From NCBI RefSeq assembly GCF_021390155.1, contig NZ_CP089985.1:434001-498000 (forward strand): DNA of 64,000 nucleotides, written 5' to 3'. Origin of the DNA: Pseudomonas sp. HN11. GTDB taxonomy: Bacteria; Pseudomonadota; Gammaproteobacteria; Pseudomonadales; Pseudomonadaceae. Shown here piece by piece: positions 1 to 64,000 of the stretch; position 1 is the first letter of the stretch, and every line of letters starts with the position of its first letter. Under the pieces are notes generated by a model, which searched no databases, was not told the origin of the DNA, and saw only the letters and a program-made list of their open reading frames with translations. Made by a program: the position numbers and the translations under genes.

Positions 1-3000
1 AAAGTGCCGATCGACACCAGCGTGCTCGGCCGCCTGGCCAATGAGCGCCTGCCGCAGATCGAGCAAGTGTTCATCGCAGGTGAAGGCCTGAGCGACCAGG
101 ACATGGCGATCAAGCTGTTCACGTCGCGTCGTCGCTCGTCCGTGGCCAACGCCGCCGACACCGACCACTACATCTGCAGCTTTTCGCACAAGACCATCAT
201 TTATAAAGGCCTGATGATGCCGGCGGATCTCACCGCCTTCTATCCAGACCTGAGCGATGAGCGCCTGCAAACTGCAATCTGCGTGTTCCACCAGCGTTTC
301 TCCACCAATACCCTGCCCAAATGGCCGCTGGCTCAGCCATTCCGTTTCCTCGCCCACAACGGCGAGATCAACACCATCACCGGCAACCGCAACTGGGCCG
401 TGGCCCGTCGCACCAAGTTCGCCAACGACCTGATGGACCTGGAAGAACTTGGCCCGCTGGTCAACCGCGTGGGTTCCGACTCCTCCAGCATGGACAACAT
501 GCTCGAACTGATGGTCACTGGCGGCATCGACCTGTTCCGTGGCGTGCGCATGATCATTCCGCCAGCGTGGCAGAACGTCGAGACCATGGACCCGGACCTG
601 CGGGCGTTCTACGAATACAACTCGATGCACATGGAACCGTGGGACGGCCCGGCCGGCGTGGTCATGACCGATGGCCGCTATGCGGTGTGCCTGCTTGACC
701 GTAACGGTCTGCGCCCGGCGCGTTGGGTCACCACCACCAATGGCTTCATCACCCTCGCGTCGGAAATCGGCGTGTGGAACTACAAGCCCGAAGACGTGAT
801 TGCCAAAGGCCGCGTTGGTCCTGGCCAGATCCTCGCCGTGGACACCGAAACCGGTCAGATCCTCGATACCGACGCCATCGACAACCGCTTGAAGTCGCGT
901 CACCCGTACAAGCAATGGCTGCGCAAGAACGCCCTGCGCATCCAGGCGACCATGGAAGACAACGACCACGGTTCGGCTTTCTATGACGTCGACCAGCTCA
1001 AGCAATACATGAAGATGTACCAGGTCACGTTCGAAGAGCGCGACCAGGTGCTGCGTCCGCTCGGCGAGCAAGGCTACGAGGCGGTCGGCTCCATGGGCGA
1101 TGACACGCCAATGGCCGTGCTGTCTCAGCGCGTGCGCACGCCGTATGACTATTTCCGCCAGCAGTTCGCCCAGGTGACCAACCCGCCGATCGATCCGCTG
1201 CGCGAAGCCATCGTGATGTCGTTGGAAGTGTGTCTCGGTGCCGAGCGCAACATCTTCCAGGAATCGCCCGAGCATGCTTCCCGTGTAATCCTCAGCTCGC
1301 CGGTCATTTCCCCGGCCAAATGGCGCTCGTTGATGACCCTGGATCGCCCAGGCTTCGACCGCCAGATCATCGACCTGAACTACGACGAGAGCCTCGGCCT
1401 TGAAGCCGCGGTGCGCAACGTCGCCGACCAGGCCGAAGAAGCTGTGCGCGCCGGTCGTACCCAGATCGTGCTGACCGACCGCCATATCGCCCCAGGCAAG
1501 CTGCCAATCCACGCCTCGCTCGCCACCGGCGCGGTACACCACCGCCTGACCGAAAAAGGCCTGCGCTGCGACTCCAATATCCTCGTAGAAACTGCCACCG
1601 CCCGCGACCCGCACCACTTTGCGGTGCTGATCGGTTTCGGCGCCTCGGCGGTCTATCCGTTCCTCGCGTACGAAGTGCTGGGTGACCTGATCCGTACCGG
1701 TGAAGTGCTGGGCGACCTCTATGAGGTGTTCAAGAACTACCGTAAAGGCATCACCAAGGGTCTGTTGAAGATCCTGTCGAAGATGGGGATTTCCACCGTC
1801 ACCTCGTACCGTGGTGCACAGTTGTTCGAAGCCATCGGCCTGTCCGAAGAGGTGTGCGACCTGAGCTTCCGTGGCGTGCCAAGCCGTATCAAGGGCGCGC
1901 GTTTCGTCGACATCGAAGCCGAGCAGAAAGCCCTGGCAGCCGAAGCCTGGAGTGCGCGCAAGCCAATCCAGCAAGGCGGCCTGCTCAAGTTCGTGCACGG
2001 TGGCGAATACCACGCGTACAACCCGGACGTGGTCAACACCCTGCAAGCCGCCGTGCAGCAGGGCGACTACGCCAAGTTCAAGGAATACACCGCGCTGGTG
2101 GATAACCGCCCGGTGTCGATGATCCGCGACCTGTTCAAGGTGAAGACCCTGGACACTGCGATGGACATCAGCGAAGTCGAGCCGCTGGAATCGATCCTCA
2201 AACGCTTCGACTCCGCCGGTATCTCCCTGGGCGCCTTGTCGCCCGAGGCTCACGAAGCCCTGGCCGAAGCCATGAACCGCCTGGGTGCGCGTTCCAACTC
2301 CGGCGAAGGCGGTGAAGACCCGGCGCGCTACGGCACCATCAAGAGCTCGAAAATCAAGCAGGTTGCGACTGGCCGTTTCGGCGTGACCCCGGAATACCTG
2401 GTCAACGCCGAAGTGCTGCAGATCAAAGTGGCCCAGGGCGCCAAGCCTGGTGAAGGCGGCCAACTGCCAGGCGGCAAGGTCAACGGTCTGATCGCCAAGC
2501 TGCGTTATGCAGTGCCGGGCGTGACGCTGATTTCACCTCCGCCGCACCACGATATCTACTCGATCGAAGATTTGTCGCAGCTGATTTTCGACCTGAAACA
2601 AGTCAACCCGCAGGCCCTGGTCTCGGTGAAGCTGGTAGCAGAAGCCGGTGTGGGCACCATCGCCGCCGGTGTGGCCAAGGCCTATGCCGACCTGATCACG
2701 ATCTCCGGCTACGACGGCGGCACCGGCGCTTCGCCGCTGACCTCGATCAAGTACGCCGGTGCGCCGTGGGAACTCGGCCTGGCCGAAACCCACCAGACCC
2801 TGCGCGGCAACGACCTGCGCGGCAAAGTCCGTGTACAGACCGACGGCGGCCTGAAAACCGGCCTAGACGTGATCAAGGCCGCGATCCTCGGCGCCGAAAG
2901 CTTTGGTTTCGGCACCGCGCCAATGATCGCCCTGGGCTGCAAATACTTGCGCATCTGCCACCTGAACAACTGCGCTACCGGCGTCGCCACTCAGAACGAG

Positions 3001-4083
3001 AAGCTGCGCAAGGATCACTACATCGGCACCGTCGACATGGTGGTGAATTTCTTCACCTACGTCGCCGAAGAGACCCGTGAGTGGTTGGCCAAGCTGGGCG
3101 TGCGTTCCCTCGAAGAGCTGATCGGTCGTACCGACCTGCTGGACATCCTCGAAGGCCAGACTGCCAAGCAGAACCACCTGGACCTGACGCCGCTGTTGGG
3201 CAGCGACCACATCCCGGCGGACAAGCCACAATTCTGCCAGGTGGACCGCAACCCACCGTTCGACAAAGGCCTGCTGGCCGAGAAGATGGTCGAAATGGCC
3301 AGCTCTTCTATCAACGACGCCAGCGGTGGTGATTTCGCCCTCGATATCTGTAACTGCGACCGCTCCATCGGTGCACGCATCTCCGGCGAAATCGCGCGCA
3401 AGCACGGCAACCAAGGGATGGCGAAAGCGCCAATCACCTTCCGCTTCAAGGGCACGGCGGGCCAGAGCTTCGGCGTGTGGAACGCCGGCGGCCTGCACAT
3501 GTACCTGGAAGGCGACGCCAACGACTACGTGGGCAAGGGCATGACCGGCGGCAAGCTGGTGATCGTTCCGCCTAAAGGCAGCGTGTACAAGACCCAGGAC
3601 AGCGCCATCATCGGCAACACCTGCTTGTACGGCGCCACCGGTGGCAAGTTGTTCGCCGCCGGTACCGCCGGTGAGCGTTTCGCCGTGCGTAACTCCGGTG
3701 CCCACACCGTGGTGGAAGGCACCGGCGATCACTGCTGCGAGTACATGACCGGGGGCTTTGTCGCGGTACTGGGCAAGACCGGTTACAACTTCGGTTCGGG
3801 CATGACTGGCGGTTTCGCCTACGTGCTCGACCAGGACAATACCTTCGTCGACAAGGTCAACCACGAGTTGGTCGAGATCCAGCGGATCAGCGGCGAAGCC
3901 ATGGAGTCCTACCGGAACCACTTGCAGCACGTGCTGGACGAGTACGTCGAGGAGACCGGCAGCGAATGGGGCCGTAACCTCGCCGAAAATCTCGATGATT
4001 ACCTGCGTCGTTTCTGGCTGGTCAAGCCCAAGGCTGCCAACCTGAAATCGTTGCTTTCCAGCATCCGTGCCAACCCGCAGTGA
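1..4083 (+). CDS. gltB: Glutamate synthase (NADPH) large subunit, 5'-truncated by the window edge
   Basis: The large subunit of NADPH-dependent glutamate synthase moves the amide group of glutamine to 2-oxoglutarate, giving two glutamates in cytoplasmic nitrogen assimilation. The frame is open from base 1, so about the first 120 residues are outside the window, including the start and the N-terminal nucleophile Cys of the class II glutamine amidotransferase domain. About 1360 codons remain: the rest of the amidotransferase domain, the central domain, the FMN-binding synthase domain (including [13 protein letters not shown]), the 3Fe-4S cysteines ([12 protein letters not shown]) and the C-terminal GXGXG beta-helix with repeated GGxxxVxG units. 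It is followed after 32 nt by gltD, the usual two-gene operon. Identification is very secure. The GTG at base 4 is an internal codon, not the start. Confidence 0.98.
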
Positions 4084-4106
4084 TATGCGCCTGAAGAGTT
4101 TGATGA

Positions 4107-5534
<1,428 letters not shown>

Positions 5535-5563
5535 TCCCGATCCCCAGCTTGAAATCGGATCAA

Positions 5564-5659
5564 AATGTGGGAGCGGGCTTGCTCGCGAATACGGTATATC
5601 AGTCACTGGATGTGTCGACTGACCCGCCGCTTTCGCGAGCAAGCCCGCTCCCACATTTG
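5564..5659. repeat. REPIN (inverted REP pair)
   Basis: Two inverted copies of a REP core (GTGGGAGCGGGCTTGCTCGC and its complement) flank a spacer of about 45 nt, so the unit can fold into one long hairpin. It lies between gltD and its terminator. This is the commonest REPIN class of the P. fluorescens group; such elements are mobilised in trans by RAYT transposases. No RAYT gene is in the window. Confidence 0.9.
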
Positions 5660-5702
5660 TTTTGCGGCGCTTTCATGTCCGCGACAAATTGACCCGATAG
5701 AC

Positions 5703-5730
5703 AAAAGGCACGGCGCATTCCGTGCCTTTT
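5703..5730 (+). terminator. Rho-independent terminator after gltD
   Basis: A perfect 11-bp stem (AAAAGGCACGG / CCGTGCCTTTT) with a CGCATT loop ends in a T-run on the plus strand and an A-run on the 5' side, so it could work in both directions. It separates gltBD from hemE. Confidence 0.88.
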
Positions 5731-5777
5731 GCGTCTGGCTCTGAGAAAATGCCCGCACTTTTTTTGCGGATGCCGAC

Positions 5778-6845
5778 ATGACTGCCCTCAAGAACGACCG
5801 TTTCCTTCGTGCCCTGCTCAAGCAACCCGTGGATGTCACCCCTGTGTGGATGATGCGCCAGGCCGGTCGCTACCTGCCGGAATACCGCGCCAGTCGCGCC
5901 AACGCCGGCGACTTCATGAGCCTGTGCATGAACCCGGAGTTCGCCTGCGAAGTCACGATGCAGCCGCTGGACCGCTACCCACAACTGGACGCGGCCATCC
6001 TCTTCTCCGACATCCTCACCATCCCTGACGCCATGGGCCAAGGCCTGTACTTCGAGACCGGCGAAGGCCCGCGTTTCAAGAAAGTCGTCAGCACCCTGGC
6101 CGATATCGAAGCGCTGCCGATCCCGGATCCGCACAAAGACCTCGGTTACGTGATGGACGCCGTCAGCACCATCCGCCGCGAGCTTAACGGCCGCGTGCCG
6201 CTGATTGGCTTCTCCGGCAGCCCGTGGACGCTGGCCACTTACATGGTCGAAGGCGGCTCGTCGAAAGACTTCCGCAAGACCAAGGCCATGCTCTACGACA
6301 ACCCGCAAGCCATGCACCTGCTGCTGGACAAGCTGGCGCAGTCGGTCACCTCCTACCTCAACGGCCAGATCATGGCCGGCGCGCAAGCGGTGCAGATCTT
6401 CGACACCTGGGGCGGCAACCTGTCGGCGGCGGCTTACCAGGAGTTCTCCCTGGCCTACATGCGCAAAATCGTCAGCGGCCTGATCCGCGAACACGAAGGC
6501 CGCAAAGTGCCGGTAATCATGTTCACCAAGGGTGGCGGCCTGTGGCTGGAAAGCATTGCCGACGCCGGTGCCGACGCCCTGGGCCTGGACTGGACCTGCG
6601 ACATTGGCGAGGCTCGCCAGCGCGTGGGCAACCGCGTCGCGCTGCAAGGCAACATGGACCCGACCGTGCTGTACGCCAAGCCGGAAGCCATCCGCACCGA
6701 AGTTGGCCGCATCCTCGCCAGCTACGGCAAAGGCACCGGGCATGTGTTCAACCTCGGCCATGGCATCACCCCGGAAGTGAACCCGGAGCATGCCGGCGCG
6801 TTCCTGCGCGCGGTGCATGAGCTGTCGGCGCAGTATCACGAATAA
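5778..6845 (+). CDS. hemE: Uroporphyrinogen decarboxylase
   Basis: This cytoplasmic enzyme decarboxylates the four acetate side chains of uroporphyrinogen III to give coproporphyrinogen III in heme synthesis. The 355-residue protein carries the family signature [13 protein letters not shown] near residue 25, whose arginines bind substrate carboxylates. The [12 protein letters not shown] segment contains the catalytic aspartate, and the second signature [13 protein letters not shown] follows. Length is standard. The ATG at 5778 has only a weak GGA upstream. It lies downstream of the gltD terminator and is probably transcribed alone. Confidence 0.98.
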
Positions 6846-6855
6846 CACGCAAAAC

Positions 6856-6949
6856 AAATGTGGGAGGGGGCTTACCCCCGATGGCGGTGTACCAGTCAGT
6901 ACAACTATGACTGATCTACCCTCATCGGGGGCAAGCCCCCTCCCACATT
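6856..6949. repeat. REPIN, GGGGGC-type REP pair
   Basis: Inverted REP copies (TGTGGGAGGGGGCTTACCCCC and the complementary GGGGGCAAGCCCCCTCCCACA, with one mismatch in the arms) flank a 45-nt spacer. The unit sits between the convergent ends of hemE and the MFS gene. Its core differs from the 5564 element, so it belongs to a second REP subfamily. Confidence 0.88.
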
Positions 6950-6964
6950 AAAAGCCAGAGAAAC

Positions 6965-8239
6965 TCAGGCCTTCGCTTGCACCAACGGCGGCAACTTCGC
7001 CAGCTTCAACGCCACCAGCAACGCGCCAATCAACAGCGCCACAATAAACGCCCCGATCCCATTCCACCCGGCAAAGTGCCAGAAGAACCCGCCCGCCGTC
7101 CCGGCAATACTCGACCCTACGTAGTAGCAGAACAGGTACAGCGACGACGCCTGTCCCTTGGCTTTCACCGCGCGGCGGCCGATCCAGCTGCTGGCCACCG
7201 AGTGGGCGCCGAAGAAGCCGAAGGTGAAGATCAGCATGCCCGGCACCACCAGCCACAGGGGGGTGAACAGGGTCAGGGCCATGCCGGCCAGCATCAGCAC
7301 GATGGTGCCCCACAGCACGCGACGGCGGCCGAGGCGGTCAGCCAGGGAGCCGATTTTCGCCGAGCTGTAGATGCCCGAAAGGTACACCAGCGACAGCAGG
7401 CCGACCACGGCTTGGCTGAGGTCGTAGGGGGCGGCCAGCAAGCGATAGCCGATGTAGTTGAACATCGTCACGAACGCGCCCATCAACAGGAACGCTTCGA
7501 GGAACAGCCACGGCAGGCCCGCGTCCTTGAAGTGCATGACGAAGCCATCCACCAGGCTGCGCGGCTTGAGGCTGGTAGCGCGGAAGTTGCGCGATTCGGG
7601 GAGGATTTTCCAGAACACCGAGGCGGCGAGCAGCGCCAGGGCGCCGATGATCAGCATTGCGGTGTGCCAACTGACGAAATCGATCAGCACGCCGATGATC
7701 AGGCGCCCGCTCATGCCACCAATCGCGTTGCCGCCGATGTACAGGCCCATGGCCAGGCCAATGTGCTGCGGATGGATCTCTTCGCTCAGGTAGGTCATGG
7801 CCACGGCGGCCAGGCCGCTCAGCGACAGGCCCACCAGCGCACGCATCAGCAGGATGCCTTCCCAGGTCGGCATCAAGCCGCTGGCGATGGTCGCCAATGC
7901 GGCACAGAACAGCGCAGACACCATCACCGGCTTGCGTCCCAACCGGTCGGAGATCGGCCCGGTGATGAGCAAGCCGAACGCCAACATCGCCGTGGCCACC
8001 GACAGGATCAGGCTGCTTTGCGCCGCATTGATGGAAAATTCGTGGGACAGCGCCGGCATCATCGGCTGCACGCAATACAGCAGCGCAAAGGTAGCGAAAC
8101 CGCCGGAGAACAGCGCCAACACCGTGCGCATGAACATCGGCGTGCCTTTTTCGATGTACGCGTCATTGAGCTGGGCCACCACCTCATCCAGGGCAGTGGG
8201 CGGGACTTCTTGAGCGAGTGGAGCGACAGCAGCTTTCAC
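6965..8239 (-). CDS. MFS transporter (YnfM-like, COG2814 type)
   Basis: A 424-residue, 12-helix major facilitator protein of the inner membrane. After a polar N-terminus of about 38 residues, the motif-A signature GPISDRLGRKPVM lies between helices 2 and 3 and a second copy, GSLADRLGRRRVL, starts the second half. This is the layout of drug/H+ antiporters. The substrate cannot be read from sequence. The chosen start is GTG at 8239 with a GAGGT Shine-Dalgarno about 5 nt upstream. It is divergent from the LysR gene across 124 nt, the usual arrangement of a regulator and its target. The same pair sits beside hemE in P. aeruginosa. Confidence 0.9.
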   Translation of the reverse strand: MKAAVAPLAQEVPPTALDEVVAQLNDAYIEKGTPMFMRTVLALFSGGFATFALLYCVQPMMPALSHEFSINAAQSSLILSVATAMLAFGLLITGPISDRLGRKPVMVSALFCAALATIASGLMPTWEGILLMRALVGLSLSGLAAVAMTYLSEEIHPQHIGLAMGLYIGGNAIGGMSGRLIIGVLIDFVSWHTAMLIIGALALLAASVFWKILPESRNFRATSLKPRSLVDGFVMHFKDAGLPWLFLEAFLLMGAFVTMFNYIGYRLLAAPYDLSQAVVGLLSLVYLSGIYSSAKIGSLADRLGRRRVLWGTIVLMLAGMALTLFTPLWLVVPGMLIFTFGFFGAHSVASSWIGRRAVKAKGQASSLYLFCYYVGSSIAGTAGGFFWHFAGWNGIGAFIVALLIGALLVALKLAKLPPLVQAKA

Positions 8240-8363
8240 GGGGACCTCGGGGAGGAAGAGCGTACCAGGACCGGCAATGCAAAAAAGAATATAGCTGCCT
8301 AATGATTCTTTCCAATATATTGTTCGACCTGTTTGATAGCTTTAACGACCTAATGAGGCTTGC
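8240..8363. promoter_or_regulatory. Divergent promoter region, MFS gene / LysR gene
   Basis: This AT-rich 124-nt gap separates divergent genes. The stretch around 8302-8330 (ATTCTTTCCAATATATTG) is the likely promoter or operator core, and LysR proteins usually bind T-N11-A sites in such gaps. No clean T-N11-A palindrome could be fixed by eye, so this is a positional inference. Confidence 0.45.
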
Positions 8364-9257
8364 ATGGAATTGCGTCACTTGCGGTACTTCATTGCCGTCG
8401 CCGAAGAGTTGCATTTCGGCCGGGCTGCGCAGGTGCTGGGCATCTCGCAGCCGCCGCTGAGCCAGCAGATCCAGGCGCTGGAACAGGAGGTGGGGGCGCG
8501 GCTGTTTGAGCGGACCAATCGTCGGGTCGAGCTGAGCGAGGCGGGACGATTGTTTTTGCAAGAGGCGCGGCTGGTGCTGGCGCAGGTGGACAAGGCTGCG
8601 GACGTAGCGCGGCGGGCGCAGTTGGGTGAGCTGGGCGAACTGAAGATTGGCTTCACCTCGTCGGCGCCGTTCAATTCCAGCATTCCCCAGGCGATCTTTG
8701 CGTTTCGCCAGGCATTCCCGGCGGTGCATCTGAACCTGCAGGAGATGAGCAGCACCGAAGTGGCCGAGTCGCTGGTGGATGAGTCGATCCAAGTGGGCCT
8801 GATGCGGCCGCTGCCATTGCCGGATTCGCTGGGTGTGGTCGAGCTGATGCGTGAGCCGCTGGTGGCCGTGTTGAACGCCGGGCACCCGCTGGTGGAGGGC
8901 AGTGAACGTGGCTTGCACCTGGCGCAATTGGCACAGGAACCGTTTGTGTTTTTCCCGCGCACCTACGGCAGTGGTCTCTATGCCCAGTTGCTCAACCTGG
9001 CGCGTGATGCCGGCTTCAGCCCGCACTTTGCCCAGGAGGCCGGGGAGGCGATGACCATCATCGGCCTTGTGGCGGCGGGCTTGGGCGTGTCGGTGCTGCC
9101 GGCGTCCTACCAGCGCATTCGTATCGATGGCGTGGTGTATCGCACGCTGCTGGATCAGGAGGCGGTGACGGCGGTGTGGCTGGTGCAACGCAAGGGCGCG
9201 CAGACGCCCATGGCAGAGGCGTTTGTGGAGTTGTTGACGCGCAAGGCCTCGGTGTAG
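8364..9257 (+). CDS. LysR-family transcriptional regulator
   Basis: A 297-residue LysR-type regulator. The N-terminal winged helix-turn-helix begins MELRHLRYFIAVAEELHFGR and continues with the typical QPPLSQQIQALE recognition helix near residues 31-42. The rest is a two-lobed effector-binding domain (about 90-290). The ATG has a GAGG site 6 nt upstream. It is divergent from the MFS gene and probably controls it. The ligand is unknown; the wHTH resembles the BenM/CatM group, which is weak evidence for an aromatic or small organic acid ligand. Confidence 0.93.
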   Translation: MELRHLRYFIAVAEELHFGRAAQVLGISQPPLSQQIQALEQEVGARLFERTNRRVELSEAGRLFLQEARLVLAQVDKAADVARRAQLGELGELKIGFTSSAPFNSSIPQAIFAFRQAFPAVHLNLQEMSSTEVAESLVDESIQVGLMRPLPLPDSLGVVELMREPLVAVLNAGHPLVEGSERGLHLAQLAQEPFVFFPRTYGSGLYAQLLNLARDAGFSPHFAQEAGEAMTIIGLVAAGLGVSVLPASYQRIRIDGVVYRTLLDQEAVTAVWLVQRKGAQTPMAEAFVELLTRKASV

Positions 9258-9290
9258 AGGTGCTCACATATCAGGTAACGCAAGCTGCTT

Positions 9291-9326
9291 AGCGATTCGC
9301 GGGAAAGTTACGCAGAATCGCTTTTT
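9291..9326 (+). terminator. Rho-independent terminator after the LysR gene
   Basis: The stem AGCGATTCGCG pairs with CGC-A-GAATCGCT (one bulged base) and is followed by TTTTT. It lies 33 nt after the LysR stop and just before the toxin-like gene, so that gene needs its own promoter or read-through. Confidence 0.75.
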
Positions 9327-9344
9327 CTCAAGCGAGTGATATGG

Positions 9345-9731
9345 ATGGCACTTCTCTATCAGCCCAAGGAGGGCAGCGTGTTGATTTGTGACTTTCGAGG
9401 CTATGAGGTCCCGGGAATCATAAAGATCCGCCCGGTCATTGTGATACGCAAGCACCGAACCAATAAGTTGTTGGTGACGGTTGTGCCGTTGAGTACTACT
9501 GCGCCGCAGACGGTTCTGGATCACCACTGCCAGCTTGATAGTCATCTTCCAGGAGCAAGCCCTATCTGTTGGGCGAAATGTGACATTGTGGCAACCGTCA
9601 GCTTGGGAAGGCTCGACCGAATCAAAATCAAAGATCGTCATGGCAAACGAACTTACAAAATCGCTGAGCTCACTTCTGATCAGCTTCTAGCAATAAAGGC
9701 GGCGGTGGGCAGCGCGTTGGGGTTGCGCTGA
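9345..9731 (+). CDS. PemK/MazF-like protein (orphan toxin-type)
   Basis: A 128-residue protein resembling the PemK/MazF fold. The start (YQPKEGSVLICDF) fits the conserved Y-x-P-x-x-G-x-V-x-x-x-D-F entry strand, followed by KIRPVIVIRKH and VVPLSTTAP, as in the SH3-like endoribonuclease barrel of type II toxins. No antitoxin gene is visible on either side: the LysR gene and its terminator precede it and a noncoding stretch follows. It may be a solitary toxin-like regulator or a remnant of a module. Codon use is more AT-rich than its neighbours, which suggests acquisition. An in-frame GTG at 9336 is an alternative start; neither has a strong ribosome-binding site. Confidence 0.72.
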   Translation: MALLYQPKEGSVLICDFRGYEVPGIIKIRPVIVIRKHRTNKLLVTVVPLSTTAPQTVLDHHCQLDSHLPGASPICWAKCDIVATVSLGRLDRIKIKDRHGKRTYKIAELTSDQLLAIKAAVGSALGLR

Positions 9732-9756
9732 GGGACGAACGGCACTTTGCCACAGG

Positions 9757-9913
9757 TTGCCGTAAAGTTGTTTTCAGGCATACTGCCCACGTTCCCGAAA
9801 GGGGCTTGTGAGACTCTGAGGATCCTGGGCAACCAGCAATTGCAGAGCCAGGCAGGAAGCGGCGATGACAAGCCAACCTGTTTGTGAAGAGGGCGCCGAA
9901 AGGCGCCCTTTGT
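9757..9913 (+). ncRNA. Candidate small RNA transcription unit
   Basis: No credible reading frame lies between the toxin-like gene and the lipoprotein gene. A promoter-like pair (TTGCCG at 9757-9762, CATACT at 9779-9784, 16-nt spacer) precedes about 100 nt of mixed sequence, which ends in a GC-rich hairpin with a short T-rich tail at 9890-9913. Transcription from about 9791 would give an RNA of about 120 nt. I do not recognise the family. The hairpin could instead simply terminate the toxin-like gene. Confidence 0.4.
9890..9913 (+). terminator. Hairpin terminator
   Basis: A perfect 7-bp stem GGGCGCC / GGCGCCC with a GAAA tetraloop, followed by TTTGTCGTTT on the plus strand. The minus strand has no T-run, so it terminates rightward transcription (toxin-like gene or candidate small RNA), not the lipoprotein gene. 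Confidence 0.75.
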
Positions 9914-9938
9914 CGTTTCTGTAGAGCCTATATCCGTT

Positions 9939-10382
9939 TTACTTGGTGGTGCCGGTTTGCTCAAACAACTGCGCCGCCGTCCCCGCCTCATTCACGCCAT
10001 TGCTGCGCAACCCCGCCATGATGTCGCTATCCAGATTGTTCACCCAGCGGTTGTAGTTGCGATGGATCTTGCCGTCCTTGTAGCCAAGGTCGCGGCTGTC
10101 GCGGTAGGTGATGGCGTAGCTGTTGCGGGTGTAGCGGATGTCGATGGCTGCGTAGTACTGGTTGCGCACCGTGATCTCGGCCTGCACCAGTTGCGGGCTC
10201 AGGCGTTGTACTGTCCATTCGCGTTTTTGCAGGGCATTGACGATCACCGTTTTCATTTTTTCTTCGCTGACCTGGGCGTCTGCCGGCAGGTCGTGCTGGG
10301 TGTTGAGGATCGGCTTGCTGGTGCAGCCGGCGGTGACCAGCAGGGCAAGGGTGATCAGGGTGGCGCGTAGCAAGGAAGACAT
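9939..10382 (-). CDS. Small lipoprotein at the end of the aryl-polyene operon
   Basis: A 147-residue predicted lipoprotein. A signal peptide ends in the lipobox VTAGC with lipidated Cys20. The mature part is about 127 residues and soluble, with an alpha/beta pattern and a YKDGKIHRNYNRWVNNLDSDI segment. I know similar proteins only as uncharacterised pseudomonad lipoproteins. The ATG at 10382 has a GGAGAA site 6 nt upstream. It follows the last ketosynthase by 26 nt on the same strand and is probably cotranscribed, though it may be an independent envelope gene next to the cluster rather than a pathway component. Confidence 0.75.
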   Translation of the reverse strand: MSSLLRATLITLALLVTAGCTSKPILNTQHDLPADAQVSEEKMKTVIVNALQKREWTVQRLSPQLVQAEITVRNQYYAAIDIRYTRNSYAITYRDSRDLGYKDGKIHRNYNRWVNNLDSDIMAGLRSNGVNEAGTAAQLFEQTGTTK

Positions 10383-10408
10383 TCCGTATTCTCCAATCGA
10401 TTTAAAAG

Positions 10409-11635
10409 TCAGGACCAGCGGCGGAAGATCAGCGAGGTGTTGACGCCGCCAAAGGCAAAGTTGTTGTTCATCACGTAGTCGTGGTGCATCTCGCGGAACT
10501 CACCTTGCAGGTAATCCAGCTCGCCGCATTGCGGGTCGACGGAATCCAGGTTGAAGGTGTGCACGTACTGGCTGCGGTTCATCATCTCGATGCTGAACCA
10601 CGACTCCAACGCGCCGCATGCGCCCAGGGTGTGGCCGAGGAAACTCTTCTGCGAGCTGATGGGCATGCGGCTGCCGAACAGGCTGCTGGTGGCCAGCGTC
10701 TCGGCGATATCGCCCTGGTCGGTGGCCGTGCCATGACCGTTCACGTAGCCGATTGCGGAGGGTTCCAACCCGGCATCTTCCAGGGCCAGTTCCATCGCGC
10801 GGCGCATGGTTTTCTGTTCTGGGCGGGTGGTGTGCTGGCCGTCTGCGTTGCTGCCGAAGCCCACCAGCTCGGCGTGGATATGCGCACCGCGGGCCAATGC
10901 GTGCTCCAGTTCTTCGAGCACCAACATGCCACCGCCTTCGCCGATCACCAGGCCATCGCGGTTGCTGTCGTAGGGGCGTGGGCTGGTTTGCGGCGCATCG
11001 TTTTTCAGGCTGGTGGCGTAGAGTGCGTCGAACACCATGGCTTCGGTGGGGCACAGCTCTTCGGCGCCGCCGGCGAGCATCAAAGGCAGGCGGCCGAACT
11101 TGATCGCCTCATAGGCATAGCCGATGCCCTGGCTGCCGCTGGTGCAGGCGCTGGAGGTGGGGATCAGCCGCCCGGTGAGGCCAAAGAAGATGCTGATATT
11201 CGCCGCCGTGGTGTGCGGCATCATGCGCACGTAGGAGTTGGCGTTCAGCCCCTCCGCGACCGAGTTCAGCAGCATATTGCCGAACGCCTTGATCTCGTCG
11301 GTGCTGCCGGTGGACGAGCCGCAGGCCACGCCCATGCGCCCGTCTTTGATCGACTCGTCGCCAAGCAATCCGGCGTCCTGCAATGCCTGTTCCGCGGCCC
11401 ACACCGCGAGACGCGATACCCGGCCCATGCTGCGCAGTTGCTTGCGCGTCCAGTGCGAGGGCACGACAAAATCGTCAATCGGCCCGGCCAGGCGTGTGTT
11501 CAATTCGGTAAAGCGATCCCACTCATCCATGCGCCGGATGCCGCTGCGGTTGGCGCGGAAGTTGGCGGCGATGGTGTCCCAATCACTGCCCAGGGAGGTC
11601 ATGCCGGCCATGCCGGTGACGACGACGCGTTTCAT
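10409..11635 (-). CDS. Beta-ketoacyl-ACP synthase (FabF-like, APE KS)
   Basis: A 408-residue type II ketosynthase that would condense malonyl-ACP onto the growing aryl-polyene chain. All three catalytic residues are present: Cys164 in SSACTSGSQG, His301 in NGHGTATDQGD and His335 in SFLGHTLGA. It corresponds by position to the last ketosynthase of the E. coli ape cluster. The ATG at 11635 overlaps the stop of the ketoreductase gene (TGATG), so translation is coupled; an in-frame GTG at 11641 is a less likely start. This second active ketosynthase beside the one at 12818 may start or prime the chain; that split of roles is inference. Confidence 0.92.
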   Translation of the reverse strand: MKRVVVTGMAGMTSLGSDWDTIAANFRANRSGIRRMDEWDRFTELNTRLAGPIDDFVVPSHWTRKQLRSMGRVSRLAVWAAEQALQDAGLLGDESIKDGRMGVACGSSTGSTDEIKAFGNMLLNSVAEGLNANSYVRMMPHTTAANISIFFGLTGRLIPTSSACTSGSQGIGYAYEAIKFGRLPLMLAGGAEELCPTEAMVFDALYATSLKNDAPQTSPRPYDSNRDGLVIGEGGGMLVLEELEHALARGAHIHAELVGFGSNADGQHTTRPEQKTMRRAMELALEDAGLEPSAIGYVNGHGTATDQGDIAETLATSSLFGSRMPISSQKSFLGHTLGACGALESWFSIEMMNRSQYVHTFNLDSVDPQCGELDYLQGEFREMHHDYVMNNNFAFGGVNTSLIFRRWS

Positions 11636-12363
11636 CAGCACAGGCCTCCATTCACGGCCAGGACCTGGCGCGTGATGTAGCCCGCCTCGGCCGACATCAG
11701 GAAGTTCACCGCGCCGGCCACTTCTTCTGGCGTGCCCATGCGCTGCGCCGGGATCATCTTCATCAGTTCTTCCACCGGCACGTTTTCATCCAGCATCGCC
11801 GTGTCGATCAAGCCCGGGGCGACGCAATTGACGGTGATCTTGCGCTTGCCCAGCTCGATGGACAGGGCCTTCGCCGCGCCGATCAGGCCGGCTTTGGACG
11901 CGCTGTAATTGACCTGACCACGGTTGCCGATCAGCCCGGAAACCGAGGTAATGCACACAATACGCCCGGCTGCGCGACGACGAATCATCGGCATCATCAC
12001 CGGGTGCAGCACGTTGTAGAAACCATCGAGGTTGGTGCGCATCACCACGTCCCAATCGTCTTCCGACAGGGCCGGGAAGGCGCCGTCGCGGGTCAGGCCG
12101 GCGTTAAGTACCACGCCGTAATAGGCGCCATGGTGCTCGACATCCGCTTCCAGAATGTCCTTGCACGCCGCGCGATCCGCCACATCGAATTGCAGCACCC
12201 GCGCCTTGCGGCCCAAGGCTTCAACCTCGGCCTGCACCGCATCGGCTTCGGCACGACCGCTGCGGCAATGCAGTACGATGTCATGCCCGGCCTGGGCCAG
12301 GCGCAGCGCGATGGCGCGGCCGATGCCACGGCTGGAGCCGGTGACCAGTACAGATTCAGTCAT
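11635..12363 (-). CDS. 3-ketoacyl-ACP reductase (FabG-like, APE KR)
   Basis: A 242-residue short-chain dehydrogenase that would reduce the 3-ketoacyl-ACP intermediate with NADPH. The cofactor motif TGSSRGIG lies at residues 8-15 and NAG at 87-89. The catalytic set is Asn111, Ser140, Tyr153 and Lys157 (YSASK). The FabG-type C-terminus (VNCVAPGLIDTAM) is intact. It overlaps the dehydratase gene upstream by ATGA and the ketosynthase downstream by one base. This reductase, the ketosynthases and the dehydratases form the elongation cycle. Confidence 0.93.
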   Translation of the reverse strand: MTESVLVTGSSRGIGRAIALRLAQAGHDIVLHCRSGRAEADAVQAEVEALGRKARVLQFDVADRAACKDILEADVEHHGAYYGVVLNAGLTRDGAFPALSEDDWDVVMRTNLDGFYNVLHPVMMPMIRRRAAGRIVCITSVSGLIGNRGQVNYSASKAGLIGAAKALSIELGKRKITVNCVAPGLIDTAMLDENVPVEELMKMIPAQRMGTPEEVAGAVNFLMSAEAGYITRQVLAVNGGLC

Positions 12364-12821
12364 GGCGTTACGTCCTTCGATTCATCTAAATAGTTGGCCG
12401 CCTGAGGCGGTCGAAATACATTCAAGCGGGCGCTGGCCTGGATTCCGTCGCCGGTCAGGTGGCATTCGAACACACCCATGCCATTGTCGTCTTCCAGGGA
12501 GCGCAGGCCGTGGATCGCCAGCTCGGCGCCGGCCGGGAAGTATTCCACGTTGCACTCGAATTTACGTGTGCCGAGCAGGAAGCCCAATTCCACCGCTTCG
12601 CCTTTCTGACGCGCGTGGCAACCGGCGTAGGCGGCGACGCTTTGCGCCATCAGCTCTATCCCGACCCAGGCCGGCAGGCTACCGTCCGGGCGGTTGAACA
12701 GGCCGCCGGGTTTGACGGTCACGCGGGTGTGGATCTGCTCTTCATCGAATGACAGCACCTGGTCGATCAGGATCATGTCGCCCGCATGGGGCAGCAGTTC
12801 AGCGAGTGGCCAATCGATCAT
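12360..12821 (-). CDS. Hot-dog fold 3-hydroxyacyl-ACP dehydratase (ApeP-like)
   Basis: A 153-residue single hot-dog dehydratase that would remove water from the 3-hydroxyacyl-ACP to create each conjugated double bond. The candidate catalytic pair is His12 (LLPHAGDMILID) and Glu56 (GIELMAQS). It overlaps the upstream ketosynthase and the downstream reductase by ATGA on both sides. A second dehydratase domain in the cluster is fused to the adenylation protein at 22963-24633; in described APE systems two different dehydratases are also present. Confidence 0.88.
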   Translation of the reverse strand: MIDWPLAELLPHAGDMILIDQVLSFDEEQIHTRVTVKPGGLFNRPDGSLPAWVGIELMAQSVAAYAGCHARQKGEAVELGFLLGTRKFECNVEYFPAGAELAIHGLRSLEDDNGMGVFECHLTGDGIQASARLNVFRPPQAANYLDESKDVTP

Positions 12822-13984
12822 AGGGCCTCTCCGATAATCAGGCTGACGTTGTTGCCGCCGAAAGCAAACGAATTACTCATCAGGCAGCGCTTTCCTAGTG
12901 TTTCCGCGGCTTGCGCCCACTGCAAGGCGGGCAGGGCCGGATCGGCCTGGCCGTCCCACACGTGAGGCGGTACGCGGTTGTGAGCCAGGCTCAACCAGCA
13001 GAACGCCGCTTCCAGTGCCCCGGCTGCGCCCAGGGTATGACCGCTCATGGGTTTGGTCGACGAACAGGCCACGCCCTGCGGGAACAGGCTGGCGACGGCC
13101 AGGCTTTCCATGGCGTCATTATGCTGGGTGGCCGTGCCGTGCAGGTTCAGGTAGCCGATCTGCTCGGGTTGCAATCGGGCGCTGGCCAAGGCCTTGCGCA
13201 TCGACTGCAACGCGCCTTTGCCGGTGGGCTCGGGCGCGGAGATATGGTGTGCATCGCAACTGGCGCCGCTGCCCAGCAGGGCGATGGGCGCGGGTTCCTT
13301 GCTCATCAGAAACAGCACGGCCGCTTCGCCGATGTTGATGCCGTTGCGGTTAACCGAAAACGGATTGCAGCGTTCGTTTGACACGGCTTCCAATGAGCTG
13401 AAACCATTGAGGGTCAGTTTGCACAGGCTGTCGACGCCGCCGCAGATCACCGCATCGCACACGCCCAGGTCCAACAGGCGCTGGGCACTCATCAGGGCGC
13501 GGGCGCTGGAGGTGCAAGCGGTGGAGATCACATAGGCCGGGCCGCTCAGTTGCAACCAGTCGGCGAGGAAATTCGCCGGGGCGCTGAGTTCCTGCTGCTG
13601 GTAGTCGTAGTCGCCGGGAAACTGGTTTTCCCGCAAAAAGTGCGCGATGCCACGACTGGCTTCGTCGATGCCCGAGGTGCTGGTACCGAGCACAATGCCC
13701 ACCCGTGACGCGCCGTAGGTATGGATCGCCTGGCGAATATCGCCTTCGATCTGCAACGCCGCTTCCAGCAACAACTGATTATTGCGGCTGCTTTGCTGGC
13801 CCAGCTCGGCGGGAATGGTCGCCAGCTCACCGTGCACACCGGCCACCGGCAATACGCGCTCCGGCACCCAGCCGCTTTCGGCGCGCATGCCGGAGCAGTC
13901 ACCGGCAAACAGGCTGCGGCTGACTTCATCCTGGCCACGGCCGAGGGCGCAGATCACGCCCAGGGCGTTGAGGTAGGCGTTCAT
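12818..13984 (-). CDS. Beta-ketoacyl-ACP synthase (APE KS, ApeO-like)
   Basis: A 388-residue ketosynthase with the complete triad: Cys157 in STACTSSARA, His282 in NLHGTATQHND and His316 in PMSGHTLGAAGA. It is shorter than FabF and diverged at the N-terminus. In characterised aryl-polyene synthases the ketosynthase encoded at this position pairs with a Cys-less chain-length factor; here that partner is probably the protein at 26471-27190. The ATG at 13984 overlaps the stop of the preceding lipoprotein gene (ATGA). Confidence 0.92.
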   Translation of the reverse strand: MNAYLNALGVICALGRGQDEVSRSLFAGDCSGMRAESGWVPERVLPVAGVHGELATIPAELGQQSSRNNQLLLEAALQIEGDIRQAIHTYGASRVGIVLGTSTSGIDEASRGIAHFLRENQFPGDYDYQQQELSAPANFLADWLQLSGPAYVISTACTSSARALMSAQRLLDLGVCDAVICGGVDSLCKLTLNGFSSLEAVSNERCNPFSVNRNGINIGEAAVLFLMSKEPAPIALLGSGASCDAHHISAPEPTGKGALQSMRKALASARLQPEQIGYLNLHGTATQHNDAMESLAVASLFPQGVACSSTKPMSGHTLGAAGALEAAFCWLSLAHNRVPPHVWDGQADPALPALQWAQAAETLGKRCLMSNSFAFGGNNVSLIIGEAL

Positions 13985-14463
13985 CGGGCGGCTCCGAGCG
14001 GCGTGATGCGGTAGCTCAAGGGCTGGCCGGTCATGTTCACGCTGAAAACCTCGGACGATTGATACACGATCTGCCAATGCCCCGGCAGGGTGCGGGTCAG
14101 GTCCATGGCTTGGGCGCTGGGGTACAGCGCGCGCACGTCATCGGCCGAAGTCAGGGCAAACAGCAACGCGGCAAACAACTCGCGCGCCTGGGGATTGGGC
14201 GGCAGCAAGCCATCGGCCTGCCATTCGTCATCGATCAGTTTTTGTCGCGCCTGGGGAATGCCCAGCGGGTCCATCATCGACCAGCGAATGCCGCCGCTTT
14301 CGCGTTGGATTACCAGCAGCCAATCCTGGCTCTGGCCGTCGGCCAGGCGCTGCACATGCAGTTGCAGCGGCAAGGTCAGGGTTGGGGTTTTCTCGGGCAG
14401 CGGCGGCTGGCTGGCGCAGGCGCTCAGCAACAACAGGCAGCCGATCAACAACATGCGCATCAT
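13981..14463 (-). CDS. DUF3261 lipoprotein of APE clusters
   Basis: A 160-residue predicted lipoprotein. A short hydrophobic signal ends in the lipobox LLSAC with Cys16. The mature protein resembles DUF3261 proteins, which I know from aryl-polyene clusters, where they are thought to act in the envelope with the LolA-like protein and the MMPL exporter. The ATG at 14463 overlaps the methyltransferase stop (ATGATG), which fixes this start over longer upstream options. Role in product transport or anchoring is inferred from context. Confidence 0.82.
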   Translation of the reverse strand: MMRMLLIGCLLLLSACASQPPLPEKTPTLTLPLQLHVQRLADGQSQDWLLVIQRESGGIRWSMMDPLGIPQARQKLIDDEWQADGLLPPNPQARELFAALLFALTSADDVRALYPSAQAMDLTRTLPGHWQIVYQSSEVFSVNMTGQPLSYRITPLGAAR

Positions 14464-15194
14464 GGGGCAGCACTCGCCAAGGGTTTGCGTGCCACGCAAT
14501 TGACCAACGTTTCCTCGCGCTGGCCCACCGGCGGCGCCTTGCGCAGGCCCCAGCGTTCCAACAGGCCGAAATCGCTGGAGCGGCTCCACCACAAGTACGG
14601 GTACGAGACGTTCTGCGGACCGAATTCAAAGCCCTGCTCGCGGAGCATCTCCAGGTATTCTTCGGCGCTTTTCTGCACATGCATCGGGTGGCGGAACAGC
14701 CAGCGAATCACCCAGGTGTCGATATAGGCTTCGGTGGATTCGGCAAACAGCAGATAGCCGCCCGGCTTGAGCACGCGGTAGAACTCCTTGAGCGCGCGGT
14801 GCTGCTCGACCAGGTGGTGGAAGGTCTGGTGGCAGAACAGGATATCGACGCTGGCATCCGGTACTTGCAAGGTGGCGCAGTCGCTGCCGATCAGCTCGAT
14901 GGCCAAGCCTTGGCGCTTGGCTTCTTCACGGCTCAGTTCCAGGCTGTGCGGGTCGGCATCCAGGCCGATCAGGCGCTTGGGGGCGAAGACCTGCTGCAGG
15001 TATTGGAACGACTTGCCCTGGCCGCAACCGGCGTCCAGCAGTACCGGGGCCTCGGGCAGCGGATCGGTAAACAGGCTGCGCAGGTCGTTGATCGCCACGC
15101 GTAGCACATGGTGTTGCCAGGTGTGGCTGCGCAGGAACCAGAAGCCGAACCTGGTTTCTTCGACGTAGTTTTTACTCAGGTACTGACTACTCAT
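14460..15194 (-). CDS. SAM-dependent methyltransferase (class I)
   Basis: A 244-residue Rossmann-fold methyltransferase. Motif I, VLLDAGCGQG, is at residues 51-60, followed by the acidic LIGLDAD strand and a motif IV region SVDILFCHQTFHH. It probably methylates the aryl head group or a hydroxyl of the polyene, as methyltransferases in other APE clusters do. O- or C-methylation cannot be told from sequence. It overlaps the FAD enzyme gene upstream and the DUF3261 gene downstream by 4 nt each. Confidence 0.88.
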   Translation of the reverse strand: MSSQYLSKNYVEETRFGFWFLRSHTWQHHVLRVAINDLRSLFTDPLPEAPVLLDAGCGQGKSFQYLQQVFAPKRLIGLDADPHSLELSREEAKRQGLAIELIGSDCATLQVPDASVDILFCHQTFHHLVEQHRALKEFYRVLKPGGYLLFAESTEAYIDTWVIRWLFRHPMHVQKSAEEYLEMLREQGFEFGPQNVSYPYLWWSRSSDFGLLERWGLRKAPPVGQREETLVNCVARKPLASAAP

Positions 15195-16438
15195 ACCGGC
15201 TCACTCGCACAAATCTCCGACAGCATCCGCAGGCGCCGCTTGGGCTCGCTGACAAACGGATTGCGCTCGTCCCACGCGTAACCGGCGAGGATCGAACTGA
15301 TCATCCGGCGAATATCCGGCGAGCTGCCTGGATGGAAGATCACGTCCTGGAAAGTCCCGGCGTACCAGCCTTCGACGTAGCAGCGGAACGTATCGACACC
15401 GCGCTTCAAGGGCTCGGCAAATTCGGTTTGCCAGTCCACGGTTTCGCCCTTGAGCTGACGATGCAACACACCGGCCGCCATGCTGGCCGAGCGCATGGCG
15501 ATGGTCACCCCGGAGGAGAATACCGGATCGAGGAATTCCGCCGCGTTGCCCAGCAGCGCAAAACCTGGCCCGTGCAGGGTTTTGACGTTGGCCGCGTAGC
15601 CGCCGAGGGTGCGCGCCGGCGTATCCCACACGGCGTGTTGCAGCACGCCGGCAAGGCTCGGGGTTTCGGCGATAAAGCCGCGCAGGCAGGCATCGAGGTC
15701 CCCATCGCGGCCGTCGAAATGCTCCTTGGCCGCGACCACGCCCACCGAGCAACGCCCGTTGCTGAACGGGATGGTCCAGAACCAGATGTCACGCTTCGTC
15801 GGATGTGTGGTTACCAGAATCTTGGCGCGGTCGAAGCCAGGGTGTTCGATGCGGTCTTCGACATGGGTGAACACGGCTTGGCGCACGGGAAAGTCAGACG
15901 GCAGGTCCAGGTCCAGCAGGCGCGGCAACACGCGGCCATAGCCGCTGGCGTCGAGCACGAACTTGGCCTTGAGGTGGTACTCGCTGCCGTTCTCACGACG
16001 CACATGCAGGTAACGGGATTCGCCCTTGAAATCCACGCCGACGATGGTTTCGCCATAGCGGATGTCCACGCCTTGCAGCGCGGCTTGATCAGCCAGCAAT
16101 TTGTCGAATTCGCCGCGCTGCACCTGGAAGGTGGTCGGCTTGCCGTTGCTGAAGGTGTCACTGAAATCAAACGCGCTGTAGCGCTCGCCCCAGGCGAACG
16201 CGGCGCCGGTTTTCACCTGGAACCCTGCGGCCTGCACCGCGTCGAGCATGCCGGCTTCTTCGATGAAGTCGATGCAGTGGGACAGCAGGCTTTCGCCGAT
16301 CGAGAAGCGTGGGAAATGCTGGCGCTCGATGATCAATACATCATGCCCTTTGCGCTTTAACAGCGCGGCGGCGATGGCCCCGGACGGACCGGCACCGATC
16401 ACCACCACCTGGCGACGTTCCATTTCAACTGTGGGCAC
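15191..16438 (-). CDS. FAD-dependent oxidoreductase with flavin-halogenase signatures
   Basis: A flavoprotein of about 415 residues. Numbered from the internal ATG at 16423, it has the FAD motif GAGPSG at 10-15, FPRFSIGESLL at 37-47 (typical of tryptophan-halogenase-like enzymes), a Lys at 71 in the position of the halogenase active-site lysine (FQVKTGAAFAW), and the WFWTIP motif at 214-219 matching the WxWxIP signature. This supports chlorination, bromination or a related oxidation of the aryl head. Related geranylgeranyl-reductase-like oxidoreductases share some features, so halogenation is not certain. The GTG at 16438 has an AGGAG site 5 nt upstream; ATG at 16423 or 16456 are alternatives. 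Confidence 0.82.
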   Translation of the reverse strand: MPTVEMERRQVVVIGAGPSGAIAAALLKRKGHDVLIIERQHFPRFSIGESLLSHCIDFIEEAGMLDAVQAAGFQVKTGAAFAWGERYSAFDFSDTFSNGKPTTFQVQRGEFDKLLADQAALQGVDIRYGETIVGVDFKGESRYLHVRRENGSEYHLKAKFVLDASGYGRVLPRLLDLDLPSDFPVRQAVFTHVEDRIEHPGFDRAKILVTTHPTKRDIWFWTIPFSNGRCSVGVVAAKEHFDGRDGDLDACLRGFIAETPSLAGVLQHAVWDTPARTLGGYAANVKTLHGPGFALLGNAAEFLDPVFSSGVTIAMRSASMAAGVLHRQLKGETVDWQTEFAEPLKRGVDTFRCYVEGWYAGTFQDVIFHPGSSPDIRRMISSILAGYAWDERNPFVSEPKRRLRMLSEICASEPV

Positions 16439-16471
16439 GAGGGCTCCTTGCCGCATTGGCGATAATCACAT

Positions 16472-18784
16472 TCATAAGGCGTGTTTCTGTTGCCCGGCCC
16501 AGGGTGCCAGCATAAAGCTGAATGCCAGGCCCAGGCTGACCGATAAGCCGAAATTGCTCACCGCTGGTGTACTGGACACCGCCAGCAGGCCAAACGACAA
16601 CCAGGTCGTCAGCGCCGCCAGCAGTGTCCCCAATAGACTGACCGCAGGGCCGCCGATTTGCTCGCGCATCAGGATCGCGTAGTCGACACTGATCGCCGTG
16701 ACCAACAGCAGGCCGAACAGGCTGAACAGCGTCAGTGGCTGGCCCAGCCATCCAAGGCTGGCCAGGCTGCACAGCGCAGCAAGCAGCGGCAGCGCGACGA
16801 TGCGCAAGGCGCCGCCGAAGCCAAACGGCAGGATCAGCAGTAGCACGATCAGCACACAGGACATCAACTTCAGTTCAGCAGCGCTGATCTGTGTGTCGGC
16901 GAACACCCGGTTCAAATCGCCCAATCGGTCGACCAACTGCACGCCCGGCAAATCCAGCGCCTGTACGCGCAGCAAGGCGGGGTTGTTCAAACCTTGCAGG
17001 CTGACCATGGCCGCCACGCCGCCTTCGACCTTGCCCAGCCACAGCATGCGCCAAGGCTCGGCCATCGGGCCGGCCAGAGCGGCATCAATGTCTTGGGTGG
17101 GCAGCGCTTGCAGGTGCGCGACTTCGGCTTGCAGGGCGCTGGCGGGCACGCCGAGGTCCAGTAGCGGCTGCCAGTGTGATGGGAGGTTGTTCAGCGCATC
17201 ACGCAGTCGTTGCTGTTCGGCGGGCAGGCTGACCAGTTGATTGAGCGCCAGGTAACCCTGGAGCTTGTCCATGTTCACTAACTGATCCAGACGTTGGCCC
17301 AGGGCGCTTTCACGTTCCAGCAATTGTTGCTGGTTGTCCGCCCGCACCAGGAAGAACTGGCTGGTGGGCTGGAAGCCGGTAATCCGCGCCACGGCCTGCG
17401 CTTCTTGCAGCAACTGCGGCGGCGCGCCGATCCATTGGCGGATATCGTTTTTGCTGTTCAGGTGCCACAGGCCACCCGCGCAAAACAGCAGCAGCAAGGC
17501 CAGCAGCACCGGGCTCGGCACGCGCTTGAGCAACGCGGCGCGAACCAGCCACAGGCATTCGGCGATGCGCAGCGGCCATTGCGCCGGGCGCAGTTCGACG
17601 CCCTTGAGCAGCGCCGGTAACAGGCATACGGCGGACAGGTAGGCGCCGACCAGGCCGGCAGCGGAGAACACGGCGATTTGCGTCAACGCGGGGAATGGCG
17701 TCCAGGCCAGTGCCAGGTAACCGATACAACTGGTCGCCAAGCTCAAACTCAGCCCCGGCAAGGTGATGCGCAGCGCCGGCCAACTGCGCCACGGTCGCAT
17801 GCTCCAGCTTTTCGACAGGTAATGCAGCGGGTAATCCACTGCCACGCCGATCAGGCTGGAGCCCAGCACCAGCGTCATCACATGCATATGGCCGAACCAC
17901 GCTACACAAGCCACCGCGCCAAACAGCATGCCCACCAGCACTGGCACAAAGGCCAGCAACACGCGCCAGCGGCGGAAGGCGAGCAATAGCAACGCTAGGA
18001 TGCCGACGGTTGCACCGCCGCCGACCCAGGTGATTTCCCGCGTGGCTTGCTGCTGACCATTGGCGGCGTAGAGCAAGCCGCTGGCGGCAAGCAGTTGCGC
18101 GCCGTGTTCGCTGGCTTGCGCGCGACTGGCCTGGAGCAGATCCGCCACTTGCAGCGGCAGTTTCATGTCGAAGGCATTGCCGGTGGTGCGCGCACGCAGC
18201 AGCACCCAGCTTTTGCCGTCGGCATCGGCGATCAGTGCGCCGCTGCCGATATCCAACTGCACCGAGCCGTGTTGCGGCTGGCTGTTCTGGATGCGTCCGG
18301 TGAGGCCCAGCCAGTCGTCCTGGCTTGGTACCAGGCTGAAGCCGGTGAAAGGGTCGAACAGCGCTTGCACGCGCTGTTGGATAAACGCGTCGGGCTGCTC
18401 GATCAGTTGCTCGCGGTCCTTGGTCGAGAGCATCGCCAGGCGCCCACGCAGTAATTGATCGCGCAGTGCCGGCAAGTCGGCTTGCAGGTTCCACTGCACT
18501 TTTTCAAACAGTCCGCTGGCCTGCCAGCGCTCGCCCAGTTGTTGTGCGACCGCCACGGCTTGCTGACGGTCGGCATGGCCCACCAGCACCAGCATCTCGC
18601 GGTTCAAGGGTTCTTGCATGCGCTGTTCGGCTTGCTGTTCCAGGGCATCCGGTGTGTTGCCCGGCACCAGCTCCATCAGGTTGGCCGACAGCGGCGCGCC
18701 ATGGCGCCACTGCCAGCCGGCCAAGGCCAGCACAGCCACCAGCAGGATCAGGAACAGGCGCGGCGGCAGGCGCTCACTGGGCAA
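16472..18784 (-). CDS. MMPL/RND-superfamily exporter
   Basis: A 770-residue inner-membrane protein with the MMPL layout: helix 1 near residues 8-25, a large periplasmic domain to about residue 250, five clustered helices, then the same pattern repeated (second periplasmic domain about 430-630, final helices to the C-terminus). Such proteins move lipids or lipid-like products out of the inner membrane using the proton gradient. In this cluster it probably exports the finished aryl-polyene conjugate. It overlaps the LolA-like gene upstream by 11 nt. The gap to the FAD enzyme gene is 33 nt, the longest inside the core operon. Confidence 0.9.
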   Translation of the reverse strand: MPSERLPPRLFLILLVAVLALAGWQWRHGAPLSANLMELVPGNTPDALEQQAEQRMQEPLNREMLVLVGHADRQQAVAVAQQLGERWQASGLFEKVQWNLQADLPALRDQLLRGRLAMLSTKDREQLIEQPDAFIQQRVQALFDPFTGFSLVPSQDDWLGLTGRIQNSQPQHGSVQLDIGSGALIADADGKSWVLLRARTTGNAFDMKLPLQVADLLQASRAQASEHGAQLLAASGLLYAANGQQQATREITWVGGGATVGILALLLLAFRRWRVLLAFVPVLVGMLFGAVACVAWFGHMHVMTLVLGSSLIGVAVDYPLHYLSKSWSMRPWRSWPALRITLPGLSLSLATSCIGYLALAWTPFPALTQIAVFSAAGLVGAYLSAVCLLPALLKGVELRPAQWPLRIAECLWLVRAALLKRVPSPVLLALLLLFCAGGLWHLNSKNDIRQWIGAPPQLLQEAQAVARITGFQPTSQFFLVRADNQQQLLERESALGQRLDQLVNMDKLQGYLALNQLVSLPAEQQRLRDALNNLPSHWQPLLDLGVPASALQAEVAHLQALPTQDIDAALAGPMAEPWRMLWLGKVEGGVAAMVSLQGLNNPALLRVQALDLPGVQLVDRLGDLNRVFADTQISAAELKLMSCVLIVLLLILPFGFGGALRIVALPLLAALCSLASLGWLGQPLTLFSLFGLLLVTAISVDYAILMREQIGGPAVSLLGTLLAALTTWLSFGLLAVSSTPAVSNFGLSVSLGLAFSFMLAPWAGQQKHAL

Positions 18785-19364
18785 AGTCGTGCTGCTCCGC
18801 TTCGCTCAGGGGTTGGCTGGCAATGCTGTCCTGCATGCGCAAAACGGTGCTGTCGCCTTGGGTTTCCAGCAGTTCGATGGTCTGCACCAAGTCGCCGCCG
18901 TCGATGTTGATCTGGGTGAAAACCTGTTTGAGCAACAGTGAGCGCGGGATCAGCGTGAGCTTCCATTGCTTCGCCTCGCCTTGCAGCTGCAATTGGAAGT
19001 CACGCTGCAAGCCGCTGCTGTCGCCCTGGAGTACGGCCAGGAACAGGCGATTCTGCTCGGCCCCGGCGCTCTTGTTCGGCAGCAGTTGCCAGCCGTTGGC
19101 GTCGCGGCGGGCGATGCCCTGGGCGCTGATGCGATAGTCCTGTTGCAGTGGGGTTTTCAGCAGCCATAGCAAACCGTGGTCTTTCGCCAGCACAAAGGTG
19201 CCCTTGCTGACCAAGGGCTGGGGCAGGGCACGCAGGTGTTTTTCCTGGGTGAAGCTGCCGTGGATCACGCTGGGTTTGGCCAACTGCTCGCTGAGCTGTT
19301 GCAGATCGAAGGCGTGGGCTTGCAGCGACAGCAGCAGCGCACCCAGAAAGGTGATCCATTTCAT
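18774..19364 (-). CDS. LolA-like periplasmic lipid carrier
   Basis: A 196-residue secreted protein. The signal peptide ends at AHA (residue 18), and the mature protein resembles the LolA fold found in APE and related clusters (SFTQEKHLRALPQPLVSKGTF, then a beta-rich body). It is not the housekeeping LolA, which lies elsewhere in Pseudomonas. It probably accepts the product at the periplasmic side of the MMPL exporter and passes it to the outer membrane. It overlaps the thioesterase gene by 4 nt and the MMPL gene by 11 nt. Confidence 0.85.
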   Translation of the reverse strand: MKWITFLGALLLSLQAHAFDLQQLSEQLAKPSVIHGSFTQEKHLRALPQPLVSKGTFVLAKDHGLLWLLKTPLQQDYRISAQGIARRDANGWQLLPNKSAGAEQNRLFLAVLQGDSSGLQRDFQLQLQGEAKQWKLTLIPRSLLLKQVFTQINIDGGDLVQTIELLETQGDSTVLRMQDSIASQPLSEAEQHDFAQ

Positions 19365-19786
19365 GACAGGGCCTTTTCGACGGCGTCGGTGAATACTGTG
19401 GGGGAGGCCAACTGCATCTCGCGGCTGGCGATTTCCACCGCCACTTGCACGGTGCTGGCGCGGGTCAGACGCTCGCCGCTGGCCAGGTCAGTGATCAGGT
19501 AATTGACCTTCAAACGGTTCTCCCACTCCACCAGGCTGGCGCGCACGTTGAGGGTCTGGCCGAACACCGCGCCGCGTACGTAACGCAGCTGCATGTCGAT
19601 CACCGGCCAGGCGTAGCCCGACTCGAGCATCGCCGTGTAGTTGTGCCCGATCTTGTCCAGCAACGCGCAGCGCGCCACTTCCAGGTACTTCACGTAATGC
19701 CCGTGCCACACTACGTTCATGGTGTCGACGTCAAAAAAAGGCACGAGGATTTCAGTGTCGCAATGCAGTACGCCGGCGCTACGCAT
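19361..19786 (-). CDS. Acyl-CoA/ACP thioesterase (4HBT hot-dog family)
   Basis: A 141-residue hot-dog thioesterase with the 4HBT-type start FFDVDTMNVVWHGHYVKYLE; Asp19 or Asp21 is the candidate catalytic acid. It would hydrolyse a thioester, either to release the product or to clear misprimed carrier protein. The ATG at 19786 overlaps the end of the ammonia-lyase gene by 8 nt. The reading frame continues upstream, but that part is a shadow of the lyase gene. Confidence 0.87.
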   Translation of the reverse strand: MRSAGVLHCDTEILVPFFDVDTMNVVWHGHYVKYLEVARCALLDKIGHNYTAMLESGYAWPVIDMQLRYVRGAVFGQTLNVRASLVEWENRLKVNYLITDLASGERLTRASTVQVAVEIASREMQLASPTVFTDAVEKALS

Positions 19787-21320
19787 GCAGCCTCCAGTGT
19801 TGCTCGGCAATGCGTTGCAGGCACAGGCGCAGCTCGCCTTCCAGGGCGCGGTCTTCGATAACCGGTGGGAAGTCTTTGGCGAGTTCTTCGTGCATCGCCG
19901 CCAATGCAGGCGGCAACGGCCGCGCATCCTCGGCCTGGGCCCGCAGCCACACGCCCTGATTGGCGGCGAGTAGCGTGGCGGCGGCAACCTGTTCGGTCAG
20001 TTCCAGCACGCGGATCGCATCGCGGGCGGCGATGGTGCCCATGCTTACCTTGTCCTGGTTGTGGCATTCGGTGGAGCGCGAAAACACGCTGGCCGGCATG
20101 GTGTTTTTCAAGGCTTCGGCGGTCCAGGCGCTAGTGCCGATCTGCACGGCCTTGAAGCCATGGTTGATCATCGCGCGGTCAGCCGGCGCGCCGGACAGGT
20201 TGCTCGGCAGGCCGTGGTTGTAACGCACGTCCACCAGCAACGCGAGTTGGCGGTCGAGCAGGTCGGCGACGTTGGCCACCAGGGTCTTGAGGCTGTCCAT
20301 GGCAAAGGCGATATGCCCGCCGTAGAAGTGCCCACCGTGCAGCACGCGTTCTTCTTCGGCGTCGATGATCGGGTTGTCATTGGCGCTGTTCAGCTCAATC
20401 TCGATGAACGAGCGCAGCCAGTTCAGACTGTCGGCCAATACGCCGAGCACGTGGGGCGCGCAACGCAGCGAGTAACGGTCTTGTAGGCGATGCAGCGGCG
20501 CAGTCGGCGCATCGATGGCCAAGTCCTTGCGCAGCCAGGAGGCCACCTGCATCTGCCCTGGGTGCGGCTTGGCGGCGAACAGGCGTTCGTCGAAGTGTTC
20601 CGGGTTGCCTTGCAGCGCCACCACGTTCAGCGCGGTGATGCGCGTGGCCAGTTGCAGCAGGTAGTCGGCGCGGGCGAAGGCCAGGCAGGCCAGGCCGGTC
20701 ATCACGGCGGTGCCGTTCATCAGCGCCAGGGCCTCCTTGGGGCGCAGGACTAGCGGATCCCAGCCCAACTCAAGGTGCACATCGGCCGCCAGGCGACGTT
20801 CGCCACGCAACAGCACTTCACGCTCGCCGGACAAGGTCGCGGCCACATAGGACAATGGCGTCAGGTCACCGCTGGCGCCCACCGAGCCTTCTTCGGGGAT
20901 CAGCGGCAGGACGTCATGCTCAAGGAACGCGTGCAGTCGTTCCAACAACTCCACGCGCACGCCGGAGACCCCGTGGCACAGCGACTGCAAGCGCGCCGCC
21001 AGCACGGCGCGGGTAGCCTGGGCGTCGAGCAGCTTGCCCAGGCCGCAACCGTGGAAGGTGTACAAGTGACGCGGCAGGGCTTCGACGTGCTGCAACGGCA
21101 CCGCCACTACGCACGAGTCGCCGTAACCGGTGGTCACGCCGTAGATCACGCCTTCCTTGTCCAGCAGCGAGTCGAGGAACTGCGCGCCCTTGGCAATACG
21201 CTGGCGGTACGCGGCATCGCCCTGCAGCTGGGTTGGCGTCTGACGGTTGGCCAGGGCCAGCACGTCTTCGATGCGCAAAGCGCGTTCGCCAAAGGTTACC
21301 GGCTCAAGATGCGTCGTCAT
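19779..21320 (-). CDS. HAL/PAL/TAL-family aromatic amino acid ammonia-lyase
   Basis: A 513-residue MIO-type ammonia-lyase. The Ala149-Ser150-Gly151 triplet in GSVGASGDLTPLS cyclises to the MIO cofactor, and the active-site loop YGVTTGYG starts at Tyr60. At the substrate-selectivity position it has FHGCG with His90, different from the SH motif of housekeeping histidase. It probably deaminates tyrosine (or another aromatic amino acid) to p-coumarate, the aryl starter loaded by the adenylation enzyme; this is inferred from the setting, not shown. The E. coli ape cluster lacks such a lyase, while flexirubin-type clusters contain one. No hut genes adjoin it, which argues against histidine catabolism. 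It overlaps the upstream acyltransferase by 17 nt. Confidence 0.9.
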   Translation of the reverse strand: MTTHLEPVTFGERALRIEDVLALANRQTPTQLQGDAAYRQRIAKGAQFLDSLLDKEGVIYGVTTGYGDSCVVAVPLQHVEALPRHLYTFHGCGLGKLLDAQATRAVLAARLQSLCHGVSGVRVELLERLHAFLEHDVLPLIPEEGSVGASGDLTPLSYVAATLSGEREVLLRGERRLAADVHLELGWDPLVLRPKEALALMNGTAVMTGLACLAFARADYLLQLATRITALNVVALQGNPEHFDERLFAAKPHPGQMQVASWLRKDLAIDAPTAPLHRLQDRYSLRCAPHVLGVLADSLNWLRSFIEIELNSANDNPIIDAEEERVLHGGHFYGGHIAFAMDSLKTLVANVADLLDRQLALLVDVRYNHGLPSNLSGAPADRAMINHGFKAVQIGTSAWTAEALKNTMPASVFSRSTECHNQDKVSMGTIAARDAIRVLELTEQVAAATLLAANQGVWLRAQAEDARPLPPALAAMHEELAKDFPPVIEDRALEGELRLCLQRIAEQHWRLHA

Positions 21321-22239
21321 CGGTCTTCCAGAAAGGGTAAAAGTTGAACCATTGTTGGGGCGCTTCCAGGCAGAACTGGCCCAGGCGTGCGGCGTAGCGT
21401 GCGGTCCACAGGGCTATGACCTGCTCGCGGGTGTTGCGTTTCCATTCGATCTGCGGCGTGAAGGGCTCAATGGTCAGGCGATAGCGGCTGTTGTGCTTGA
21501 GGCACATCAGCAGGTTCACCGGGCATTTGAGCAAACCGGCCAGCAGCCACGGGCCTTGGGGGAAGGCGGCGTCATGGCCGAGAAAGTCCACGCGCACCGT
21601 GCGCCCGCCGTGCAGCGGCACGCGGTCGCCGGCAATCGCCAGCCACTCGCCGTCGTCCAGGCGCTGGCTGAGCAGCAGCATGGTGGCCGGGTCCAGCTCG
21701 CTGACCTGGATCAGGCGCAAATGGGTCGCCCCGGCTTCGCCCAGCAGGCGATTGAATTGCTCAGCGTGCTTGGTGTGGACCAGCACGTTCATGGTGACTT
21801 GCTCGCCAATCTCGGCGAGCGCGCGGCACACTTCGAGGTTGCCCAGGTGTGCGCCCACCAGCATCTGTCCGCGCTCGCCACGCAGTTGCCCGCGCAATTG
21901 CGCCGGGTCGTTGATCTCGATCTGTTCCAGGCGCAGCTTGCCGTTCCACACGTCGAGTTTGTCGAGCAGCGAGTCGGCAAAGGCCATGAACTGGCCGAAG
22001 ACTTTCCGGTGAGTGGGGCGAAGGTCCTCGCGCCCGCTCCAGTCGGCCAGGCGCTGTTGGTATTGCCAGGCGCTGTGGCGCGCGGTGCGACCGAACAGGA
22101 AGAAGTACAGCACGATGCCGTACAGCACCGGGCTCAACACGCGCCGGCCGAGGACCTTGGCGGCGAATGCCGTGAGTTTCATCAGCCAGTAGCTGCCGCG
22201 TTCCTCGCGGTCTGCCCAGTGTTTGCTGCTGTCACTCAT
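21304..22239 (-). CDS. LpxL/HtrB-like lipid acyltransferase
   Basis: A 311-residue protein of the lipid A lauroyl/myristoyl acyltransferase family, with the catalytic HX4E motif at His131-Glu136 (HLGNLE), the block GDRVPLHGGRTVRV and an N-terminal hydrophobic segment at about 35-50. It probably transfers an acyl chain, perhaps the aryl-polyene acyl group itself, to a glycolipid acceptor at the inner membrane. The ATG at 22239 overlaps the glycosyltransferase stop (ATGA), excluding the long upstream extension of the frame. In E. coli a glycosyltransferase and an acyltransferase are fused in one APE protein; here they are adjacent, separate genes. Confidence 0.87.
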   Translation of the reverse strand: MSDSSKHWADREERGSYWLMKLTAFAAKVLGRRVLSPVLYGIVLYFFLFGRTARHSAWQYQQRLADWSGREDLRPTHRKVFGQFMAFADSLLDKLDVWNGKLRLEQIEINDPAQLRGQLRGERGQMLVGAHLGNLEVCRALAEIGEQVTMNVLVHTKHAEQFNRLLGEAGATHLRLIQVSELDPATMLLLSQRLDDGEWLAIAGDRVPLHGGRTVRVDFLGHDAAFPQGPWLLAGLLKCPVNLLMCLKHNSRYRLTIEPFTPQIEWKRNTREQVIALWTARYAARLGQFCLEAPQQWFNFYPFWKTDDDAS

Positions 22240-22970
22240 GCCTGCCACCGTCGCCACAGGATCATTGGCGCCCGCACCAGCATGCCGAAGAACAACCGGG
22301 TGTGCATGGCCGAGATGCGTACGTTGTCGCGGAACAGGCGAAAGTGCGAAAGGCCGTCGGTGGGGTAATGCACCTGGGTGGGCAGCCAGCGCATCGGCTG
22401 GTTGCGCCAGGCCAGGCGTACCAGGATGTCCGAGTCGAAGTCCATGCGCGTGCCGATGTAGGCCGAGTCCATCAGTGCCAGCACTGGCGCCAGCGGGTAC
22501 ACACGAAAGCCGCACATCGAGTCGCGGATCTGCAGCGACAAGGTGTTGATCCACACCCACATGTGGGTCAGGTAGCGCGCGTACAGACGGCCTTTGGGCA
22601 CGCTGTCGTCGTATTCGGGGTAGCCGCAGATAATGGCGTCGGGGTGTCGGCGCGAGGTGTCGAGGAAAGTCTCGACTTCGCGCAGGTCGTGCTGGCCATC
22701 GGCGTCGACTTGCAGGGCGTGGCTGAAGCCCAGGCGGGCGGCTTCGCGGAAGCCGGCCATCACTGCACCGCCCTTGCCCTGGTTGGTGGGCAAGGTCAGC
22801 AGGGTGACGTTTTCCAGGCTCGCCAGTTGTACCAATACCGCCGCGCAGGCCGGGCTGCTGCCGTCATCCACCAGCAGGCATGGCAGGCCACTGTTCAACA
22901 GGCTGCGGACCACGGCGGGCACGGCGGCTTCGTGGTTGTAGACCGGGATCAGGGCGCAGGGGTTATGCAT
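22236..22970 (-). CDS. Glycosyltransferase family 2
   Basis: A 244-residue GT-A glycosyltransferase. It opens with CALIPVYNHE, carries VDDGSS near residue 34 and the metal-binding DxD at Asp89-Asp91 (DADGQHD). Its similarity to polyprenyl-phosphate/dolichol-type GT2 proteins suggests sugar transfer to a lipid acceptor, giving the headgroup on which the polyene is mounted. The ATG at 22970 overlaps the preceding stop by 8 nt. Donor and acceptor cannot be named from sequence. Confidence 0.88.
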   Translation of the reverse strand: MHNPCALIPVYNHEAAVPAVVRSLLNSGLPCLLVDDGSSPACAAVLVQLASLENVTLLTLPTNQGKGGAVMAGFREAARLGFSHALQVDADGQHDLREVETFLDTSRRHPDAIICGYPEYDDSVPKGRLYARYLTHMWVWINTLSLQIRDSMCGFRVYPLAPVLALMDSAYIGTRMDFDSDILVRLAWRNQPMRWLPTQVHYPTDGLSHFRLFRDNVRISAMHTRLFFGMLVRAPMILWRRWQA

Positions 22971-24633
22971 CGACGGTCTCCAGCAAAATCCGTCCGCTGG
23001 AACAGGCCGCAGCACCATTGCGATAGGCGAAATACAACTTGCTGCGTTCCGCATCAAACCGCAGATGCAGTTCGATCACATCGCCTGGCCGCACCAGTTG
23101 CTGGAACTTGAGCACTTCCATCCCGGCAAAGGTTACCGGCAAATCGAGCAGTTGCTGGCCCAGATTGAAGGCCCATTCCACCTGCACCACGCCGGGCAGC
23201 ACCGGGGTGACGGGGAAGTGGCCGCTGAAGTAGGCCAGGTCCGGCGGGACGCTCAGTTGCAGGGTCCATTCACCATTGGCTTTGACCTGCTCCAGTACAT
23301 CCGGGGCTTTCGGTCGTGCTGCCAACAAGAGCGCCTCGACGTGTACCTGGGGCAGTTTGCCTTGGCTGTTCAGGGGCAACTGTTTCAGCAACCGCCATCG
23401 ACGTGGCAGCGCCAGGGCTTCGCAATGTTGGCTCAGATGCTGGCGCAGGGTCTGGGTGAGCGTGCGTCGCCCCTGGTTGCGCAAGGCATGCAGCCCCTCG
23501 GCGCTCAGCACCACCAGCGCGCCGAGTGACGCGCGGTTTTCCTGCACCACGCCCAGGCGGGTTTCCGCGACCCAGGGGTGGTCCATCAATGCGTGCTCCA
23601 GCATGGGCAGGGAGATGCGTTTTTCTTCCAGCTTGACGATGCGATCCAGGCGGCCGAGCAGCTCGAAACGGCCATCGGCATGGATGCGTGCCGCGTCGGC
23701 GGTTTGCTCGACATGCCCCTCAGGCAGGTAAGGCGAGGCGATGCGCAGGGCGCCGTCGGCATCCTGGCTCAGTTGCACGTCGGCAAACGGCTGCCACGGC
23801 TGTGCGCCTTGGCGCCAGGCAATGCCACCGGTTTCCGAGCTGCCGAGGATCTCGGTCGGCCATTGTTGCAAGCGGTCGTACAGGCTGCCGGCGGCTTCTA
23901 CGGGCAGCGCGCCGCCAGATGAAAATACCCGCGACACCTGGCTCAGCGCCGGCCAGTCAAGGTTGTCGCCCATGCGCTTGAGCAGCGCCGGGCTGGCGAC
24001 CCAAGCAAAGTGCGCGTGCTCGCGGCTGGCGCGCTGCATGTCTTCGGGGAAGGCCAGTTGTTTGCGCACAAAGGTGCGGCCGGCGCACAGCGGCCAAAGC
24101 ACGCGGAACAACAAGCCGTAGATATGCTGGGTGGCGACGCTGCCAATGATGCAGGCGTCTTTAAGGCCAGGACCCCACAGGGTTTCCAGGGCCTCGACTT
24201 CGTTGGCCAGTTGGCGCAGGTTTTTGTCGATGCGCTTGGGTTCGCCGCTGGAGCCGGAGGTGCACAGGCTCAATTGGCAAGCGTCGAGGTCGAGTGCTGC
24301 AGCGCTCAGTGGCGCCTCGTACAGCGCGTCCAGGTCCGCCGCTTCGGTCAGCCAGGCATCGACGGCCTCATCCCAGCGTTGGCGGGTCTGAGGTTGCAAA
24401 TCGGCGGGCAGCAGCACGCTGACCCCGGCCCGCCACGCGCCCAGCAGGGCAATCGCCAGTAGGCCGGCGTCTTCCAGGTACACGGCCAGGCGCCGGATAC
24501 CGCGCGCTTGCAGGCCTGCGGCCAGGCTCAGGGACTGCGCCCATAATTGGGCATGATTCATTGCAGGTTCGGTGGTGACCGCACGCTGTTCCAGCGGCTC
24601 AAGCAGCACATGCTCAAGTTTCAACCCATTCAT
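22963..24633 (-). CDS. Adenylation (AMP-binding) enzyme fused to hot-dog dehydratase
   Basis: A 556-residue two-domain protein. Residues 1-440 form an acyl/aryl adenylation domain with the phosphate-binding loop [11 protein letters not shown] (123-133), SSETGG (265-270), [14 protein letters not shown] (327-340) and catalytic Lys426 (NSQGKLP). Residues about 445-556 form a FabZ/ApeI-type hot-dog domain with [14 protein letters not shown] (His472) and Glu486. It would activate the aromatic acid for loading onto an ACP and supply one dehydration activity. In the E. coli ape cluster these are two proteins. No stop or frameshift lies between the domains. The ATG at 24633 overlaps the upstream stop (ATGA). 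Confidence 0.88.
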
Positions 24634-25175
24634 ACGCGGCCTCGAACCCTTTGTCGTACCAGCCATTCCACGGCAAACAACAGCCCCATCAGCCCGTAGG
24701 CGATCAGGCCGTTGTACAACGTCCACCAGCTCAGCGGCGCCCACAACGTGAGGGCGGCGGCGAGCAGGCCATTACACAGAAAAAACACGCTCCACACCAC
24801 GGTGACCTGGCGGGTATACACGATGGCATGCGGCGCCAGCACCGGGTCGGTCATGCGCGCCAGGCGCTCGACCATCGGTGGGCCGTATTTGAGGCTCAGG
24901 CCGAACAGCGCCAGCATGAACGCGCTGACCAGGCTCGGGTACCACCGCAGCAGACGGGGGTTGTCGAACCAGGCCAGCAACAGGCAGAACACGATCACCG
25001 CCAGCGCCATCCAGCGGCTGCCGGGGCGACGCGCACCGGTCAGCGCGCGCAGCAGCCACAGGCTGCCGAGCAGCAGGCCGAATTGCCACGGAGCAAAATG
25101 TTCGGTGCCGTAATACACCGCAAAGGGGTACAGCAGCCCCGCCAACAACAGGCCAAGGCCGATCAGCCGGCTCAT
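24630..25175 (-). CDS. COG4648 integral membrane protein
   Basis: A 181-residue membrane protein with about five or six hydrophobic segments (roughly 5-22, 28-45, 55-68, 80-95, 125-145, 150-172). It matches the small COG4648-type membrane protein I know from this position of APE clusters. Its function is unknown; the setting suggests a role in membrane organisation or export of the product. It overlaps the ACP gene upstream and the adenylation gene downstream by 4 nt each. Confidence 0.8.
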   Translation of the reverse strand: MSRLIGLGLLLAGLLYPFAVYYGTEHFAPWQFGLLLGSLWLLRALTGARRPGSRWMALAVIVFCLLLAWFDNPRLLRWYPSLVSAFMLALFGLSLKYGPPMVERLARMTDPVLAPHAIVYTRQVTVVWSVFFLCNGLLAAALTLWAPLSWWTLYNGLIAYGLMGLLFAVEWLVRQRVRGRV

Positions 25176-25426
25176 GCGGCAGGCGTGACCAGACGGTACA
25201 CCGCCTCAACCACGTCGTTCACGGTGCGCACGGCCTTGAATTCTTCGGCGGCGATCTTCTTGCCGGTCTGGCGCTTGATATGGTCGATCAAGTCGACGGC
25301 GTCGATGCTGTCGATTTCCAGGTCCTGGTACAGGTTGGCGTCAAGGGTGACGCGTTCCGGCGGCAGTTCAAACAGTTCCACCAAGGCGTCGCGCAAGGTG
25401 TTGAAAATATCGTCACGAGTTTGCAT
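25172..25426 (-). CDS. Acyl carrier protein (second ACP of the operon)
   Basis: An 84-residue acyl carrier protein. The 4'-phosphopantetheine attachment serine is Ser40 in LEIDSIDAVDLI. It has the four-helix ACP pattern and an acidic middle. It would carry the starter or growing chain during type II polyene synthesis. It lies 9 nt after the first ACP and overlaps the COG4648 gene. Two ACPs are usual for APE systems. Confidence 0.93.
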   Translation of the reverse strand: MQTRDDIFNTLRDALVELFELPPERVTLDANLYQDLEIDSIDAVDLIDHIKRQTGKKIAAEEFKAVRTVNDVVEAVYRLVTPAA

Positions 25427-25435
25427 GGTCCGGTC

Positions 25436-25705
25436 TCAAGCTGCCTGTCTGGCCGTGACGAACGCCGCAAGGCTGGCCACGTTGGTGAAGTGATTGCGGG
25501 TGTCCTTGGCGTCGGCATCGATCTTGATGCCGTACTTTTTCTGGATCGCCAGGCCCAATTCCAGGGCGTCTACCGAATCCAGGCCGAGGCCTTCGCCGAA
25601 CAGGGTTTGCTCGCTGCCGATGTCGTCGACGCTGATGTCTTCCAGGCCCAGAGCCTCGATGATCAGCGTTTTTATGTCGTGCTCAAGGCGGTGTTGGTCG
25701 CTCAT
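25436..25705 (-). CDS. Acyl carrier protein (first ACP of the operon)
   Basis: An 89-residue acyl carrier protein with the phosphopantetheine site Ser44 in GLGLDSVDALEL. It diverges from the second ACP outside the DS motif, so the two probably have different partners, for example one for priming and one for elongation; this is inference. It overlaps the 3' end of the PlsC-like gene by 23 nt, an unusually long overlap. Confidence 0.93.
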   Translation of the reverse strand: MSDQHRLEHDIKTLIIEALGLEDISVDDIGSEQTLFGEGLGLDSVDALELGLAIQKKYGIKIDADAKDTRNHFTNVASLAAFVTARQAA

Positions 25706-26495
25706 CTTCGGCGAGCTCCTTAATAAAATAGTGATGCAGGTAATCGTTGAGCTTGCGTGAGGCCTGGGGCGCGGGGCCCAATGTTGCGAACGCCTGTGGT
25801 TCTATATCGGCACCCACCCGCAAACTGAAGTGCACGCGGCATTTTGGGATGCGATACCAGGGTTCGGCCTTGGTCAGCGTCGTAGGGCTGACCTTGATCA
25901 CCACGGGGGTGATGATTGTCGCACCGCGCAGCGCAATGGCGGCGCCGCCGCGATGAAAGGCAGGCGCCGCGCCGGGTGTGGTGCGGGTGCCTTCGGGAAA
26001 GATGATCAGGGTCTGGCCGGTGCGCAGGGCGTCAGCCGCCGCATCGAGCATTTCGGCACTGCCATCGTTGCTGATATAGCCAGCGTCGCGCACCGGTCCA
26101 CGGGTGAAGGGGTTCTGCCACAGGCTCTGCTTGACCACGCAGTTGGCCTGGCGAACCAGGCCGATCAGGAACACCACGTCGATCAACGACGGGTGGTTGG
26201 CGATGATCATCTGGCCCGGGCGGCCGAGTTTTTCCGCGCCTTCGACGCTGTAGGTGAGCACGCCGGCGCGTTGCATCAGGCGAATAAAGAACCAGAACAG
26301 CCAACTGATGGTGTGGCGGGCGCGGCTGCGGTGTTTTGCAGCGTTACCTGGCAGGCAACTGAGCAGCGGGAACACCAGCAAACGCAGGCACAACCCACCG
26401 AAGCCGAACAGTGCGAAGCTGGCGGCGGTGGCGAACAGGCGCCAGTAGTAGGCGTCCCGTGGTTTTTCGTTCAGGGCTTGCGTTGCCAGTTCCAT
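25683..26495 (-). CDS. PlsC-like 1-acyl-glycerol-3-phosphate-type acyltransferase
   Basis: A 270-residue membrane-associated acyltransferase. The catalytic NHX4D motif is at His101-Asp106 (NHPSLID) and the acceptor-phosphate motif FPEGTRT is near residues 166-172. An N-terminal hydrophobic segment lies at about 22-50. It probably acylates the lipid or sugar-lipid part of the product, complementing the LpxL-like enzyme. It overlaps the chain-length factor gene by 25 nt; the ATG at 26495 is favoured because the longer frame runs antisense to nothing functional. Confidence 0.88.
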   Translation of the reverse strand: MELATQALNEKPRDAYYWRLFATAASFALFGFGGLCLRLLVFPLLSCLPGNAAKHRSRARHTISWLFWFFIRLMQRAGVLTYSVEGAEKLGRPGQMIIANHPSLIDVVFLIGLVRQANCVVKQSLWQNPFTRGPVRDAGYISNDGSAEMLDAAADALRTGQTLIIFPEGTRTTPGAAPAFHRGGAAIALRGATIITPVVIKVSPTTLTKAEPWYRIPKCRVHFSLRVGADIEPQAFATLGPAPQASRKLNDYLHHYFIKELAEDERPTPP

Positions 26496-27190
26496 ACACG
26501 GTTCTTCCAGGCATGTTGGCAGGCGACCTGTTCGGTGAGCAGGGTGCGCAGCAGGTTCAGGGCGTGAGGCCACCGGGTTTGAGTGAGTTGGACAGTGTCG
26601 CTGTTCAGTTCCAGTTGCCACTCGTCGCCCGGTGTCAGCAGCAGGCCGAGGGCGTAAGGGAAGGGCACATCGCGAATCCAGCGGGTGTAGGCTTCGGGCG
26701 GCTGTTCTTCGGTAATCACCAGCAAAACGGCCGGCGCGCCCTCGTTGAGCAGGGTGGCGGCTTCTAGCACGCCGTGTTCCAGGCCGTCGCCAGTGGCAGC
26801 AAGCGCGGTCATTTCGCTGGTTTCATTGCGCAGGATCGACCACAGGCCAATCACTGCGTTGTGCACCGACAGGCTGAACTGAGTCGGCGACAGCGGCTGG
26901 TCGTTGGCCAGGTCACTGAGGATGTCGAGGGTGCGCGGGGTTTCGCCATGCCGGGAAACGAACACCAGCGGCAGGTCCTGCAAGCCCTCGGCCAGTGGCC
27001 AGCCCACGCTGAAGGCCATGCGCGCCAGGCGGCTCAAGCGGCGGCGTTGCATGGCTGGCAGAAACGAGACATCAGGGGCGGCTTCGCTTGCAGGCAGCAA
27101 TACCGGGGCCTGGCACCAGGCGTGCCAGTCGTCCACGCTATCGAGCCCTGGGGCCCAGGCGCGCCATTGGGCGATGTTGAAAGTGATCAC
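26471..27190 (-). CDS. Ketosynthase-like chain-length factor (ApeC-like)
   Basis: A 239-residue protein resembling the truncated beta-ketoacyl synthase-like family at the head of APE operons. The position of the catalytic Cys is occupied by His110-Asn111 (SLSVHNAVIG), and the second thiolase half is missing, so it cannot condense by itself. Such proteins pair with an active ketosynthase and set chain length; the likely partner is the ketosynthase at 12818-13984. It is the first gene of the leftward operon. The start is GTG at 27190 without a clear Shine-Dalgarno, and a small CCCGC/GCGGG hairpin (27202-27215) lies in its leader. Confidence 0.85.
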   Translation of the reverse strand: MITFNIAQWRAWAPGLDSVDDWHAWCQAPVLLPASEAAPDVSFLPAMQRRRLSRLARMAFSVGWPLAEGLQDLPLVFVSRHGETPRTLDILSDLANDQPLSPTQFSLSVHNAVIGLWSILRNETSEMTALAATGDGLEHGVLEAATLLNEGAPAVLLVITEEQPPEAYTRWIRDVPFPYALGLLLTPGDEWQLELNSDTVQLTQTRWPHALNLLRTLLTEQVACQHAWKNRVWNWQRKP

Positions 27191-27539
27191 TGAGAAGGTA
27201 TCCCGCCCCTGCGGGCTTCCATGTGTGGCTTTTGGCCCCGAATACCGGGACAGGGAACAATAGCCGAATGGCGCGCATTATCCCGGTGCCGTGGGGTTCT
27301 AGCAAACTTTGGTAAAGATTTGCGCACGGTTGATTACAAAATAGTGGAAAGGATTTACAGATTGTCCTTTACCAGGGAACTGATTGGATTGTCGGACCGT
27401 TCTTTTTAATCTGTCGGTTGCGTATGACAGACCGGGCGCCGATCGTATTGCGATGCAGTAGTGCATGGATGAACGAGGTAGCTAACAGGCGCTTTTGCCC
27501 TCTACACTCGGACATTCATTGATACACGGAGGTTTTTCC
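27191..27539. promoter_or_regulatory. Divergent promoter region, APE operon / parA
   Basis: This 349-nt gap separates the leftward APE operon from the rightward parA gene. The middle (about 27310-27420) is clearly more AT-rich than its surroundings and must hold the promoters for both. I could not identify a specific regulator site or a convincing sigma54, Fur or Anr motif. No tRNA or reading frame of interest is present. Confidence 0.5.
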
Positions 27540-28310
27540 ATGCGGCGTGTGGTGTTCAATCAGAAAGGCGGCGTTGGCAAGTCCAGCATTGCCTGCAACC
27601 TGGCGGCAGTCAGCGCCAGCGAAGGCTATCGAACCCTGTTGGTGGACCTCGATGCACAAGCCAACTCAACCCAATACCTCACCGGGCTGACCGGCGAAGA
27701 TATACCGATGGGCATTGCCGAATTCTTCAAGCAAACCCTGTCTTCCGGGCCGTTTTCGAAAAAAAACCGGGTGGATATCTACGAGACACCCTTCGACAAC
27801 CTGCACGTGATCACCGCCACCGCCGAATTGGCGGACCTGCAGCCCAAGCTTGAGGCCAAGCACAAGATCAACAAGCTGCGAAAGTTGCTGGATGAACTGA
27901 GCGAAGATTACGACCGGATCTATCTGGATACGCCGCCGGCGCTGAACTTCTATGCAGTTTCGGCGTTAATTGCCGCTGATCGCGTGCTGATCCCCTTCGA
28001 TTGCGACAGCTTTTCGCGCCAGGCCCTCTATGGCTTGCTGGCAGAAATCGAAGAGTTGAAGGAAGACCACAACGAAGGCCTTGAAGTCGAAGGCATCGTG
28101 GTCAACCAGTTCCAGGCCCGGGCGAGCCTGCCGCAGCAGATGCTGGATGAGTTGATTGCTGAGGGCCTGCCGGTGTTGCCGGTGTACCTGGCCAGTTCCG
28201 TACGCATGCGTGAATCGCACCAGGAGAGCAAGCCGCTGATCCACCTGGACCCACGGCATAAGCTCACACAGCAATTTGTGGAGCTGCATAACCTGCTGGA
28301 AAACGCGTGA
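27540..28310 (+). CDS. ParA-family ATPase (orphan, PA5028-like)
   Basis: A 256-residue deviant Walker-A ATPase. The motif KGGVGKSS at residues 9-16 carries the signature second lysine, followed by LLVDLDAQANS and the switch YLDTPPALNFY. It has no N-terminal helix-turn-helix and no parB gene beside it. It is thus not the chromosomal partition ParA but one of the orphan MinD/ParA proteins that position cellular structures; its cargo is unknown. The ATG at 27540 has a GGAGG site 6 nt upstream. The same gene lies at this place in P. aeruginosa, so the APE operon was inserted between it and the LysR gene, or lost there. Confidence 0.9.
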   Translation: MRRVVFNQKGGVGKSSIACNLAAVSASEGYRTLLVDLDAQANSTQYLTGLTGEDIPMGIAEFFKQTLSSGPFSKKNRVDIYETPFDNLHVITATAELADLQPKLEAKHKINKLRKLLDELSEDYDRIYLDTPPALNFYAVSALIAADRVLIPFDCDSFSRQALYGLLAEIEELKEDHNEGLEVEGIVVNQFQARASLPQQMLDELIAEGLPVLPVYLASSVRMRESHQESKPLIHLDPRHKLTQQFVELHNLLENA

Positions 28311-28349
28311 TCTGAAAGGCAGCGCGGACCTGAGTTTGAAATGCGATCA

Positions 28350-28440
28350 GTGTGGGAGCTGGCTTGCCTGCGATCGCATCGCCTCGGTGTATCAGGCAGA
28401 TCGAGTCGCCTGCATCGCAGGCAAGCCAGCTCCCACACTT
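28350..28440. repeat. REPIN, GGAGCTGGCTTGCC-type
   Basis: Inverted copies of GTGTGGGAGCTGGCTTGCC and its complement flank a spacer that itself contains GCGATCGCATCGC-like palindromic pieces. It lies 40 nt after the parA stop and differs in core sequence from the elements near gltD and hemE. Confidence 0.88.
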
Positions 28441-28607
28441 GGTTCTGCATTCCAGCCGCTGGATTTGTCCCACAGAGGCTGTAGGACGGGTCTGGCAATG
28501 GGGTTATGCCTTGTAACGATGCCTACAGGTAAGCCAGAATCGCCCGGCTTGTGCGTCTGGATGGGCTTCTCTTAAGGTTCTCGGGCCGCTGAATTCTCAG
28601 TGGTCGG

Positions 28608-28804
28608 GTTTAGTAGCCCAGTCAGACGAAAGTATGTGCACCGCTCCGACAGCATGGCGTTTTTCGCCTATCTGATGGTGGCTGTGCGCAGGGCACCTTC
28701 GGGTGCGCCGGTTTTTGCTTTCGTTCCCGGTCTACTAACCTGCGTACAGCCGCCGCCCTTGTTTAGTAGCGAATAGGTGGTGGCCCTATCAGAGAACGAA
28801 AAGC
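28608..28804 (+). promoter_or_regulatory. Structured 5' leader with alternative pairing, upstream of small DUF6124-like gene
   Basis: Two identical GTTTAGTAGC segments (28608-28617 and 28761-28770) both contain TTAGTAG, complementary to a single CTACTAA at 28732-28738, so the pairings exclude each other. A GCACC-TTCG-GGTGC hairpin followed by GGTTTTT (28692-28716) looks like an internal terminator. A 9-bp stem GCCGCCGCC / GGTGGTGGC (28749-28757 with 28776-28784, two G-U pairs) ends 20 nt before the ATG and has the second TTAGTAG in its loop. This suggests a cis-acting RNA switch or attenuator. I recall similar leaders before related small proteins in other pseudomonads but cannot name a family. 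Confidence 0.5.
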
Positions 28805-29014
28805 ATGTTATTCACCGTCACCCCCAACCTCCCCAACGAAACCCTAGTCCTCAACAGCTACGAAACCTTCTCATCCGTTCGCACCCTGTTGCTCAACCTG
28901 TCCAACGACCTTACCGGCGAACACCGAGACGTTGCTTTGGCGATCCACCAATTGAGCGAGCTGGGTGTACTGCTGGTCGGCCAGATGATGGACCGCGAAA
29001 CACCCGTGGCCTAA
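28805..29014 (+). CDS. Small DUF6124-like protein
   Basis: A 69-residue acidic protein (MLFTVTPNLPNETLVLNSYE start) resembling the many short pseudomonad proteins that begin with an FxVTPNPP-like motif and continue with a helical S-x-x-x-R-x-x-L-L domain ending in LGVLLV. No function is known for this family; P. fluorescens genomes usually carry several copies. It follows a long structured leader and has only a weak AGAGAA ribosome-binding site. A REP-like element follows directly. Confidence 0.75.
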   Translation: MLFTVTPNLPNETLVLNSYETFSSVRTLLLNLSNDLTGEHRDVALAIHQLSELGVLLVGQMMDRETPVA

Positions 29015-29031
29015 CGCTGGAATACCATCGC

Positions 29032-29098
29032 TGTAGGAGCCGGCTTGCCGGCGATGGCGCCCTCAAGAACGCCATCACCGGCAAGTCGGCTCCTCCAG
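29032..29098. repeat. REP pair, GTAGGAGCCGGCTTGCCGGCGA type
   Basis: Inverted copies (TAGGAGCCGGCTTGCCGGCG and CGGCAAGTCGGCTCCT, with one mismatch) flank a short GATGGCGCC spacer; the element fills the gap between the small DUF6124-like gene and trxC. It represents a further REP subfamily. Confidence 0.82.
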
Positions 29099-29106
29099 GT
29101 CGGGTG

Positions 29107-29541
29107 TCAAATGCCCTGGCTGCGTAACCACGCCATCAACTGCGGCAACGGAAACGCCCCACTCTGGCGAGCCACTTCGCGACCGTTCTTGAACAGAATC
29201 AAGCTGGGAATCGAGCGAATCCCCAACTGCGCCGACAACTGCTGATTGGCCTCGCTGTCCAGCTTGGCCAGCCGGCACTTGCCCGCCAACTGCCCGGCCG
29301 CCTGCTCGAACACCGGCGCAAACGATTTACACGGGCCACACCAGTCGGCCCATACATCCACCAGCAACGGCAGGTCGCCTTTGATCTGGCTGGCGTAGTC
29401 GCCTTGTTTCAGCTCAAACGGCTTGTTCAACAAAACCGGCTGCTTGCAGCGCCCGCACTTTGGCGCATCACCCAGGCGTTCACCGGGGATGCGGTTGAGC
29501 CCGTTGCAGTGGGGGCAGGGGATTACAAGAGGTTCGGACAT
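29107..29541 (-). CDS. trxC: Thioredoxin 2 (zinc-binding)
   Basis: A 144-residue cytoplasmic thioredoxin 2. The N-terminal zinc module uses Cys9, Cys12, Cys29 and Cys32 (CPHC and CGRC). The thioredoxin domain has the redox-active WCGPC with Cys68 and Cys71. TrxC reduces protein disulfides and is induced by oxidative stress in E. coli. It is convergent with the DUF6124-like gene and about 200 nt downstream of selO on the same strand, so it is probably transcribed from its own promoter. Confidence 0.95.
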   Translation of the reverse strand: MSEPLVIPCPHCNGLNRIPGERLGDAPKCGRCKQPVLLNKPFELKQGDYASQIKGDLPLLVDVWADWCGPCKSFAPVFEQAAGQLAGKCRLAKLDSEANQQLSAQLGIRSIPSLILFKNGREVARQSGAFPLPQLMAWLRSQGI

Positions 29542-29740
29542 CGGGGGCTCCTAGGGTGTGGCCATTAGGTTCAATCTGGAGCCGGCAACGAGGTTTATCA
29601 AGACCAGATGCGATCTGCCGGGGGGGGCGCAATCGCTCGTCTCCGAGAGATTGCGTGGCAAGCGCCAGCTCAACATACGTCAAATACGTTGGCTGGCTGA
29701 GCGTTTTGGGGTTTCAGTAGAAACCTTCATTTAAAGGTTT

Positions 29741-31252
<1,512 letters not shown>

Positions 31253-34200
31253 TTAGTCGAGTTTGCTCGGCGGCGGTTGCGGCGCGTCGTCGACTTTGCC
31301 GGGCGGCGGCTCGGGGGCATCTTGCTCTGTGGCGGGTGCGGCGATGGTCTTGCGGTCATCCTCAACCGGCACCAGTTTGTATTCCTGGCCGTGCATGTTC
31401 TTCAGGTACACCTCCATCTGCCGGAACGAGATGTTGATGTGCTGCTTTTTGAACTCACGGTTGATGTAGCGGTTGACCTCGTCCAGCACCGGGTTACGGT
31501 CACCCAGGTCGCGCACGTGCATGCGCAGTTCGTGGTCGAGGGTGCTTTCGCCGAAATTGAGGAAGTACACGTGGGGTTCTGGTTCTTTCAGGACCCGTGG
31601 GTTTTCCCTGGCGGCCTTGAGTAACAGTTCCTTCACCAGGTCCAGATCCGAGCCGTAGTCCACGCCGAGTTTGAGGGTGACGCGGGTGATGGTGTCGGTC
31701 AGCGACCAGTTGATCAGTTGCCCGGTGATGAAGGTCTTGTTCGGGACAATGATGTCCTTGCGGTCAAAGTCGGTGATCGTGGTGGCGCGGATGCGGATCT
31801 TGCTCACCGTGCCCGACAGGTTGCCGATGGTGATGGTGTCGCCGATGCGCACCGGGCGTTCGAACAGGATCATGATGCCGGAGATAAAGTTGGCGAAGAT
31901 TTCCTGCATCCCGAAGCCCAACCCCACCGACAGCGCCGCCACCAGCCATTGCAACTTGTCCCAGCTGACGCCGAGGGTGGACAGGGTGGAGACGAAGCCG
32001 ACGCCGGCAATCACATACGACAGCAACGTAGTGGTCGCATAGGCGCTGCCTTGGGCCAGGTCCAACTTGGACAGCACCAGCACTTCAAGCAGGCCGGGCA
32101 GGTTGCGCGCCAAGGCGAAGGTGATGCCGATGATGATCAATGCACCGAGCAAGTCGCCGATGCTAATGGGCACCATGCTGATATTGGCGCCTGTGCCGCT
32201 GGTGTATTCGTAGAGAGTGACGTTGTCCAGGTAAGAGAACACCGAGATCAGGTCCGACCATACCCAGTACAGCGCCGCGATAAAGCCCCCGAGCAGGGCC
32301 AGACGGATCAGTCGCAAGGACTGTTCGTTGACCTTTTCGATGTCCAGGGTTGGCTCTTCGATCACCGCTTCGCCTTCGCCGGCTTCTTTGGCGGCCTGGC
32401 GTTTGGCCAGGGCCCGGGCGTAGGCCAGGCGTCGTGCGGCGACACTCAGCCAGCGAACGAAGGTGGCTTCGATCACCAGCCAGAACATCAGCAGATACAG
32501 GGTGTTGATCAGTCGGTCACTCAGTTTGAGCGCGGTGTAGTAGTAGCCGAAACACACCGCAATAAACAACGCGATGGGCAGCGCGGTAAACAACAGGCCC
32601 ACGGCCTTGCGGAACAGCGAGGCTTTTTCGTGAGTCGGGCTGTTGAGCAACAGGCGGCCGAGCAGCCAGGCCATCAGCGCGTAGCAGGTGAGCACCACGC
32701 CGATGCCCAGCACGTCGTCGGCCAGCGCCGCCGGTTGGTGCTCGGCGATGGCCACCACGGCCACCAGGGCCAGTACCACCAGCCCGAGCTTGCGCACCCA
32801 GCCTTGCAGGAATTCGACCTGGGGTTTTTCCCAGCGAAAGTGCAGTTCCGCCACGCCACCGGGCGCCAGGATGCGATAAGCGGTATAGAACACCAGCCAG
32901 GCCTGGGCGATCTGCAACAGGGCCGAACCGAGGTTGGCGTTTTGCCCACGGGCGTCGATCTGCAGCGCGTAGCCGCACAACGCCAAGCCCAGGGACACCG
33001 GCATTGCCAGCAGGATATTGATCAGGATGGCCTGCGGCGTGTGCCACTGACTGTCACGCTTGAAGTGGCCGATGTCCAGATGCACCTTGTTCAGGCGCTG
33101 GTACAGGTTTTTACGACGCCACAGCAATGCGCCGATCAACAGCAGCAGGGGCAGGAACAGCAGCGGGCGCTGGGTCAGACCGTCATACAGTTCGCTGACG
33201 CTGGAAGCCCAGGGCAGGGTGGCGACTTGCTTGCTCAGGTGCGCTGGTACGGTTTCCAGCCATTCGGTGTCCAGCGGCTTGTTGCTGGGGATCCAGAACA
33301 TCTGCTCATCCAGCGTCGCGCGCAGGGTGGTGGCGGTACTGAGCAGTTGTTTCTGGTTCAGTTGCAGGGTAATGGATTCATTGAGCAGCGCGCTCAGCTC
33401 ACGGCTCAGGCGCTCCAGCAAGTCGCTGCGGGTGATCGCCAATTCGAGCAAGGTGCGGCGCAACTGCGGGGTGACATCCTCCGGCGCCTGATTCGCCAGC
33501 AAGTTATCCACATAGGCGCTGGGCGAACTGATCAGTTCGCGCTGCTGGTTGACCTCGAACTGGTACAGGCGAATGTTGGCGATGTCGTCCGCCAGATCGC
33601 GGTCTACGGTCAGGCGCGGCAGGGCCTGCTTTTGTTTGTAGAGGATCTTGGACAGCAACAGGCTGCCCTTGAGCACGTTGATCTGCTCGTCCAGGGCCGA
33701 ATCGCTCTGGGTCACGGTGTCCAGTTGCTGTTTGGTTTTCAGGTTCTTCTGGGTCAGGTCGTTGAGGCGGTCGGTGCTTTTGAGCAGGTAGTCGGACAGC
33801 TTCAGGTTGGCCGCGCTCTCGGTGGCGAGCAGGCTGCTGCTGCCGGCCTTTTGCGCTTCGATGGACTGCTGGGTCACAGTCTGCTGGGACTGAGCCAGGC
33901 GCTTCTGGTTGATCAGGGTTTGCAGGTCCTGGATCTCTTGCTCCAGGCGTGCGGTTTTTTCCTGGATCAGGTCGTGCTGGCTGTTGCCCAGGTCTTGCAG
34001 TTGGCTATTGCCCGCCAGCTCCTGGCGGCGCAGCGGGATCAATGCGTTGAGGGCGGCCAGTTCGGCGTTGAGCTGGTTGCGCTGGTCGCCGGTGAGGGCC
34101 TTGCCGTTGTCCTTGCCGGTCTTGAGGATCGAATTGATCTGCAGGATGCGCGTCTGGCTGCTGCTGATTTCGGTCTGGGCGCGTTCGGGGCGGGTCTGGG

Positions 34201-34636
34201 CGGCGATGGACAGGCTGTTGGCATCGGCCAGTTCTTTTTGCAGGTCGCCTTGCTGGGTGCTGCGCTGCACCAGCAGTTGTTCCAGCTGCGGCACTGGCAA
34301 GGTGGCGTAGCGCTGGGCGACCGGGATGATTTTGGTGGCTTTGAGCCGGGTCAGTTCGCGCTGGTTGTCGGCGGTCTGGCGCGGTGCGTCTTCCAGCTGG
34401 CGTTTGAGGTCGACCAGGCGCTGCTCGTAATCCTGCTTGTTGCCCAGGTACGTCAGGGTCTGCTGCAGGACGGTCTGCAGCGCCTTCATGTCGGCGTCGG
34501 GCAGTTTGCGGTCGGGCAGCTTGTCCAGGGTTTGCTGGATGGCGTCGGCGCTGGGCGGGTCGGCCGCGTGAACGGTGCCGACACAAAGGGTCAGGCCCAG
34601 CAGGGCAGTGGCGATGAACGTGCGCAGGGTAGGCAT
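31253..34636 (-). CDS. mscK: MscK/KefA-type mechanosensitive channel
   Basis: A large mechanosensitive channel protein of 1127 residues, close to E. coli MscK (1120). A signal peptide (MPTLRTFIATALLGL to about residue 25, ending in VHAA) precedes a periplasmic domain with long coiled coils (about 30-480). About 11 transmembrane segments follow, ending in the MscS-like pore and beta domain (SVGLGFGMQEIFANFISGIMI, then RPVRIGDTITIGNLSGTV). It opens under membrane tension to release solutes during osmotic downshock. The ATG at 34636 is chosen because it starts the signal peptide; the longer frame is not supported. The C-terminus is rich in Pro, Asp and Lys. Confidence 0.9.
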   Translation of the reverse strand: MPTLRTFIATALLGLTLCVGTVHAADPPSADAIQQTLDKLPDRKLPDADMKALQTVLQQTLTYLGNKQDYEQRLVDLKRQLEDAPRQTADNQRELTRLKATKIIPVAQRYATLPVPQLEQLLVQRSTQQGDLQKELADANSLSIAAQTRPERAQTEISSSQTRILQINSILKTGKDNGKALTGDQRNQLNAELAALNALIPLRRQELAGNSQLQDLGNSQHDLIQEKTARLEQEIQDLQTLINQKRLAQSQQTVTQQSIEAQKAGSSSLLATESAANLKLSDYLLKSTDRLNDLTQKNLKTKQQLDTVTQSDSALDEQINVLKGSLLLSKILYKQKQALPRLTVDRDLADDIANIRLYQFEVNQQRELISSPSAYVDNLLANQAPEDVTPQLRRTLLELAITRSDLLERLSRELSALLNESITLQLNQKQLLSTATTLRATLDEQMFWIPSNKPLDTEWLETVPAHLSKQVATLPWASSVSELYDGLTQRPLLFLPLLLLIGALLWRRKNLYQRLNKVHLDIGHFKRDSQWHTPQAILINILLAMPVSLGLALCGYALQIDARGQNANLGSALLQIAQAWLVFYTAYRILAPGGVAELHFRWEKPQVEFLQGWVRKLGLVVLALVAVVAIAEHQPAALADDVLGIGVVLTCYALMAWLLGRLLLNSPTHEKASLFRKAVGLLFTALPIALFIAVCFGYYYTALKLSDRLINTLYLLMFWLVIEATFVRWLSVAARRLAYARALAKRQAAKEAGEGEAVIEEPTLDIEKVNEQSLRLIRLALLGGFIAALYWVWSDLISVFSYLDNVTLYEYTSGTGANISMVPISIGDLLGALIIIGITFALARNLPGLLEVLVLSKLDLAQGSAYATTTLLSYVIAGVGFVSTLSTLGVSWDKLQWLVAALSVGLGFGMQEIFANFISGIMILFERPVRIGDTITIGNLSGTVSKIRIRATTITDFDRKDIIVPNKTFITGQLINWSLTDTITRVTLKLGVDYGSDLDLVKELLLKAARENPRVLKEPEPHVYFLNFGESTLDHELRMHVRDLGDRNPVLDEVNRYINREFKKQHINISFRQMEVYLKNMHGQEYKLVPVEDDRKTIAAPATEQDAPEPPPGKVDDAPQPPPSKLD

Positions 34637-34686
34637 AGAGACCGGTCTTGCAAGGTGAAGAATCGGGGGCGTCGTCGCCCCGCAGT

Positions 34687-36429
34687 TTAGAGGAAGAGTC
34701 CGGGGCCCGGGCGACTTCCTTCGGGGAATCTGACGCCCACTTTGCCGATCTTGTTCCCGTCCATGACCGCGACGGTCCAGATGGTGTTGTTCCATTCCAC
34801 CTGGTCGCCGACGATGGGGGCGCCGCCGACTTTCTGGGTGATGAAACTGCTCAGCGGCATGTCCGGGTCGATGCCTTCCAGCTTCAGGCCGTACAGCGCG
34901 GATACCGCGCCCAGCTGGGCGTCGCCTTCCAACACGAAGTCGCCGAAGAAACGCAGGTCCAGACCCCGTTGCGGCGCCTGGCTGAACAGCTTGCCCAAGG
35001 CCGGAAGGTTGTGTTCATGGCCGATCACACAGAGCAAATCGCCGACTTCCAACACCGTACTACCCGACGGATGGAGCAGTTGCTGGCCCCGGAACAGCGC
35101 GGCAATCCGCGTGCCTTCGGGCATTTTCAGTTCACGCAGGGCAGCGCCGATGCACCATTTCTCTGCGCCCAGGCGGTAGACGAACAGTTCCCACTCGCTG
35201 GTGACGTGCACTTCCAGCGCGGCACGGGAAATCGGCGCCGGGTCCGGCGGTACGGTGACTTTGAGCAGCTTGGCCACCCACGGCAGGCTCGTGCCCTGCA
35301 CCAGCAGCGACACTAGCACGATGAAGAACGCCAGGTTGAAGTACAACTGCGCATGGGGCAGCCCGGCCATCAGTGGGAACACCGCCAGAATGATCGGCAC
35401 CGCGCCGCGCAAACCTACCCAGGCGATAAAGGCCTTTTCGCGTCCGTGGAACGCTTTGAACGGCAGCAGGCCGACCATCACCGACAATGGTCGCGCAAAC
35501 AGGATCATCCACAGCGCCAGGCCCAGGGCTGGCAGTGCAATCGGCAGCAAATCATGAGGTGTGACCAGCAGGCCCAGCACCAGGAACATGCCGATCTGCG
35601 CGAGCCAGGCCATGCCGTCGAGCATATGCAAAATGCCATGACGGCTGCGCACCGGGCGGTTGCCGATCACCAGGCCGCACAGGTACACGGCGAGGAAGCC
35701 GCTGCCGTGCAGGGCGTTGGTCACGGCGAACACGAACAGGCCGCCGGCGATCACCAGGATCGGGTACAGACCGGTGGCCAGGTTGATGCGGTTGACCATT
35801 TGCAGCATCAGCCAGCCGCCGCCCAGGCCGACCACGCCGCCGATACCGAACTCGCGCACCAAGTGGGTCAACAGGCTCCAGTGCAGGCCGGTCTGGCCGC
35901 TGGCGAGCATGTCGATCAAGGTGACAGTGAGGAACACCGCCATCGGGTCGTTGCTGCCGGATTCGATTTCCAGGCTGGCGGTGACCCGCTCGTTGAGCCC
36001 TTTGCCGCCGAGCAACGAGAACACCGCCGCGGCGTCCGTGGAACCAACGATGGCGCCAATCAACAAGCCTTGGATGATGTTGAGGTCAAACAGCCAGGCT
36101 GCGGCCATGCCAGTGAGGCCGGTGGTAATCAACACCCCCACCGTGGCCAGCGACAACGCCGGCCAGAGCGCCACGCGGAAACTGGCCACCCGGGTGCGCA
36201 AACCGCCATCGAGCAGGATCACGGCCAGAGCGAGGTTGCCCACCAGGTAAGCGGTTGGGTAGTTATCGAAGATGATGCCGCCGCCATCGACGCCGGCGAC
36301 CATGCCCACGGCCAGGATAATTACCAGGATCGGGATGCCCAGGCGCGACGAAAGAGAACTCACCAGAATGCTCGCACTCACCAGCAACGCGCCGATCAAG
36401 AACAGGCTGTTGATGGTCGTCGCATTCAA
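34687..36429 (-). CDS. cvrA: Potassium/proton antiporter, CvrA/NhaP2 type
   Basis: A 580-residue CPA1-type antiporter of the inner membrane. About 12 hydrophobic segments at residues 5-380 include [12 protein letters not shown] and [12 protein letters not shown] with the ion-binding Asp pair. Cytoplasmic TrkA_C-like and CorC/HlyC-like domains (about 400-560) follow. It probably exports K+ in exchange for H+ and helps survival at low osmolarity. The predicted start is TTG at 36429 with GGAG 7 nt upstream; this matches the N-terminus of E. coli CvrA ([13 protein letters not shown] vs MDATTIISLFILG). It sits directly upstream of the MscK-type channel on the same strand, grouping two osmotic-stress functions. 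Confidence 0.9.
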
Positions 36430-36550
36430 AGGCAGTACTCCATGAGCAAACAAGACGGGGCGCAAACTGACCATGCAGTCTACGTGCCAGCGATTCTAAC
36501 CTGTTGAATTGCGGTGCTGTCAAAAAGCTTTTTCTGATTCATCCAGATCC

Positions 36551-36644
36551 AATGTGAGAGCGGGCTTGCTCGCGAATGCGGCACATCAGCTAAAGATATG
36601 CTGACTGAACCACTGCATTCGCGAGCAAGCCCGCTCCCACATTT
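36551..36644. repeat. REPIN, GCGGGCTTGCTCGCGAAT type
   Basis: Inverted REP copies of the same class as the element at 5564 flank a 40-nt spacer; the left arm starts GTGAGAGCGGG rather than GTGGGAGCGGG, a single change. It lies between cvrA and the chemoreceptor gene. Confidence 0.9.
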
Positions 36645-36661
36645 TGACTGAGGCGTGTCAG

Positions 36662-38287
36662 TTAGAGGCGGAAGCGCCCGACCATCCCATTCAAATCCAC
36701 CGCCAGGCGCGACAGCTCACTGCTCGCGGCACTGGTCTGGCTGGCGCCAGTCGCCGATTGCACCGACAGATCGCGGATATTCACCAGGTTACGGTCCACT
36801 TCCCGTGCCACCTGGGCCTGCTCTTCCGCCGCGCTGGCGATCACCAGGTTGCGTTCGTTGATTTCGACAATCGCCGTATTGATGGTATCCAGCGACATCC
36901 CCGCGCCTTTGGCGATGTTCAGCGTCGATTCCGCGCGTTCAGTGCTGTTACGCATTGAATCCACCGCATGTTCAGTGCCGGCCTGGATACTGCCGATCAT
37001 CCGCTCGATTTCGCTGGTCGACTGCTGGGTGCGATGAGCGAGGGCCCGCACTTCATCGGCCACCACCGCAAAGCCGCGACCGGCTTCACCGGCACGCGCC
37101 GCTTCAATCGCGGCGTTCAGGGCCAGCAGGTTGGTCTGGTCAGCCAGGCCGCGAATCACGTCCAGCACTTTACCGATGTCGCGCGACTCATTGGCCAGGT
37201 CACCAATCAGGGTGGCCGTGGCCTGCACGTCGCCGCTCATGCGTTCGATGGCGCTGACGGTTTCCTGTACCAAGTCACGGCCATCACCGGCGGAAGTGGT
37301 GGCGTTGCGCGAAGCTTCGGAGGTGCTGACCGCGTTGCGGGCGACTTCTTCGACCGCACTGGTCATCTCATTCACCGCCGTGGCGGCTTGTTCGATTTCG
37401 TTGTTTTGCTGGGTCAGGCCACGGGCGCTTTCGTCGGTGACGGCGTTCAGTTCCTCGGCAGCAGACGCCAGCTGCGTCGCGGACCCGGCGATGCGTTGCA
37501 GGGTGTCACGCAGTTTGTCCTGCATCTTGGCCATGGCGGCCAGCAGGCGCCCGGCTTCGTCGTTGCCGTCGACCTTGATTGGCCGCGTCAGGTTGCCGTC
37601 GGCCACTTCTTCGGCCGCCTCCAATGCCTGGGAAATGGGCAGGGTGATGCTGCGGGTCAGCAGCCAGGCGAACAGCAGGGTCAGCAGGGTGGCGATCACC
37701 AGAAGGCTCACCACCATGTTGAAGGCCATGTTGTATTGGTCTTCGGCGTCCTGATTGGTGGCCAGGGCCATCTTGTTGTTGATGTCCAGCAGGCGCGTGA
37801 GCACGGCGTTGACCTGCTCGGAGTTGCTCAGCAGTTCGGTGTTGAGCAGGGTACGCAATTCTTCCACTTGATTGGCGCGAGACAGGCTCTTCATGCGCTC
37901 TTCAATCTGGTGGTACTGGCCGAGCAGGCGCACGTATTCATCGTAGGTCGAGCGCTCTTCGCTGCTCTCGATCAGTTTTTCGTAGATGCCCTGGGCCGTA
38001 CGAATCTGCTGATTACGCACTTCAAACGCTTCCAGGGTTTTTTGCTGAACCTCCGGCTCACGGTTGGTCAGCAGGCGATACGACAGTACGCGCAGGCGCA
38101 GGGTCAGCTGGGTAAATTCATCGAGTGCACGAATGCTCGGCACGCTGGACAGGGTGATGTCTTCGGTGGCGCCACGGATTTTGCTCATCTGGTTCAGGGC
38201 AAACACACCGAGAAACAACATCAGCGCACCAATAAACGCGAAGCCGAGGAAGGCCCTCGGAGCGATATTCATATTACGAAGCGACAT
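36662..38287 (-). CDS. Methyl-accepting chemotaxis protein (4-helix-bundle sensor)
   Basis: A 541-residue transmembrane chemoreceptor. TM1 is at about 11-31, a periplasmic four-helix-bundle ligand domain at 32-190, TM2 at about 191-212 and HAMP at 213-265. The cytoplasmic signalling domain follows, with the nearly invariant hairpin tip [20 protein letters not shown] near residues 383-402. It relays ligand binding to CheA/CheW and flagellar motors. The ligand is unknown. No C-terminal CheR-binding pentapeptide is present; it ends VGRFRL, as in many pseudomonad receptors. It is transcribed alone. Confidence 0.95.
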
Positions 38288-38564
38288 GCGGGAATCCTGG
38301 AGGAGAGCGCGATCCGTGCGGCCATGAGATGGGGTGTCCCTTTTTATCGGTCGTACGACTAAAGTCTAAAGGGGCGTGTGCGGTTTTGTCGCATCTGACG
38401 AGGGGTTGGGCCGATTCAGGAACCAGATCCGGTAAATGCAGTCACTAAGGCTCGAAAGTGCGGCCCGGCCCTTAAAAATCGGGCTGCGCGCCGGGGATAA
38501 CCCTGGCATCCGAGGTGAATTTTCTTTATCGTCACCGCCCTTTGAAAAAGCCAGAGAAATCAAA

Positions 38565-38795
38565 ATGTTAGAAGCATCCCTCAGCCAATTGGAACAACTG
38601 GTCAGCGACCTGGTACAGCAGAACCAGGATCTGCTGGGCACCAACGAATCCCTCAAGGCCGAACTGGCCCGCGCCAAGGATGAGAACGACAGTCTGCAAC
38701 TGAACCTGATGGAACAGGAAGAAAAGCACGGCGCCACCGCCGCGCGTATCCAGGCGCTGGTTGAGCGTGTGAGCGCAGGGCCTGTCGGCGCATGA
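38565..38795 (+). CDS. ZapB-like coiled-coil protein (TIGR02449-like)
   Basis: A 76-residue protein that is almost entirely one predicted coiled coil (leucines at heptad spacing in LEQLVSDLVQQNQDLLGTNE and onward). It resembles the small ZapB/TIGR02449 proteins encoded next to ZapA. It would act with the downstream ZapA-like protein, perhaps at the division site. The ATG at 38565 is favoured over a longer frame because the coiled coil starts here. The stop overlaps the zapA-like start (ATGA). Confidence 0.75.
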   Translation: MLEASLSQLEQLVSDLVQQNQDLLGTNESLKAELARAKDENDSLQLNLMEQEEKHGATAARIQALVERVSAGPVGA

Positions 38796-39085
38796 GTGAA
38801 GGGATAAAGGTCGTTTCGATTCTCGGAGAGGATTACTCGATCAAGGCCCCGGCCGGGGAAGATAAAACCCTGATGCACGCTGTGACCATGCTCAAGGCCT
38901 CACTGGCCACCACCAAGAAAAAGTACCCGACCCTGATTGGGGACAAGTTGCTGGTGCTGGCCGCGCTGAACCTGTGCGCCGAGCAGATCGAAATGCAGCA
39001 GGCGCACCAGCAGGAACTCGACCGTTACCAAGAGCAAGTCAGCGCCACGGTCGATGTGATTGCCAAGGCGATCGGAACGCCTTAG
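38792..39085 (+). CDS. zapA: ZapA-like cell division protein (paralogue)
   Basis: A 97-residue ZapA-family protein. The N-terminal beta-hairpin (IKVVSILGEDYSIKAPAGED) and the helical motif GDKLLVLAALNLCAEQI fit the FtsZ-binding ZapA fold, followed by a coiled-coil tail. In P. aeruginosa, as I recall, the standard zapA lies elsewhere, next to 6S RNA and ygfA. No ygfA is present here, so this is probably a second ZapA-like protein. It is translationally coupled to the ZapB-like gene and its 3' end overlaps the convergent acyl-CoA dehydrogenase gene by 4 nt. Confidence 0.8.
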   Translation: MSEGIKVVSILGEDYSIKAPAGEDKTLMHAVTMLKASLATTKKKYPTLIGDKLLVLAALNLCAEQIEMQQAHQQELDRYQEQVSATVDVIAKAIGTP

Positions 39086-40884
39086 AACCACTCATCTTGC
39101 ATGCCGAGGCACGTGTCATCGCGGGCCTCCAAGATTGCCAGTTCATGATGGCAGCTCGGTACTTCCCAGGTCAGGAAGTACCGGGCGGCCTGGAGCTTGC
39201 CTTTATAGAAGGCCACGTCCGCCGTATTGCCCTTGGCCAAGCCTTCTTCGGCGCGAATCGCCTGTTCCAGCCAGCGCCAGCCAATCACCGTATGCCCGAA
39301 CACTTTCAGGTACAGCGCCGAGTTCGCCAGGCTGCTGTTGACCTTGCCGTGGGCGAGATCCGTCAGCAGGCCGATGGTAACGGTTTGCAGGCGGTTGACC
39401 AGCTGTTCCAGTGGTTCCCTTAACGCGGTGAGGCTAAGGTATTGCTGCGCACGGGCGCCGGTTTCAGCAATCAGCCTGATGAGTTGCTTCAGGCCCGCGC
39501 CGCCGTTCTGTGCCAGCTTGCGCCCGAGCAGATCCAGGGACTGAATGCCGTGAGTGCCTTCATGGATCGGGTTCAGACGGTTGTCACGGTAGTACTGCTC
39601 CACCGGGTATTCGCGGGTGTAGCCATGGCCGCCGAGGATCTGGATCGCCAGTTCGTTGGCCTTGAGGCAGAACTCCGACGGCCAGGATTTGACGATGGGG
39701 GTGAGCAGGTCCAGCAGTTCGTGGGCTTGCTTGCGCTCGGTTTCGCTGGCCAGGGTGGTGGTGTCGTCGAACAGGCGCGCGGCGTAGAGGCCGAGGTCGA
39801 AGGCGCCTTCCACGTAGGATTTTTGGGTGAGCAGCATTCGCTTGATATCCGCGTGCTGAATGATCGAGACCGGTGCGGTAGTGGGATCTTTACTATCGGG
39901 CAGGCGACCTTGCGGGCGTTCGCGGGCGTACTCCAGGGAGTAGAGGTAGCCGGCGTAACCCAGCATTACCGCACCCATGCCAACGCCAATACGCGCCTCG
40001 TTCATCATCTGGAACATGCAGCTCAAACCCTGGTGCGGCTTGCCCACCAGATAGCCGACGCAATGCCCGTTATCGCCAAAGTTCAGCGCGGTGGACGTGG
40101 TGCCGCGCCAGCCCATCTTGTGGAACAGTCCCGCCAGCAACACATCGTTGCGCTCGCCCAGGCTGCCGTCGTCGTTCACCAGGAACTTAGGCACGATAAA
40201 CAGCGAAATGCCCTTCACCCCAGGCGGCGCGTCCGGCAGCTTGGCCAGCACCATGTGCACGATGTTTTCCGACAGCGGGTGATCGCCGCCGGAAATGAAG
40301 ATCTTGTTGCCCTTGAGTCGATAGGTGCCGTCAGCGGCAGGCTCTGCGCGGGTACGAATATCCGACAGTGACGAACCGGCGTGGGGTTCGGTGAGGGCCA
40401 TGGTGCCGAAGAAACGACCGTCGATCATTGGCTGCAGGAAGCGTTGTTTCTGATCGTCGGAGCCGAAGCTTTCGATCAGGTTGGCGGCGCCCATGGTCAG
40501 GAACGGGTAGGAGGTAGAGGCGGCGTTCGCCGACTGGAAGTGCGCGAAACAGGCTTGTGACAGCAGGGTCGGCAGCTGCATGCCTCCCGCTTCGAAACTG
40601 CGCGCCGCGTTGAGGAAGCCGGCTTCGAGAAACGCGTCCACCGCCGGTTTTACCTCCGGAATCAGTATCGCCTTGCCATCTTCGTAACGCGGTTCGTTCT
40701 CGTCGTTCTTGCGGTTGTGGGGCGCGAAGTATTTTTCCGCAATACTGCGTGCGGTACTGATGGCCGCATCGAAGGTTTCGCGATTGTGCTCGGCAAACCG
40801 CTCACGCTGGGTCAGGCCCTCGGCATCGAGGACTTCGTACAGCTCGAAAGCCAGATTGCGGGAACTGAGCAGCGTCTCGGACAT
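39082..40884 (-). CDS. Acyl-CoA dehydrogenase (PA5020-like, DmdC/FadE type)
   Basis: A 600-residue FAD-dependent acyl-CoA dehydrogenase of the large type. N-terminal helical domain, middle beta domain with the FAD-contacting MALTEPHAGSSLSDI block (near 172), and the C-terminal helical domain with the catalytic base Glu in NPIHEGTHGIQSLDLLGRK (near 437), plus an extra C-terminal domain beyond residue 470. It introduces the 2,3-double bond into acyl-CoA, feeding electrons to ETF. Chain-length preference is not evident. It resembles the protein at the same place in P. aeruginosa. Its 3' end overlaps the zapA-like gene by 4 nt. Confidence 0.93.
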   Translation of the reverse strand: MSETLLSSRNLAFELYEVLDAEGLTQRERFAEHNRETFDAAISTARSIAEKYFAPHNRKNDENEPRYEDGKAILIPEVKPAVDAFLEAGFLNAARSFEAGGMQLPTLLSQACFAHFQSANAASTSYPFLTMGAANLIESFGSDDQKQRFLQPMIDGRFFGTMALTEPHAGSSLSDIRTRAEPAADGTYRLKGNKIFISGGDHPLSENIVHMVLAKLPDAPPGVKGISLFIVPKFLVNDDGSLGERNDVLLAGLFHKMGWRGTTSTALNFGDNGHCVGYLVGKPHQGLSCMFQMMNEARIGVGMGAVMLGYAGYLYSLEYARERPQGRLPDSKDPTTAPVSIIQHADIKRMLLTQKSYVEGAFDLGLYAARLFDDTTTLASETERKQAHELLDLLTPIVKSWPSEFCLKANELAIQILGGHGYTREYPVEQYYRDNRLNPIHEGTHGIQSLDLLGRKLAQNGGAGLKQLIRLIAETGARAQQYLSLTALREPLEQLVNRLQTVTIGLLTDLAHGKVNSSLANSALYLKVFGHTVIGWRWLEQAIRAEEGLAKGNTADVAFYKGKLQAARYFLTWEVPSCHHELAILEARDDTCLGMQDEWF

Positions 40885-41015
40885 GGCGGCTTACCTTTGG
40901 AGGAATTGGCCTGAGTCTAAGTGCGCGAATAGAAGCTGGATAGCAAGATTGATTTGGGTGATGGGGAGGTAATAAGGAGCCATGAAAATTCGTGTCTGGC
41001 TCCTTCTGGGTGGCG

Positions 41016-41228
41016 CTAGAGCGCCTGGAGGCCAAGCTCGATTAAGACGTCACCAGCGGCGGTGTGCGTCCATTTCTTTGAGATGATTAAAGCCGGCTCG
41101 GCTACTGGACTGGCGCTTTGATATACCTCACCTACCTTAGCGTTCAGATAGTACTGCTCTTGGGTAGCCACATTGGGTGATGTCTGGAATGTGACCTTTG
41201 GTGTGCTTTGGTTGCTTTGAGTAGTCAT
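41016..41228 (-). CDS. Small protein of unknown function
   Basis: A 70-residue protein with a Thr/Gln/Ser-rich start and a compact C-terminal half (PALIISKKWTHTAAGDVLIELGLQAL). No signal peptide or membrane segment. I do not recognise the family. It is treated as real because the ATG has a strong AGGAGA site 6 nt upstream and codon use is acceptable. It sits alone between the acyl-CoA dehydrogenase and putA genes. Confidence 0.6.
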   Translation of the reverse strand: MTTQSNQSTPKVTFQTSPNVATQEQYYLNAKVGEVYQSASPVAEPALIISKKWTHTAAGDVLIELGLQAL

Positions 41229-41360
41229 GGTCTTTCTCCTGTGATGAAGGGGCCTGAAAACAGCTGAACATCAATCCAGGTGTAGGAAACGTACTCTTCC
41301 CGTTGGTCGCAGGGTAGCTGTTAGATCTAACAGGTCGGTGGGGACGTAGGAGATAAACAA

Positions 41361-41388
41361 ATCGGGCACCCGTTGCGGGTGCCCGATC
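41361..41388 (-). terminator. Rho-independent terminator after putA
   Basis: The stem TCGGGCACCCG / CGGGTGCCCGA (11 bp) with a short TTG loop is followed on the minus strand by TTTGTTT; it begins about 11 nt after the putA stop. Confidence 0.85.
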
Positions 41389-41398
41389 GTATTGCGAT

Positions 41399-44300
41399 TT
41401 AGCCGATAGTCATCAAGCTCGCATTACCACCCGCTGCTGCAGTGTTAACACTCAACGCCCGCTCAATCACCAAACGCTCCAGCGCAATCGCCGTCTCGCC
41501 TTGGGACAAACCATGCACCCCGACAATCGCCCCGCCACGTTGCGCCACTTGCTGGCACACCGCACGCAGTTGATCGGAATCACCATGGTGCAGAACCGCA
41601 TCGAACACCACCTCGTCCTTGGTCCAGTCAGCCACGCGCTTGATCTTCGCCTGAATTTCCTTCGGCAGGCGTGGGAGCAAGGCCTTAGTCAGCTCGGTTT
41701 CCGGCCATACCGCCGAACCGCCGACGGCCAATACGGCTGCCAATTGAGTCAACAGGTCGCCCTCTACTTCCGCCAGGCACAACACATGCTCGCGAGGCAG
41801 GATGGCGTAGCTGTTGCGCTCGCCGGTCGGGCCAGCCAGTTGACGGGTGATACCGCTTTGTGACTGTGCGGCGAACCGGCTGCACAGGGCGCTCAGGTCG
41901 CTGAACTTGTTGCTGTCGGCCCAGGCTTTCAGGGCCGTCAGCGGTTGGCTCATGGCGTCGCGCAGGCGCACGTCCGGTGCGGCCAGTGCGTCGCCGCGTA
42001 CGAAGGATTGTTCGATGGCATCCGTAGGACGCGTCGACAGCAGGCGGTAAAGGTACAGCGGGCCACCGGCTTTCGGGCCGGTACCCGACAGGCCTTCGCC
42101 GCCGAACGGTTGCACGCCGACCACAGCACCCACGATGTTGCGGTTCACATAGACGTTACCGGCATTGACGTTGTCGATCACCTTGGCGATGGTTTCGTCG
42201 ATACGGGTGTGTACGCCTAGAGTCAGGCCGTAGCCGGAGGCGTTGATCTGGCCGATGAGCGAGTCGATCTCTTTGCGCTTGTAGCGCACCACGTGCAGCA
42301 CCGGGCCGAAGATCTCGCGTTGCAGTTCGTCGAAGCTTTCCAGTTCGATCAGGGTTGGCATCACGAAGGTGCCACGCTTGATCTCTTCGCCATCGGCAAT
42401 CGCGACCTGGTACACGTTGCGGCCCTTGTCGCGCATGGCCTGGATGTGTTTCTCGATACCGGCCTTGGCTTCGGCATCGATTACCGGGCCGATGTCGACG
42501 GACAGGCGCTCAGGGTTGCCCAGACGGCATTCCGCCATGGCGCCCTTGAGCATTTCGATGACGCGGTCTGCCGAATCTTCCTGCAGGCACAGTACACGCA
42601 GGGCCGAGCAGCGTTGGCCGGCACTGTCGAAGGCCGAGGACACTACGTCGATGACCACTTGTTCGGTCAGCGCCGAGGAGTCGACGATCATCGCGTTCTG
42701 GCCACCGGTTTCGGCGATCAGCGGGATCGGACGGCCCTGGGCATCCAGGCGGCCGGCGACATTGCGTTGCAGTAGGCGCGCCACTTCGGTGGAGCCGGTG
42801 AACATCACGCCTTTGACGCGATCATCACCCACCAGGCGCGCACCGACGGTTTCGCCCTGGCCCGGCAGCAGTTGCAGCACGCCTTCCGGAATGCCAGCTT
42901 CCAGCAGGATGCGCACGGCTTGCGCGGCGACCAGCGGGGTTTGTTCGGCCGGCTTGGCCAATACCGGGTTACCGGCGGCCAGTGCGGCAGCGACTTGACC
43001 GCTGAAGATCGCCAGCGGGAAGTTCCACGGGCTGATGCAGACGACCGGGCCCAATGGGCGGTGGGCGTCATTGGTGAAGTCATTGCGCGCCTGCACCGCG
43101 TAGTAGCGCAGGAAGTCCACGGCTTCACGCACTTCGGCGATGGCGTTGGCGAAGGTCTTGCCGGCTTCGCGGGCCAGCAGGCCCATCAGCGGCTGGATCT
43201 CGCCTTCCATCAGGTCGGCGGCTCGCTCCAGGATCGCGGCGCGTTCGGCGGGCGGGGTGGCCTGCCAGATCGGGCCGGCGCTGATGGCGCATTGAATGGC
43301 GTTATCGACGTCTTCGACGGTAGCTTCTTGCACATGGCCGACCACATCACGCAGGTCGGACGGGTTCAGCACCGGCACTGCCGTTTGCTCACTGGAGACG
43401 CAACCGAGCATCGGCGCGGCTTTCCAGTTGTTGTGAGCGGTGGCCAGCAAGGCGCAGGACAGCGACGCCAAGCGGTGTTCGTTGGCCAGGTCGATACCGG
43501 CCGAGTTGGCGCGGTCGCTGCCGTACAGGTCACGCGGCAATGGAATGCGTGGGTGCGGCAGACCAAAACCGCCTTCCAGCGTGGCCATTTGCTCGATGCT
43601 GGCCACTGGATCGGCCACCAGTTCCTGAATGGAGATGGACTGGTCGGCGATGCGGTTGACGAACGAGGTGTTCGCGCCGTTTTCCAGCAGGCGACGTACC
43701 AGGTAAGCCAGCAGCGTTTCGTGGGTGCCGACCGGTGCGTACACGCGGCATGGACGGTTCAGCTTGCCATCGGAAACCTTACCTACAACTTGCTCGTACA
43801 GTGGTTCACCCATGCCGTGCAGGCATTGGAACTCGTACTGGCCAGGGTAATAGTTCTGACCGGCAATATGGTAGATGGCCGACAGCGTGTGGGCGTTGTG
43901 CGTTGCGAACTGCGGGTAAATGACTTCCGGTACCGACAGCAGTTTGCGTGCGCAGGCAATGTAGGAAACGTCGGTGTACACCTTGCGGGTGTAGACCGGA
44001 TAGCCTTCCAGGCCTTCGACCTGGGCGCGTTTGATCTCGCTGTCCCAGTACGCGCCTTTCACCAGGCGGATCATCAGGCGATGGCGGCTGCGGCGCGCCA
44101 GGTCGATGACGTAGTCGATCACATACGGGCAACGCTTCTGGTAAGCCTGGATCACGAAACCGATGCCGTTCCAGCCGGTCAGTTGCGGCTCGAAGCACAG
44201 GCGCTCGAGCAGATCCAGCGACAGCTCCAGGCGGTCGGCTTCTTCGGCGTCGATGTTCAGGCCAATGTCGTATTGCTTGGCCAGCAGGGTCAGGGACAGC

Positions 44301-45352
44301 AGGCGCGGATACAGCTCGTCCATCACGCGCTCGTATTGCGCGCGGCTATAGCGCGGGTGCAAGGCCGACAGCTTGATAGAAATGCCCGGGCCTTCATAAA
44401 TCCCACGGCCGTGGGACGCTTTGCCGATCGAATGGATGGCTTGTTCATACGAGGCCAGGTACTTCTGCGCGTCGTGTTCAGTCAGCGCGGCTTCACCCAG
44501 CATGTCGTAGGAGTAGCGGAAGCCCTTGGCTTCGAACTTGCTCGCGTTGGCCAGGGCCTCGGCAATGGTTTCGCCGGTGACGAACTGCTCGCCCATCAGG
44601 CGCATGGCCATGTCGACGCCCTTGCGGATCATCGGCTCGCCGCTCTTGCCGATGATGCGGCTCAGGGACGAGGTGAGGCCCGCTTCATTGTGGGTGGCGA
44701 CCAGTTTGCCGGTCAGCAGCAGGCCCCAGGTCGCGGCATTGACGAACAGCGACGGGCTGTTGCCCAGGTGCGGCTGCCAGTTGCCGGTACTGATCTTGTC
44801 GCGGATCAGGGCGTCGCGGGTGCCCTTGTCCGGGATACGCAACAGCGCTTCGGCCAGGCACATCAGCGCCACGCCTTCCTGGGACGACAGAGAGAATTCC
44901 TGCAGCAGGCCCTGAACAATACCGGCACGGCCGCCAGCACTCTTCTGGTTACGCAGTTTTTCAGCGATCGAGGCGGCCAGCTTATTGGTGGCTTCGGCCA
45001 TCGGGGCCGGCAGGCGAGCCTGTTCGATCAGCATCGGCACCACTTCCGGCTCAGGGCGGCGGTAAGCGGCGGTGATCGAGGCGCGTAATACGGATTGCGG
45101 CAGGATGCTCTCGGCGAACTCGAGGAAGCACTGGTGGACGTGGTCGGTCTGGACCTCGCCTGCATCGTCGGCGTCTTTGCTGCTCGAACCATTGAGTTCG
45201 GTCAGGGTTGCACCACCCTCCAGCTTCTCCAGGTAATTGAAAATCGCCTGCTTGATCAACCAGTGCGGCGTGCGATCAATGGAGCTCGCGGCAGCCTTCA
45301 GGCGCTCGCGGGTCGGGTCGTCGAGTTTGACCCCAAGGGTGGTCGTAGCCAT
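41399..45352 (-). CDS. putA: Proline utilisation protein PutA (proline dehydrogenase / P5C dehydrogenase / repressor)
   Basis: A 1317-residue trifunctional flavoprotein that oxidises proline to P5C and then glutamate at the membrane. The first ~47 residues form a ribbon-helix-helix DNA-binding domain (TTLGVKLDDPTRERLKAAAS), so it also represses put transcription when proline is absent. The proline dehydrogenase barrel covers about 210-570. The aldehyde dehydrogenase domain spans about 640-1120, with the nucleophile Cys in DSAGQRCSALRV. A C-terminal domain follows. The ATG at 45352 has a GAGG site 8 nt upstream and is favoured over a 12-residue longer start. It is divergent from putP, with candidate operator hexamers between. 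Confidence 0.97.
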   Translation of the reverse strand: MATTTLGVKLDDPTRERLKAAASSIDRTPHWLIKQAIFNYLEKLEGGATLTELNGSSSKDADDAGEVQTDHVHQCFLEFAESILPQSVLRASITAAYRRPEPEVVPMLIEQARLPAPMAEATNKLAASIAEKLRNQKSAGGRAGIVQGLLQEFSLSSQEGVALMCLAEALLRIPDKGTRDALIRDKISTGNWQPHLGNSPSLFVNAATWGLLLTGKLVATHNEAGLTSSLSRIIGKSGEPMIRKGVDMAMRLMGEQFVTGETIAEALANASKFEAKGFRYSYDMLGEAALTEHDAQKYLASYEQAIHSIGKASHGRGIYEGPGISIKLSALHPRYSRAQYERVMDELYPRLLSLTLLAKQYDIGLNIDAEEADRLELSLDLLERLCFEPQLTGWNGIGFVIQAYQKRCPYVIDYVIDLARRSRHRLMIRLVKGAYWDSEIKRAQVEGLEGYPVYTRKVYTDVSYIACARKLLSVPEVIYPQFATHNAHTLSAIYHIAGQNYYPGQYEFQCLHGMGEPLYEQVVGKVSDGKLNRPCRVYAPVGTHETLLAYLVRRLLENGANTSFVNRIADQSISIQELVADPVASIEQMATLEGGFGLPHPRIPLPRDLYGSDRANSAGIDLANEHRLASLSCALLATAHNNWKAAPMLGCVSSEQTAVPVLNPSDLRDVVGHVQEATVEDVDNAIQCAISAGPIWQATPPAERAAILERAADLMEGEIQPLMGLLAREAGKTFANAIAEVREAVDFLRYYAVQARNDFTNDAHRPLGPVVCISPWNFPLAIFSGQVAAALAAGNPVLAKPAEQTPLVAAQAVRILLEAGIPEGVLQLLPGQGETVGARLVGDDRVKGVMFTGSTEVARLLQRNVAGRLDAQGRPIPLIAETGGQNAMIVDSSALTEQVVIDVVSSAFDSAGQRCSALRVLCLQEDSADRVIEMLKGAMAECRLGNPERLSVDIGPVIDAEAKAGIEKHIQAMRDKGRNVYQVAIADGEEIKRGTFVMPTLIELESFDELQREIFGPVLHVVRYKRKEIDSLIGQINASGYGLTLGVHTRIDETIAKVIDNVNAGNVYVNRNIVGAVVGVQPFGGEGLSGTGPKAGGPLYLYRLLSTRPTDAIEQSFVRGDALAAPDVRLRDAMSQPLTALKAWADSNKFSDLSALCSRFAAQSQSGITRQLAGPTGERNSYAILPREHVLCLAEVEGDLLTQLAAVLAVGGSAVWPETELTKALLPRLPKEIQAKIKRVADWTKDEVVFDAVLHHGDSDQLRAVCQQVAQRGGAIVGVHGLSQGETAIALERLVIERALSVNTAAAGGNASLMTIG

Positions 45353-45388
45353 TTTCTTATCCTCATGGGTGCCACTACCGAGTGGCAT

Positions 45389-45812
45389 CAGCTGGCGGCA
45401 AGATTAGCTTTGCGCATGCGGAGGTGCAACCGGGTGCAACCCTTTTTATTCAGGAAATTTTTGATCGTGATCGGGAAAAAATACACTGCCGATGAATTAC
45501 GCTCCGCCTTGGTGCGTTTGCTTCTGAAATCGGTTGTTCTTGCTCCGAAAAGGAGCAAAAACAGGGTGTTCCCCGCAAAACACATCCAGGTGCAACTTAT
45601 TCTCACGAAACTGGTTGCACCTTATTTGCTTTGTTGAATAGCATTCGCGCCCAAGGTGCAACCACTCCGACGGGTCGGTTCATCGGCTGACGGCTTTCCT
45701 GGGGAAACGTCAGTCATAAATGCGCGGCACGCAGTTACGTCTACCTACTTTTAGATAGGTGGCCGTCTGACAGACCGCTGCTACATAAAAACAAAGCCAG
45801 GGCGTCACTCAT
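45389..45812. promoter_or_regulatory. put control region with five GTTGCA PutA-type operators
   Basis: GTTGCA, the hexamer recognised by the E. coli PutA ribbon-helix-helix domain, occurs five times in this gap (as TGCAAC or GTTGCA): 45425-45430, 45435-45440, 45591-45596, 45614-45619 and 45657-45662. The flanks extend to AAGGTGCAACCA, with the copies at 45612-45623 and 45653-45664 being exact inverted partners. Two sites lie near putA and three nearer the middle, suggesting repression of both genes from a loop or clustered PutA dimers. An AAAAACAA motif at 45787-45794, just before putP, fits the AANAANAA Hfq/Crc target. A hairpin TTGCTCC-GAAAA-GGAGCAA lies at 45539-45557. Confidence 0.7.
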
Positions 45813-47297
45813 ATGAGCGTTAGCAATCCAACCCTGATCACGTTCGTGATCTACATCGCAGCAATGGTGCTGATCGGCTTCATGGCCTATCGCTCCACCA
45901 ACAACCTTTCCGATTACATCCTGGGCGGTCGCAGCCTCGGTAGCGTGGTGACTGCCTTGTCGGCCGGCGCTTCCGATATGAGCGGCTGGTTGTTGATGGG
46001 CCTGCCGGGCGCGATCTACATGTCTGGCTTGTCCGAAAGCTGGATCGCCATTGGCCTGATCGTCGGCGCTTACCTCAACTGGCTGTTCGTCGCCGGTCGC
46101 CTGCGGGTCCAGACCGAGCACAACGGTGACGCCCTGACCTTGCCGGATTACTTCTCCAGCCGTTTCGAAGATAAAAGCGGCCTGCTGCGGATCATCTCTG
46201 CCGTGGTGATCCTGGTGTTCTTCACCATTTACTGCGCTTCCGGCATCGTGGCCGGTGCCCGCCTGTTTGAAAGCACCTTTGGCATGTCCTACGAAACCGC
46301 CCTGTGGGCCGGTGCTGCAGCGACCATCGCCTACACCTTCGTCGGTGGTTTCCTGGCCGTGAGCTGGACCGATACCGTACAAGCCACGCTGATGATTTTC
46401 GCGCTGATCCTCACACCGATCATCGTGCTGCTGGCCACCGGTGGCGTCGACACCACGTTCCTGGCCATCGAAGCCAAGAACCCTGACAACTTCAACATGC
46501 TGAAAAACACCACCTTCATCGGTATCATCTCGCTGATGGGCTGGGGCCTGGGTTACTTCGGCCAGCCGCACATCCTGGCGCGTTTCATGGCGGCGGATTC
46601 GGTGAAGTCGATTGCCAAGGCACGTCGCATCTCCATGACCTGGATGATCCTGTGCCTGGGTGGCACCGTGGCAGTGGGCTTCTTCGGTATTGCCTACTTC
46701 TCGGCGCATCCGGAAGTTGCAGGTCCCGTAACTGAAAACCACGAACGCGTATTTATTGAGCTGGCCAAGTTGCTGTTCAATCCATGGATTGCCGGTGTAC
46801 TGCTGTCGGCCATCCTGGCGGCCGTGATGAGTACCTTGAGCTGCCAACTGCTGGTGTGCTCCAGCGCCTTGACCGAAGACTTCTACAAGACCTTCCTGCG
46901 CAAAAACGCTTCCCAGGTTGAGCTGGTATGGGTCGGTCGCCTGATGGTGCTGCTGGTTGCACTGATTGCCATCGCCATGGCCGCCAACCCGGAAAACCGC
47001 GTGCTTGGCCTGGTGAGCTATGCCTGGGCCGGCTTCGGTGCCGCATTCGGTCCCGTGGTGCTGATCTCGGTGATCTGGAAAGGCATGACCCGCAATGGCG
47101 CACTGGCCGGCATCCTGGTCGGCGCAATCACCGTGATTGTGTGGAAGCAGTTCGAATTGCTGGGTCTGTACGAAATCATCCCAGGCTTTATCTTCGCCAG
47201 TTTGGCGATCTACTTCGTGAGCAAAATGGGCGCACCGACTGCGGGTATGGTTGAGCGCTTTGATGCTGCGGAAAAAGACTACAACCTCAACAAGTAA
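45813..47297 (+). CDS. putP: Sodium/proline symporter PutP
   Basis: A 494-residue SSS-family Na+/proline symporter of the inner membrane with about 13 hydrophobic helices. Typical PutP stretches are DYILGGRSLGS near residue 33, the sodium-site ASDMSGWLLMGLPGA in helix 2, and AAVMSTLSCQLLVCSSAL in helix 9. It imports proline for PutA. It is divergent from putA and shares its operator region. The upstream AAAAACAA motif suggests post-transcriptional carbon catabolite control by Hfq/Crc. A strong terminator follows. Confidence 0.97.
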   Translation: MSVSNPTLITFVIYIAAMVLIGFMAYRSTNNLSDYILGGRSLGSVVTALSAGASDMSGWLLMGLPGAIYMSGLSESWIAIGLIVGAYLNWLFVAGRLRVQTEHNGDALTLPDYFSSRFEDKSGLLRIISAVVILVFFTIYCASGIVAGARLFESTFGMSYETALWAGAAATIAYTFVGGFLAVSWTDTVQATLMIFALILTPIIVLLATGGVDTTFLAIEAKNPDNFNMLKNTTFIGIISLMGWGLGYFGQPHILARFMAADSVKSIAKARRISMTWMILCLGGTVAVGFFGIAYFSAHPEVAGPVTENHERVFIELAKLLFNPWIAGVLLSAILAAVMSTLSCQLLVCSSALTEDFYKTFLRKNASQVELVWVGRLMVLLVALIAIAMAANPENRVLGLVSYAWAGFGAAFGPVVLISVIWKGMTRNGALAGILVGAITVIVWKQFELLGLYEIIPGFIFASLAIYFVSKMGAPTAGMVERFDAAEKDYNLNK

Positions 47298-47327
47298 TTC
47301 GTCGGGCACTTAGTGCCCTGCGAACTG

Positions 47328-47368
47328 AAAAAAAAGGCCCGCGTCCTACGGATGACGGGCCTTTTTTT
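47328..47368 (+). terminator. Rho-independent terminator after putP
   Basis: An AAAAAAAGGCCCG / CGGGCCTTTTTTT stem with a CGTCCTACGGATGA loop region gives a symmetric A-run/T-run hairpin about 30 nt after putP; it could stop transcription from either side. Confidence 0.9.
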
Positions 47369-47384
47369 GCGTTTGAATTACGCT

Positions 47385-47419
47385 GATCGGAAGAAGATTC
47401 AGACGTGTCAGTGTAGGGA
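47385..47419. other. Sequence resembling pieces of Illumina adapters (possible assembly scar)
   Basis: Within 35 nt there are three exact matches to parts of the TruSeq adapters: GATCGGAAGA (47385-47394), TTCAGACGTGT (47398-47408) and GTGTAGGGA (47411-47419). They are in mixed order and separated by 2-3 nt. The stretch lies in a noncoding gap between the putP terminator and vgrG. It may be coincidence, but it could mark a contig join or residual adapter. Confidence 0.45.
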
Positions 47420-47502
47420 TTTACTGATTTGTTTAGGGCGTGCTCAGCAAGGCAAAACAGTGATGCAGAATCGGCAGTCCACACCTTGCAGAGAAACACC
47501 GG

Positions 47503-49479
47503 ATGTTCGCTCCTGCCAATCAAAATGCCTTTACCCTGACCCTTGATGGGGAACCCAGTGAACTCAAGGTGTTTGAGTTCGTGGGTATTGAATCCATCAG
47601 TCAGCCCTACCGATTTGACCTCGAGCTGGTCAGCGAACAGCCTGATCTGGACCTTGAGAGCTTGCTGCACCGCCAGGTGTACCTCGGTTTCGATGAGCAG
47701 GGGCGGGGTATTCATGGTTTTGTTTGCCGGGTCGCGCAAGGTGACTCCGGGCGGCGCCTGACGCGTTATCAGATGACGCTTATGCCGCAGCTTGCCTATT
47801 TGGCCCACAGCAGTCATCAACGTATTTTCCAGCACAAGACGGTGCCGCAGATAGTTGCGCAGGTGCTGGAAGGGCAGGGGATCCAGAGCGACCGTTTCGA
47901 CTTTCGTCTCAGCGGCACCTACCCCGCGCGTGAGTACTGCGTGCAGTTTGGCGAAACTGACCTGGCTTTCATTCAGCGACTTTGTGCTGAGTTGGGTATT
48001 CACTATCACTTTCAGCATTCGGCTGGTGGTCATTTACTGGTGTTCGGCGACGACCAGGCCGTATTTGCCCAGGCAGATCGGTCCACGCCATACACCGCTG
48101 GTTCCGGGATGGTGGCGGACACCCCAGTGATCAAACGGTTTGGGGTGCAGGTGCAAGCTCGTACCACGGCAGTAAACCTCCGCGATTATGACTTTCGCAA
48201 ACCAAGCCTGGCGCTGGAAAGCGCGGTGTCTGGCGAGCGGCTACCACGGCTTGAAACGCAGGTTTACCCCGGCCGCTTTACCGACCGAGCTCATGGCAAA
48301 TATCTCGCACAGCGTGGCCTGGAGCGTCATCGCAGTGACTATCGCGTCGCCCGTGGCAGCAGTGATGAGCCTTCTTTAGCCAGCGGTCGGTTCTTCACGC
48401 TGGCCGGCCATCCACGCGAGGACTGGAATGACCTATGGCTGGTGACGCAAGTGACCCATGAGGGCAAGCAGCCGCAGGCGTTGGAGGAGTCCGTCACCGA
48501 GGTGGTGGGCGGTGATTTCCGTCAGGGCTATCGCAACGAATTTTCCGCCACGCCGTGGGATGTGATCTTCCGTCCGCCAATGCCTGAGCAGCCTCGTCCG
48601 ATCGTTGCTGGCTATCAGAACGCGGTGGTGACCGGCCCCGTCGACAGCGAAATCCATTGTGACGAATACGGCCGGGTCAAGGTGCAACTGGCGTGGGATC
48701 GTGTCGGGGAACATAACGATCATTCCAGCTGCTGGCTGCGGGTCGCCAGCGCCTGGGCCCATGATCGTTATGGTTCGGTATTGATTCCTCGAGTCGGCAT
48801 GGAAGTGCTGGTGGGCTTCGCCAATGGCGACATGGATATGCCGTTGATCATGGGCTGCCTCCCCAATGCTGCAACCCAGGTGCCTCTCGATCTGCCGGCA
48901 GACAAGACCCGCAGCATCTTCCGCAGCCAGAGCAGCCCCGGTGGTGGGGGCTACAACGAGCTGCGCATCGAGGACCGCAAGGGCGCCGAGGAAATCTACC
49001 TGCGCGCCCAGCGGGATTGGACGCAGCATGTGTTGCATGATCTTCGGGTAAAAGTGGGCGGTGAGTCGCATCAGGAACTGCAAGGCGAGGAGCAGCGCAT
49101 CACCCACGGTAATCGTCTGACGGAGCTCAAGCAGGATGATCACCTGGTGATCGGCGGTTCGCAGCAAACGCATGCTGGACGGGCCATTCAGATGGGGGCG
49201 GGACAAACCATTGTCATCGACGCGGGCGCGACCGTCGCGATTCAGGCGGGTGGGCAGTCGATCACGCTGTCTGCGGGCGGGATTTTCAGCAGTGTGCCGA
49301 TCCAGCTTGGCGGTGCGCCCGCTGCTAATGTGGCGCCGTTAAGGCCTGGCTTGAAGGAAACACTGCTGGCGGTGATTCCCGCTCCACTGAGCCGGGTGCA
49401 AGTGGCCAGCCTGAAGCGCAGTGCGCCGTTTTGCGAAGAGTGCGAGCGTTGCAAGAATGGCCAGTGCGGCCCCATCTGA
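47503..49479 (+). CDS. vgrG: Type VI secretion spike protein VgrG
   Basis: A 658-residue VgrG (TssI), the trimeric spike at the tip of the T6SS tube. The gp27-like part spans about 1-370 and includes the SRF...Y fold and GETDLAFIQRLCAELGIHYHF. The gp5-like OB domain (about 380-470, EIHCDEYGRVKVQLAWDR) and a beta-helix follow. The C-terminus has a Cys-rich tail with Cys644, Cys647, Cys650 and Cys655 (CEECERCKNGQC), suited to metal binding or cargo contact. There are no other T6SS genes nearby, so it is an orphan spike using an apparatus encoded elsewhere. It precedes a DUF4123 adaptor gene by 21 nt. Confidence 0.95.
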   Translation: MFAPANQNAFTLTLDGEPSELKVFEFVGIESISQPYRFDLELVSEQPDLDLESLLHRQVYLGFDEQGRGIHGFVCRVAQGDSGRRLTRYQMTLMPQLAYLAHSSHQRIFQHKTVPQIVAQVLEGQGIQSDRFDFRLSGTYPAREYCVQFGETDLAFIQRLCAELGIHYHFQHSAGGHLLVFGDDQAVFAQADRSTPYTAGSGMVADTPVIKRFGVQVQARTTAVNLRDYDFRKPSLALESAVSGERLPRLETQVYPGRFTDRAHGKYLAQRGLERHRSDYRVARGSSDEPSLASGRFFTLAGHPREDWNDLWLVTQVTHEGKQPQALEESVTEVVGGDFRQGYRNEFSATPWDVIFRPPMPEQPRPIVAGYQNAVVTGPVDSEIHCDEYGRVKVQLAWDRVGEHNDHSSCWLRVASAWAHDRYGSVLIPRVGMEVLVGFANGDMDMPLIMGCLPNAATQVPLDLPADKTRSIFRSQSSPGGGGYNELRIEDRKGAEEIYLRAQRDWTQHVLHDLRVKVGGESHQELQGEEQRITHGNRLTELKQDDHLVIGGSQQTHAGRAIQMGAGQTIVIDAGATVAIQAGGQSITLSAGGIFSSVPIQLGGAPAANVAPLRPGLKETLLAVIPAPLSRVQVASLKRSAPFCEECERCKNGQCGPI

Positions 49480-49500
49480 CTTTTAAAGGGATTTACGAAG

Positions 49501-50184
49501 ATGCATCAACCTCTGCTTCCTGGTGAACAGATGTTTGCAGTGCTGGGCGCAGCCAGCGACGCCAAGCCCCTTGACGCTTGGCGGGCGCTCTCCGCCGGAG
49601 CCCCGCCGCAACCCGTTTGGGCCGGTACAGCCTATGCGGCATGGGATGAGGTAATGCCCTATGTGGGCATCGTCGAGCCGGGCAGCCAGTTCCTGGAGTG
49701 GGCCGCTTCCACGGACGCTACGGATTGGGGCTGGTTGGCCATATCTTCCCAGTCACTGGAAACCGTGATTGCACACCTGCAAGGCCTGACCAAGGTGTAC
49801 CTGCCCGAAGGCCAGGAAGTGTTCTTGCGGTTCTGGGATGGTGCTCAATTCCTGCCAATCCTTCAGCGGTCGGGCGATGAGGTATTGCCGGTGTTCCAGC
49901 GGTACTTGATCAATGGCCAGTCGCTGACCGTAACCACTGGTCCGGTCGCTGCCGCCAAAGCTAGCCCATGGTGGCAAGTACCTGCGCCGTTGCTACAACA
50001 TCTGGCCGAGCAGTCGCCGCAAACCCTGATCGATAACCTCCTGCAATGGCTCGAAGAGCAACGCCCCGACCTCTGCACCGCGTTCATGCCTACGACTTTG
50101 CGGTACAAGGTCGCCTACTTTGCGCGCGGCCACGATGTCAGCCATCAGGCTTTGGCGGACTACCTGGCTTCAGAGCTGAGTTGA
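49501..50184 (+). CDS. DUF4123 T6SS adaptor/chaperone-like protein
   Basis: A 227-residue protein resembling DUF4123 adaptors, which load effectors onto the matching VgrG. Features include an N-terminal alpha/beta domain with AWDEVMPYVGIVEPGSQFLEW and a central WGWLAISSQSLETVIAHLQ segment, then FLRFWDGAQFLPIL. In typical loci the effector gene follows directly. Here only 97 nt of noncoding sequence separate it from rlmJ, so no effector or immunity gene is present. It may serve a cargo encoded elsewhere, or the cargo was lost. The ATG has an AAGGGA site upstream. Confidence 0.82.
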   Translation: MHQPLLPGEQMFAVLGAASDAKPLDAWRALSAGAPPQPVWAGTAYAAWDEVMPYVGIVEPGSQFLEWAASTDATDWGWLAISSQSLETVIAHLQGLTKVYLPEGQEVFLRFWDGAQFLPILQRSGDEVLPVFQRYLINGQSLTVTTGPVAAAKASPWWQVPAPLLQHLAEQSPQTLIDNLLQWLEEQRPDLCTAFMPTTLRYKVAYFARGHDVSHQALADYLASELS

Positions 50185-50281
50185 AGCCAGCGCGCCTTTT
50201 CGACTCAAGCACCGCCCGGCACACCGCACTGCACCAACGCCCGCGTAAAAGGTAAACTTCGCCCCCTGCGCAGGAGCAACC

Positions 50282-51118
50282 ATGAATTATCGTCACGCCT
50301 TTCACGCCGGCAATCACGCCGATGTCTTCAAACATCTGACCTTGACCCGCCTCATCGCCCTGATGTCGCGCAAGGAGCAGCCGTTCGCCTACCTCGACAC
50401 CCACGCCGGCATCGGTCTGTACGACCTGCAAGGTGACCAGGCCAACCGCACGGGTGAATACCTGGAAGGCATTGCGCGCCTGTGGGGCGCGAGCGACCTG
50501 CCAGCGCTGACCGCCGATTACATGCGCGTACTGCATGAGATGAACCCGGATGGCGAGTTGCGCTACTACCCGGGTTCGCCGGAACTGGCGCGACGACTCA
50601 CTCGCCCCCAGGACCGCGTGTTGCTCAATGAAAAGCACCCGGAAGACGGCGTGTTGCTCAAGGACAACATGAAGGGCGATCGTCGCGTCAAAGTGCATCT
50701 GGGCGAAGGCTGGCATGTGCCGCGTGCCCTGCTGCCGGTGCCAGAAAAGCGGGCGCTGATGCTGATCGACCCGCCGTTCGAAAAGCTCGACGAAATGCAG
50801 CGCTGTGCGGCATCTCTCAAAGAGGCGGTGGGCCGCATGCGCCAGACCGTCGCCGCCATTTGGTACCCGGTGAAAGACCAGCGCATGTTGCGCCGTTTCT
50901 ACCAGGACCTGGCCGGCACCGGTGCGCCGAAGTTGCTGCGTGTGGAATTGCTGGTGCATCCGCTGGACACACCCAACACCCTGACCGGCTCGGGCCTGGC
51001 GATCGCCAACCCGCCGTGGGGCTTGGAGGAGGAGTTGCGCGAGCTGCTGCCATGGCTGTCCAGGCAGCTTGGCCAGACCCAGGGTGGCTGGCAGATGGAT
51101 TGGCTCATAGCTGAGTAG
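50282..51118 (+). CDS. rlmJ: 23S rRNA (adenine2030-N6)-methyltransferase
   Basis: A 278-residue SAM-dependent methyltransferase that modifies A2030 of 23S rRNA. It begins MNYRHAFHAGNHADVFKH, nearly diagnostic for RlmJ, and has the catalytic D/NPPF motif as Asp163-Pro-Pro-Phe166. Length is like the E. coli protein (280). The ATG has an AGGAG site 6 nt upstream. It belongs to the ancestral backbone; the vgrG-DUF4123 pair and putAP lie between it and the acyl-CoA dehydrogenase. Confidence 0.95.
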   Translation: MNYRHAFHAGNHADVFKHLTLTRLIALMSRKEQPFAYLDTHAGIGLYDLQGDQANRTGEYLEGIARLWGASDLPALTADYMRVLHEMNPDGELRYYPGSPELARRLTRPQDRVLLNEKHPEDGVLLKDNMKGDRRVKVHLGEGWHVPRALLPVPEKRALMLIDPPFEKLDEMQRCAASLKEAVGRMRQTVAAIWYPVKDQRMLRRFYQDLAGTGAPKLLRVELLVHPLDTPNTLTGSGLAIANPPWGLEEELRELLPWLSRQLGQTQGGWQMDWLIAE

Positions 51119-51127
51119 CTATGAGTT

Positions 51128-51177
51128 TCAAGCTGCAAGTTGCAAGTAAAAGCAGAACCTCGGCACTTGCAGCTTTG
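51128..51177. repeat. Imperfect inverted repeat between rlmJ and msrA
   Basis: CAAGCTGCAAGT (51129-51140) and ACTTGCAGCTTTG (51165-51177) form a stem of about 11 bp between the convergent ends of rlmJ and msrA. Similar AAGCTGCAAG repeats are common in pseudomonads. It may act as a shared weak terminator; there is no strong T-run. Confidence 0.5.
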
Positions 51178-51181
51178 ATCT

Positions 51182-51829
51182 TCAGATCGGGCAGCTCACG
51201 CCCGTCCCGCCAATCCCGCAATAGCCCTGCGGATTCTTAGCCAGGTATTGCTGGTGATACGCCTCGGCAAAATACACCGTTGGCGCTTCTTCGATTTCCG
51301 TAGTAATCGCACCCAGGCCAGCCTTGGTCAGCTCACCCTGATAAGCCTCGGCGCTCGCCTGCGCTGCCGCCAATTGCTCTGGGGTAGTCGCGTAGATCAC
51401 CGAGCGGTACTGGCTGCCGATGTCGTTACCCTGGCGCATGCCCTGGGTCGGGTTGTGCAGTTCCCAGAACATCTTCAGCAGGTCTTCGTATTTCACCTTG
51501 GCCTGGTCATACACCACCAGTACCACTTCACTGTGGCCGGTCAGGCCGGAGCAGACTTCTTCATAGGTCGGGTTCGGCGTGTAGCCACCGGCATAACCGA
51601 CCACGGTGCTGACCACGCCATCGCGCTGCCAGAACTTGCGCTCGGCGCCCCAGAAGCAGCCCAGGCCGAAGATCGCAAAACCCACGTCATCGAGGAACGG
51701 GCCGAGCAGCGGGTTGCCGTTGACGAAGTGAGTCTCTGGCAGCGCCATCGGGGTTTCACGGCCAGGCAGAGCTTGTTCTTGAGTAGGCAGCACGTTTTTG
51801 TTCACCAGAATTTCCGAGCGCAAGACCAT
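51182..51829 (-). CDS. msrA: Peptide methionine sulfoxide reductase MsrA
   Basis: A 215-residue MsrA that reduces methionine-S-sulfoxide in proteins. The catalytic GCFWG motif has Cys58, and the C-terminal [12 protein letters not shown] supplies resolving cysteines. The N-terminal extension of about 45 residues is like E. coli MsrA. No signal peptide. It stands between rlmJ (convergent) and the dipA-type gene, as in P. aeruginosa. Confidence 0.97.
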
Positions 51830-51901
51830 GATCAGTCCTCTCAGTCAGATTGAGTTGGGTAAGAATTCAGACAGCCAGTGTGCCCGAGTGTTACAGCGCT
51901 G

Positions 51902-54595
51902 TCAGGCGATTGGCCCGCGCGGGTAGCGTTTGAGCATCGCCAGCAGCTCTGCACCGGGGATCGGCCGGTCGAACAGGTAACCCTGGCCCACATCACAGCG
52001 GTGGCGGCGCAGGAACGCGAGCTGCTCGGCAGTCTCAATGCCTTCGGCCACCACCTTGAGCTTGAGGTTGTGGGCCATGGCGATCACTGCCGAGGTGATT
52101 TCCATGTCGTCCTGGTTATCCGGGATTTCGTGGATAAAGCTGCGATCGATCTTGATGATATCGATGGGGAATTTTTTCAAATAGCTCAGCGAAGAGTAAC
52201 CAGTGCCGAAGTCGTCCATGGCCAGGGTCAGGCCAAAGCTTTTCAATTGATCAAGTTGCAGACGCGTGTCTTCGGTCGCTTCCAGCAGCAAGCCCTCCGT
52301 CAACTCAAGCTCCAGCAGGTTGGCCGGCAGCTGTTCTTCCTTGAGGATGGTGGCAATCGAGGCCACCAGGTCTGGGTCGGAAAACTGCTTGGGTGACAGG
52401 TTGATTGCCACCTGCAAATTGCCCATGCCGCTGGCGCTCAGTTGCTTGCTCATGCGGCAGGCCTGGCGGGCGATCCATTTACCGATGGGGATGATCAGGC
52501 CGGTTTCTTCCGCCACGCTGATGAATTGGTCGGGGCGAATCATGCCCTTTTCCGGATGATTCCAGCGCAGCAGTGCTTCCATGCCCAGCAGACGGCCGCT
52601 GCGCAGGCACAGCTTGGGCTGGTAAAACACGTCCAACTCGTTCTGGGTGAGGGCGCGGCGCAGATTGTTCTCCACGAACAGCTTGTAGCTGGCCTCGGCG
52701 TTCAGCGCTTCGGTAAACACTTGGACCTGATGCTTGCCGTTAGCCTTGGCTTTATGCAACGCGAGGCCGGCGTTGCGCATAAGGGTCTGCGGGTCTCGGC
52801 CATGCAGCGGCGCACAGGCCAGGCCCACGGAGCCGGTGACGCTGATCAGTTGGTTATCGACGAACATCGGCTTGTCGAGGGTCGCCAGCAACTGGCTGGC
52901 AACCTGCTGGCCGCTTTCCAGGTCGGTGTCATCGAGCAGCACCGCGAATTCGTTACTGGCAAACCGCGCCAGGCTGCCGCCGGTACTCAAGCTGTTGCGC
53001 AAACGCCGCGCCAGGCTGATCAGCAGTTTATCGCCGGTCTGGTGGCCAAGGCTGTCATTGATCCGTTTGAAGTTGTCGATGTCCACCAGCAGCAGGCTGA
53101 TCGGGCTGTCGCTGTCGCGGGCGAAGCGTTCGTCGAGGTTGCGGATGAACGCCGGACGGTTGCCCAGGTTGGTCAGGTTGTCGGTGTACGCCAAACGCTC
53201 GATGCGCTGCTGGGCCAGCTTGGTCTGGGTGATGTCTTCGTAGATGCCGATGTAGTGGGTCAGCTCGCGGTTGTCGCCATACACTTTGGAAATCGACAGC
53301 TGGCCCCAGTAAGGTTCGAGGTTCTTGCGGCGGCTCTTGAATTCACCCTGCCAGCTGTTGCTTTTGGCCAGGCTCGACGGTGCGTCGAACAGCAACTCAC
53401 TGAGGTTTTCCAGCGCCGGCAACTGGGCCAGGCGATGGCCGTGAACTTCTTCGGCGCTGTATTGGGTGATCGCGGTAAAGCTCGGGTTGACGTACTCGAC
53501 CACCCCTTCGCAATTGACCAGCAAAAAGGCGTTGGCGCTTTGTTCCACGGCACGCTGGAACAGGTGCAGGGCGCTGGTGGCCGTGCGACGGTTATGGTTG
53601 TTGATGACCTGCGCAAACTGATCGGCCAGCTCGCCGGCAAAGGCAATTTCATCGGCCTGCCAGGCCCGGGTGCTGCCGCTTTGCTCCAGGCACAGCACGC
53701 CGACAACCTGGCCATCGACGCGAATGCTCGCGTCAAGCATGGCATGGATATCCTTGGCGCGCAGGTTGTCGGCCATTTCACGGGTGCGCGGATCGCGCAT
53801 CGCGTTGGTGGCGTCAATCGCGCGGCTGCTGTGCAAGGCTTCCAGGTAGTCCGGAAAGAGGCTTGCATCGATGGATTCAGGCAGATGGTGCTGGCCGTCG
53901 GCGCGGTGGTAGGCCGAAATCGGCACCAGGCGCTGGCCTTCGAGGTTCCAGATGCTGGCGCAGTCGATCTGGTAGATGTCACAGGCACTGCGAGTGATCA
54001 GCTCGGCGGCTTCTTGCAGCGAATTGTTGGTGGTGTAGCGCTGGCGGGCCAGCAACAGGATCAACTCCTGCTGGGCCCGCACCCGCTCCAGATGCTGCAA
54101 CTGTTCCTGCTGGGCGCGCTGGTTGAGCTCCAGGGCGATCTGCAGGCGGCTGTTCTGGTTCTCCAGGTCGGCCGTGGGCGCGGCAGTGGGGATTTCACTG
54201 AACAGGCCGTCGACCACCATCAGGTAGCCGCGCAGCAGGTGGCGATTGTGTTGTTTATAGGCTTCGCCCATTTCCAGCAGGCTCAGCGGCCCGTCGCTGG
54301 TGTGCAGGGTGTAGCGCACCAGGTAATGAGGACTCTGGGTCAGTTGCTGCTGGATAGTGTCGTGCAGCTGATAGCGCACCTGGGGCTCCATCAGGCTGGC
54401 GTAGGGCGTGCCGATCAAGGCACATAACTCGACCGCCGGAAGGCCGAATTGGCGTTCGCAATTGGGGTCGAGGTAAAGGAGGGCCCAGCTTGCCTCATTA
54501 AGCCGCTCGAAACGCAGCATGCCGAGGCGCGAAGGCACCGGTAACTGCGTCACTACCTCGGCCGCCATACGGGCGACATCGGGTTGGCTTTTCAT
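51902..54595 (-). CDS. dipA: DipA-type c-di-GMP phosphodiesterase (PAS-GAF-PAS-GGDEF-EAL)
   Basis: An 897-residue cytoplasmic signalling protein: a PAS-like domain (about 20-130), a helical linker (135-190), GAF (about 195-335), PAS (about 345-465), degenerate GGDEF (about 470-625) and EAL (about 640-890). The GGDEF site reads ASNEF, so it should not make c-di-GMP. The EAL site (MEALLRW) and the downstream DDFGTGYSSL metal-binding stretch are intact, so it should degrade c-di-GMP. The position next to msrA and aceF matches DipA of P. aeruginosa, which promotes biofilm dispersal and motility. The GAF/PAS ligands are unknown. Confidence 0.9.
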   Translation of the reverse strand: MKSQPDVARMAAEVVTQLPVPSRLGMLRFERLNEASWALLYLDPNCERQFGLPAVELCALIGTPYASLMEPQVRYQLHDTIQQQLTQSPHYLVRYTLHTSDGPLSLLEMGEAYKQHNRHLLRGYLMVVDGLFSEIPTAAPTADLENQNSRLQIALELNQRAQQEQLQHLERVRAQQELILLLARQRYTTNNSLQEAAELITRSACDIYQIDCASIWNLEGQRLVPISAYHRADGQHHLPESIDASLFPDYLEALHSSRAIDATNAMRDPRTREMADNLRAKDIHAMLDASIRVDGQVVGVLCLEQSGSTRAWQADEIAFAGELADQFAQVINNHNRRTATSALHLFQRAVEQSANAFLLVNCEGVVEYVNPSFTAITQYSAEEVHGHRLAQLPALENLSELLFDAPSSLAKSNSWQGEFKSRRKNLEPYWGQLSISKVYGDNRELTHYIGIYEDITQTKLAQQRIERLAYTDNLTNLGNRPAFIRNLDERFARDSDSPISLLLVDIDNFKRINDSLGHQTGDKLLISLARRLRNSLSTGGSLARFASNEFAVLLDDTDLESGQQVASQLLATLDKPMFVDNQLISVTGSVGLACAPLHGRDPQTLMRNAGLALHKAKANGKHQVQVFTEALNAEASYKLFVENNLRRALTQNELDVFYQPKLCLRSGRLLGMEALLRWNHPEKGMIRPDQFISVAEETGLIIPIGKWIARQACRMSKQLSASGMGNLQVAINLSPKQFSDPDLVASIATILKEEQLPANLLELELTEGLLLEATEDTRLQLDQLKSFGLTLAMDDFGTGYSSLSYLKKFPIDIIKIDRSFIHEIPDNQDDMEITSAVIAMAHNLKLKVVAEGIETAEQLAFLRRHRCDVGQGYLFDRPIPGAELLAMLKRYPRGPIA

Positions 54596-54803
54596 GGGGG
54601 GAACTCACTTGAAATTACGCGCACGGCGCCGGGCTCACGCCCTCTTTTCTGTTGCCTGCGGCAAGGTTGCATCATGCGGCGCAGGCTGACAAGAGAGGAT
54701 GAAGGCTAAGTGCTATAAGGGTGTTATCGGCCTCGAAAGGGATTTCTACAGTCGGGGTGATGGAAGGTGTACAAACCTGTTCGCATTTGTTCAATAAACG
54801 GGC

Positions 54804-54831
54804 AAAAAAAGCCCCGCCAAGTGGCGGGGTT
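54804..54831 (-). terminator. Rho-independent terminator after aceF
   Basis: On the minus strand CCCCGCC-ACTT-GGCGGGG is followed by CTTTTTTTG, a canonical terminator about 70 nt after the aceF stop. Confidence 0.9.
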
Positions 54832-54867
54832 GAGGTACGAGCGTGGCGCTCGAAAATCGGTGCAACC

Positions 54868-54893
54868 AGGCCTCCCGGGTGAACGGGAGGCCT
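54868..54893 (-). other. Perfect 10-bp hairpin directly after aceF
   Basis: AGGCCTCCCG / CGGGAGGCCT with a GGTGAA loop starts 9 nt after the aceF stop. With no T-run, it is probably an mRNA 3' stabilising hairpin before the true terminator at 54804. Confidence 0.6.
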
Positions 54894-54901
54894 GTCCGCG
54901 C

Positions 54902-56557
54902 TTACAGCAGGATGGTGCGGATGTCGTTCAGCAACTGGCTCAGACGCTGGGTGAAGCGAGCCGCAGCGGCGCCGTTGATCACGCGGTGATCGTAGGACAG
55001 CGACAGTGGCAGCATCAGCTTCGGCTGGAACGCTTTACCGTCCCAGACAGGCTGGATGGTCGCCTTGGACACGCCCAGGATCGCCACTTCCGGCGCGTTG
55101 ACGATTGGCGTGAAGCCAGTGCCGCCAATGTGACCGAGGCTGGAGATGGTGAAGCAGGCGCCCTGCATGTCGTCCGGGGTGAGCTTCTTGTCGCGGGCCT
55201 TTGCAGCCAGTGCAGCGGCTTCGGCAGCGAGTTGCAGCAAGCTCTTCTGATCGACATTCTTGATGACCGGTACCAGCAGGCCATCCGGGGTGTCGACCGC
55301 GAAACCGATGTGCACGTACTTCTTACGGATGATCGCCTTGCCACTTGGCGCCAGCGAGGCGTTGAAGTCCGGCAGCTCCTTGAGCAGGTGCGCGCACGCC
55401 TTGAGCAGCAGCGGCAGCACGGTCAGTTTCACGCCGGCCTTTTCGGCCACGGCTTTCTGCGCAACGCGGAAAGCTTCCAGGTCGGTGATGTCAGCCTGGT
55501 CGAACTGGGTCACGTGCGGGATGTTCAACCAGCTCGCGTGCAGACCGGCCGCGCCGATTTGCATCAGGCGGGTCATCGGCACTTCTTCGATTTCGCCGAA
55601 GCGGCTGAAGTCCACGGTGCGGATCGGCGGAATACCCGAACCACCGGTAGCGCCGCCAGCAGCCGGAGCTTCCTTGGCTTTCTGCATCATGGCCTTGACG
55701 TAGACCTGCACATCTTCCTTCAGCACGCGACCGTGAGGACCGGTGGCCGATACAGCGTTCAGCTCAACGCCGAACTCACGGGCCAACTGACGCACGGCAG
55801 GACCGGCGTGAACCTTGGCACCGCTCGGTGCAGGAGCGGCCGGAGCGGCCTCGGTTTTAGCAGCAGGTGCAGGTGCAGGTGCAGGTGCAGGTGCAGCGGC
55901 AGCCGGTGCAGCTTCAGCCTTGGCAGCAGGAGCAGCCGCCGGGGCTGGCGCGGCTGCCGGTGCAGCACCTTGTACTTTCAGCTTGAGGATGAAGTCACCA
56001 GTGCCGACTTCGTCTTCCAGCTTGACTGCAATGCTTTCCACCACGCCGGCAGCCGGCGAAGGGATTTCCATGGAGGCCTTATCGGACTCCAGGGTGATCA
56101 GCGACTGGTCGGCTTCGACGGTGTCGCCCACCTTGACCAGCAGTTCGATGATCTTGGCCTTGCCCGATGAACCGATGTCCGGGACATGAATGTCCTGGAC
56201 GCTGGCGGCGGCAGGTGCAGTAGCCGGGGCCGCAGGGGCCTCGGCAGCAGCGGCAGGCTTTTCAGCAGCAGGCGCGGGTGCAGCTGCAGCAGCAGGAGCC
56301 GCTGCAGGAGCCGCATCAGCGGCACCTTCGATTTCCAGCTCAAGCAGTTCGTCGCCCTCTTTCAGACGGTCGCCCAGCTTCACTTTCAGGCTCTTGACCA
56401 CACCGGCCTTGGGAGCAGGAATTTCCATGCTCGCCTTGTCCGATTCCAGGGTCAGGATGCTCTGGTCGGCTTCGACGGTGTCGCCGACCTTCACAAACAG
56501 CTCGATTACTTCACCTTCACCGCTGCCGATGTCAGGTACGCGAATGAGTTCGCTCAC
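54902..56557 (-). CDS. aceF: Pyruvate dehydrogenase E2, dihydrolipoamide acetyltransferase
   Basis: The 551-residue E2 core of the pyruvate dehydrogenase complex transfers acetyl from lipoyl groups to CoA. Two lipoyl domains (about 1-75 and 119-192) carry lipoylated Lys in LESDKASMEIP. Ala/Pro-rich linkers join them to an E1/E3-binding domain near 245-280 (GPAVRQLAREFGVELN) and the catalytic domain (about 320-551) with His524 in SYDHRVINGAAAARF. The Asp usual in DHRVxDG is Asn here, as in Azotobacter vinelandii E2. It starts 12 nt after aceE. The linker includes a hexanucleotide tandem repeat at 55864-55896. Confidence 0.98.
   Translation of the reverse strand: MSELIRVPDIGSGEGEVIELFVKVGDTVEADQSILTLESDKASMEIPAPKAGVVKSLKVKLGDRLKEGDELLELEIEGAADAAPAAAPAAAAAPAPAAEKPAAAAEAPAAPATAPAAASVQDIHVPDIGSSGKAKIIELLVKVGDTVEADQSLITLESDKASMEIPSPAAGVVESIAVKLEDEVGTGDFILKLKVQGAAPAAAPAPAAAPAAKAEAAPAAAAPAPAPAPAPAAKTEAAPAAPAPSGAKVHAGPAVRQLAREFGVELNAVSATGPHGRVLKEDVQVYVKAMMQKAKEAPAAGGATGGSGIPPIRTVDFSRFGEIEEVPMTRLMQIGAAGLHASWLNIPHVTQFDQADITDLEAFRVAQKAVAEKAGVKLTVLPLLLKACAHLLKELPDFNASLAPSGKAIIRKKYVHIGFAVDTPDGLLVPVIKNVDQKSLLQLAAEAAALAAKARDKKLTPDDMQGACFTISSLGHIGGTGFTPIVNAPEVAILGVSKATIQPVWDGKAFQPKLMLPLSLSYDHRVINGAAAARFTQRLSQLLNDIRTILL
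55864..55896. repeat. Hexanucleotide tandem repeat in the aceF linker
   Basis: CAGGTG is repeated five and a half times without a mismatch, encoding an alternating Ala-Pro stretch of the second E2 linker. Copy-number changes would keep the frame and only alter linker length. Confidence 0.85.
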
Positions 56558-56568
56558 AAAAAGTCTCC

Positions 56569-59214
56569 TCAGCAGTCCAGTGGGTTGCGTTTTTCCGGGT
56601 TGATCCCGAACTTGACGATAGCGTCTGCCACCACCTTAGGTTCGATTTCACCACGGTCAGCCAAGGCTTCCAGGGCTGCCAACACCACGAAGTGACGGTC
56701 GACTTCGAAGAAGTGACGCAGCTTCTTGCGGCTGTCACTGCGACCGAAACCGTCGGTGCCCAGGACTTTGAATTCCTTGGACGGGACCCACTGGCGAATT
56801 TGTTCAGCAAACAGTTTCATGTAGTCGGTCGAAGCGATCACCGGGCCTTTACGGCCGGTCAGGCACTCTTCAACGAAGGTGCGCTGTGGCTTCTGGCCAG
56901 GGTGCAGGCGGTTGTGACGCTCTACGGCCAGGCCATCGCGACGCAGTTCGTTGAAGCTGGTCACGCTCCACACGTCGGCGCCGACATTGAACTCGTCACG
57001 CAGGATCTTCGCCGCTTCACGCACTTCGCGCAGGATGGTGCCGGAGCCCATCAGCTGTACGTGGTGCGCCGCTTCCTTGGTGTCTTCTTCGAGCAGGTAC
57101 ATGCCCTTGATGATGCCTTCCTCGACACCGGCCGGCATGGCTGGCTGCTGGTAGGACTCGTTCATCACGGTGATGTAGTAGAAAACGTCCTGCTGCTCTT
57201 CGGTCATCTTCTTCATGCCGTCCTGGATGATCACCGCCAGCTCATAGCCGTAGGTTGGATCAAAGGTGCGGCAGTTCGGGATGGTGGCAGCCAGGATGTG
57301 GCTGTGACCGTCTTCGTGTTGCAGGCCTTCGCCGTTCAGCGTGGTACGACCGGCGGTGCCGCCGATCAGGAAGCCACGGGTACGGCTGTCGCCTGCTGCC
57401 CACGCCAGGTCGCCAATGCGCTGGAAGCCGAACATCGAGTAGAAGATGTAGAACGGCAGCATCGGCTGGTTGTGGCTGGAGTACGAAGTACCGGCAGCGA
57501 TGAAGGAGCTCATGGCGCCCGCTTCGTTGATGCCTTCTTCGAGGATCTGGCCCTTCTTGTCTTCCTTGTAGAACATCACCTGGTCTTTATCGACTGGCTC
57601 GTAGAGCTGGCCAACGGAGGAGTAGATGCCCAACTGACGGAACATACCTTCCATACCGAAGGTACGGGCTTCGTCCGGGATGATCGGAACGATGCGCGGG
57701 CCGATTTCCTTGTCCTTGACCAGCTGCGCGAGGATGCGTACGAAGGCCATGGTGGTGGAAATTTCGCGGTCGCCCGAGCCGTCGAGGATAGCCTTGAGGG
57801 TGCTCAGGTCCGGAGTCGGCACGCTGAAGCTGTTGGCGCGACGCTGAGGCACGAAACCACCCAGTGCGGCGCGGCGCTCGGCCAGGTAACGGGCTTCGGC
57901 GCTGTTCGGCTCCGGCTTGAAGAACGGCAGGTTCTCCAGTTCTTCGTCCTTGACCGGGATGTCGAAGCGGTCGCGGAACAACTTCAGGCTGTCGACATCG
58001 ACTTTCTTGGTGTTGTGCGCAGTGTTCTTCGCTTCGCCGGCACCGGTGCCATAACCCTTGATGGTCTTGGCCAGGATGACGGTCGGTTGTTCTTTGTGGT
58101 TGACCGCTTCGTGGTACGCCGCGTAGACCTTGTACGGGTCGTGGCCGCCACGGTTGAGTTTCCAGATCTCGTCATCGGACAGGTCGGCAACCATCGCCTT
58201 GAGTTCAGGCGTGTTGAAGAAGTGTTCACGCACGAACGCGCCATCTTTGGCTTTGTAGTTCTGGTACTCGCCGTCGATGACTTCGTCCATGCGACGTTGC
58301 AGGATACCGTCGACGTCCTTGGCCAGCAGTGGGTCCCAGAAACGGCCCCAGATGACTTTGGTCACGTTCCACTGAGCCCCGCGGAACACACCTTCGAGTT
58401 CCTGGATGATCTTGCCGTTGCCGCGAACCGGGCCGTCGAGGCGCTGCAGGTTGCAGTTGATGACGAAGATCAGGTTGTCGAGCTTCTCGCGGCCGGCCAG
58501 GGAGATGGCACCCAGGGATTCCGGCTCGTCACACTCGCCGTCGCCCAGGAAGCACCAGACTTTCTGCTTGCCTTCAGGGATGAAGCCACGGGCTTCCAGG
58601 TACTTCATGAAACGTGCCTGGTAGATCGCTTGAATTGGACCCAGACCCATGGAAACGGTCGGGAACTGCCAGAAATCAGGCATCAGCCATGGGTGCGGGT
58701 ACGACGACAGGCCGTTACCGTCCACTTCCTGGCGGAAGTTGTTCATGTGTTCTTCGGAGATGCGGCCTTCCATGAACGCACGGGCGTAGACGCCTGGCGA
58801 GGTGTGACCCTGGAAGTAGATCAGGTCGCCGCCGTGTTCGTCGGTCGGGGCCTGGAAGAAGTAGTTGAAGCCGATATCATACAGGGTTGCGCTGGATGCG
58901 AAGCTGGAGATGTGACCGCCCAGGTCCGAATCTTTCAAGTTCGTGCGCATTACCATCGCCATGGCGTTCCAACGTACCAGCGAGCGAATGCGGCGTTCCA
59001 TGAACAGGTCGCCAGGCATGCGTGCTTCGTGGGTAACGGGGATGGTGTTGCGGTATGGCGTAGTGATGGCGTAAGGCAGTTGCGAGCCGCTGCGGGTCGC
59101 GAGTTCGCCCATACGGGTCATCAGATAGTGAGCACGGTCTTCGCCTTCTTTGTCGAGAACCGATTCCAGGGCGTCCAGCCATTCCTGGGTTTCGACGGGA
59201 TCGAGGTCTTGCAT
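56569..59214 (-). CDS. aceE: Pyruvate dehydrogenase E1 component (homodimeric type)
   Basis: The 881-residue thiamine-diphosphate E1 decarboxylates pyruvate and reductively acetylates the E2 lipoyl group. The ThDP motif is GDGECDEPES near residue 230 with INCNLQRLDGPV downstream, and the long homodimeric E1 layout is complete. The ATG at 59214 is chosen because it has a GGAG site 7 nt upstream and fits the P. aeruginosa start (MQDLDPVETQEWLDALESV); an in-frame ATG at 59289 would add 25 residues but has no Shine-Dalgarno. It is the first gene of aceEF, divergent from glnE. Confidence 0.97.
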   Translation of the reverse strand: MQDLDPVETQEWLDALESVLDKEGEDRAHYLMTRMGELATRSGSQLPYAITTPYRNTIPVTHEARMPGDLFMERRIRSLVRWNAMAMVMRTNLKDSDLGGHISSFASSATLYDIGFNYFFQAPTDEHGGDLIYFQGHTSPGVYARAFMEGRISEEHMNNFRQEVDGNGLSSYPHPWLMPDFWQFPTVSMGLGPIQAIYQARFMKYLEARGFIPEGKQKVWCFLGDGECDEPESLGAISLAGREKLDNLIFVINCNLQRLDGPVRGNGKIIQELEGVFRGAQWNVTKVIWGRFWDPLLAKDVDGILQRRMDEVIDGEYQNYKAKDGAFVREHFFNTPELKAMVADLSDDEIWKLNRGGHDPYKVYAAYHEAVNHKEQPTVILAKTIKGYGTGAGEAKNTAHNTKKVDVDSLKLFRDRFDIPVKDEELENLPFFKPEPNSAEARYLAERRAALGGFVPQRRANSFSVPTPDLSTLKAILDGSGDREISTTMAFVRILAQLVKDKEIGPRIVPIIPDEARTFGMEGMFRQLGIYSSVGQLYEPVDKDQVMFYKEDKKGQILEEGINEAGAMSSFIAAGTSYSSHNQPMLPFYIFYSMFGFQRIGDLAWAAGDSRTRGFLIGGTAGRTTLNGEGLQHEDGHSHILAATIPNCRTFDPTYGYELAVIIQDGMKKMTEEQQDVFYYITVMNESYQQPAMPAGVEEGIIKGMYLLEEDTKEAAHHVQLMGSGTILREVREAAKILRDEFNVGADVWSVTSFNELRRDGLAVERHNRLHPGQKPQRTFVEECLTGRKGPVIASTDYMKLFAEQIRQWVPSKEFKVLGTDGFGRSDSRKKLRHFFEVDRHFVVLAALEALADRGEIEPKVVADAIVKFGINPEKRNPLDC

Positions 59215-59598
59215 GGCTTGCTCCAGGGCGGAAAGGCTACCAGAATCGGTTGCCTGAAGTTTGCGACTGGCCTTGTGGGCAGACGACATAAATTCTTGGA
59301 TGGCCGAAGGTTGCTTCGGCGTCCTGTAGTTTTACTACAAATCGTCGGCCATTTCAGCCTTTCGAATGTATATACGAGTAGTAAAACTACACAAGACTGA
59401 GCGTATGGCTCGGTCTGGCTGGTGAGCATAATCGTTATTGTTGATCTTTTGCGAACAAGAAAAGGTGAATGTTTGATGTTGGCTGCCAAAATGAAATTAA
59501 TTTCAGCTATTTCTAACCTTTGTTCGACAGTCCGTCATAAGAGCGTGGTTCTTGCATTCACAGCTACACGCCCATTACGCGCCGAACAAGGATAGACC
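59215..59598. promoter_or_regulatory. aceE/glnE divergent control region with two FadR/PdhR-type palindromes
   Basis: TGTAGTTTTACTACA (59325-59339) and GTAGTAAAACTAC (59378-59390) each fit TNGT-N3-ACNA, the half-site pattern of FadR-subfamily GntR regulators, to which PdhR belongs. The 13-bp cores are exact inverted copies, 52 nt apart. They lie 110-180 nt upstream of the aceE start at 59214, suited to control of aceEF by pyruvate or a related acid. A glnE promoter should lie in 59400-59580. The region is AT-rich. No reading frame or RNA gene is seen. Confidence 0.6.
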
Positions 59599-62538
59599 AT
59601 GAGCCTTCCAACACTCGCCGAACTGCCGGCCATTCTCTTGTCAAAAGCCCAGCGGGCCGAGCAGTCATTTCGTGACGCAGTGGCCGCGCTGGACGACGAT
59701 CATGGACTTTCTGCGTGGACGCCGCAACGGTGGGCTGACTTCGCCCGCGTGTGCGCGGCCAGTGATTTCGTCATTGAACAAAGTGTTCGTGACCCTTTGA
59801 TGTTGCTCGAACTGGTGGCCTGGGGCGAACTGGACCGTGGTTTCGCGCCTGGCGAACTGTGCGGGCAAATTGCTGGTGCCGTGCAACAAGCCGAAACAGA
59901 AGATGAGTTGGGCCGCGTGCTGCGTCGCCAGCGTACGCGCCAGCAGGTGCGCATCATCTGGCGCGATCTGACCCGCCAGGCCGATTTGGTGCAAACCTGC
60001 CGTGACCTTTCCGACATGGCCGATGCCAGCATCGACCAGGCTTACCAGTGGCTGTACCAGCGCCACTGCGTGCAGTTCGGCACGCCCACCGGGCGGCGCA
60101 GTGGCGAATCGCAGCACATGGTGATCCTTGGCATGGGCAAGCTTGGTGCGGTGGAACTGAACCTGTCGTCGGATATCGACCTGATCTTCGCCTACCCCGA
60201 GGGTGGTGAAACGGTCGGCGTCAAACGGTCCCTGGATAACCAGGAGTTTTTCATTCGTCTTGGTCAAAAACTGATCAAGGCCCTCGACCCGATGACCGTC
60301 GACGGCTTCGTGTTCCGCGTCGACATGCGCCTGCGCCCCTATGGGTCGGCCGGTGCGCTGGTGCTCAGCTTCAATGCGCTGGAGCAGTACTACCAGGACC
60401 AAGGCCGCGATTGGGAACGCTACGCCATGATCAAGGCGCGCGTCGTTGCAGGCGATCAGGTGGCGGGTGCGCAATTGCTGGATATGCTGCGACCGTTTGT
60501 CTACCGCCGCTATCTCGATTTTTCCGCCATCGAAGCGCTGCGCACCATGAAGCAGTTGATCCAGCAGGAAGTGCGGCGCAAAGGCATGGCCGACAATATC
60601 AAGCTGGGCGCGGGCGGTATCCGCGAAGTGGAATTCATCGCCCAGGCCTTCCAGTTGATCCACGGCGGTCGTGACCTGAGCCTGCAACAGCGCCCGTTGC
60701 TCAAGGTGCTCGGCACCCTGGAGGGCCAGGGCTACCTGCCGCCGGCGGTAATTGCCGAATTGCGCAATGGCTACGAATTCCTGCGTTACACCGAACATGC
60801 GATTCAGGCGATTGCCGACCGGCAGACGCAAATGCTCCCCGACAGCCCGGAAGACCAGGCGCGCATTGCCTTTATGTTGGGCTTTGCCGACTGGGCCTCG
60901 TTCCACGAACGCCTGATGTATTGGCGCGGTCGTGTGGACTGGCATTTCCGCCAAGTGATCGCCGATCCCGACGAAGAAGAGGGCGAAGAAAGCGAGTTGG
61001 TGGTGGGCGGTGAGTGGTTGCCGCTGTGGGAAGAATCCCAAGATGAAGAAGCCGCCTGCCGTCAATTGGCCGAAGGTGGCTTTACCGACGCGACCAAGGC
61101 CCTCAAGGCGCTGGCCGGCCTGCGCAACAGCCCGCAACTGCGCGCCATGCAGCGTTTGGGGCGCGAGCGGTTGGATGCGTTCATCCCGCGTCTGCTTGCC
61201 CAGGCTGTCGAACACGCCAACCCGGACTTGGTGCTGGAGCGTGTGTTGCCGCTGGTCGAAGCCGTCGCGCGGCGTTCCGCCTATCTAGTGTTGCTCACGG
61301 AAAACCCCGACGCCCTGCGTCGCCTGTTGACCCTGTGCGCCGCCAGCCCGTGGATCGCCGAACAGATCACACGCTTTCCGCTGTTGCTCGACGAGTTGCT
61401 CAACGAAGGCCGCCTGTTCAAGCCGCCGTTGGCTCCCGAGTTGGCCGCCGAGTTGCGCGAGCGCCTGACGCGCATCCCGGAAGACGACCTTGAGCAACAG
61501 ATGGAAGCCCTGCGCCACTTCAAACTGGCCCACCGCCTGCGCGTGGCCGCCTCGGAAATCGCTGGCAGCTTGCCGTTGATGAAGGTCAGCGACTACCTCA
61601 CCTGGCTCGCCGAGGCGATTCTCGAACAGGTGCTGGCCCTGGCCTGGCGCCAGACCGTGGCGCGCCACGGTTCACCGCAACGGTTGGACGGCACGTTGTG
61701 CGATCCTGGGTTCATTATTGTCGGTTATGGGAAGGTCGGCGGGATCGAACTGGGGCATGGTTCGGACCTGGATCTGGTGTTTATCCACGATGGTGATCCG
61801 CAGGCAGAAACCGATGGTGCCAAACCGATCGACGGCGCGCAGTTCTTCACGCGTCTGGGCCAAAGGATCATTCACCTGCTGACCACCCAGACCAACTCCG
61901 GCCAGTTGTATGAAGTGGACATGCGCCTGCGGCCTTCTGGCGCGTCCGGTTTGCTGGTGAGTTCGCTGGGGGCGTTTGATCGCTACCAACAAAATGAAGC
62001 GTGGACCTGGGAACATCAGGCGCTGATCCGCGCGCGGGTGCTGGTCGGCAGCCAGGATGTGGGCCAGGCATTTGAGCAGGTACGGGCTAAAGTGTTGGGG
62101 CAGGAGCGGGACCTGGCGAAGCTGCGCCAGGAGGTCAGCGAGATGCGCGCCAAGATGCGTGACAACCTGGGCACCAAGAGCACGGCGGCCGGTACTGGCG
62201 CCAATGCCTTCGAGGCCACGGCGGCGTTTGACCTCAAGCAGGACGCCGGAGGTATCGTCGATATTGAATTTATGGTGCAATACGCGGCTTTGGCGTGGTC
62301 TGCGCAACACCCATCGCTGCTGCGCTATACCGACAATATCCGCATTCTGGAAGGCCTGGAGCAGGTGGGCTTGATGCCCTCCGCCGATGCCCACCTGCTG
62401 CGCGAGGTGTATAAGGCCTACCGTTCCGCCGCGCATCGTCAGGCTTTGCAAAACGAGGCCGGTACGGTGGCCGGGGATCAGTTCGCCGACGAACGGCGCC
62501 AGGTGATGCGCATCTGGCAGGAGCTGGGGTTGAGCTGA
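59599..62538 (+). CDS. glnE: Bifunctional glutamine synthetase adenylyltransferase/deadenylylase
   Basis: A 979-residue enzyme that adenylylates glutamine synthetase under nitrogen excess and reverses it under PII-UMP control. It has two nucleotidyltransferase domains: an N-terminal one with GMGKLGAVELNLSSDIDLIF near residue 177 (deadenylylation) and a C-terminal one with GYGKVGGIELGHGSDLDLVF near residue 710 (adenylylation), joined by a helical regulatory part. Both have the G-x-x-x-L-x-x-S-D-x-D-L metal site intact. It is divergent from aceE. Together with gltBD it gives the window two parts of the nitrogen-assimilation circuit. Confidence 0.97.
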   Translation: MSLPTLAELPAILLSKAQRAEQSFRDAVAALDDDHGLSAWTPQRWADFARVCAASDFVIEQSVRDPLMLLELVAWGELDRGFAPGELCGQIAGAVQQAETEDELGRVLRRQRTRQQVRIIWRDLTRQADLVQTCRDLSDMADASIDQAYQWLYQRHCVQFGTPTGRRSGESQHMVILGMGKLGAVELNLSSDIDLIFAYPEGGETVGVKRSLDNQEFFIRLGQKLIKALDPMTVDGFVFRVDMRLRPYGSAGALVLSFNALEQYYQDQGRDWERYAMIKARVVAGDQVAGAQLLDMLRPFVYRRYLDFSAIEALRTMKQLIQQEVRRKGMADNIKLGAGGIREVEFIAQAFQLIHGGRDLSLQQRPLLKVLGTLEGQGYLPPAVIAELRNGYEFLRYTEHAIQAIADRQTQMLPDSPEDQARIAFMLGFADWASFHERLMYWRGRVDWHFRQVIADPDEEEGEESELVVGGEWLPLWEESQDEEAACRQLAEGGFTDATKALKALAGLRNSPQLRAMQRLGRERLDAFIPRLLAQAVEHANPDLVLERVLPLVEAVARRSAYLVLLTENPDALRRLLTLCAASPWIAEQITRFPLLLDELLNEGRLFKPPLAPELAAELRERLTRIPEDDLEQQMEALRHFKLAHRLRVAASEIAGSLPLMKVSDYLTWLAEAILEQVLALAWRQTVARHGSPQRLDGTLCDPGFIIVGYGKVGGIELGHGSDLDLVFIHDGDPQAETDGAKPIDGAQFFTRLGQRIIHLLTTQTNSGQLYEVDMRLRPSGASGLLVSSLGAFDRYQQNEAWTWEHQALIRARVLVGSQDVGQAFEQVRAKVLGQERDLAKLRQEVSEMRAKMRDNLGTKSTAAGTGANAFEATAAFDLKQDAGGIVDIEFMVQYAALAWSAQHPSLLRYTDNIRILEGLEQVGLMPSADAHLLREVYKAYRSAAHRQALQNEAGTVAGDQFADERRQVMRIWQELGLS

Positions 62539-62550
62539 AACACTATTAGG

Positions 62551-62574
62551 GCGGGGAGGCATAAGCCTCCCCGC
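62551..62574 (+). terminator. Hairpin between glnE and waaF
   Basis: A perfect 10-bp stem GCGGGGAGGC / GCCTCCCCGC with an ATAA loop is followed by only ATCGTTTG, so termination is probably partial and waaF may be reached by read-through. Confidence 0.6.
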
Positions 62575-62592
62575 ATCGTTTGTGGAAACTAC

Positions 62593-63627
62593 ATGAATAT
62601 TCTGATCGTTGGGCCCAGTTGGGTCGGTGATATGGTGATGGCGCAGACACTGTTCCAGTGCCTGCGTATGCGCTACCCGGACTGCCAGATCGACGTGCTC
62701 GCCCCTGAGTGGAGCCGGCCGATCCTCGAACGCATGCCGCAAGTACGTCAGGCCTTGAGCTTCCCGCTCGGCCATGGCGCCCTGGAGCTGGCGACCCGGC
62801 GTCGCATCGGTAAGTCCCTTGCGGGCCAGTACGATCAAGCGATCTTGTTGCCCAACTCGCTCAAGTCGGCGCTGGTGCCGTATTTTGCCGGCATCCCTAA
62901 ACGCACCGGCTGGCGTGGCGAGTTCCGCTACGTGCTGCTCAACGACGTGCGCACGCTGGATAAAGCCCGCTACCCGCTGATGATCGAGCGCTTCATGGCC
63001 TTGGCTTATGAGCCGGACGCCGAGTTGCCCACGCCGTATCCGCGCCCGAGTTTGCAGATCGACCCGGTGAGCCGCGACGCCGCCCTGGCCAAGTTTGGCC
63101 TGGAGCTTGACCGTCCAGTCCTGGCGCTGTGTCCCGGTGCCGAGTTTGGCGAGTCCAAGCGCTGGCCGTCGGAGCACTACGCCAAGGTCGCCGAAGCCAA
63201 GATCCGCGAAGGCTGGCAGGTGTGGCTGTTTGGTTCGAAGAAGGACCATCCGGTGGGCGAAGACATTCGCCAGCGCCTGATTCCTGGCCTTCGTGAAGAG
63301 GCGGTCAACCTCAGTGGCGACACGTCGCTCGCCGAAGCCATCGACCTGCTGTCCTGCGCAGACTCGGTGGTGTCTAACGACTCCGGCCTGATGCACGTCG
63401 CCGCCGCGCTTAACCGCCCGCTGGTGGCGGTGTACGGCTCCACATCGCCGGGCTTCACCCCGCCATTGGCCGACAAGGTCGAAGTGGTGCGCCTGGGCCT
63501 GGAGTGCAGCCCGTGTTTCGATCGCACCTGCCGTTTCGGTCACTACAACTGCATGCGCCAGTTGCTGCCGCAGCCGGTGAACGAAGCCTTGCAGCGGTTG
63601 CAGGGCTCTGCGGTCGAGGTCCGATAG
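62593..63627 (+). CDS. waaF: ADP-heptose:LPS heptosyltransferase II
   Basis: A 344-residue GT9 glycosyltransferase that adds the second L-glycero-D-manno-heptose to the LPS inner core at the cytoplasmic face of the inner membrane. The N-terminus NILIVGPSWVGDMVMAQTLF is typical of WaaF, and the C-terminal half has PGAEFGESKRWP and the nucleotide-binding SNDSGLMHVAAAL. It lies 54 nt after glnE and 1 nt before waaC. In P. aeruginosa ilvE, as I recall, lies between glnE and waaF; it is absent here. Confidence 0.97.
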   Translation: MNILIVGPSWVGDMVMAQTLFQCLRMRYPDCQIDVLAPEWSRPILERMPQVRQALSFPLGHGALELATRRRIGKSLAGQYDQAILLPNSLKSALVPYFAGIPKRTGWRGEFRYVLLNDVRTLDKARYPLMIERFMALAYEPDAELPTPYPRPSLQIDPVSRDAALAKFGLELDRPVLALCPGAEFGESKRWPSEHYAKVAEAKIREGWQVWLFGSKKDHPVGEDIRQRLIPGLREEAVNLSGDTSLAEAIDLLSCADSVVSNDSGLMHVAAALNRPLVAVYGSTSPGFTPPLADKVEVVRLGLECSPCFDRTCRFGHYNCMRQLLPQPVNEALQRLQGSAVEVR

Positions 63628-63628
63628 T

Positions 63629-64000
63629 TTGCGCGTACTGGTAATCAAGACCTCATCCCTGGGCGACGTGATTCATGCCTTGCCGGCCCTGACCGACGCG
63701 GCGCGGGCGATCCCCGGCATTCGCTTTGATTGGGTGGTGGAAGAAGGCTTCGCCGAGATCCCTACCTGGCACCCGGCGGTGGACAACGTGATCCCGGTGG
63801 CGATCCGCCGCTGGCGCAAAAATATCTGGCAGACCTTCAAGAGTGGCGAATGGCGGCGCTTCAAGCAGCAAGTCCAGTCGACCAAATATGACCTGGTGAT
63901 CGATGCCCAGGGCCTGCTGAAAAGCGCCTGGCTGACCCGCTACGTGCGCGCGCCCATTGCGGGGTTCGACAAGAATTCCGCGCGCGAGCCGATGGCCGCG
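63629..64000 (+). CDS. waaC: ADP-heptose:LPS heptosyltransferase I, 3'-truncated by the window edge
   Basis: The first 124 residues of the GT9 enzyme that attaches the first heptose to Kdo. The opening RVLVIKTSSLGDVIHALPAL and WVVEEGFAEIP are characteristic of WaaC. The predicted start is TTG at 63629, one base after the waaF stop, with a GAGGT site 8 nt upstream inside waaF. Translation is therefore probably coupled to waaF. The rest of the gene lies beyond the window. Confidence 0.93.
   Translation, partial: MRVLVIKTSSLGDVIHALPALTDAARAIPGIRFDWVVEEGFAEIPTWHPAVDNVIPVAIRRWRKNIWQTFKSGEWRRFKQQVQSTKYDLVIDAQGLLKSAWLTRYVRAPIAGFDKNSAREPMAA

Follow-up and report, generated by a model that had tools for sequence, protein, structure and literature searches.

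The segment 9939-27190 on the minus strand of the window – the whole stretch of 64,000 nucleotides from Pseudomonas sp. HN11 that was analyzed – is very probably a complete Pseudomonas-type aryl-polyene (APE) operon with a proposed tyrosine-fed route, and it should make a yellow membrane pigment. The operon is real but mostly ordinary: its type is well known, and among the Pseudomonas genomes searched, most of those that have the pigment genes also possess the same two additional enzymes, an aromatic amino acid ammonia-lyase and a halogenase-like flavoenzyme.

Gene content and order of the operon

Twenty intact open reading frames form a single, densely packed leftward operon; the spacing at its 19 junctions ranges from -25 to +26 bases, with overlaps at 16 of them. 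From the first gene to the last, followed by two flanking signals, the features are listed below (CFT073 refers to the ape cluster of Escherichia coli CFT073).

26471-27190, minus: ApeC-like chain-length factor (Ketoacyl-synt_2), first gene, GTG start; PF13723 4.7e-79, 32% to CFT073
25683-26495, minus: ApeD-like lysophospholipid (PlsC-type) acyltransferase; PF01553, 37% to CFT073
25436-25705, minus: ApeE-like acyl carrier protein; PF00550, DSV serine present
25172-25426, minus: ApeF-like acyl carrier protein; PF00550, DSI serine present
24630-25175, minus: ApeG-like membrane protein; 43% to CFT073, weak IspA match under the cut-off
22963-24633, minus: ApeH (AMP ligase)-ApeI (dehydratase) fusion; PF00501 and PF22818 in a single ORF
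22236-22970, minus: ApeJ glycosyltransferase half, separate gene; PF00535, 56% to CFT073
21304-22239, minus: ApeJ acyltransferase half, separate gene; PF03279, 35% to CFT073
19779-21320, minus: aromatic amino acid ammonia-lyase, predicted tyrosine ammonia-lyase; PF00221 8.3e-158, residues, NCBIfam
19361-19786, minus: ApeK-like 4HBT thioesterase; PF13279, 46% to CFT073
18774-19364, minus: ApeL, LolA-like carrier; PF03548, PF19574, NCBIfam LolA2_flexi 60.9 bits against a cut-off of 125
16472-18784, minus: ApeM, MMPL/RND exporter; PF03176, 29% to CFT073
15191-16456, minus: FAD enzyme of a halogenase-like family (Lys82, WxWxIP 225-230, FSSG); PF04820 3.6e-25, PDB 3nix and halogenases
14460-15194, minus: SAM-dependent class I methyltransferase; PF08241 1.1e-26
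13981-14463, minus: small lipoprotein at the ApeN (DUF3261, LolB-like) position; lipobox LSAC and position
12818-13984, minus: ApeO-like ketosynthase; Pfam, CFT073 match, Cys-His-His motifs present
12360-12821, minus: ApeP-like dehydratase; PF22817 7.4e-21
11635-12363, minus: ApeQ-like ketoreductase (FabG2); PF13561, TIGR01831 above cut-off
10409-11641, minus: ApeR-like ketosynthase; Pfam, NF006587 above cut-off
9939-10382, minus: small lipoprotein, ApeA-like; tblastn match of 34% where apeA lies in CFT073
27277-27305, minus: promoter-like pair upstream of the operon, 9/12; promoter scan
9888-9911, plus: G+C-rich hairpin of 10 pairs just beyond the last gene; terminator scan

Pfam supports the two ketosynthases (KS), the chain-length factor (CLF), both acyl carrier proteins (ACPs), the ketoreductase (KR), the ApeP and ApeI dehydratases and the AMP ligase, and further the GT2 glycosyltransferase, the lipid-A-type and PlsC-type acyltransferases, the 4HBT thioesterase, LolA and MMPL; the extra enzymes with such support are a Lyase_aromatic protein, a Trp_halogenase-like FAD protein and the methyltransferase. 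The aryl-polyene gene set, i.e. KS with CLF, a second KS, KR, two dehydratases, two ACPs, AMP ligase, acyltransferase, glycosyltransferase, LolA and MMPL, is found in this one cluster, which bears out an earlier note on this DNA that had described about 20 leftward genes for a type II polyene synthase with transport. Pfam and NCBIfam gave nothing useful for the two small lipoproteins and an extra membrane protein of other species; the lipoprotein at the ApeN position has neither a tblastn match in the CFT073 cluster nor a Pfam or NCBIfam match of weight.

The order of the genes follows apeC to apeR of CFT073, again as previously described, and 16 of the 20 proteins find a tblastn match in that cluster; the other four are the lyase, the flavoenzyme, the methyltransferase and the ApeN-position lipoprotein. 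Both a HAL/TAL-type lyase and a flavin-halogenase-like enzyme are indeed added to the E. coli set (Pfam), the lyase between J and K, the flavoenzyme together with the methyltransferase between M and N, whereas the CFT073 cluster has no annotated lyase and lacks the flavoenzyme. ApeH and ApeI are separate and ApeJ is fused in CFT073, while in the Pseudomonas operon H and I are fused and J is split into two genes. The CFT073 methyltransferase is ApeB, to which that of the operon does not correspond, and the ApeA-like gene is the last of the operon, whereas E. coli apeA lies at the opposite end. Taken at the level of sequence, the class, gene content and gene order of the operon are well supported as aryl-polyene type.

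The flanking signals are less distinct. Promoter-like sites are no commoner in the region than chance (2 found, 3.1 expected), and the scan gave 19 terminator-like sites (15.7 expected). The hairpin at 9888-9911 is not a clear terminator of the leftward operon, because its T tail is listed on the plus strand only. No match was found in Rfam.

Ammonia-lyase, starter unit and proposed pathway

In the proposed pathway, the lyase would convert tyrosine to 4-coumarate, which the ligase portion of the ApeH-ApeI fusion would load onto an ACP; from it, ApeO-ApeC (with ApeR), the KR and the two dehydratases would then build a conjugated polyene by chain extension. The methyltransferase would methylate the head, and the flavoenzyme would oxidize or halogenate the ACP-bound or finished aryl head. 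Attachment to lipid would fall to the thioesterase and the acyl and glycosyl transferases, and MMPL, LolA and the ApeN-position lipoprotein would carry the lipid-linked polyene to the outer membrane. The genes present, the order in which they stand, their intact catalytic motifs and their conservation support this pathway, whose activity and product are predicted. A tyrosine-derived and methylated head group, as foreseen in the earlier note, is likely.

That tyrosine is the main substrate of the lyase we consider probable. The MIO-forming Ala-Ser-Gly is present (GSVGASGDL from residue 145), and motif 2 carries Gln422, a residue found in 120 of 120 among the homologues listed, where three hutH-type control rows have Glu; according to PMC3992019, Gln at this position is the TAL/PAL residue. 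The enzyme looks unlike histidine lyases. Its motif 1 pair is Phe89-His90, without the TAL-type His at the first position; in the alignment, the hutH controls likewise have His where the lyase has His90. Since the same source lists Phe at the first residue for PAL and His for TALs, the odds for tyrosine are lowered; in that paper FlxA, a proven TAL, does not conform to motif 1 either. The best NCBIfam model is the BagA/FevW TAL with 410 bits (cut-off 1000, not passed), and the HutH model TIGR01225 is likewise not passed (378 bits, cut-off 539). For the ligase of the fusion, the best model is 4-coumarate-CoA ligase with 98.1 bits, where 334.7 are required. Because both enzymes lie under the curated TAL and 4CL cut-offs, we infer their substrates.

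It is improbable, though not negligibly so, that phenylalanine or histidine is the preferred substrate of the lyase, or that the starter does not come from this enzyme; the starter would then be cinnamate or, following the E. coli case, 4-hydroxybenzoate. The latter is, according to PMC8253772, the predicted start of the E. coli APE and an in-vitro substrate of Xenorhabdus ApeH; given this prediction and the absence of an annotated lyase from the E. coli cluster, the lyase could serve as an accessory source. The PAL-type state of Phe89 and the alignment of His90 point the same way, as do four of 16 cluster genomes in a class-wide draw that have the flavoenzyme but no cluster lyase. Histidine is disfavored by two hutH-type copies already present elsewhere in the genome and by Gln422, and the joint occurrence of lyase and cluster marker in 61 of 61 genomes favors a role in the pathway. 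Tyrosine remains our preferred substrate.

According to PMC3992019, a tyrosine ammonia-lyase and a 4-coumarate ligase likewise start the polyene in the flexirubin cluster of Chitinophaga pinensis; the operon lyase, however, reaches only 309 of the 700 bits required by the FlxA model, and no dialkylresorcinol genes darA/darB were recognized among the 20 operon genes. The xanthomonadin and arcuflavin clusters have a gene annotated as halogenase, a glycosyltransferase, LolA and an exporter in common with the operon (PMC3949708, PMC3691225), but their starter comes from the chorismatase XanB2/ArcB and not from a lyase. Identity with a xanthomonadin cluster was ruled out by the lack of a XanB2-type chorismatase domain among the 20 genes (Pfam).

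Distribution of the extra enzymes

Among 79 Pseudomonas genomes, 61 possess the cluster marker and the same 61 the lyase; the flavoenzyme and the methyltransferase occur in 57 each, both sets being subsets of the 61, so that four clusters are without flavoenzyme. Retrieval via the flavoenzyme gave 80 named loci; 76 carry the lyase beside it, and the other four are truncated by contig ends.

A class-wide draw of 200 requested genomes, 184 of them searched, yielded 21 with an ApeP-like match; 16 were above the cut-off, and the five below were excluded before counting. Five of the 16 (the window, L028, L031, L032, L036) have both enzymes within the cluster, i.e. at least four of the 15 cluster-bearing genomes other than that of the window. 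In L035 the lyase is within the cluster, and the flavoprotein match is just 33% and on the opposite strand. The flavoenzyme occurs with no cluster lyase in L029, L034, L037 and L039 (a far-end lyase of L037 is HutH-like, 30%, and was left out of the count), the lyase without flavoenzyme in L030, and neither in L033, L038, L040, L041 and L042. Among these last five, the locus is an entire short contig in L033 and L042, L038 stops at a contig end, and L041 and L042 have matches to just 7 and 8 of the 20 operon proteins.

The combination of lyase and flavoenzyme is the usual form in Pseudomonas. A special status of the combination finds no support in a genus in which 57 of 61 cluster-bearing genomes share it, and the Pseudomonas, locus and class-draw counts together rule out that the pair is special to Pseudomonas sp. 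HN11. Pseudomonas APE clusters with an ammonia-lyase have already been published: the likeness comprises type II PKS, ammonia-lyase and acyltransferase in P. donghuensis SVBP6 (PMC5851621) and in the strains of a potato study (PMC8719888), and type II PKS genes in Pseudomonas type strains, whose largest cluster family consists of 58 aryl polyene clusters (PMC8942027). The accessible portions of these three papers make no mention of the flavoenzyme; PMC5851621 reports the ammonia-lyase as common to APE-Vf of Vibrio fischeri and the P. donghuensis cluster. Our search, largely of openly available literature, found no paper describing the lyase and flavoenzyme pair.

Possible halogenation and the flavoenzyme

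What is more difficult is the reaction of the flavoenzyme. It keeps the halogenase catalytic Lys82 and WxWxIP (225-230), and these halogenase-type motifs, which we take to be halogenase-specific, are invariant. The fold is of the halogenase type: 3nix is nearest, followed by the halogenases ChlB4, PltA, Mpy16 and Bmp2, and hydroxylase folds score below halogenase folds. Fold, Lys and WxWxIP are common to the FADH2-dependent halogenases PltA, Mpy16, ChlB4, Bmp2, CndH, CmlS and FasV; identity to halogenases is 24-31%, less than the 44-46% to 3nix, the nearest solved protein.

We give somewhat less than even chances to a true FADH2-dependent halogenase that would act on the ACP-bound aryl starter or polyene head and yield a chlorinated or brominated pigment. 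Against this reading, 3nix comes from structural genomics as a flavoprotein/dehydrogenase for which no reaction is stated, and the gene is absent from the four Pseudomonas clusters mentioned above. The protein passes the broad Pfam cut-off of PF04820 but not the curated CmlS equivalog (156.6 against 900 bits), and none of the 25 NCBIfam matches listed reaches its cut-off; among the best three models, the geranylgeranyl reductase family comes closest (127 against 158.8 bits), and the QhpG monooxygenase scores 124.3 against 240. These scores favor a hydroxylase, monooxygenase, reductase or dehydrogenase that acts on the head or polyene and has retained halogenase-like motifs, a reading to which we assign an even chance, with the invariant motifs and the lower rank of hydroxylase folds as counterweights. 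It is also favored by the Azoarcus pigment arcuflavin (C41H52O4), which is halogen-free even though its cluster contains a gene annotated as halogenase, alike by annotation. An inference of halogenation from the gene name was rejected. Halogenation of the predicted pigment, the further feature of the head group in the earlier note, is possible, with the catalytic residues kept and the fold nearest to 3nix and then to halogenases on one side and the Azoarcus counter-example on the other.

It seems unlikely, on present evidence, that the flavoenzyme is an ACP-dependent halogenase, such that most APE-bearing Pseudomonas (57 of 61 searched) would make an unnoticed halogenated, tyrosine-derived APE, with a lyase clade having its own Phe-His selectivity pair. 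If the flavoenzyme does halogenate, a halogenated membrane pigment would be added for the genus as a whole, together with a new family of halogenases near 3nix; if it does not, a common over-reading of gene annotation would be removed.

Operon architecture and comparison with E. coli

The source genome is a single contig of 6.27 Mb, with the window at 434001-498000, and the closest named protein matches of the window are, among the matches listed, from Pseudomonas; many of these species are members of the P. fluorescens group. Positions 9939-27190 hold 20 consecutive leftward ORFs whose junctions range from -25 to +26 bases, 16 of the 19 being overlaps (for seven genes with overlong ORF calls, the coordinates use start codons compatible with the adjacent genes). 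Pfam recognises the full range of aryl-polyene (APE) functions among them; by motif reading, both ketosynthases possess Cys-His-His and both ACPs their serine, and the dehydratase histidines and a SAM-binding DAGCGQG are present. The genes discussed, with two from the flanks, are:

8364-9257 (+), LysR-type regulator gene beyond the operon tail
9939-10382 (-), ApeA-like lipoprotein
12360-12821 (-), ApeP-like dehydratase, used as marker
14460-15194 (-), SAM-dependent class I methyltransferase
15191-16456 (-), halogenase-like FAD protein (flavoenzyme)
19779-21320 (-), aromatic amino acid ammonia-lyase
27495-28310 (+), divergent ParA-like ATPase gene in the upstream flank

The ape cluster of E. 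coli CFT073, taken from its annotated record, contains counterparts for 16 of the 20 window proteins (tblastn), and the order from C to R is identical. The leftward operon of about 20 genes and its aryl-polyene class, both proposed in the earlier note, are thus borne out by the ORFs, the Pfam set and this comparison. The claimed E. coli gene order holds from C to R. Unlike in CFT073, H and I are fused and J is split, the ApeA-like lipoprotein lies at the tail after apeR instead of at the cluster head, and no methyltransferase occupies the head, where E. coli has apeB. Relative to CFT073, three genes are inserted: the lyase gene separates J from K, and the flavoenzyme and methyltransferase genes separate M from N. 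By tblastn, CFT073 has no match to the protein that occupies the place of ApeN, although this protein carries a lipobox.

Lyase substrate and predicted head group

The Ala-Ser-Gly that forms the MIO cofactor is present in the lyase. Its second specificity motif has Gln422, a residue shared by all 120 listed homologues and by all six cluster lyases of other genomes, while all three hutH-type control rows have Glu; in the excerpted text of PMC3992019, Gln is the TAL/PAL state and Glu the HAL state. At the first motif, Phe89-His90 is likewise invariant in 120/120 listed homologues, whereas the hutH controls have Ser-His; five of the six other cluster lyases also show Phe-His, and Tyr-His occurs in the sixth. 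Because the same excerpt gives Phe at the first position as the PAL state and His for TALs, this motif argues against a plain TAL reading; the excerpt also describes the first motif of FlxA, a proven flexirubin TAL, as HAL-like. Among NCBIfam models, none reaches its cut-off, the best being the BagA/FevW TAL. Outside the window, the source genome contains two adjoining hut-type lyases (G000:C1:377675-380592), which leaves the operon lyase free for another job. We infer with good confidence that its main substrate is tyrosine. Judged from sequence, the predicted polyene likely bears a tyrosine-derived, methylated head, which may be halogenated.

Distribution of the lyase and flavoenzyme

Of 80 Pseudomonas genomes requested, 79 were searched, counting presence anywhere in the genome. 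The marker occurs in 61, the lyase in exactly the same 61 (E up to 1e-120), and the flavoenzyme (E up to 1e-40) and methyltransferase (E up to 1e-30) each in 57 of these; 53 genomes possess all four. Four of the 61 lack the flavoenzyme (G208, G231, G242, G243) and four others the methyltransferase (G188, G220, G225, G232). In G205 (C11:94026-95281; counted among the 57) and at L037:2368-3596, a locus of the class-wide draw, the flavoenzyme gene is broken across two frames, as would result from gene decay or a sequencing error. Methyltransferase matches in G191, G196, G211, G237, G247 and G259 each contain one internal TGA.

Adjacency was examined in 80 named loci, the best of at least 569 confirmed stretches; these 80 are all Pseudomonas and were picked by flavoenzyme, hence uninformative on clusters without it. 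Within the 10-kb flanks, the lyase occurs in 76 and the methyltransferase in 69. The four loci that lack the lyase measure 3.9 to 12.7 kb and are truncated by contig ends. In a class-wide draw of 184 genomes, 16 have the marker above cut-off, and at least 5 of these, window included, combine lyase and flavoenzyme in one cluster. On these three sets of counts, Pseudomonas clusters normally have the pairing, which is also found in other families.

The ApeA-like lipoprotein is matched in only 30 of the 80 loci, some of which end before it. An extra predicted membrane-protein gene (L064:8872-10029), with no match in Pfam or NCBIfam, is matched in 59 of the 80, and is placed between MMPL and flavoenzyme in L058, L063 and L064; the other 21 and the window lack it. 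An antiporter-like gene is listed for an Azoarcus cluster in the part of PMC3949708 consulted.

APE clusters are already in print for Pseudomonas. As far as the excerpts of these papers extend, a P. donghuensis cluster with an ammonia-lyase was likened to that of Vibrio fischeri (PMC5851621), Pseudomonas APE clusters were defined by PKS genes plus homologues such as ammonia-lyase and acyltransferase (PMC8719888), 58 aryl polyene clusters form the largest cluster family among type strains (PMC8942027), and every P. corrugata and P. mediterranea strain studied has an APE cluster (PMC4528175). The operon therefore belongs to an already known type, described in Pseudomonas, to which it adds little new.
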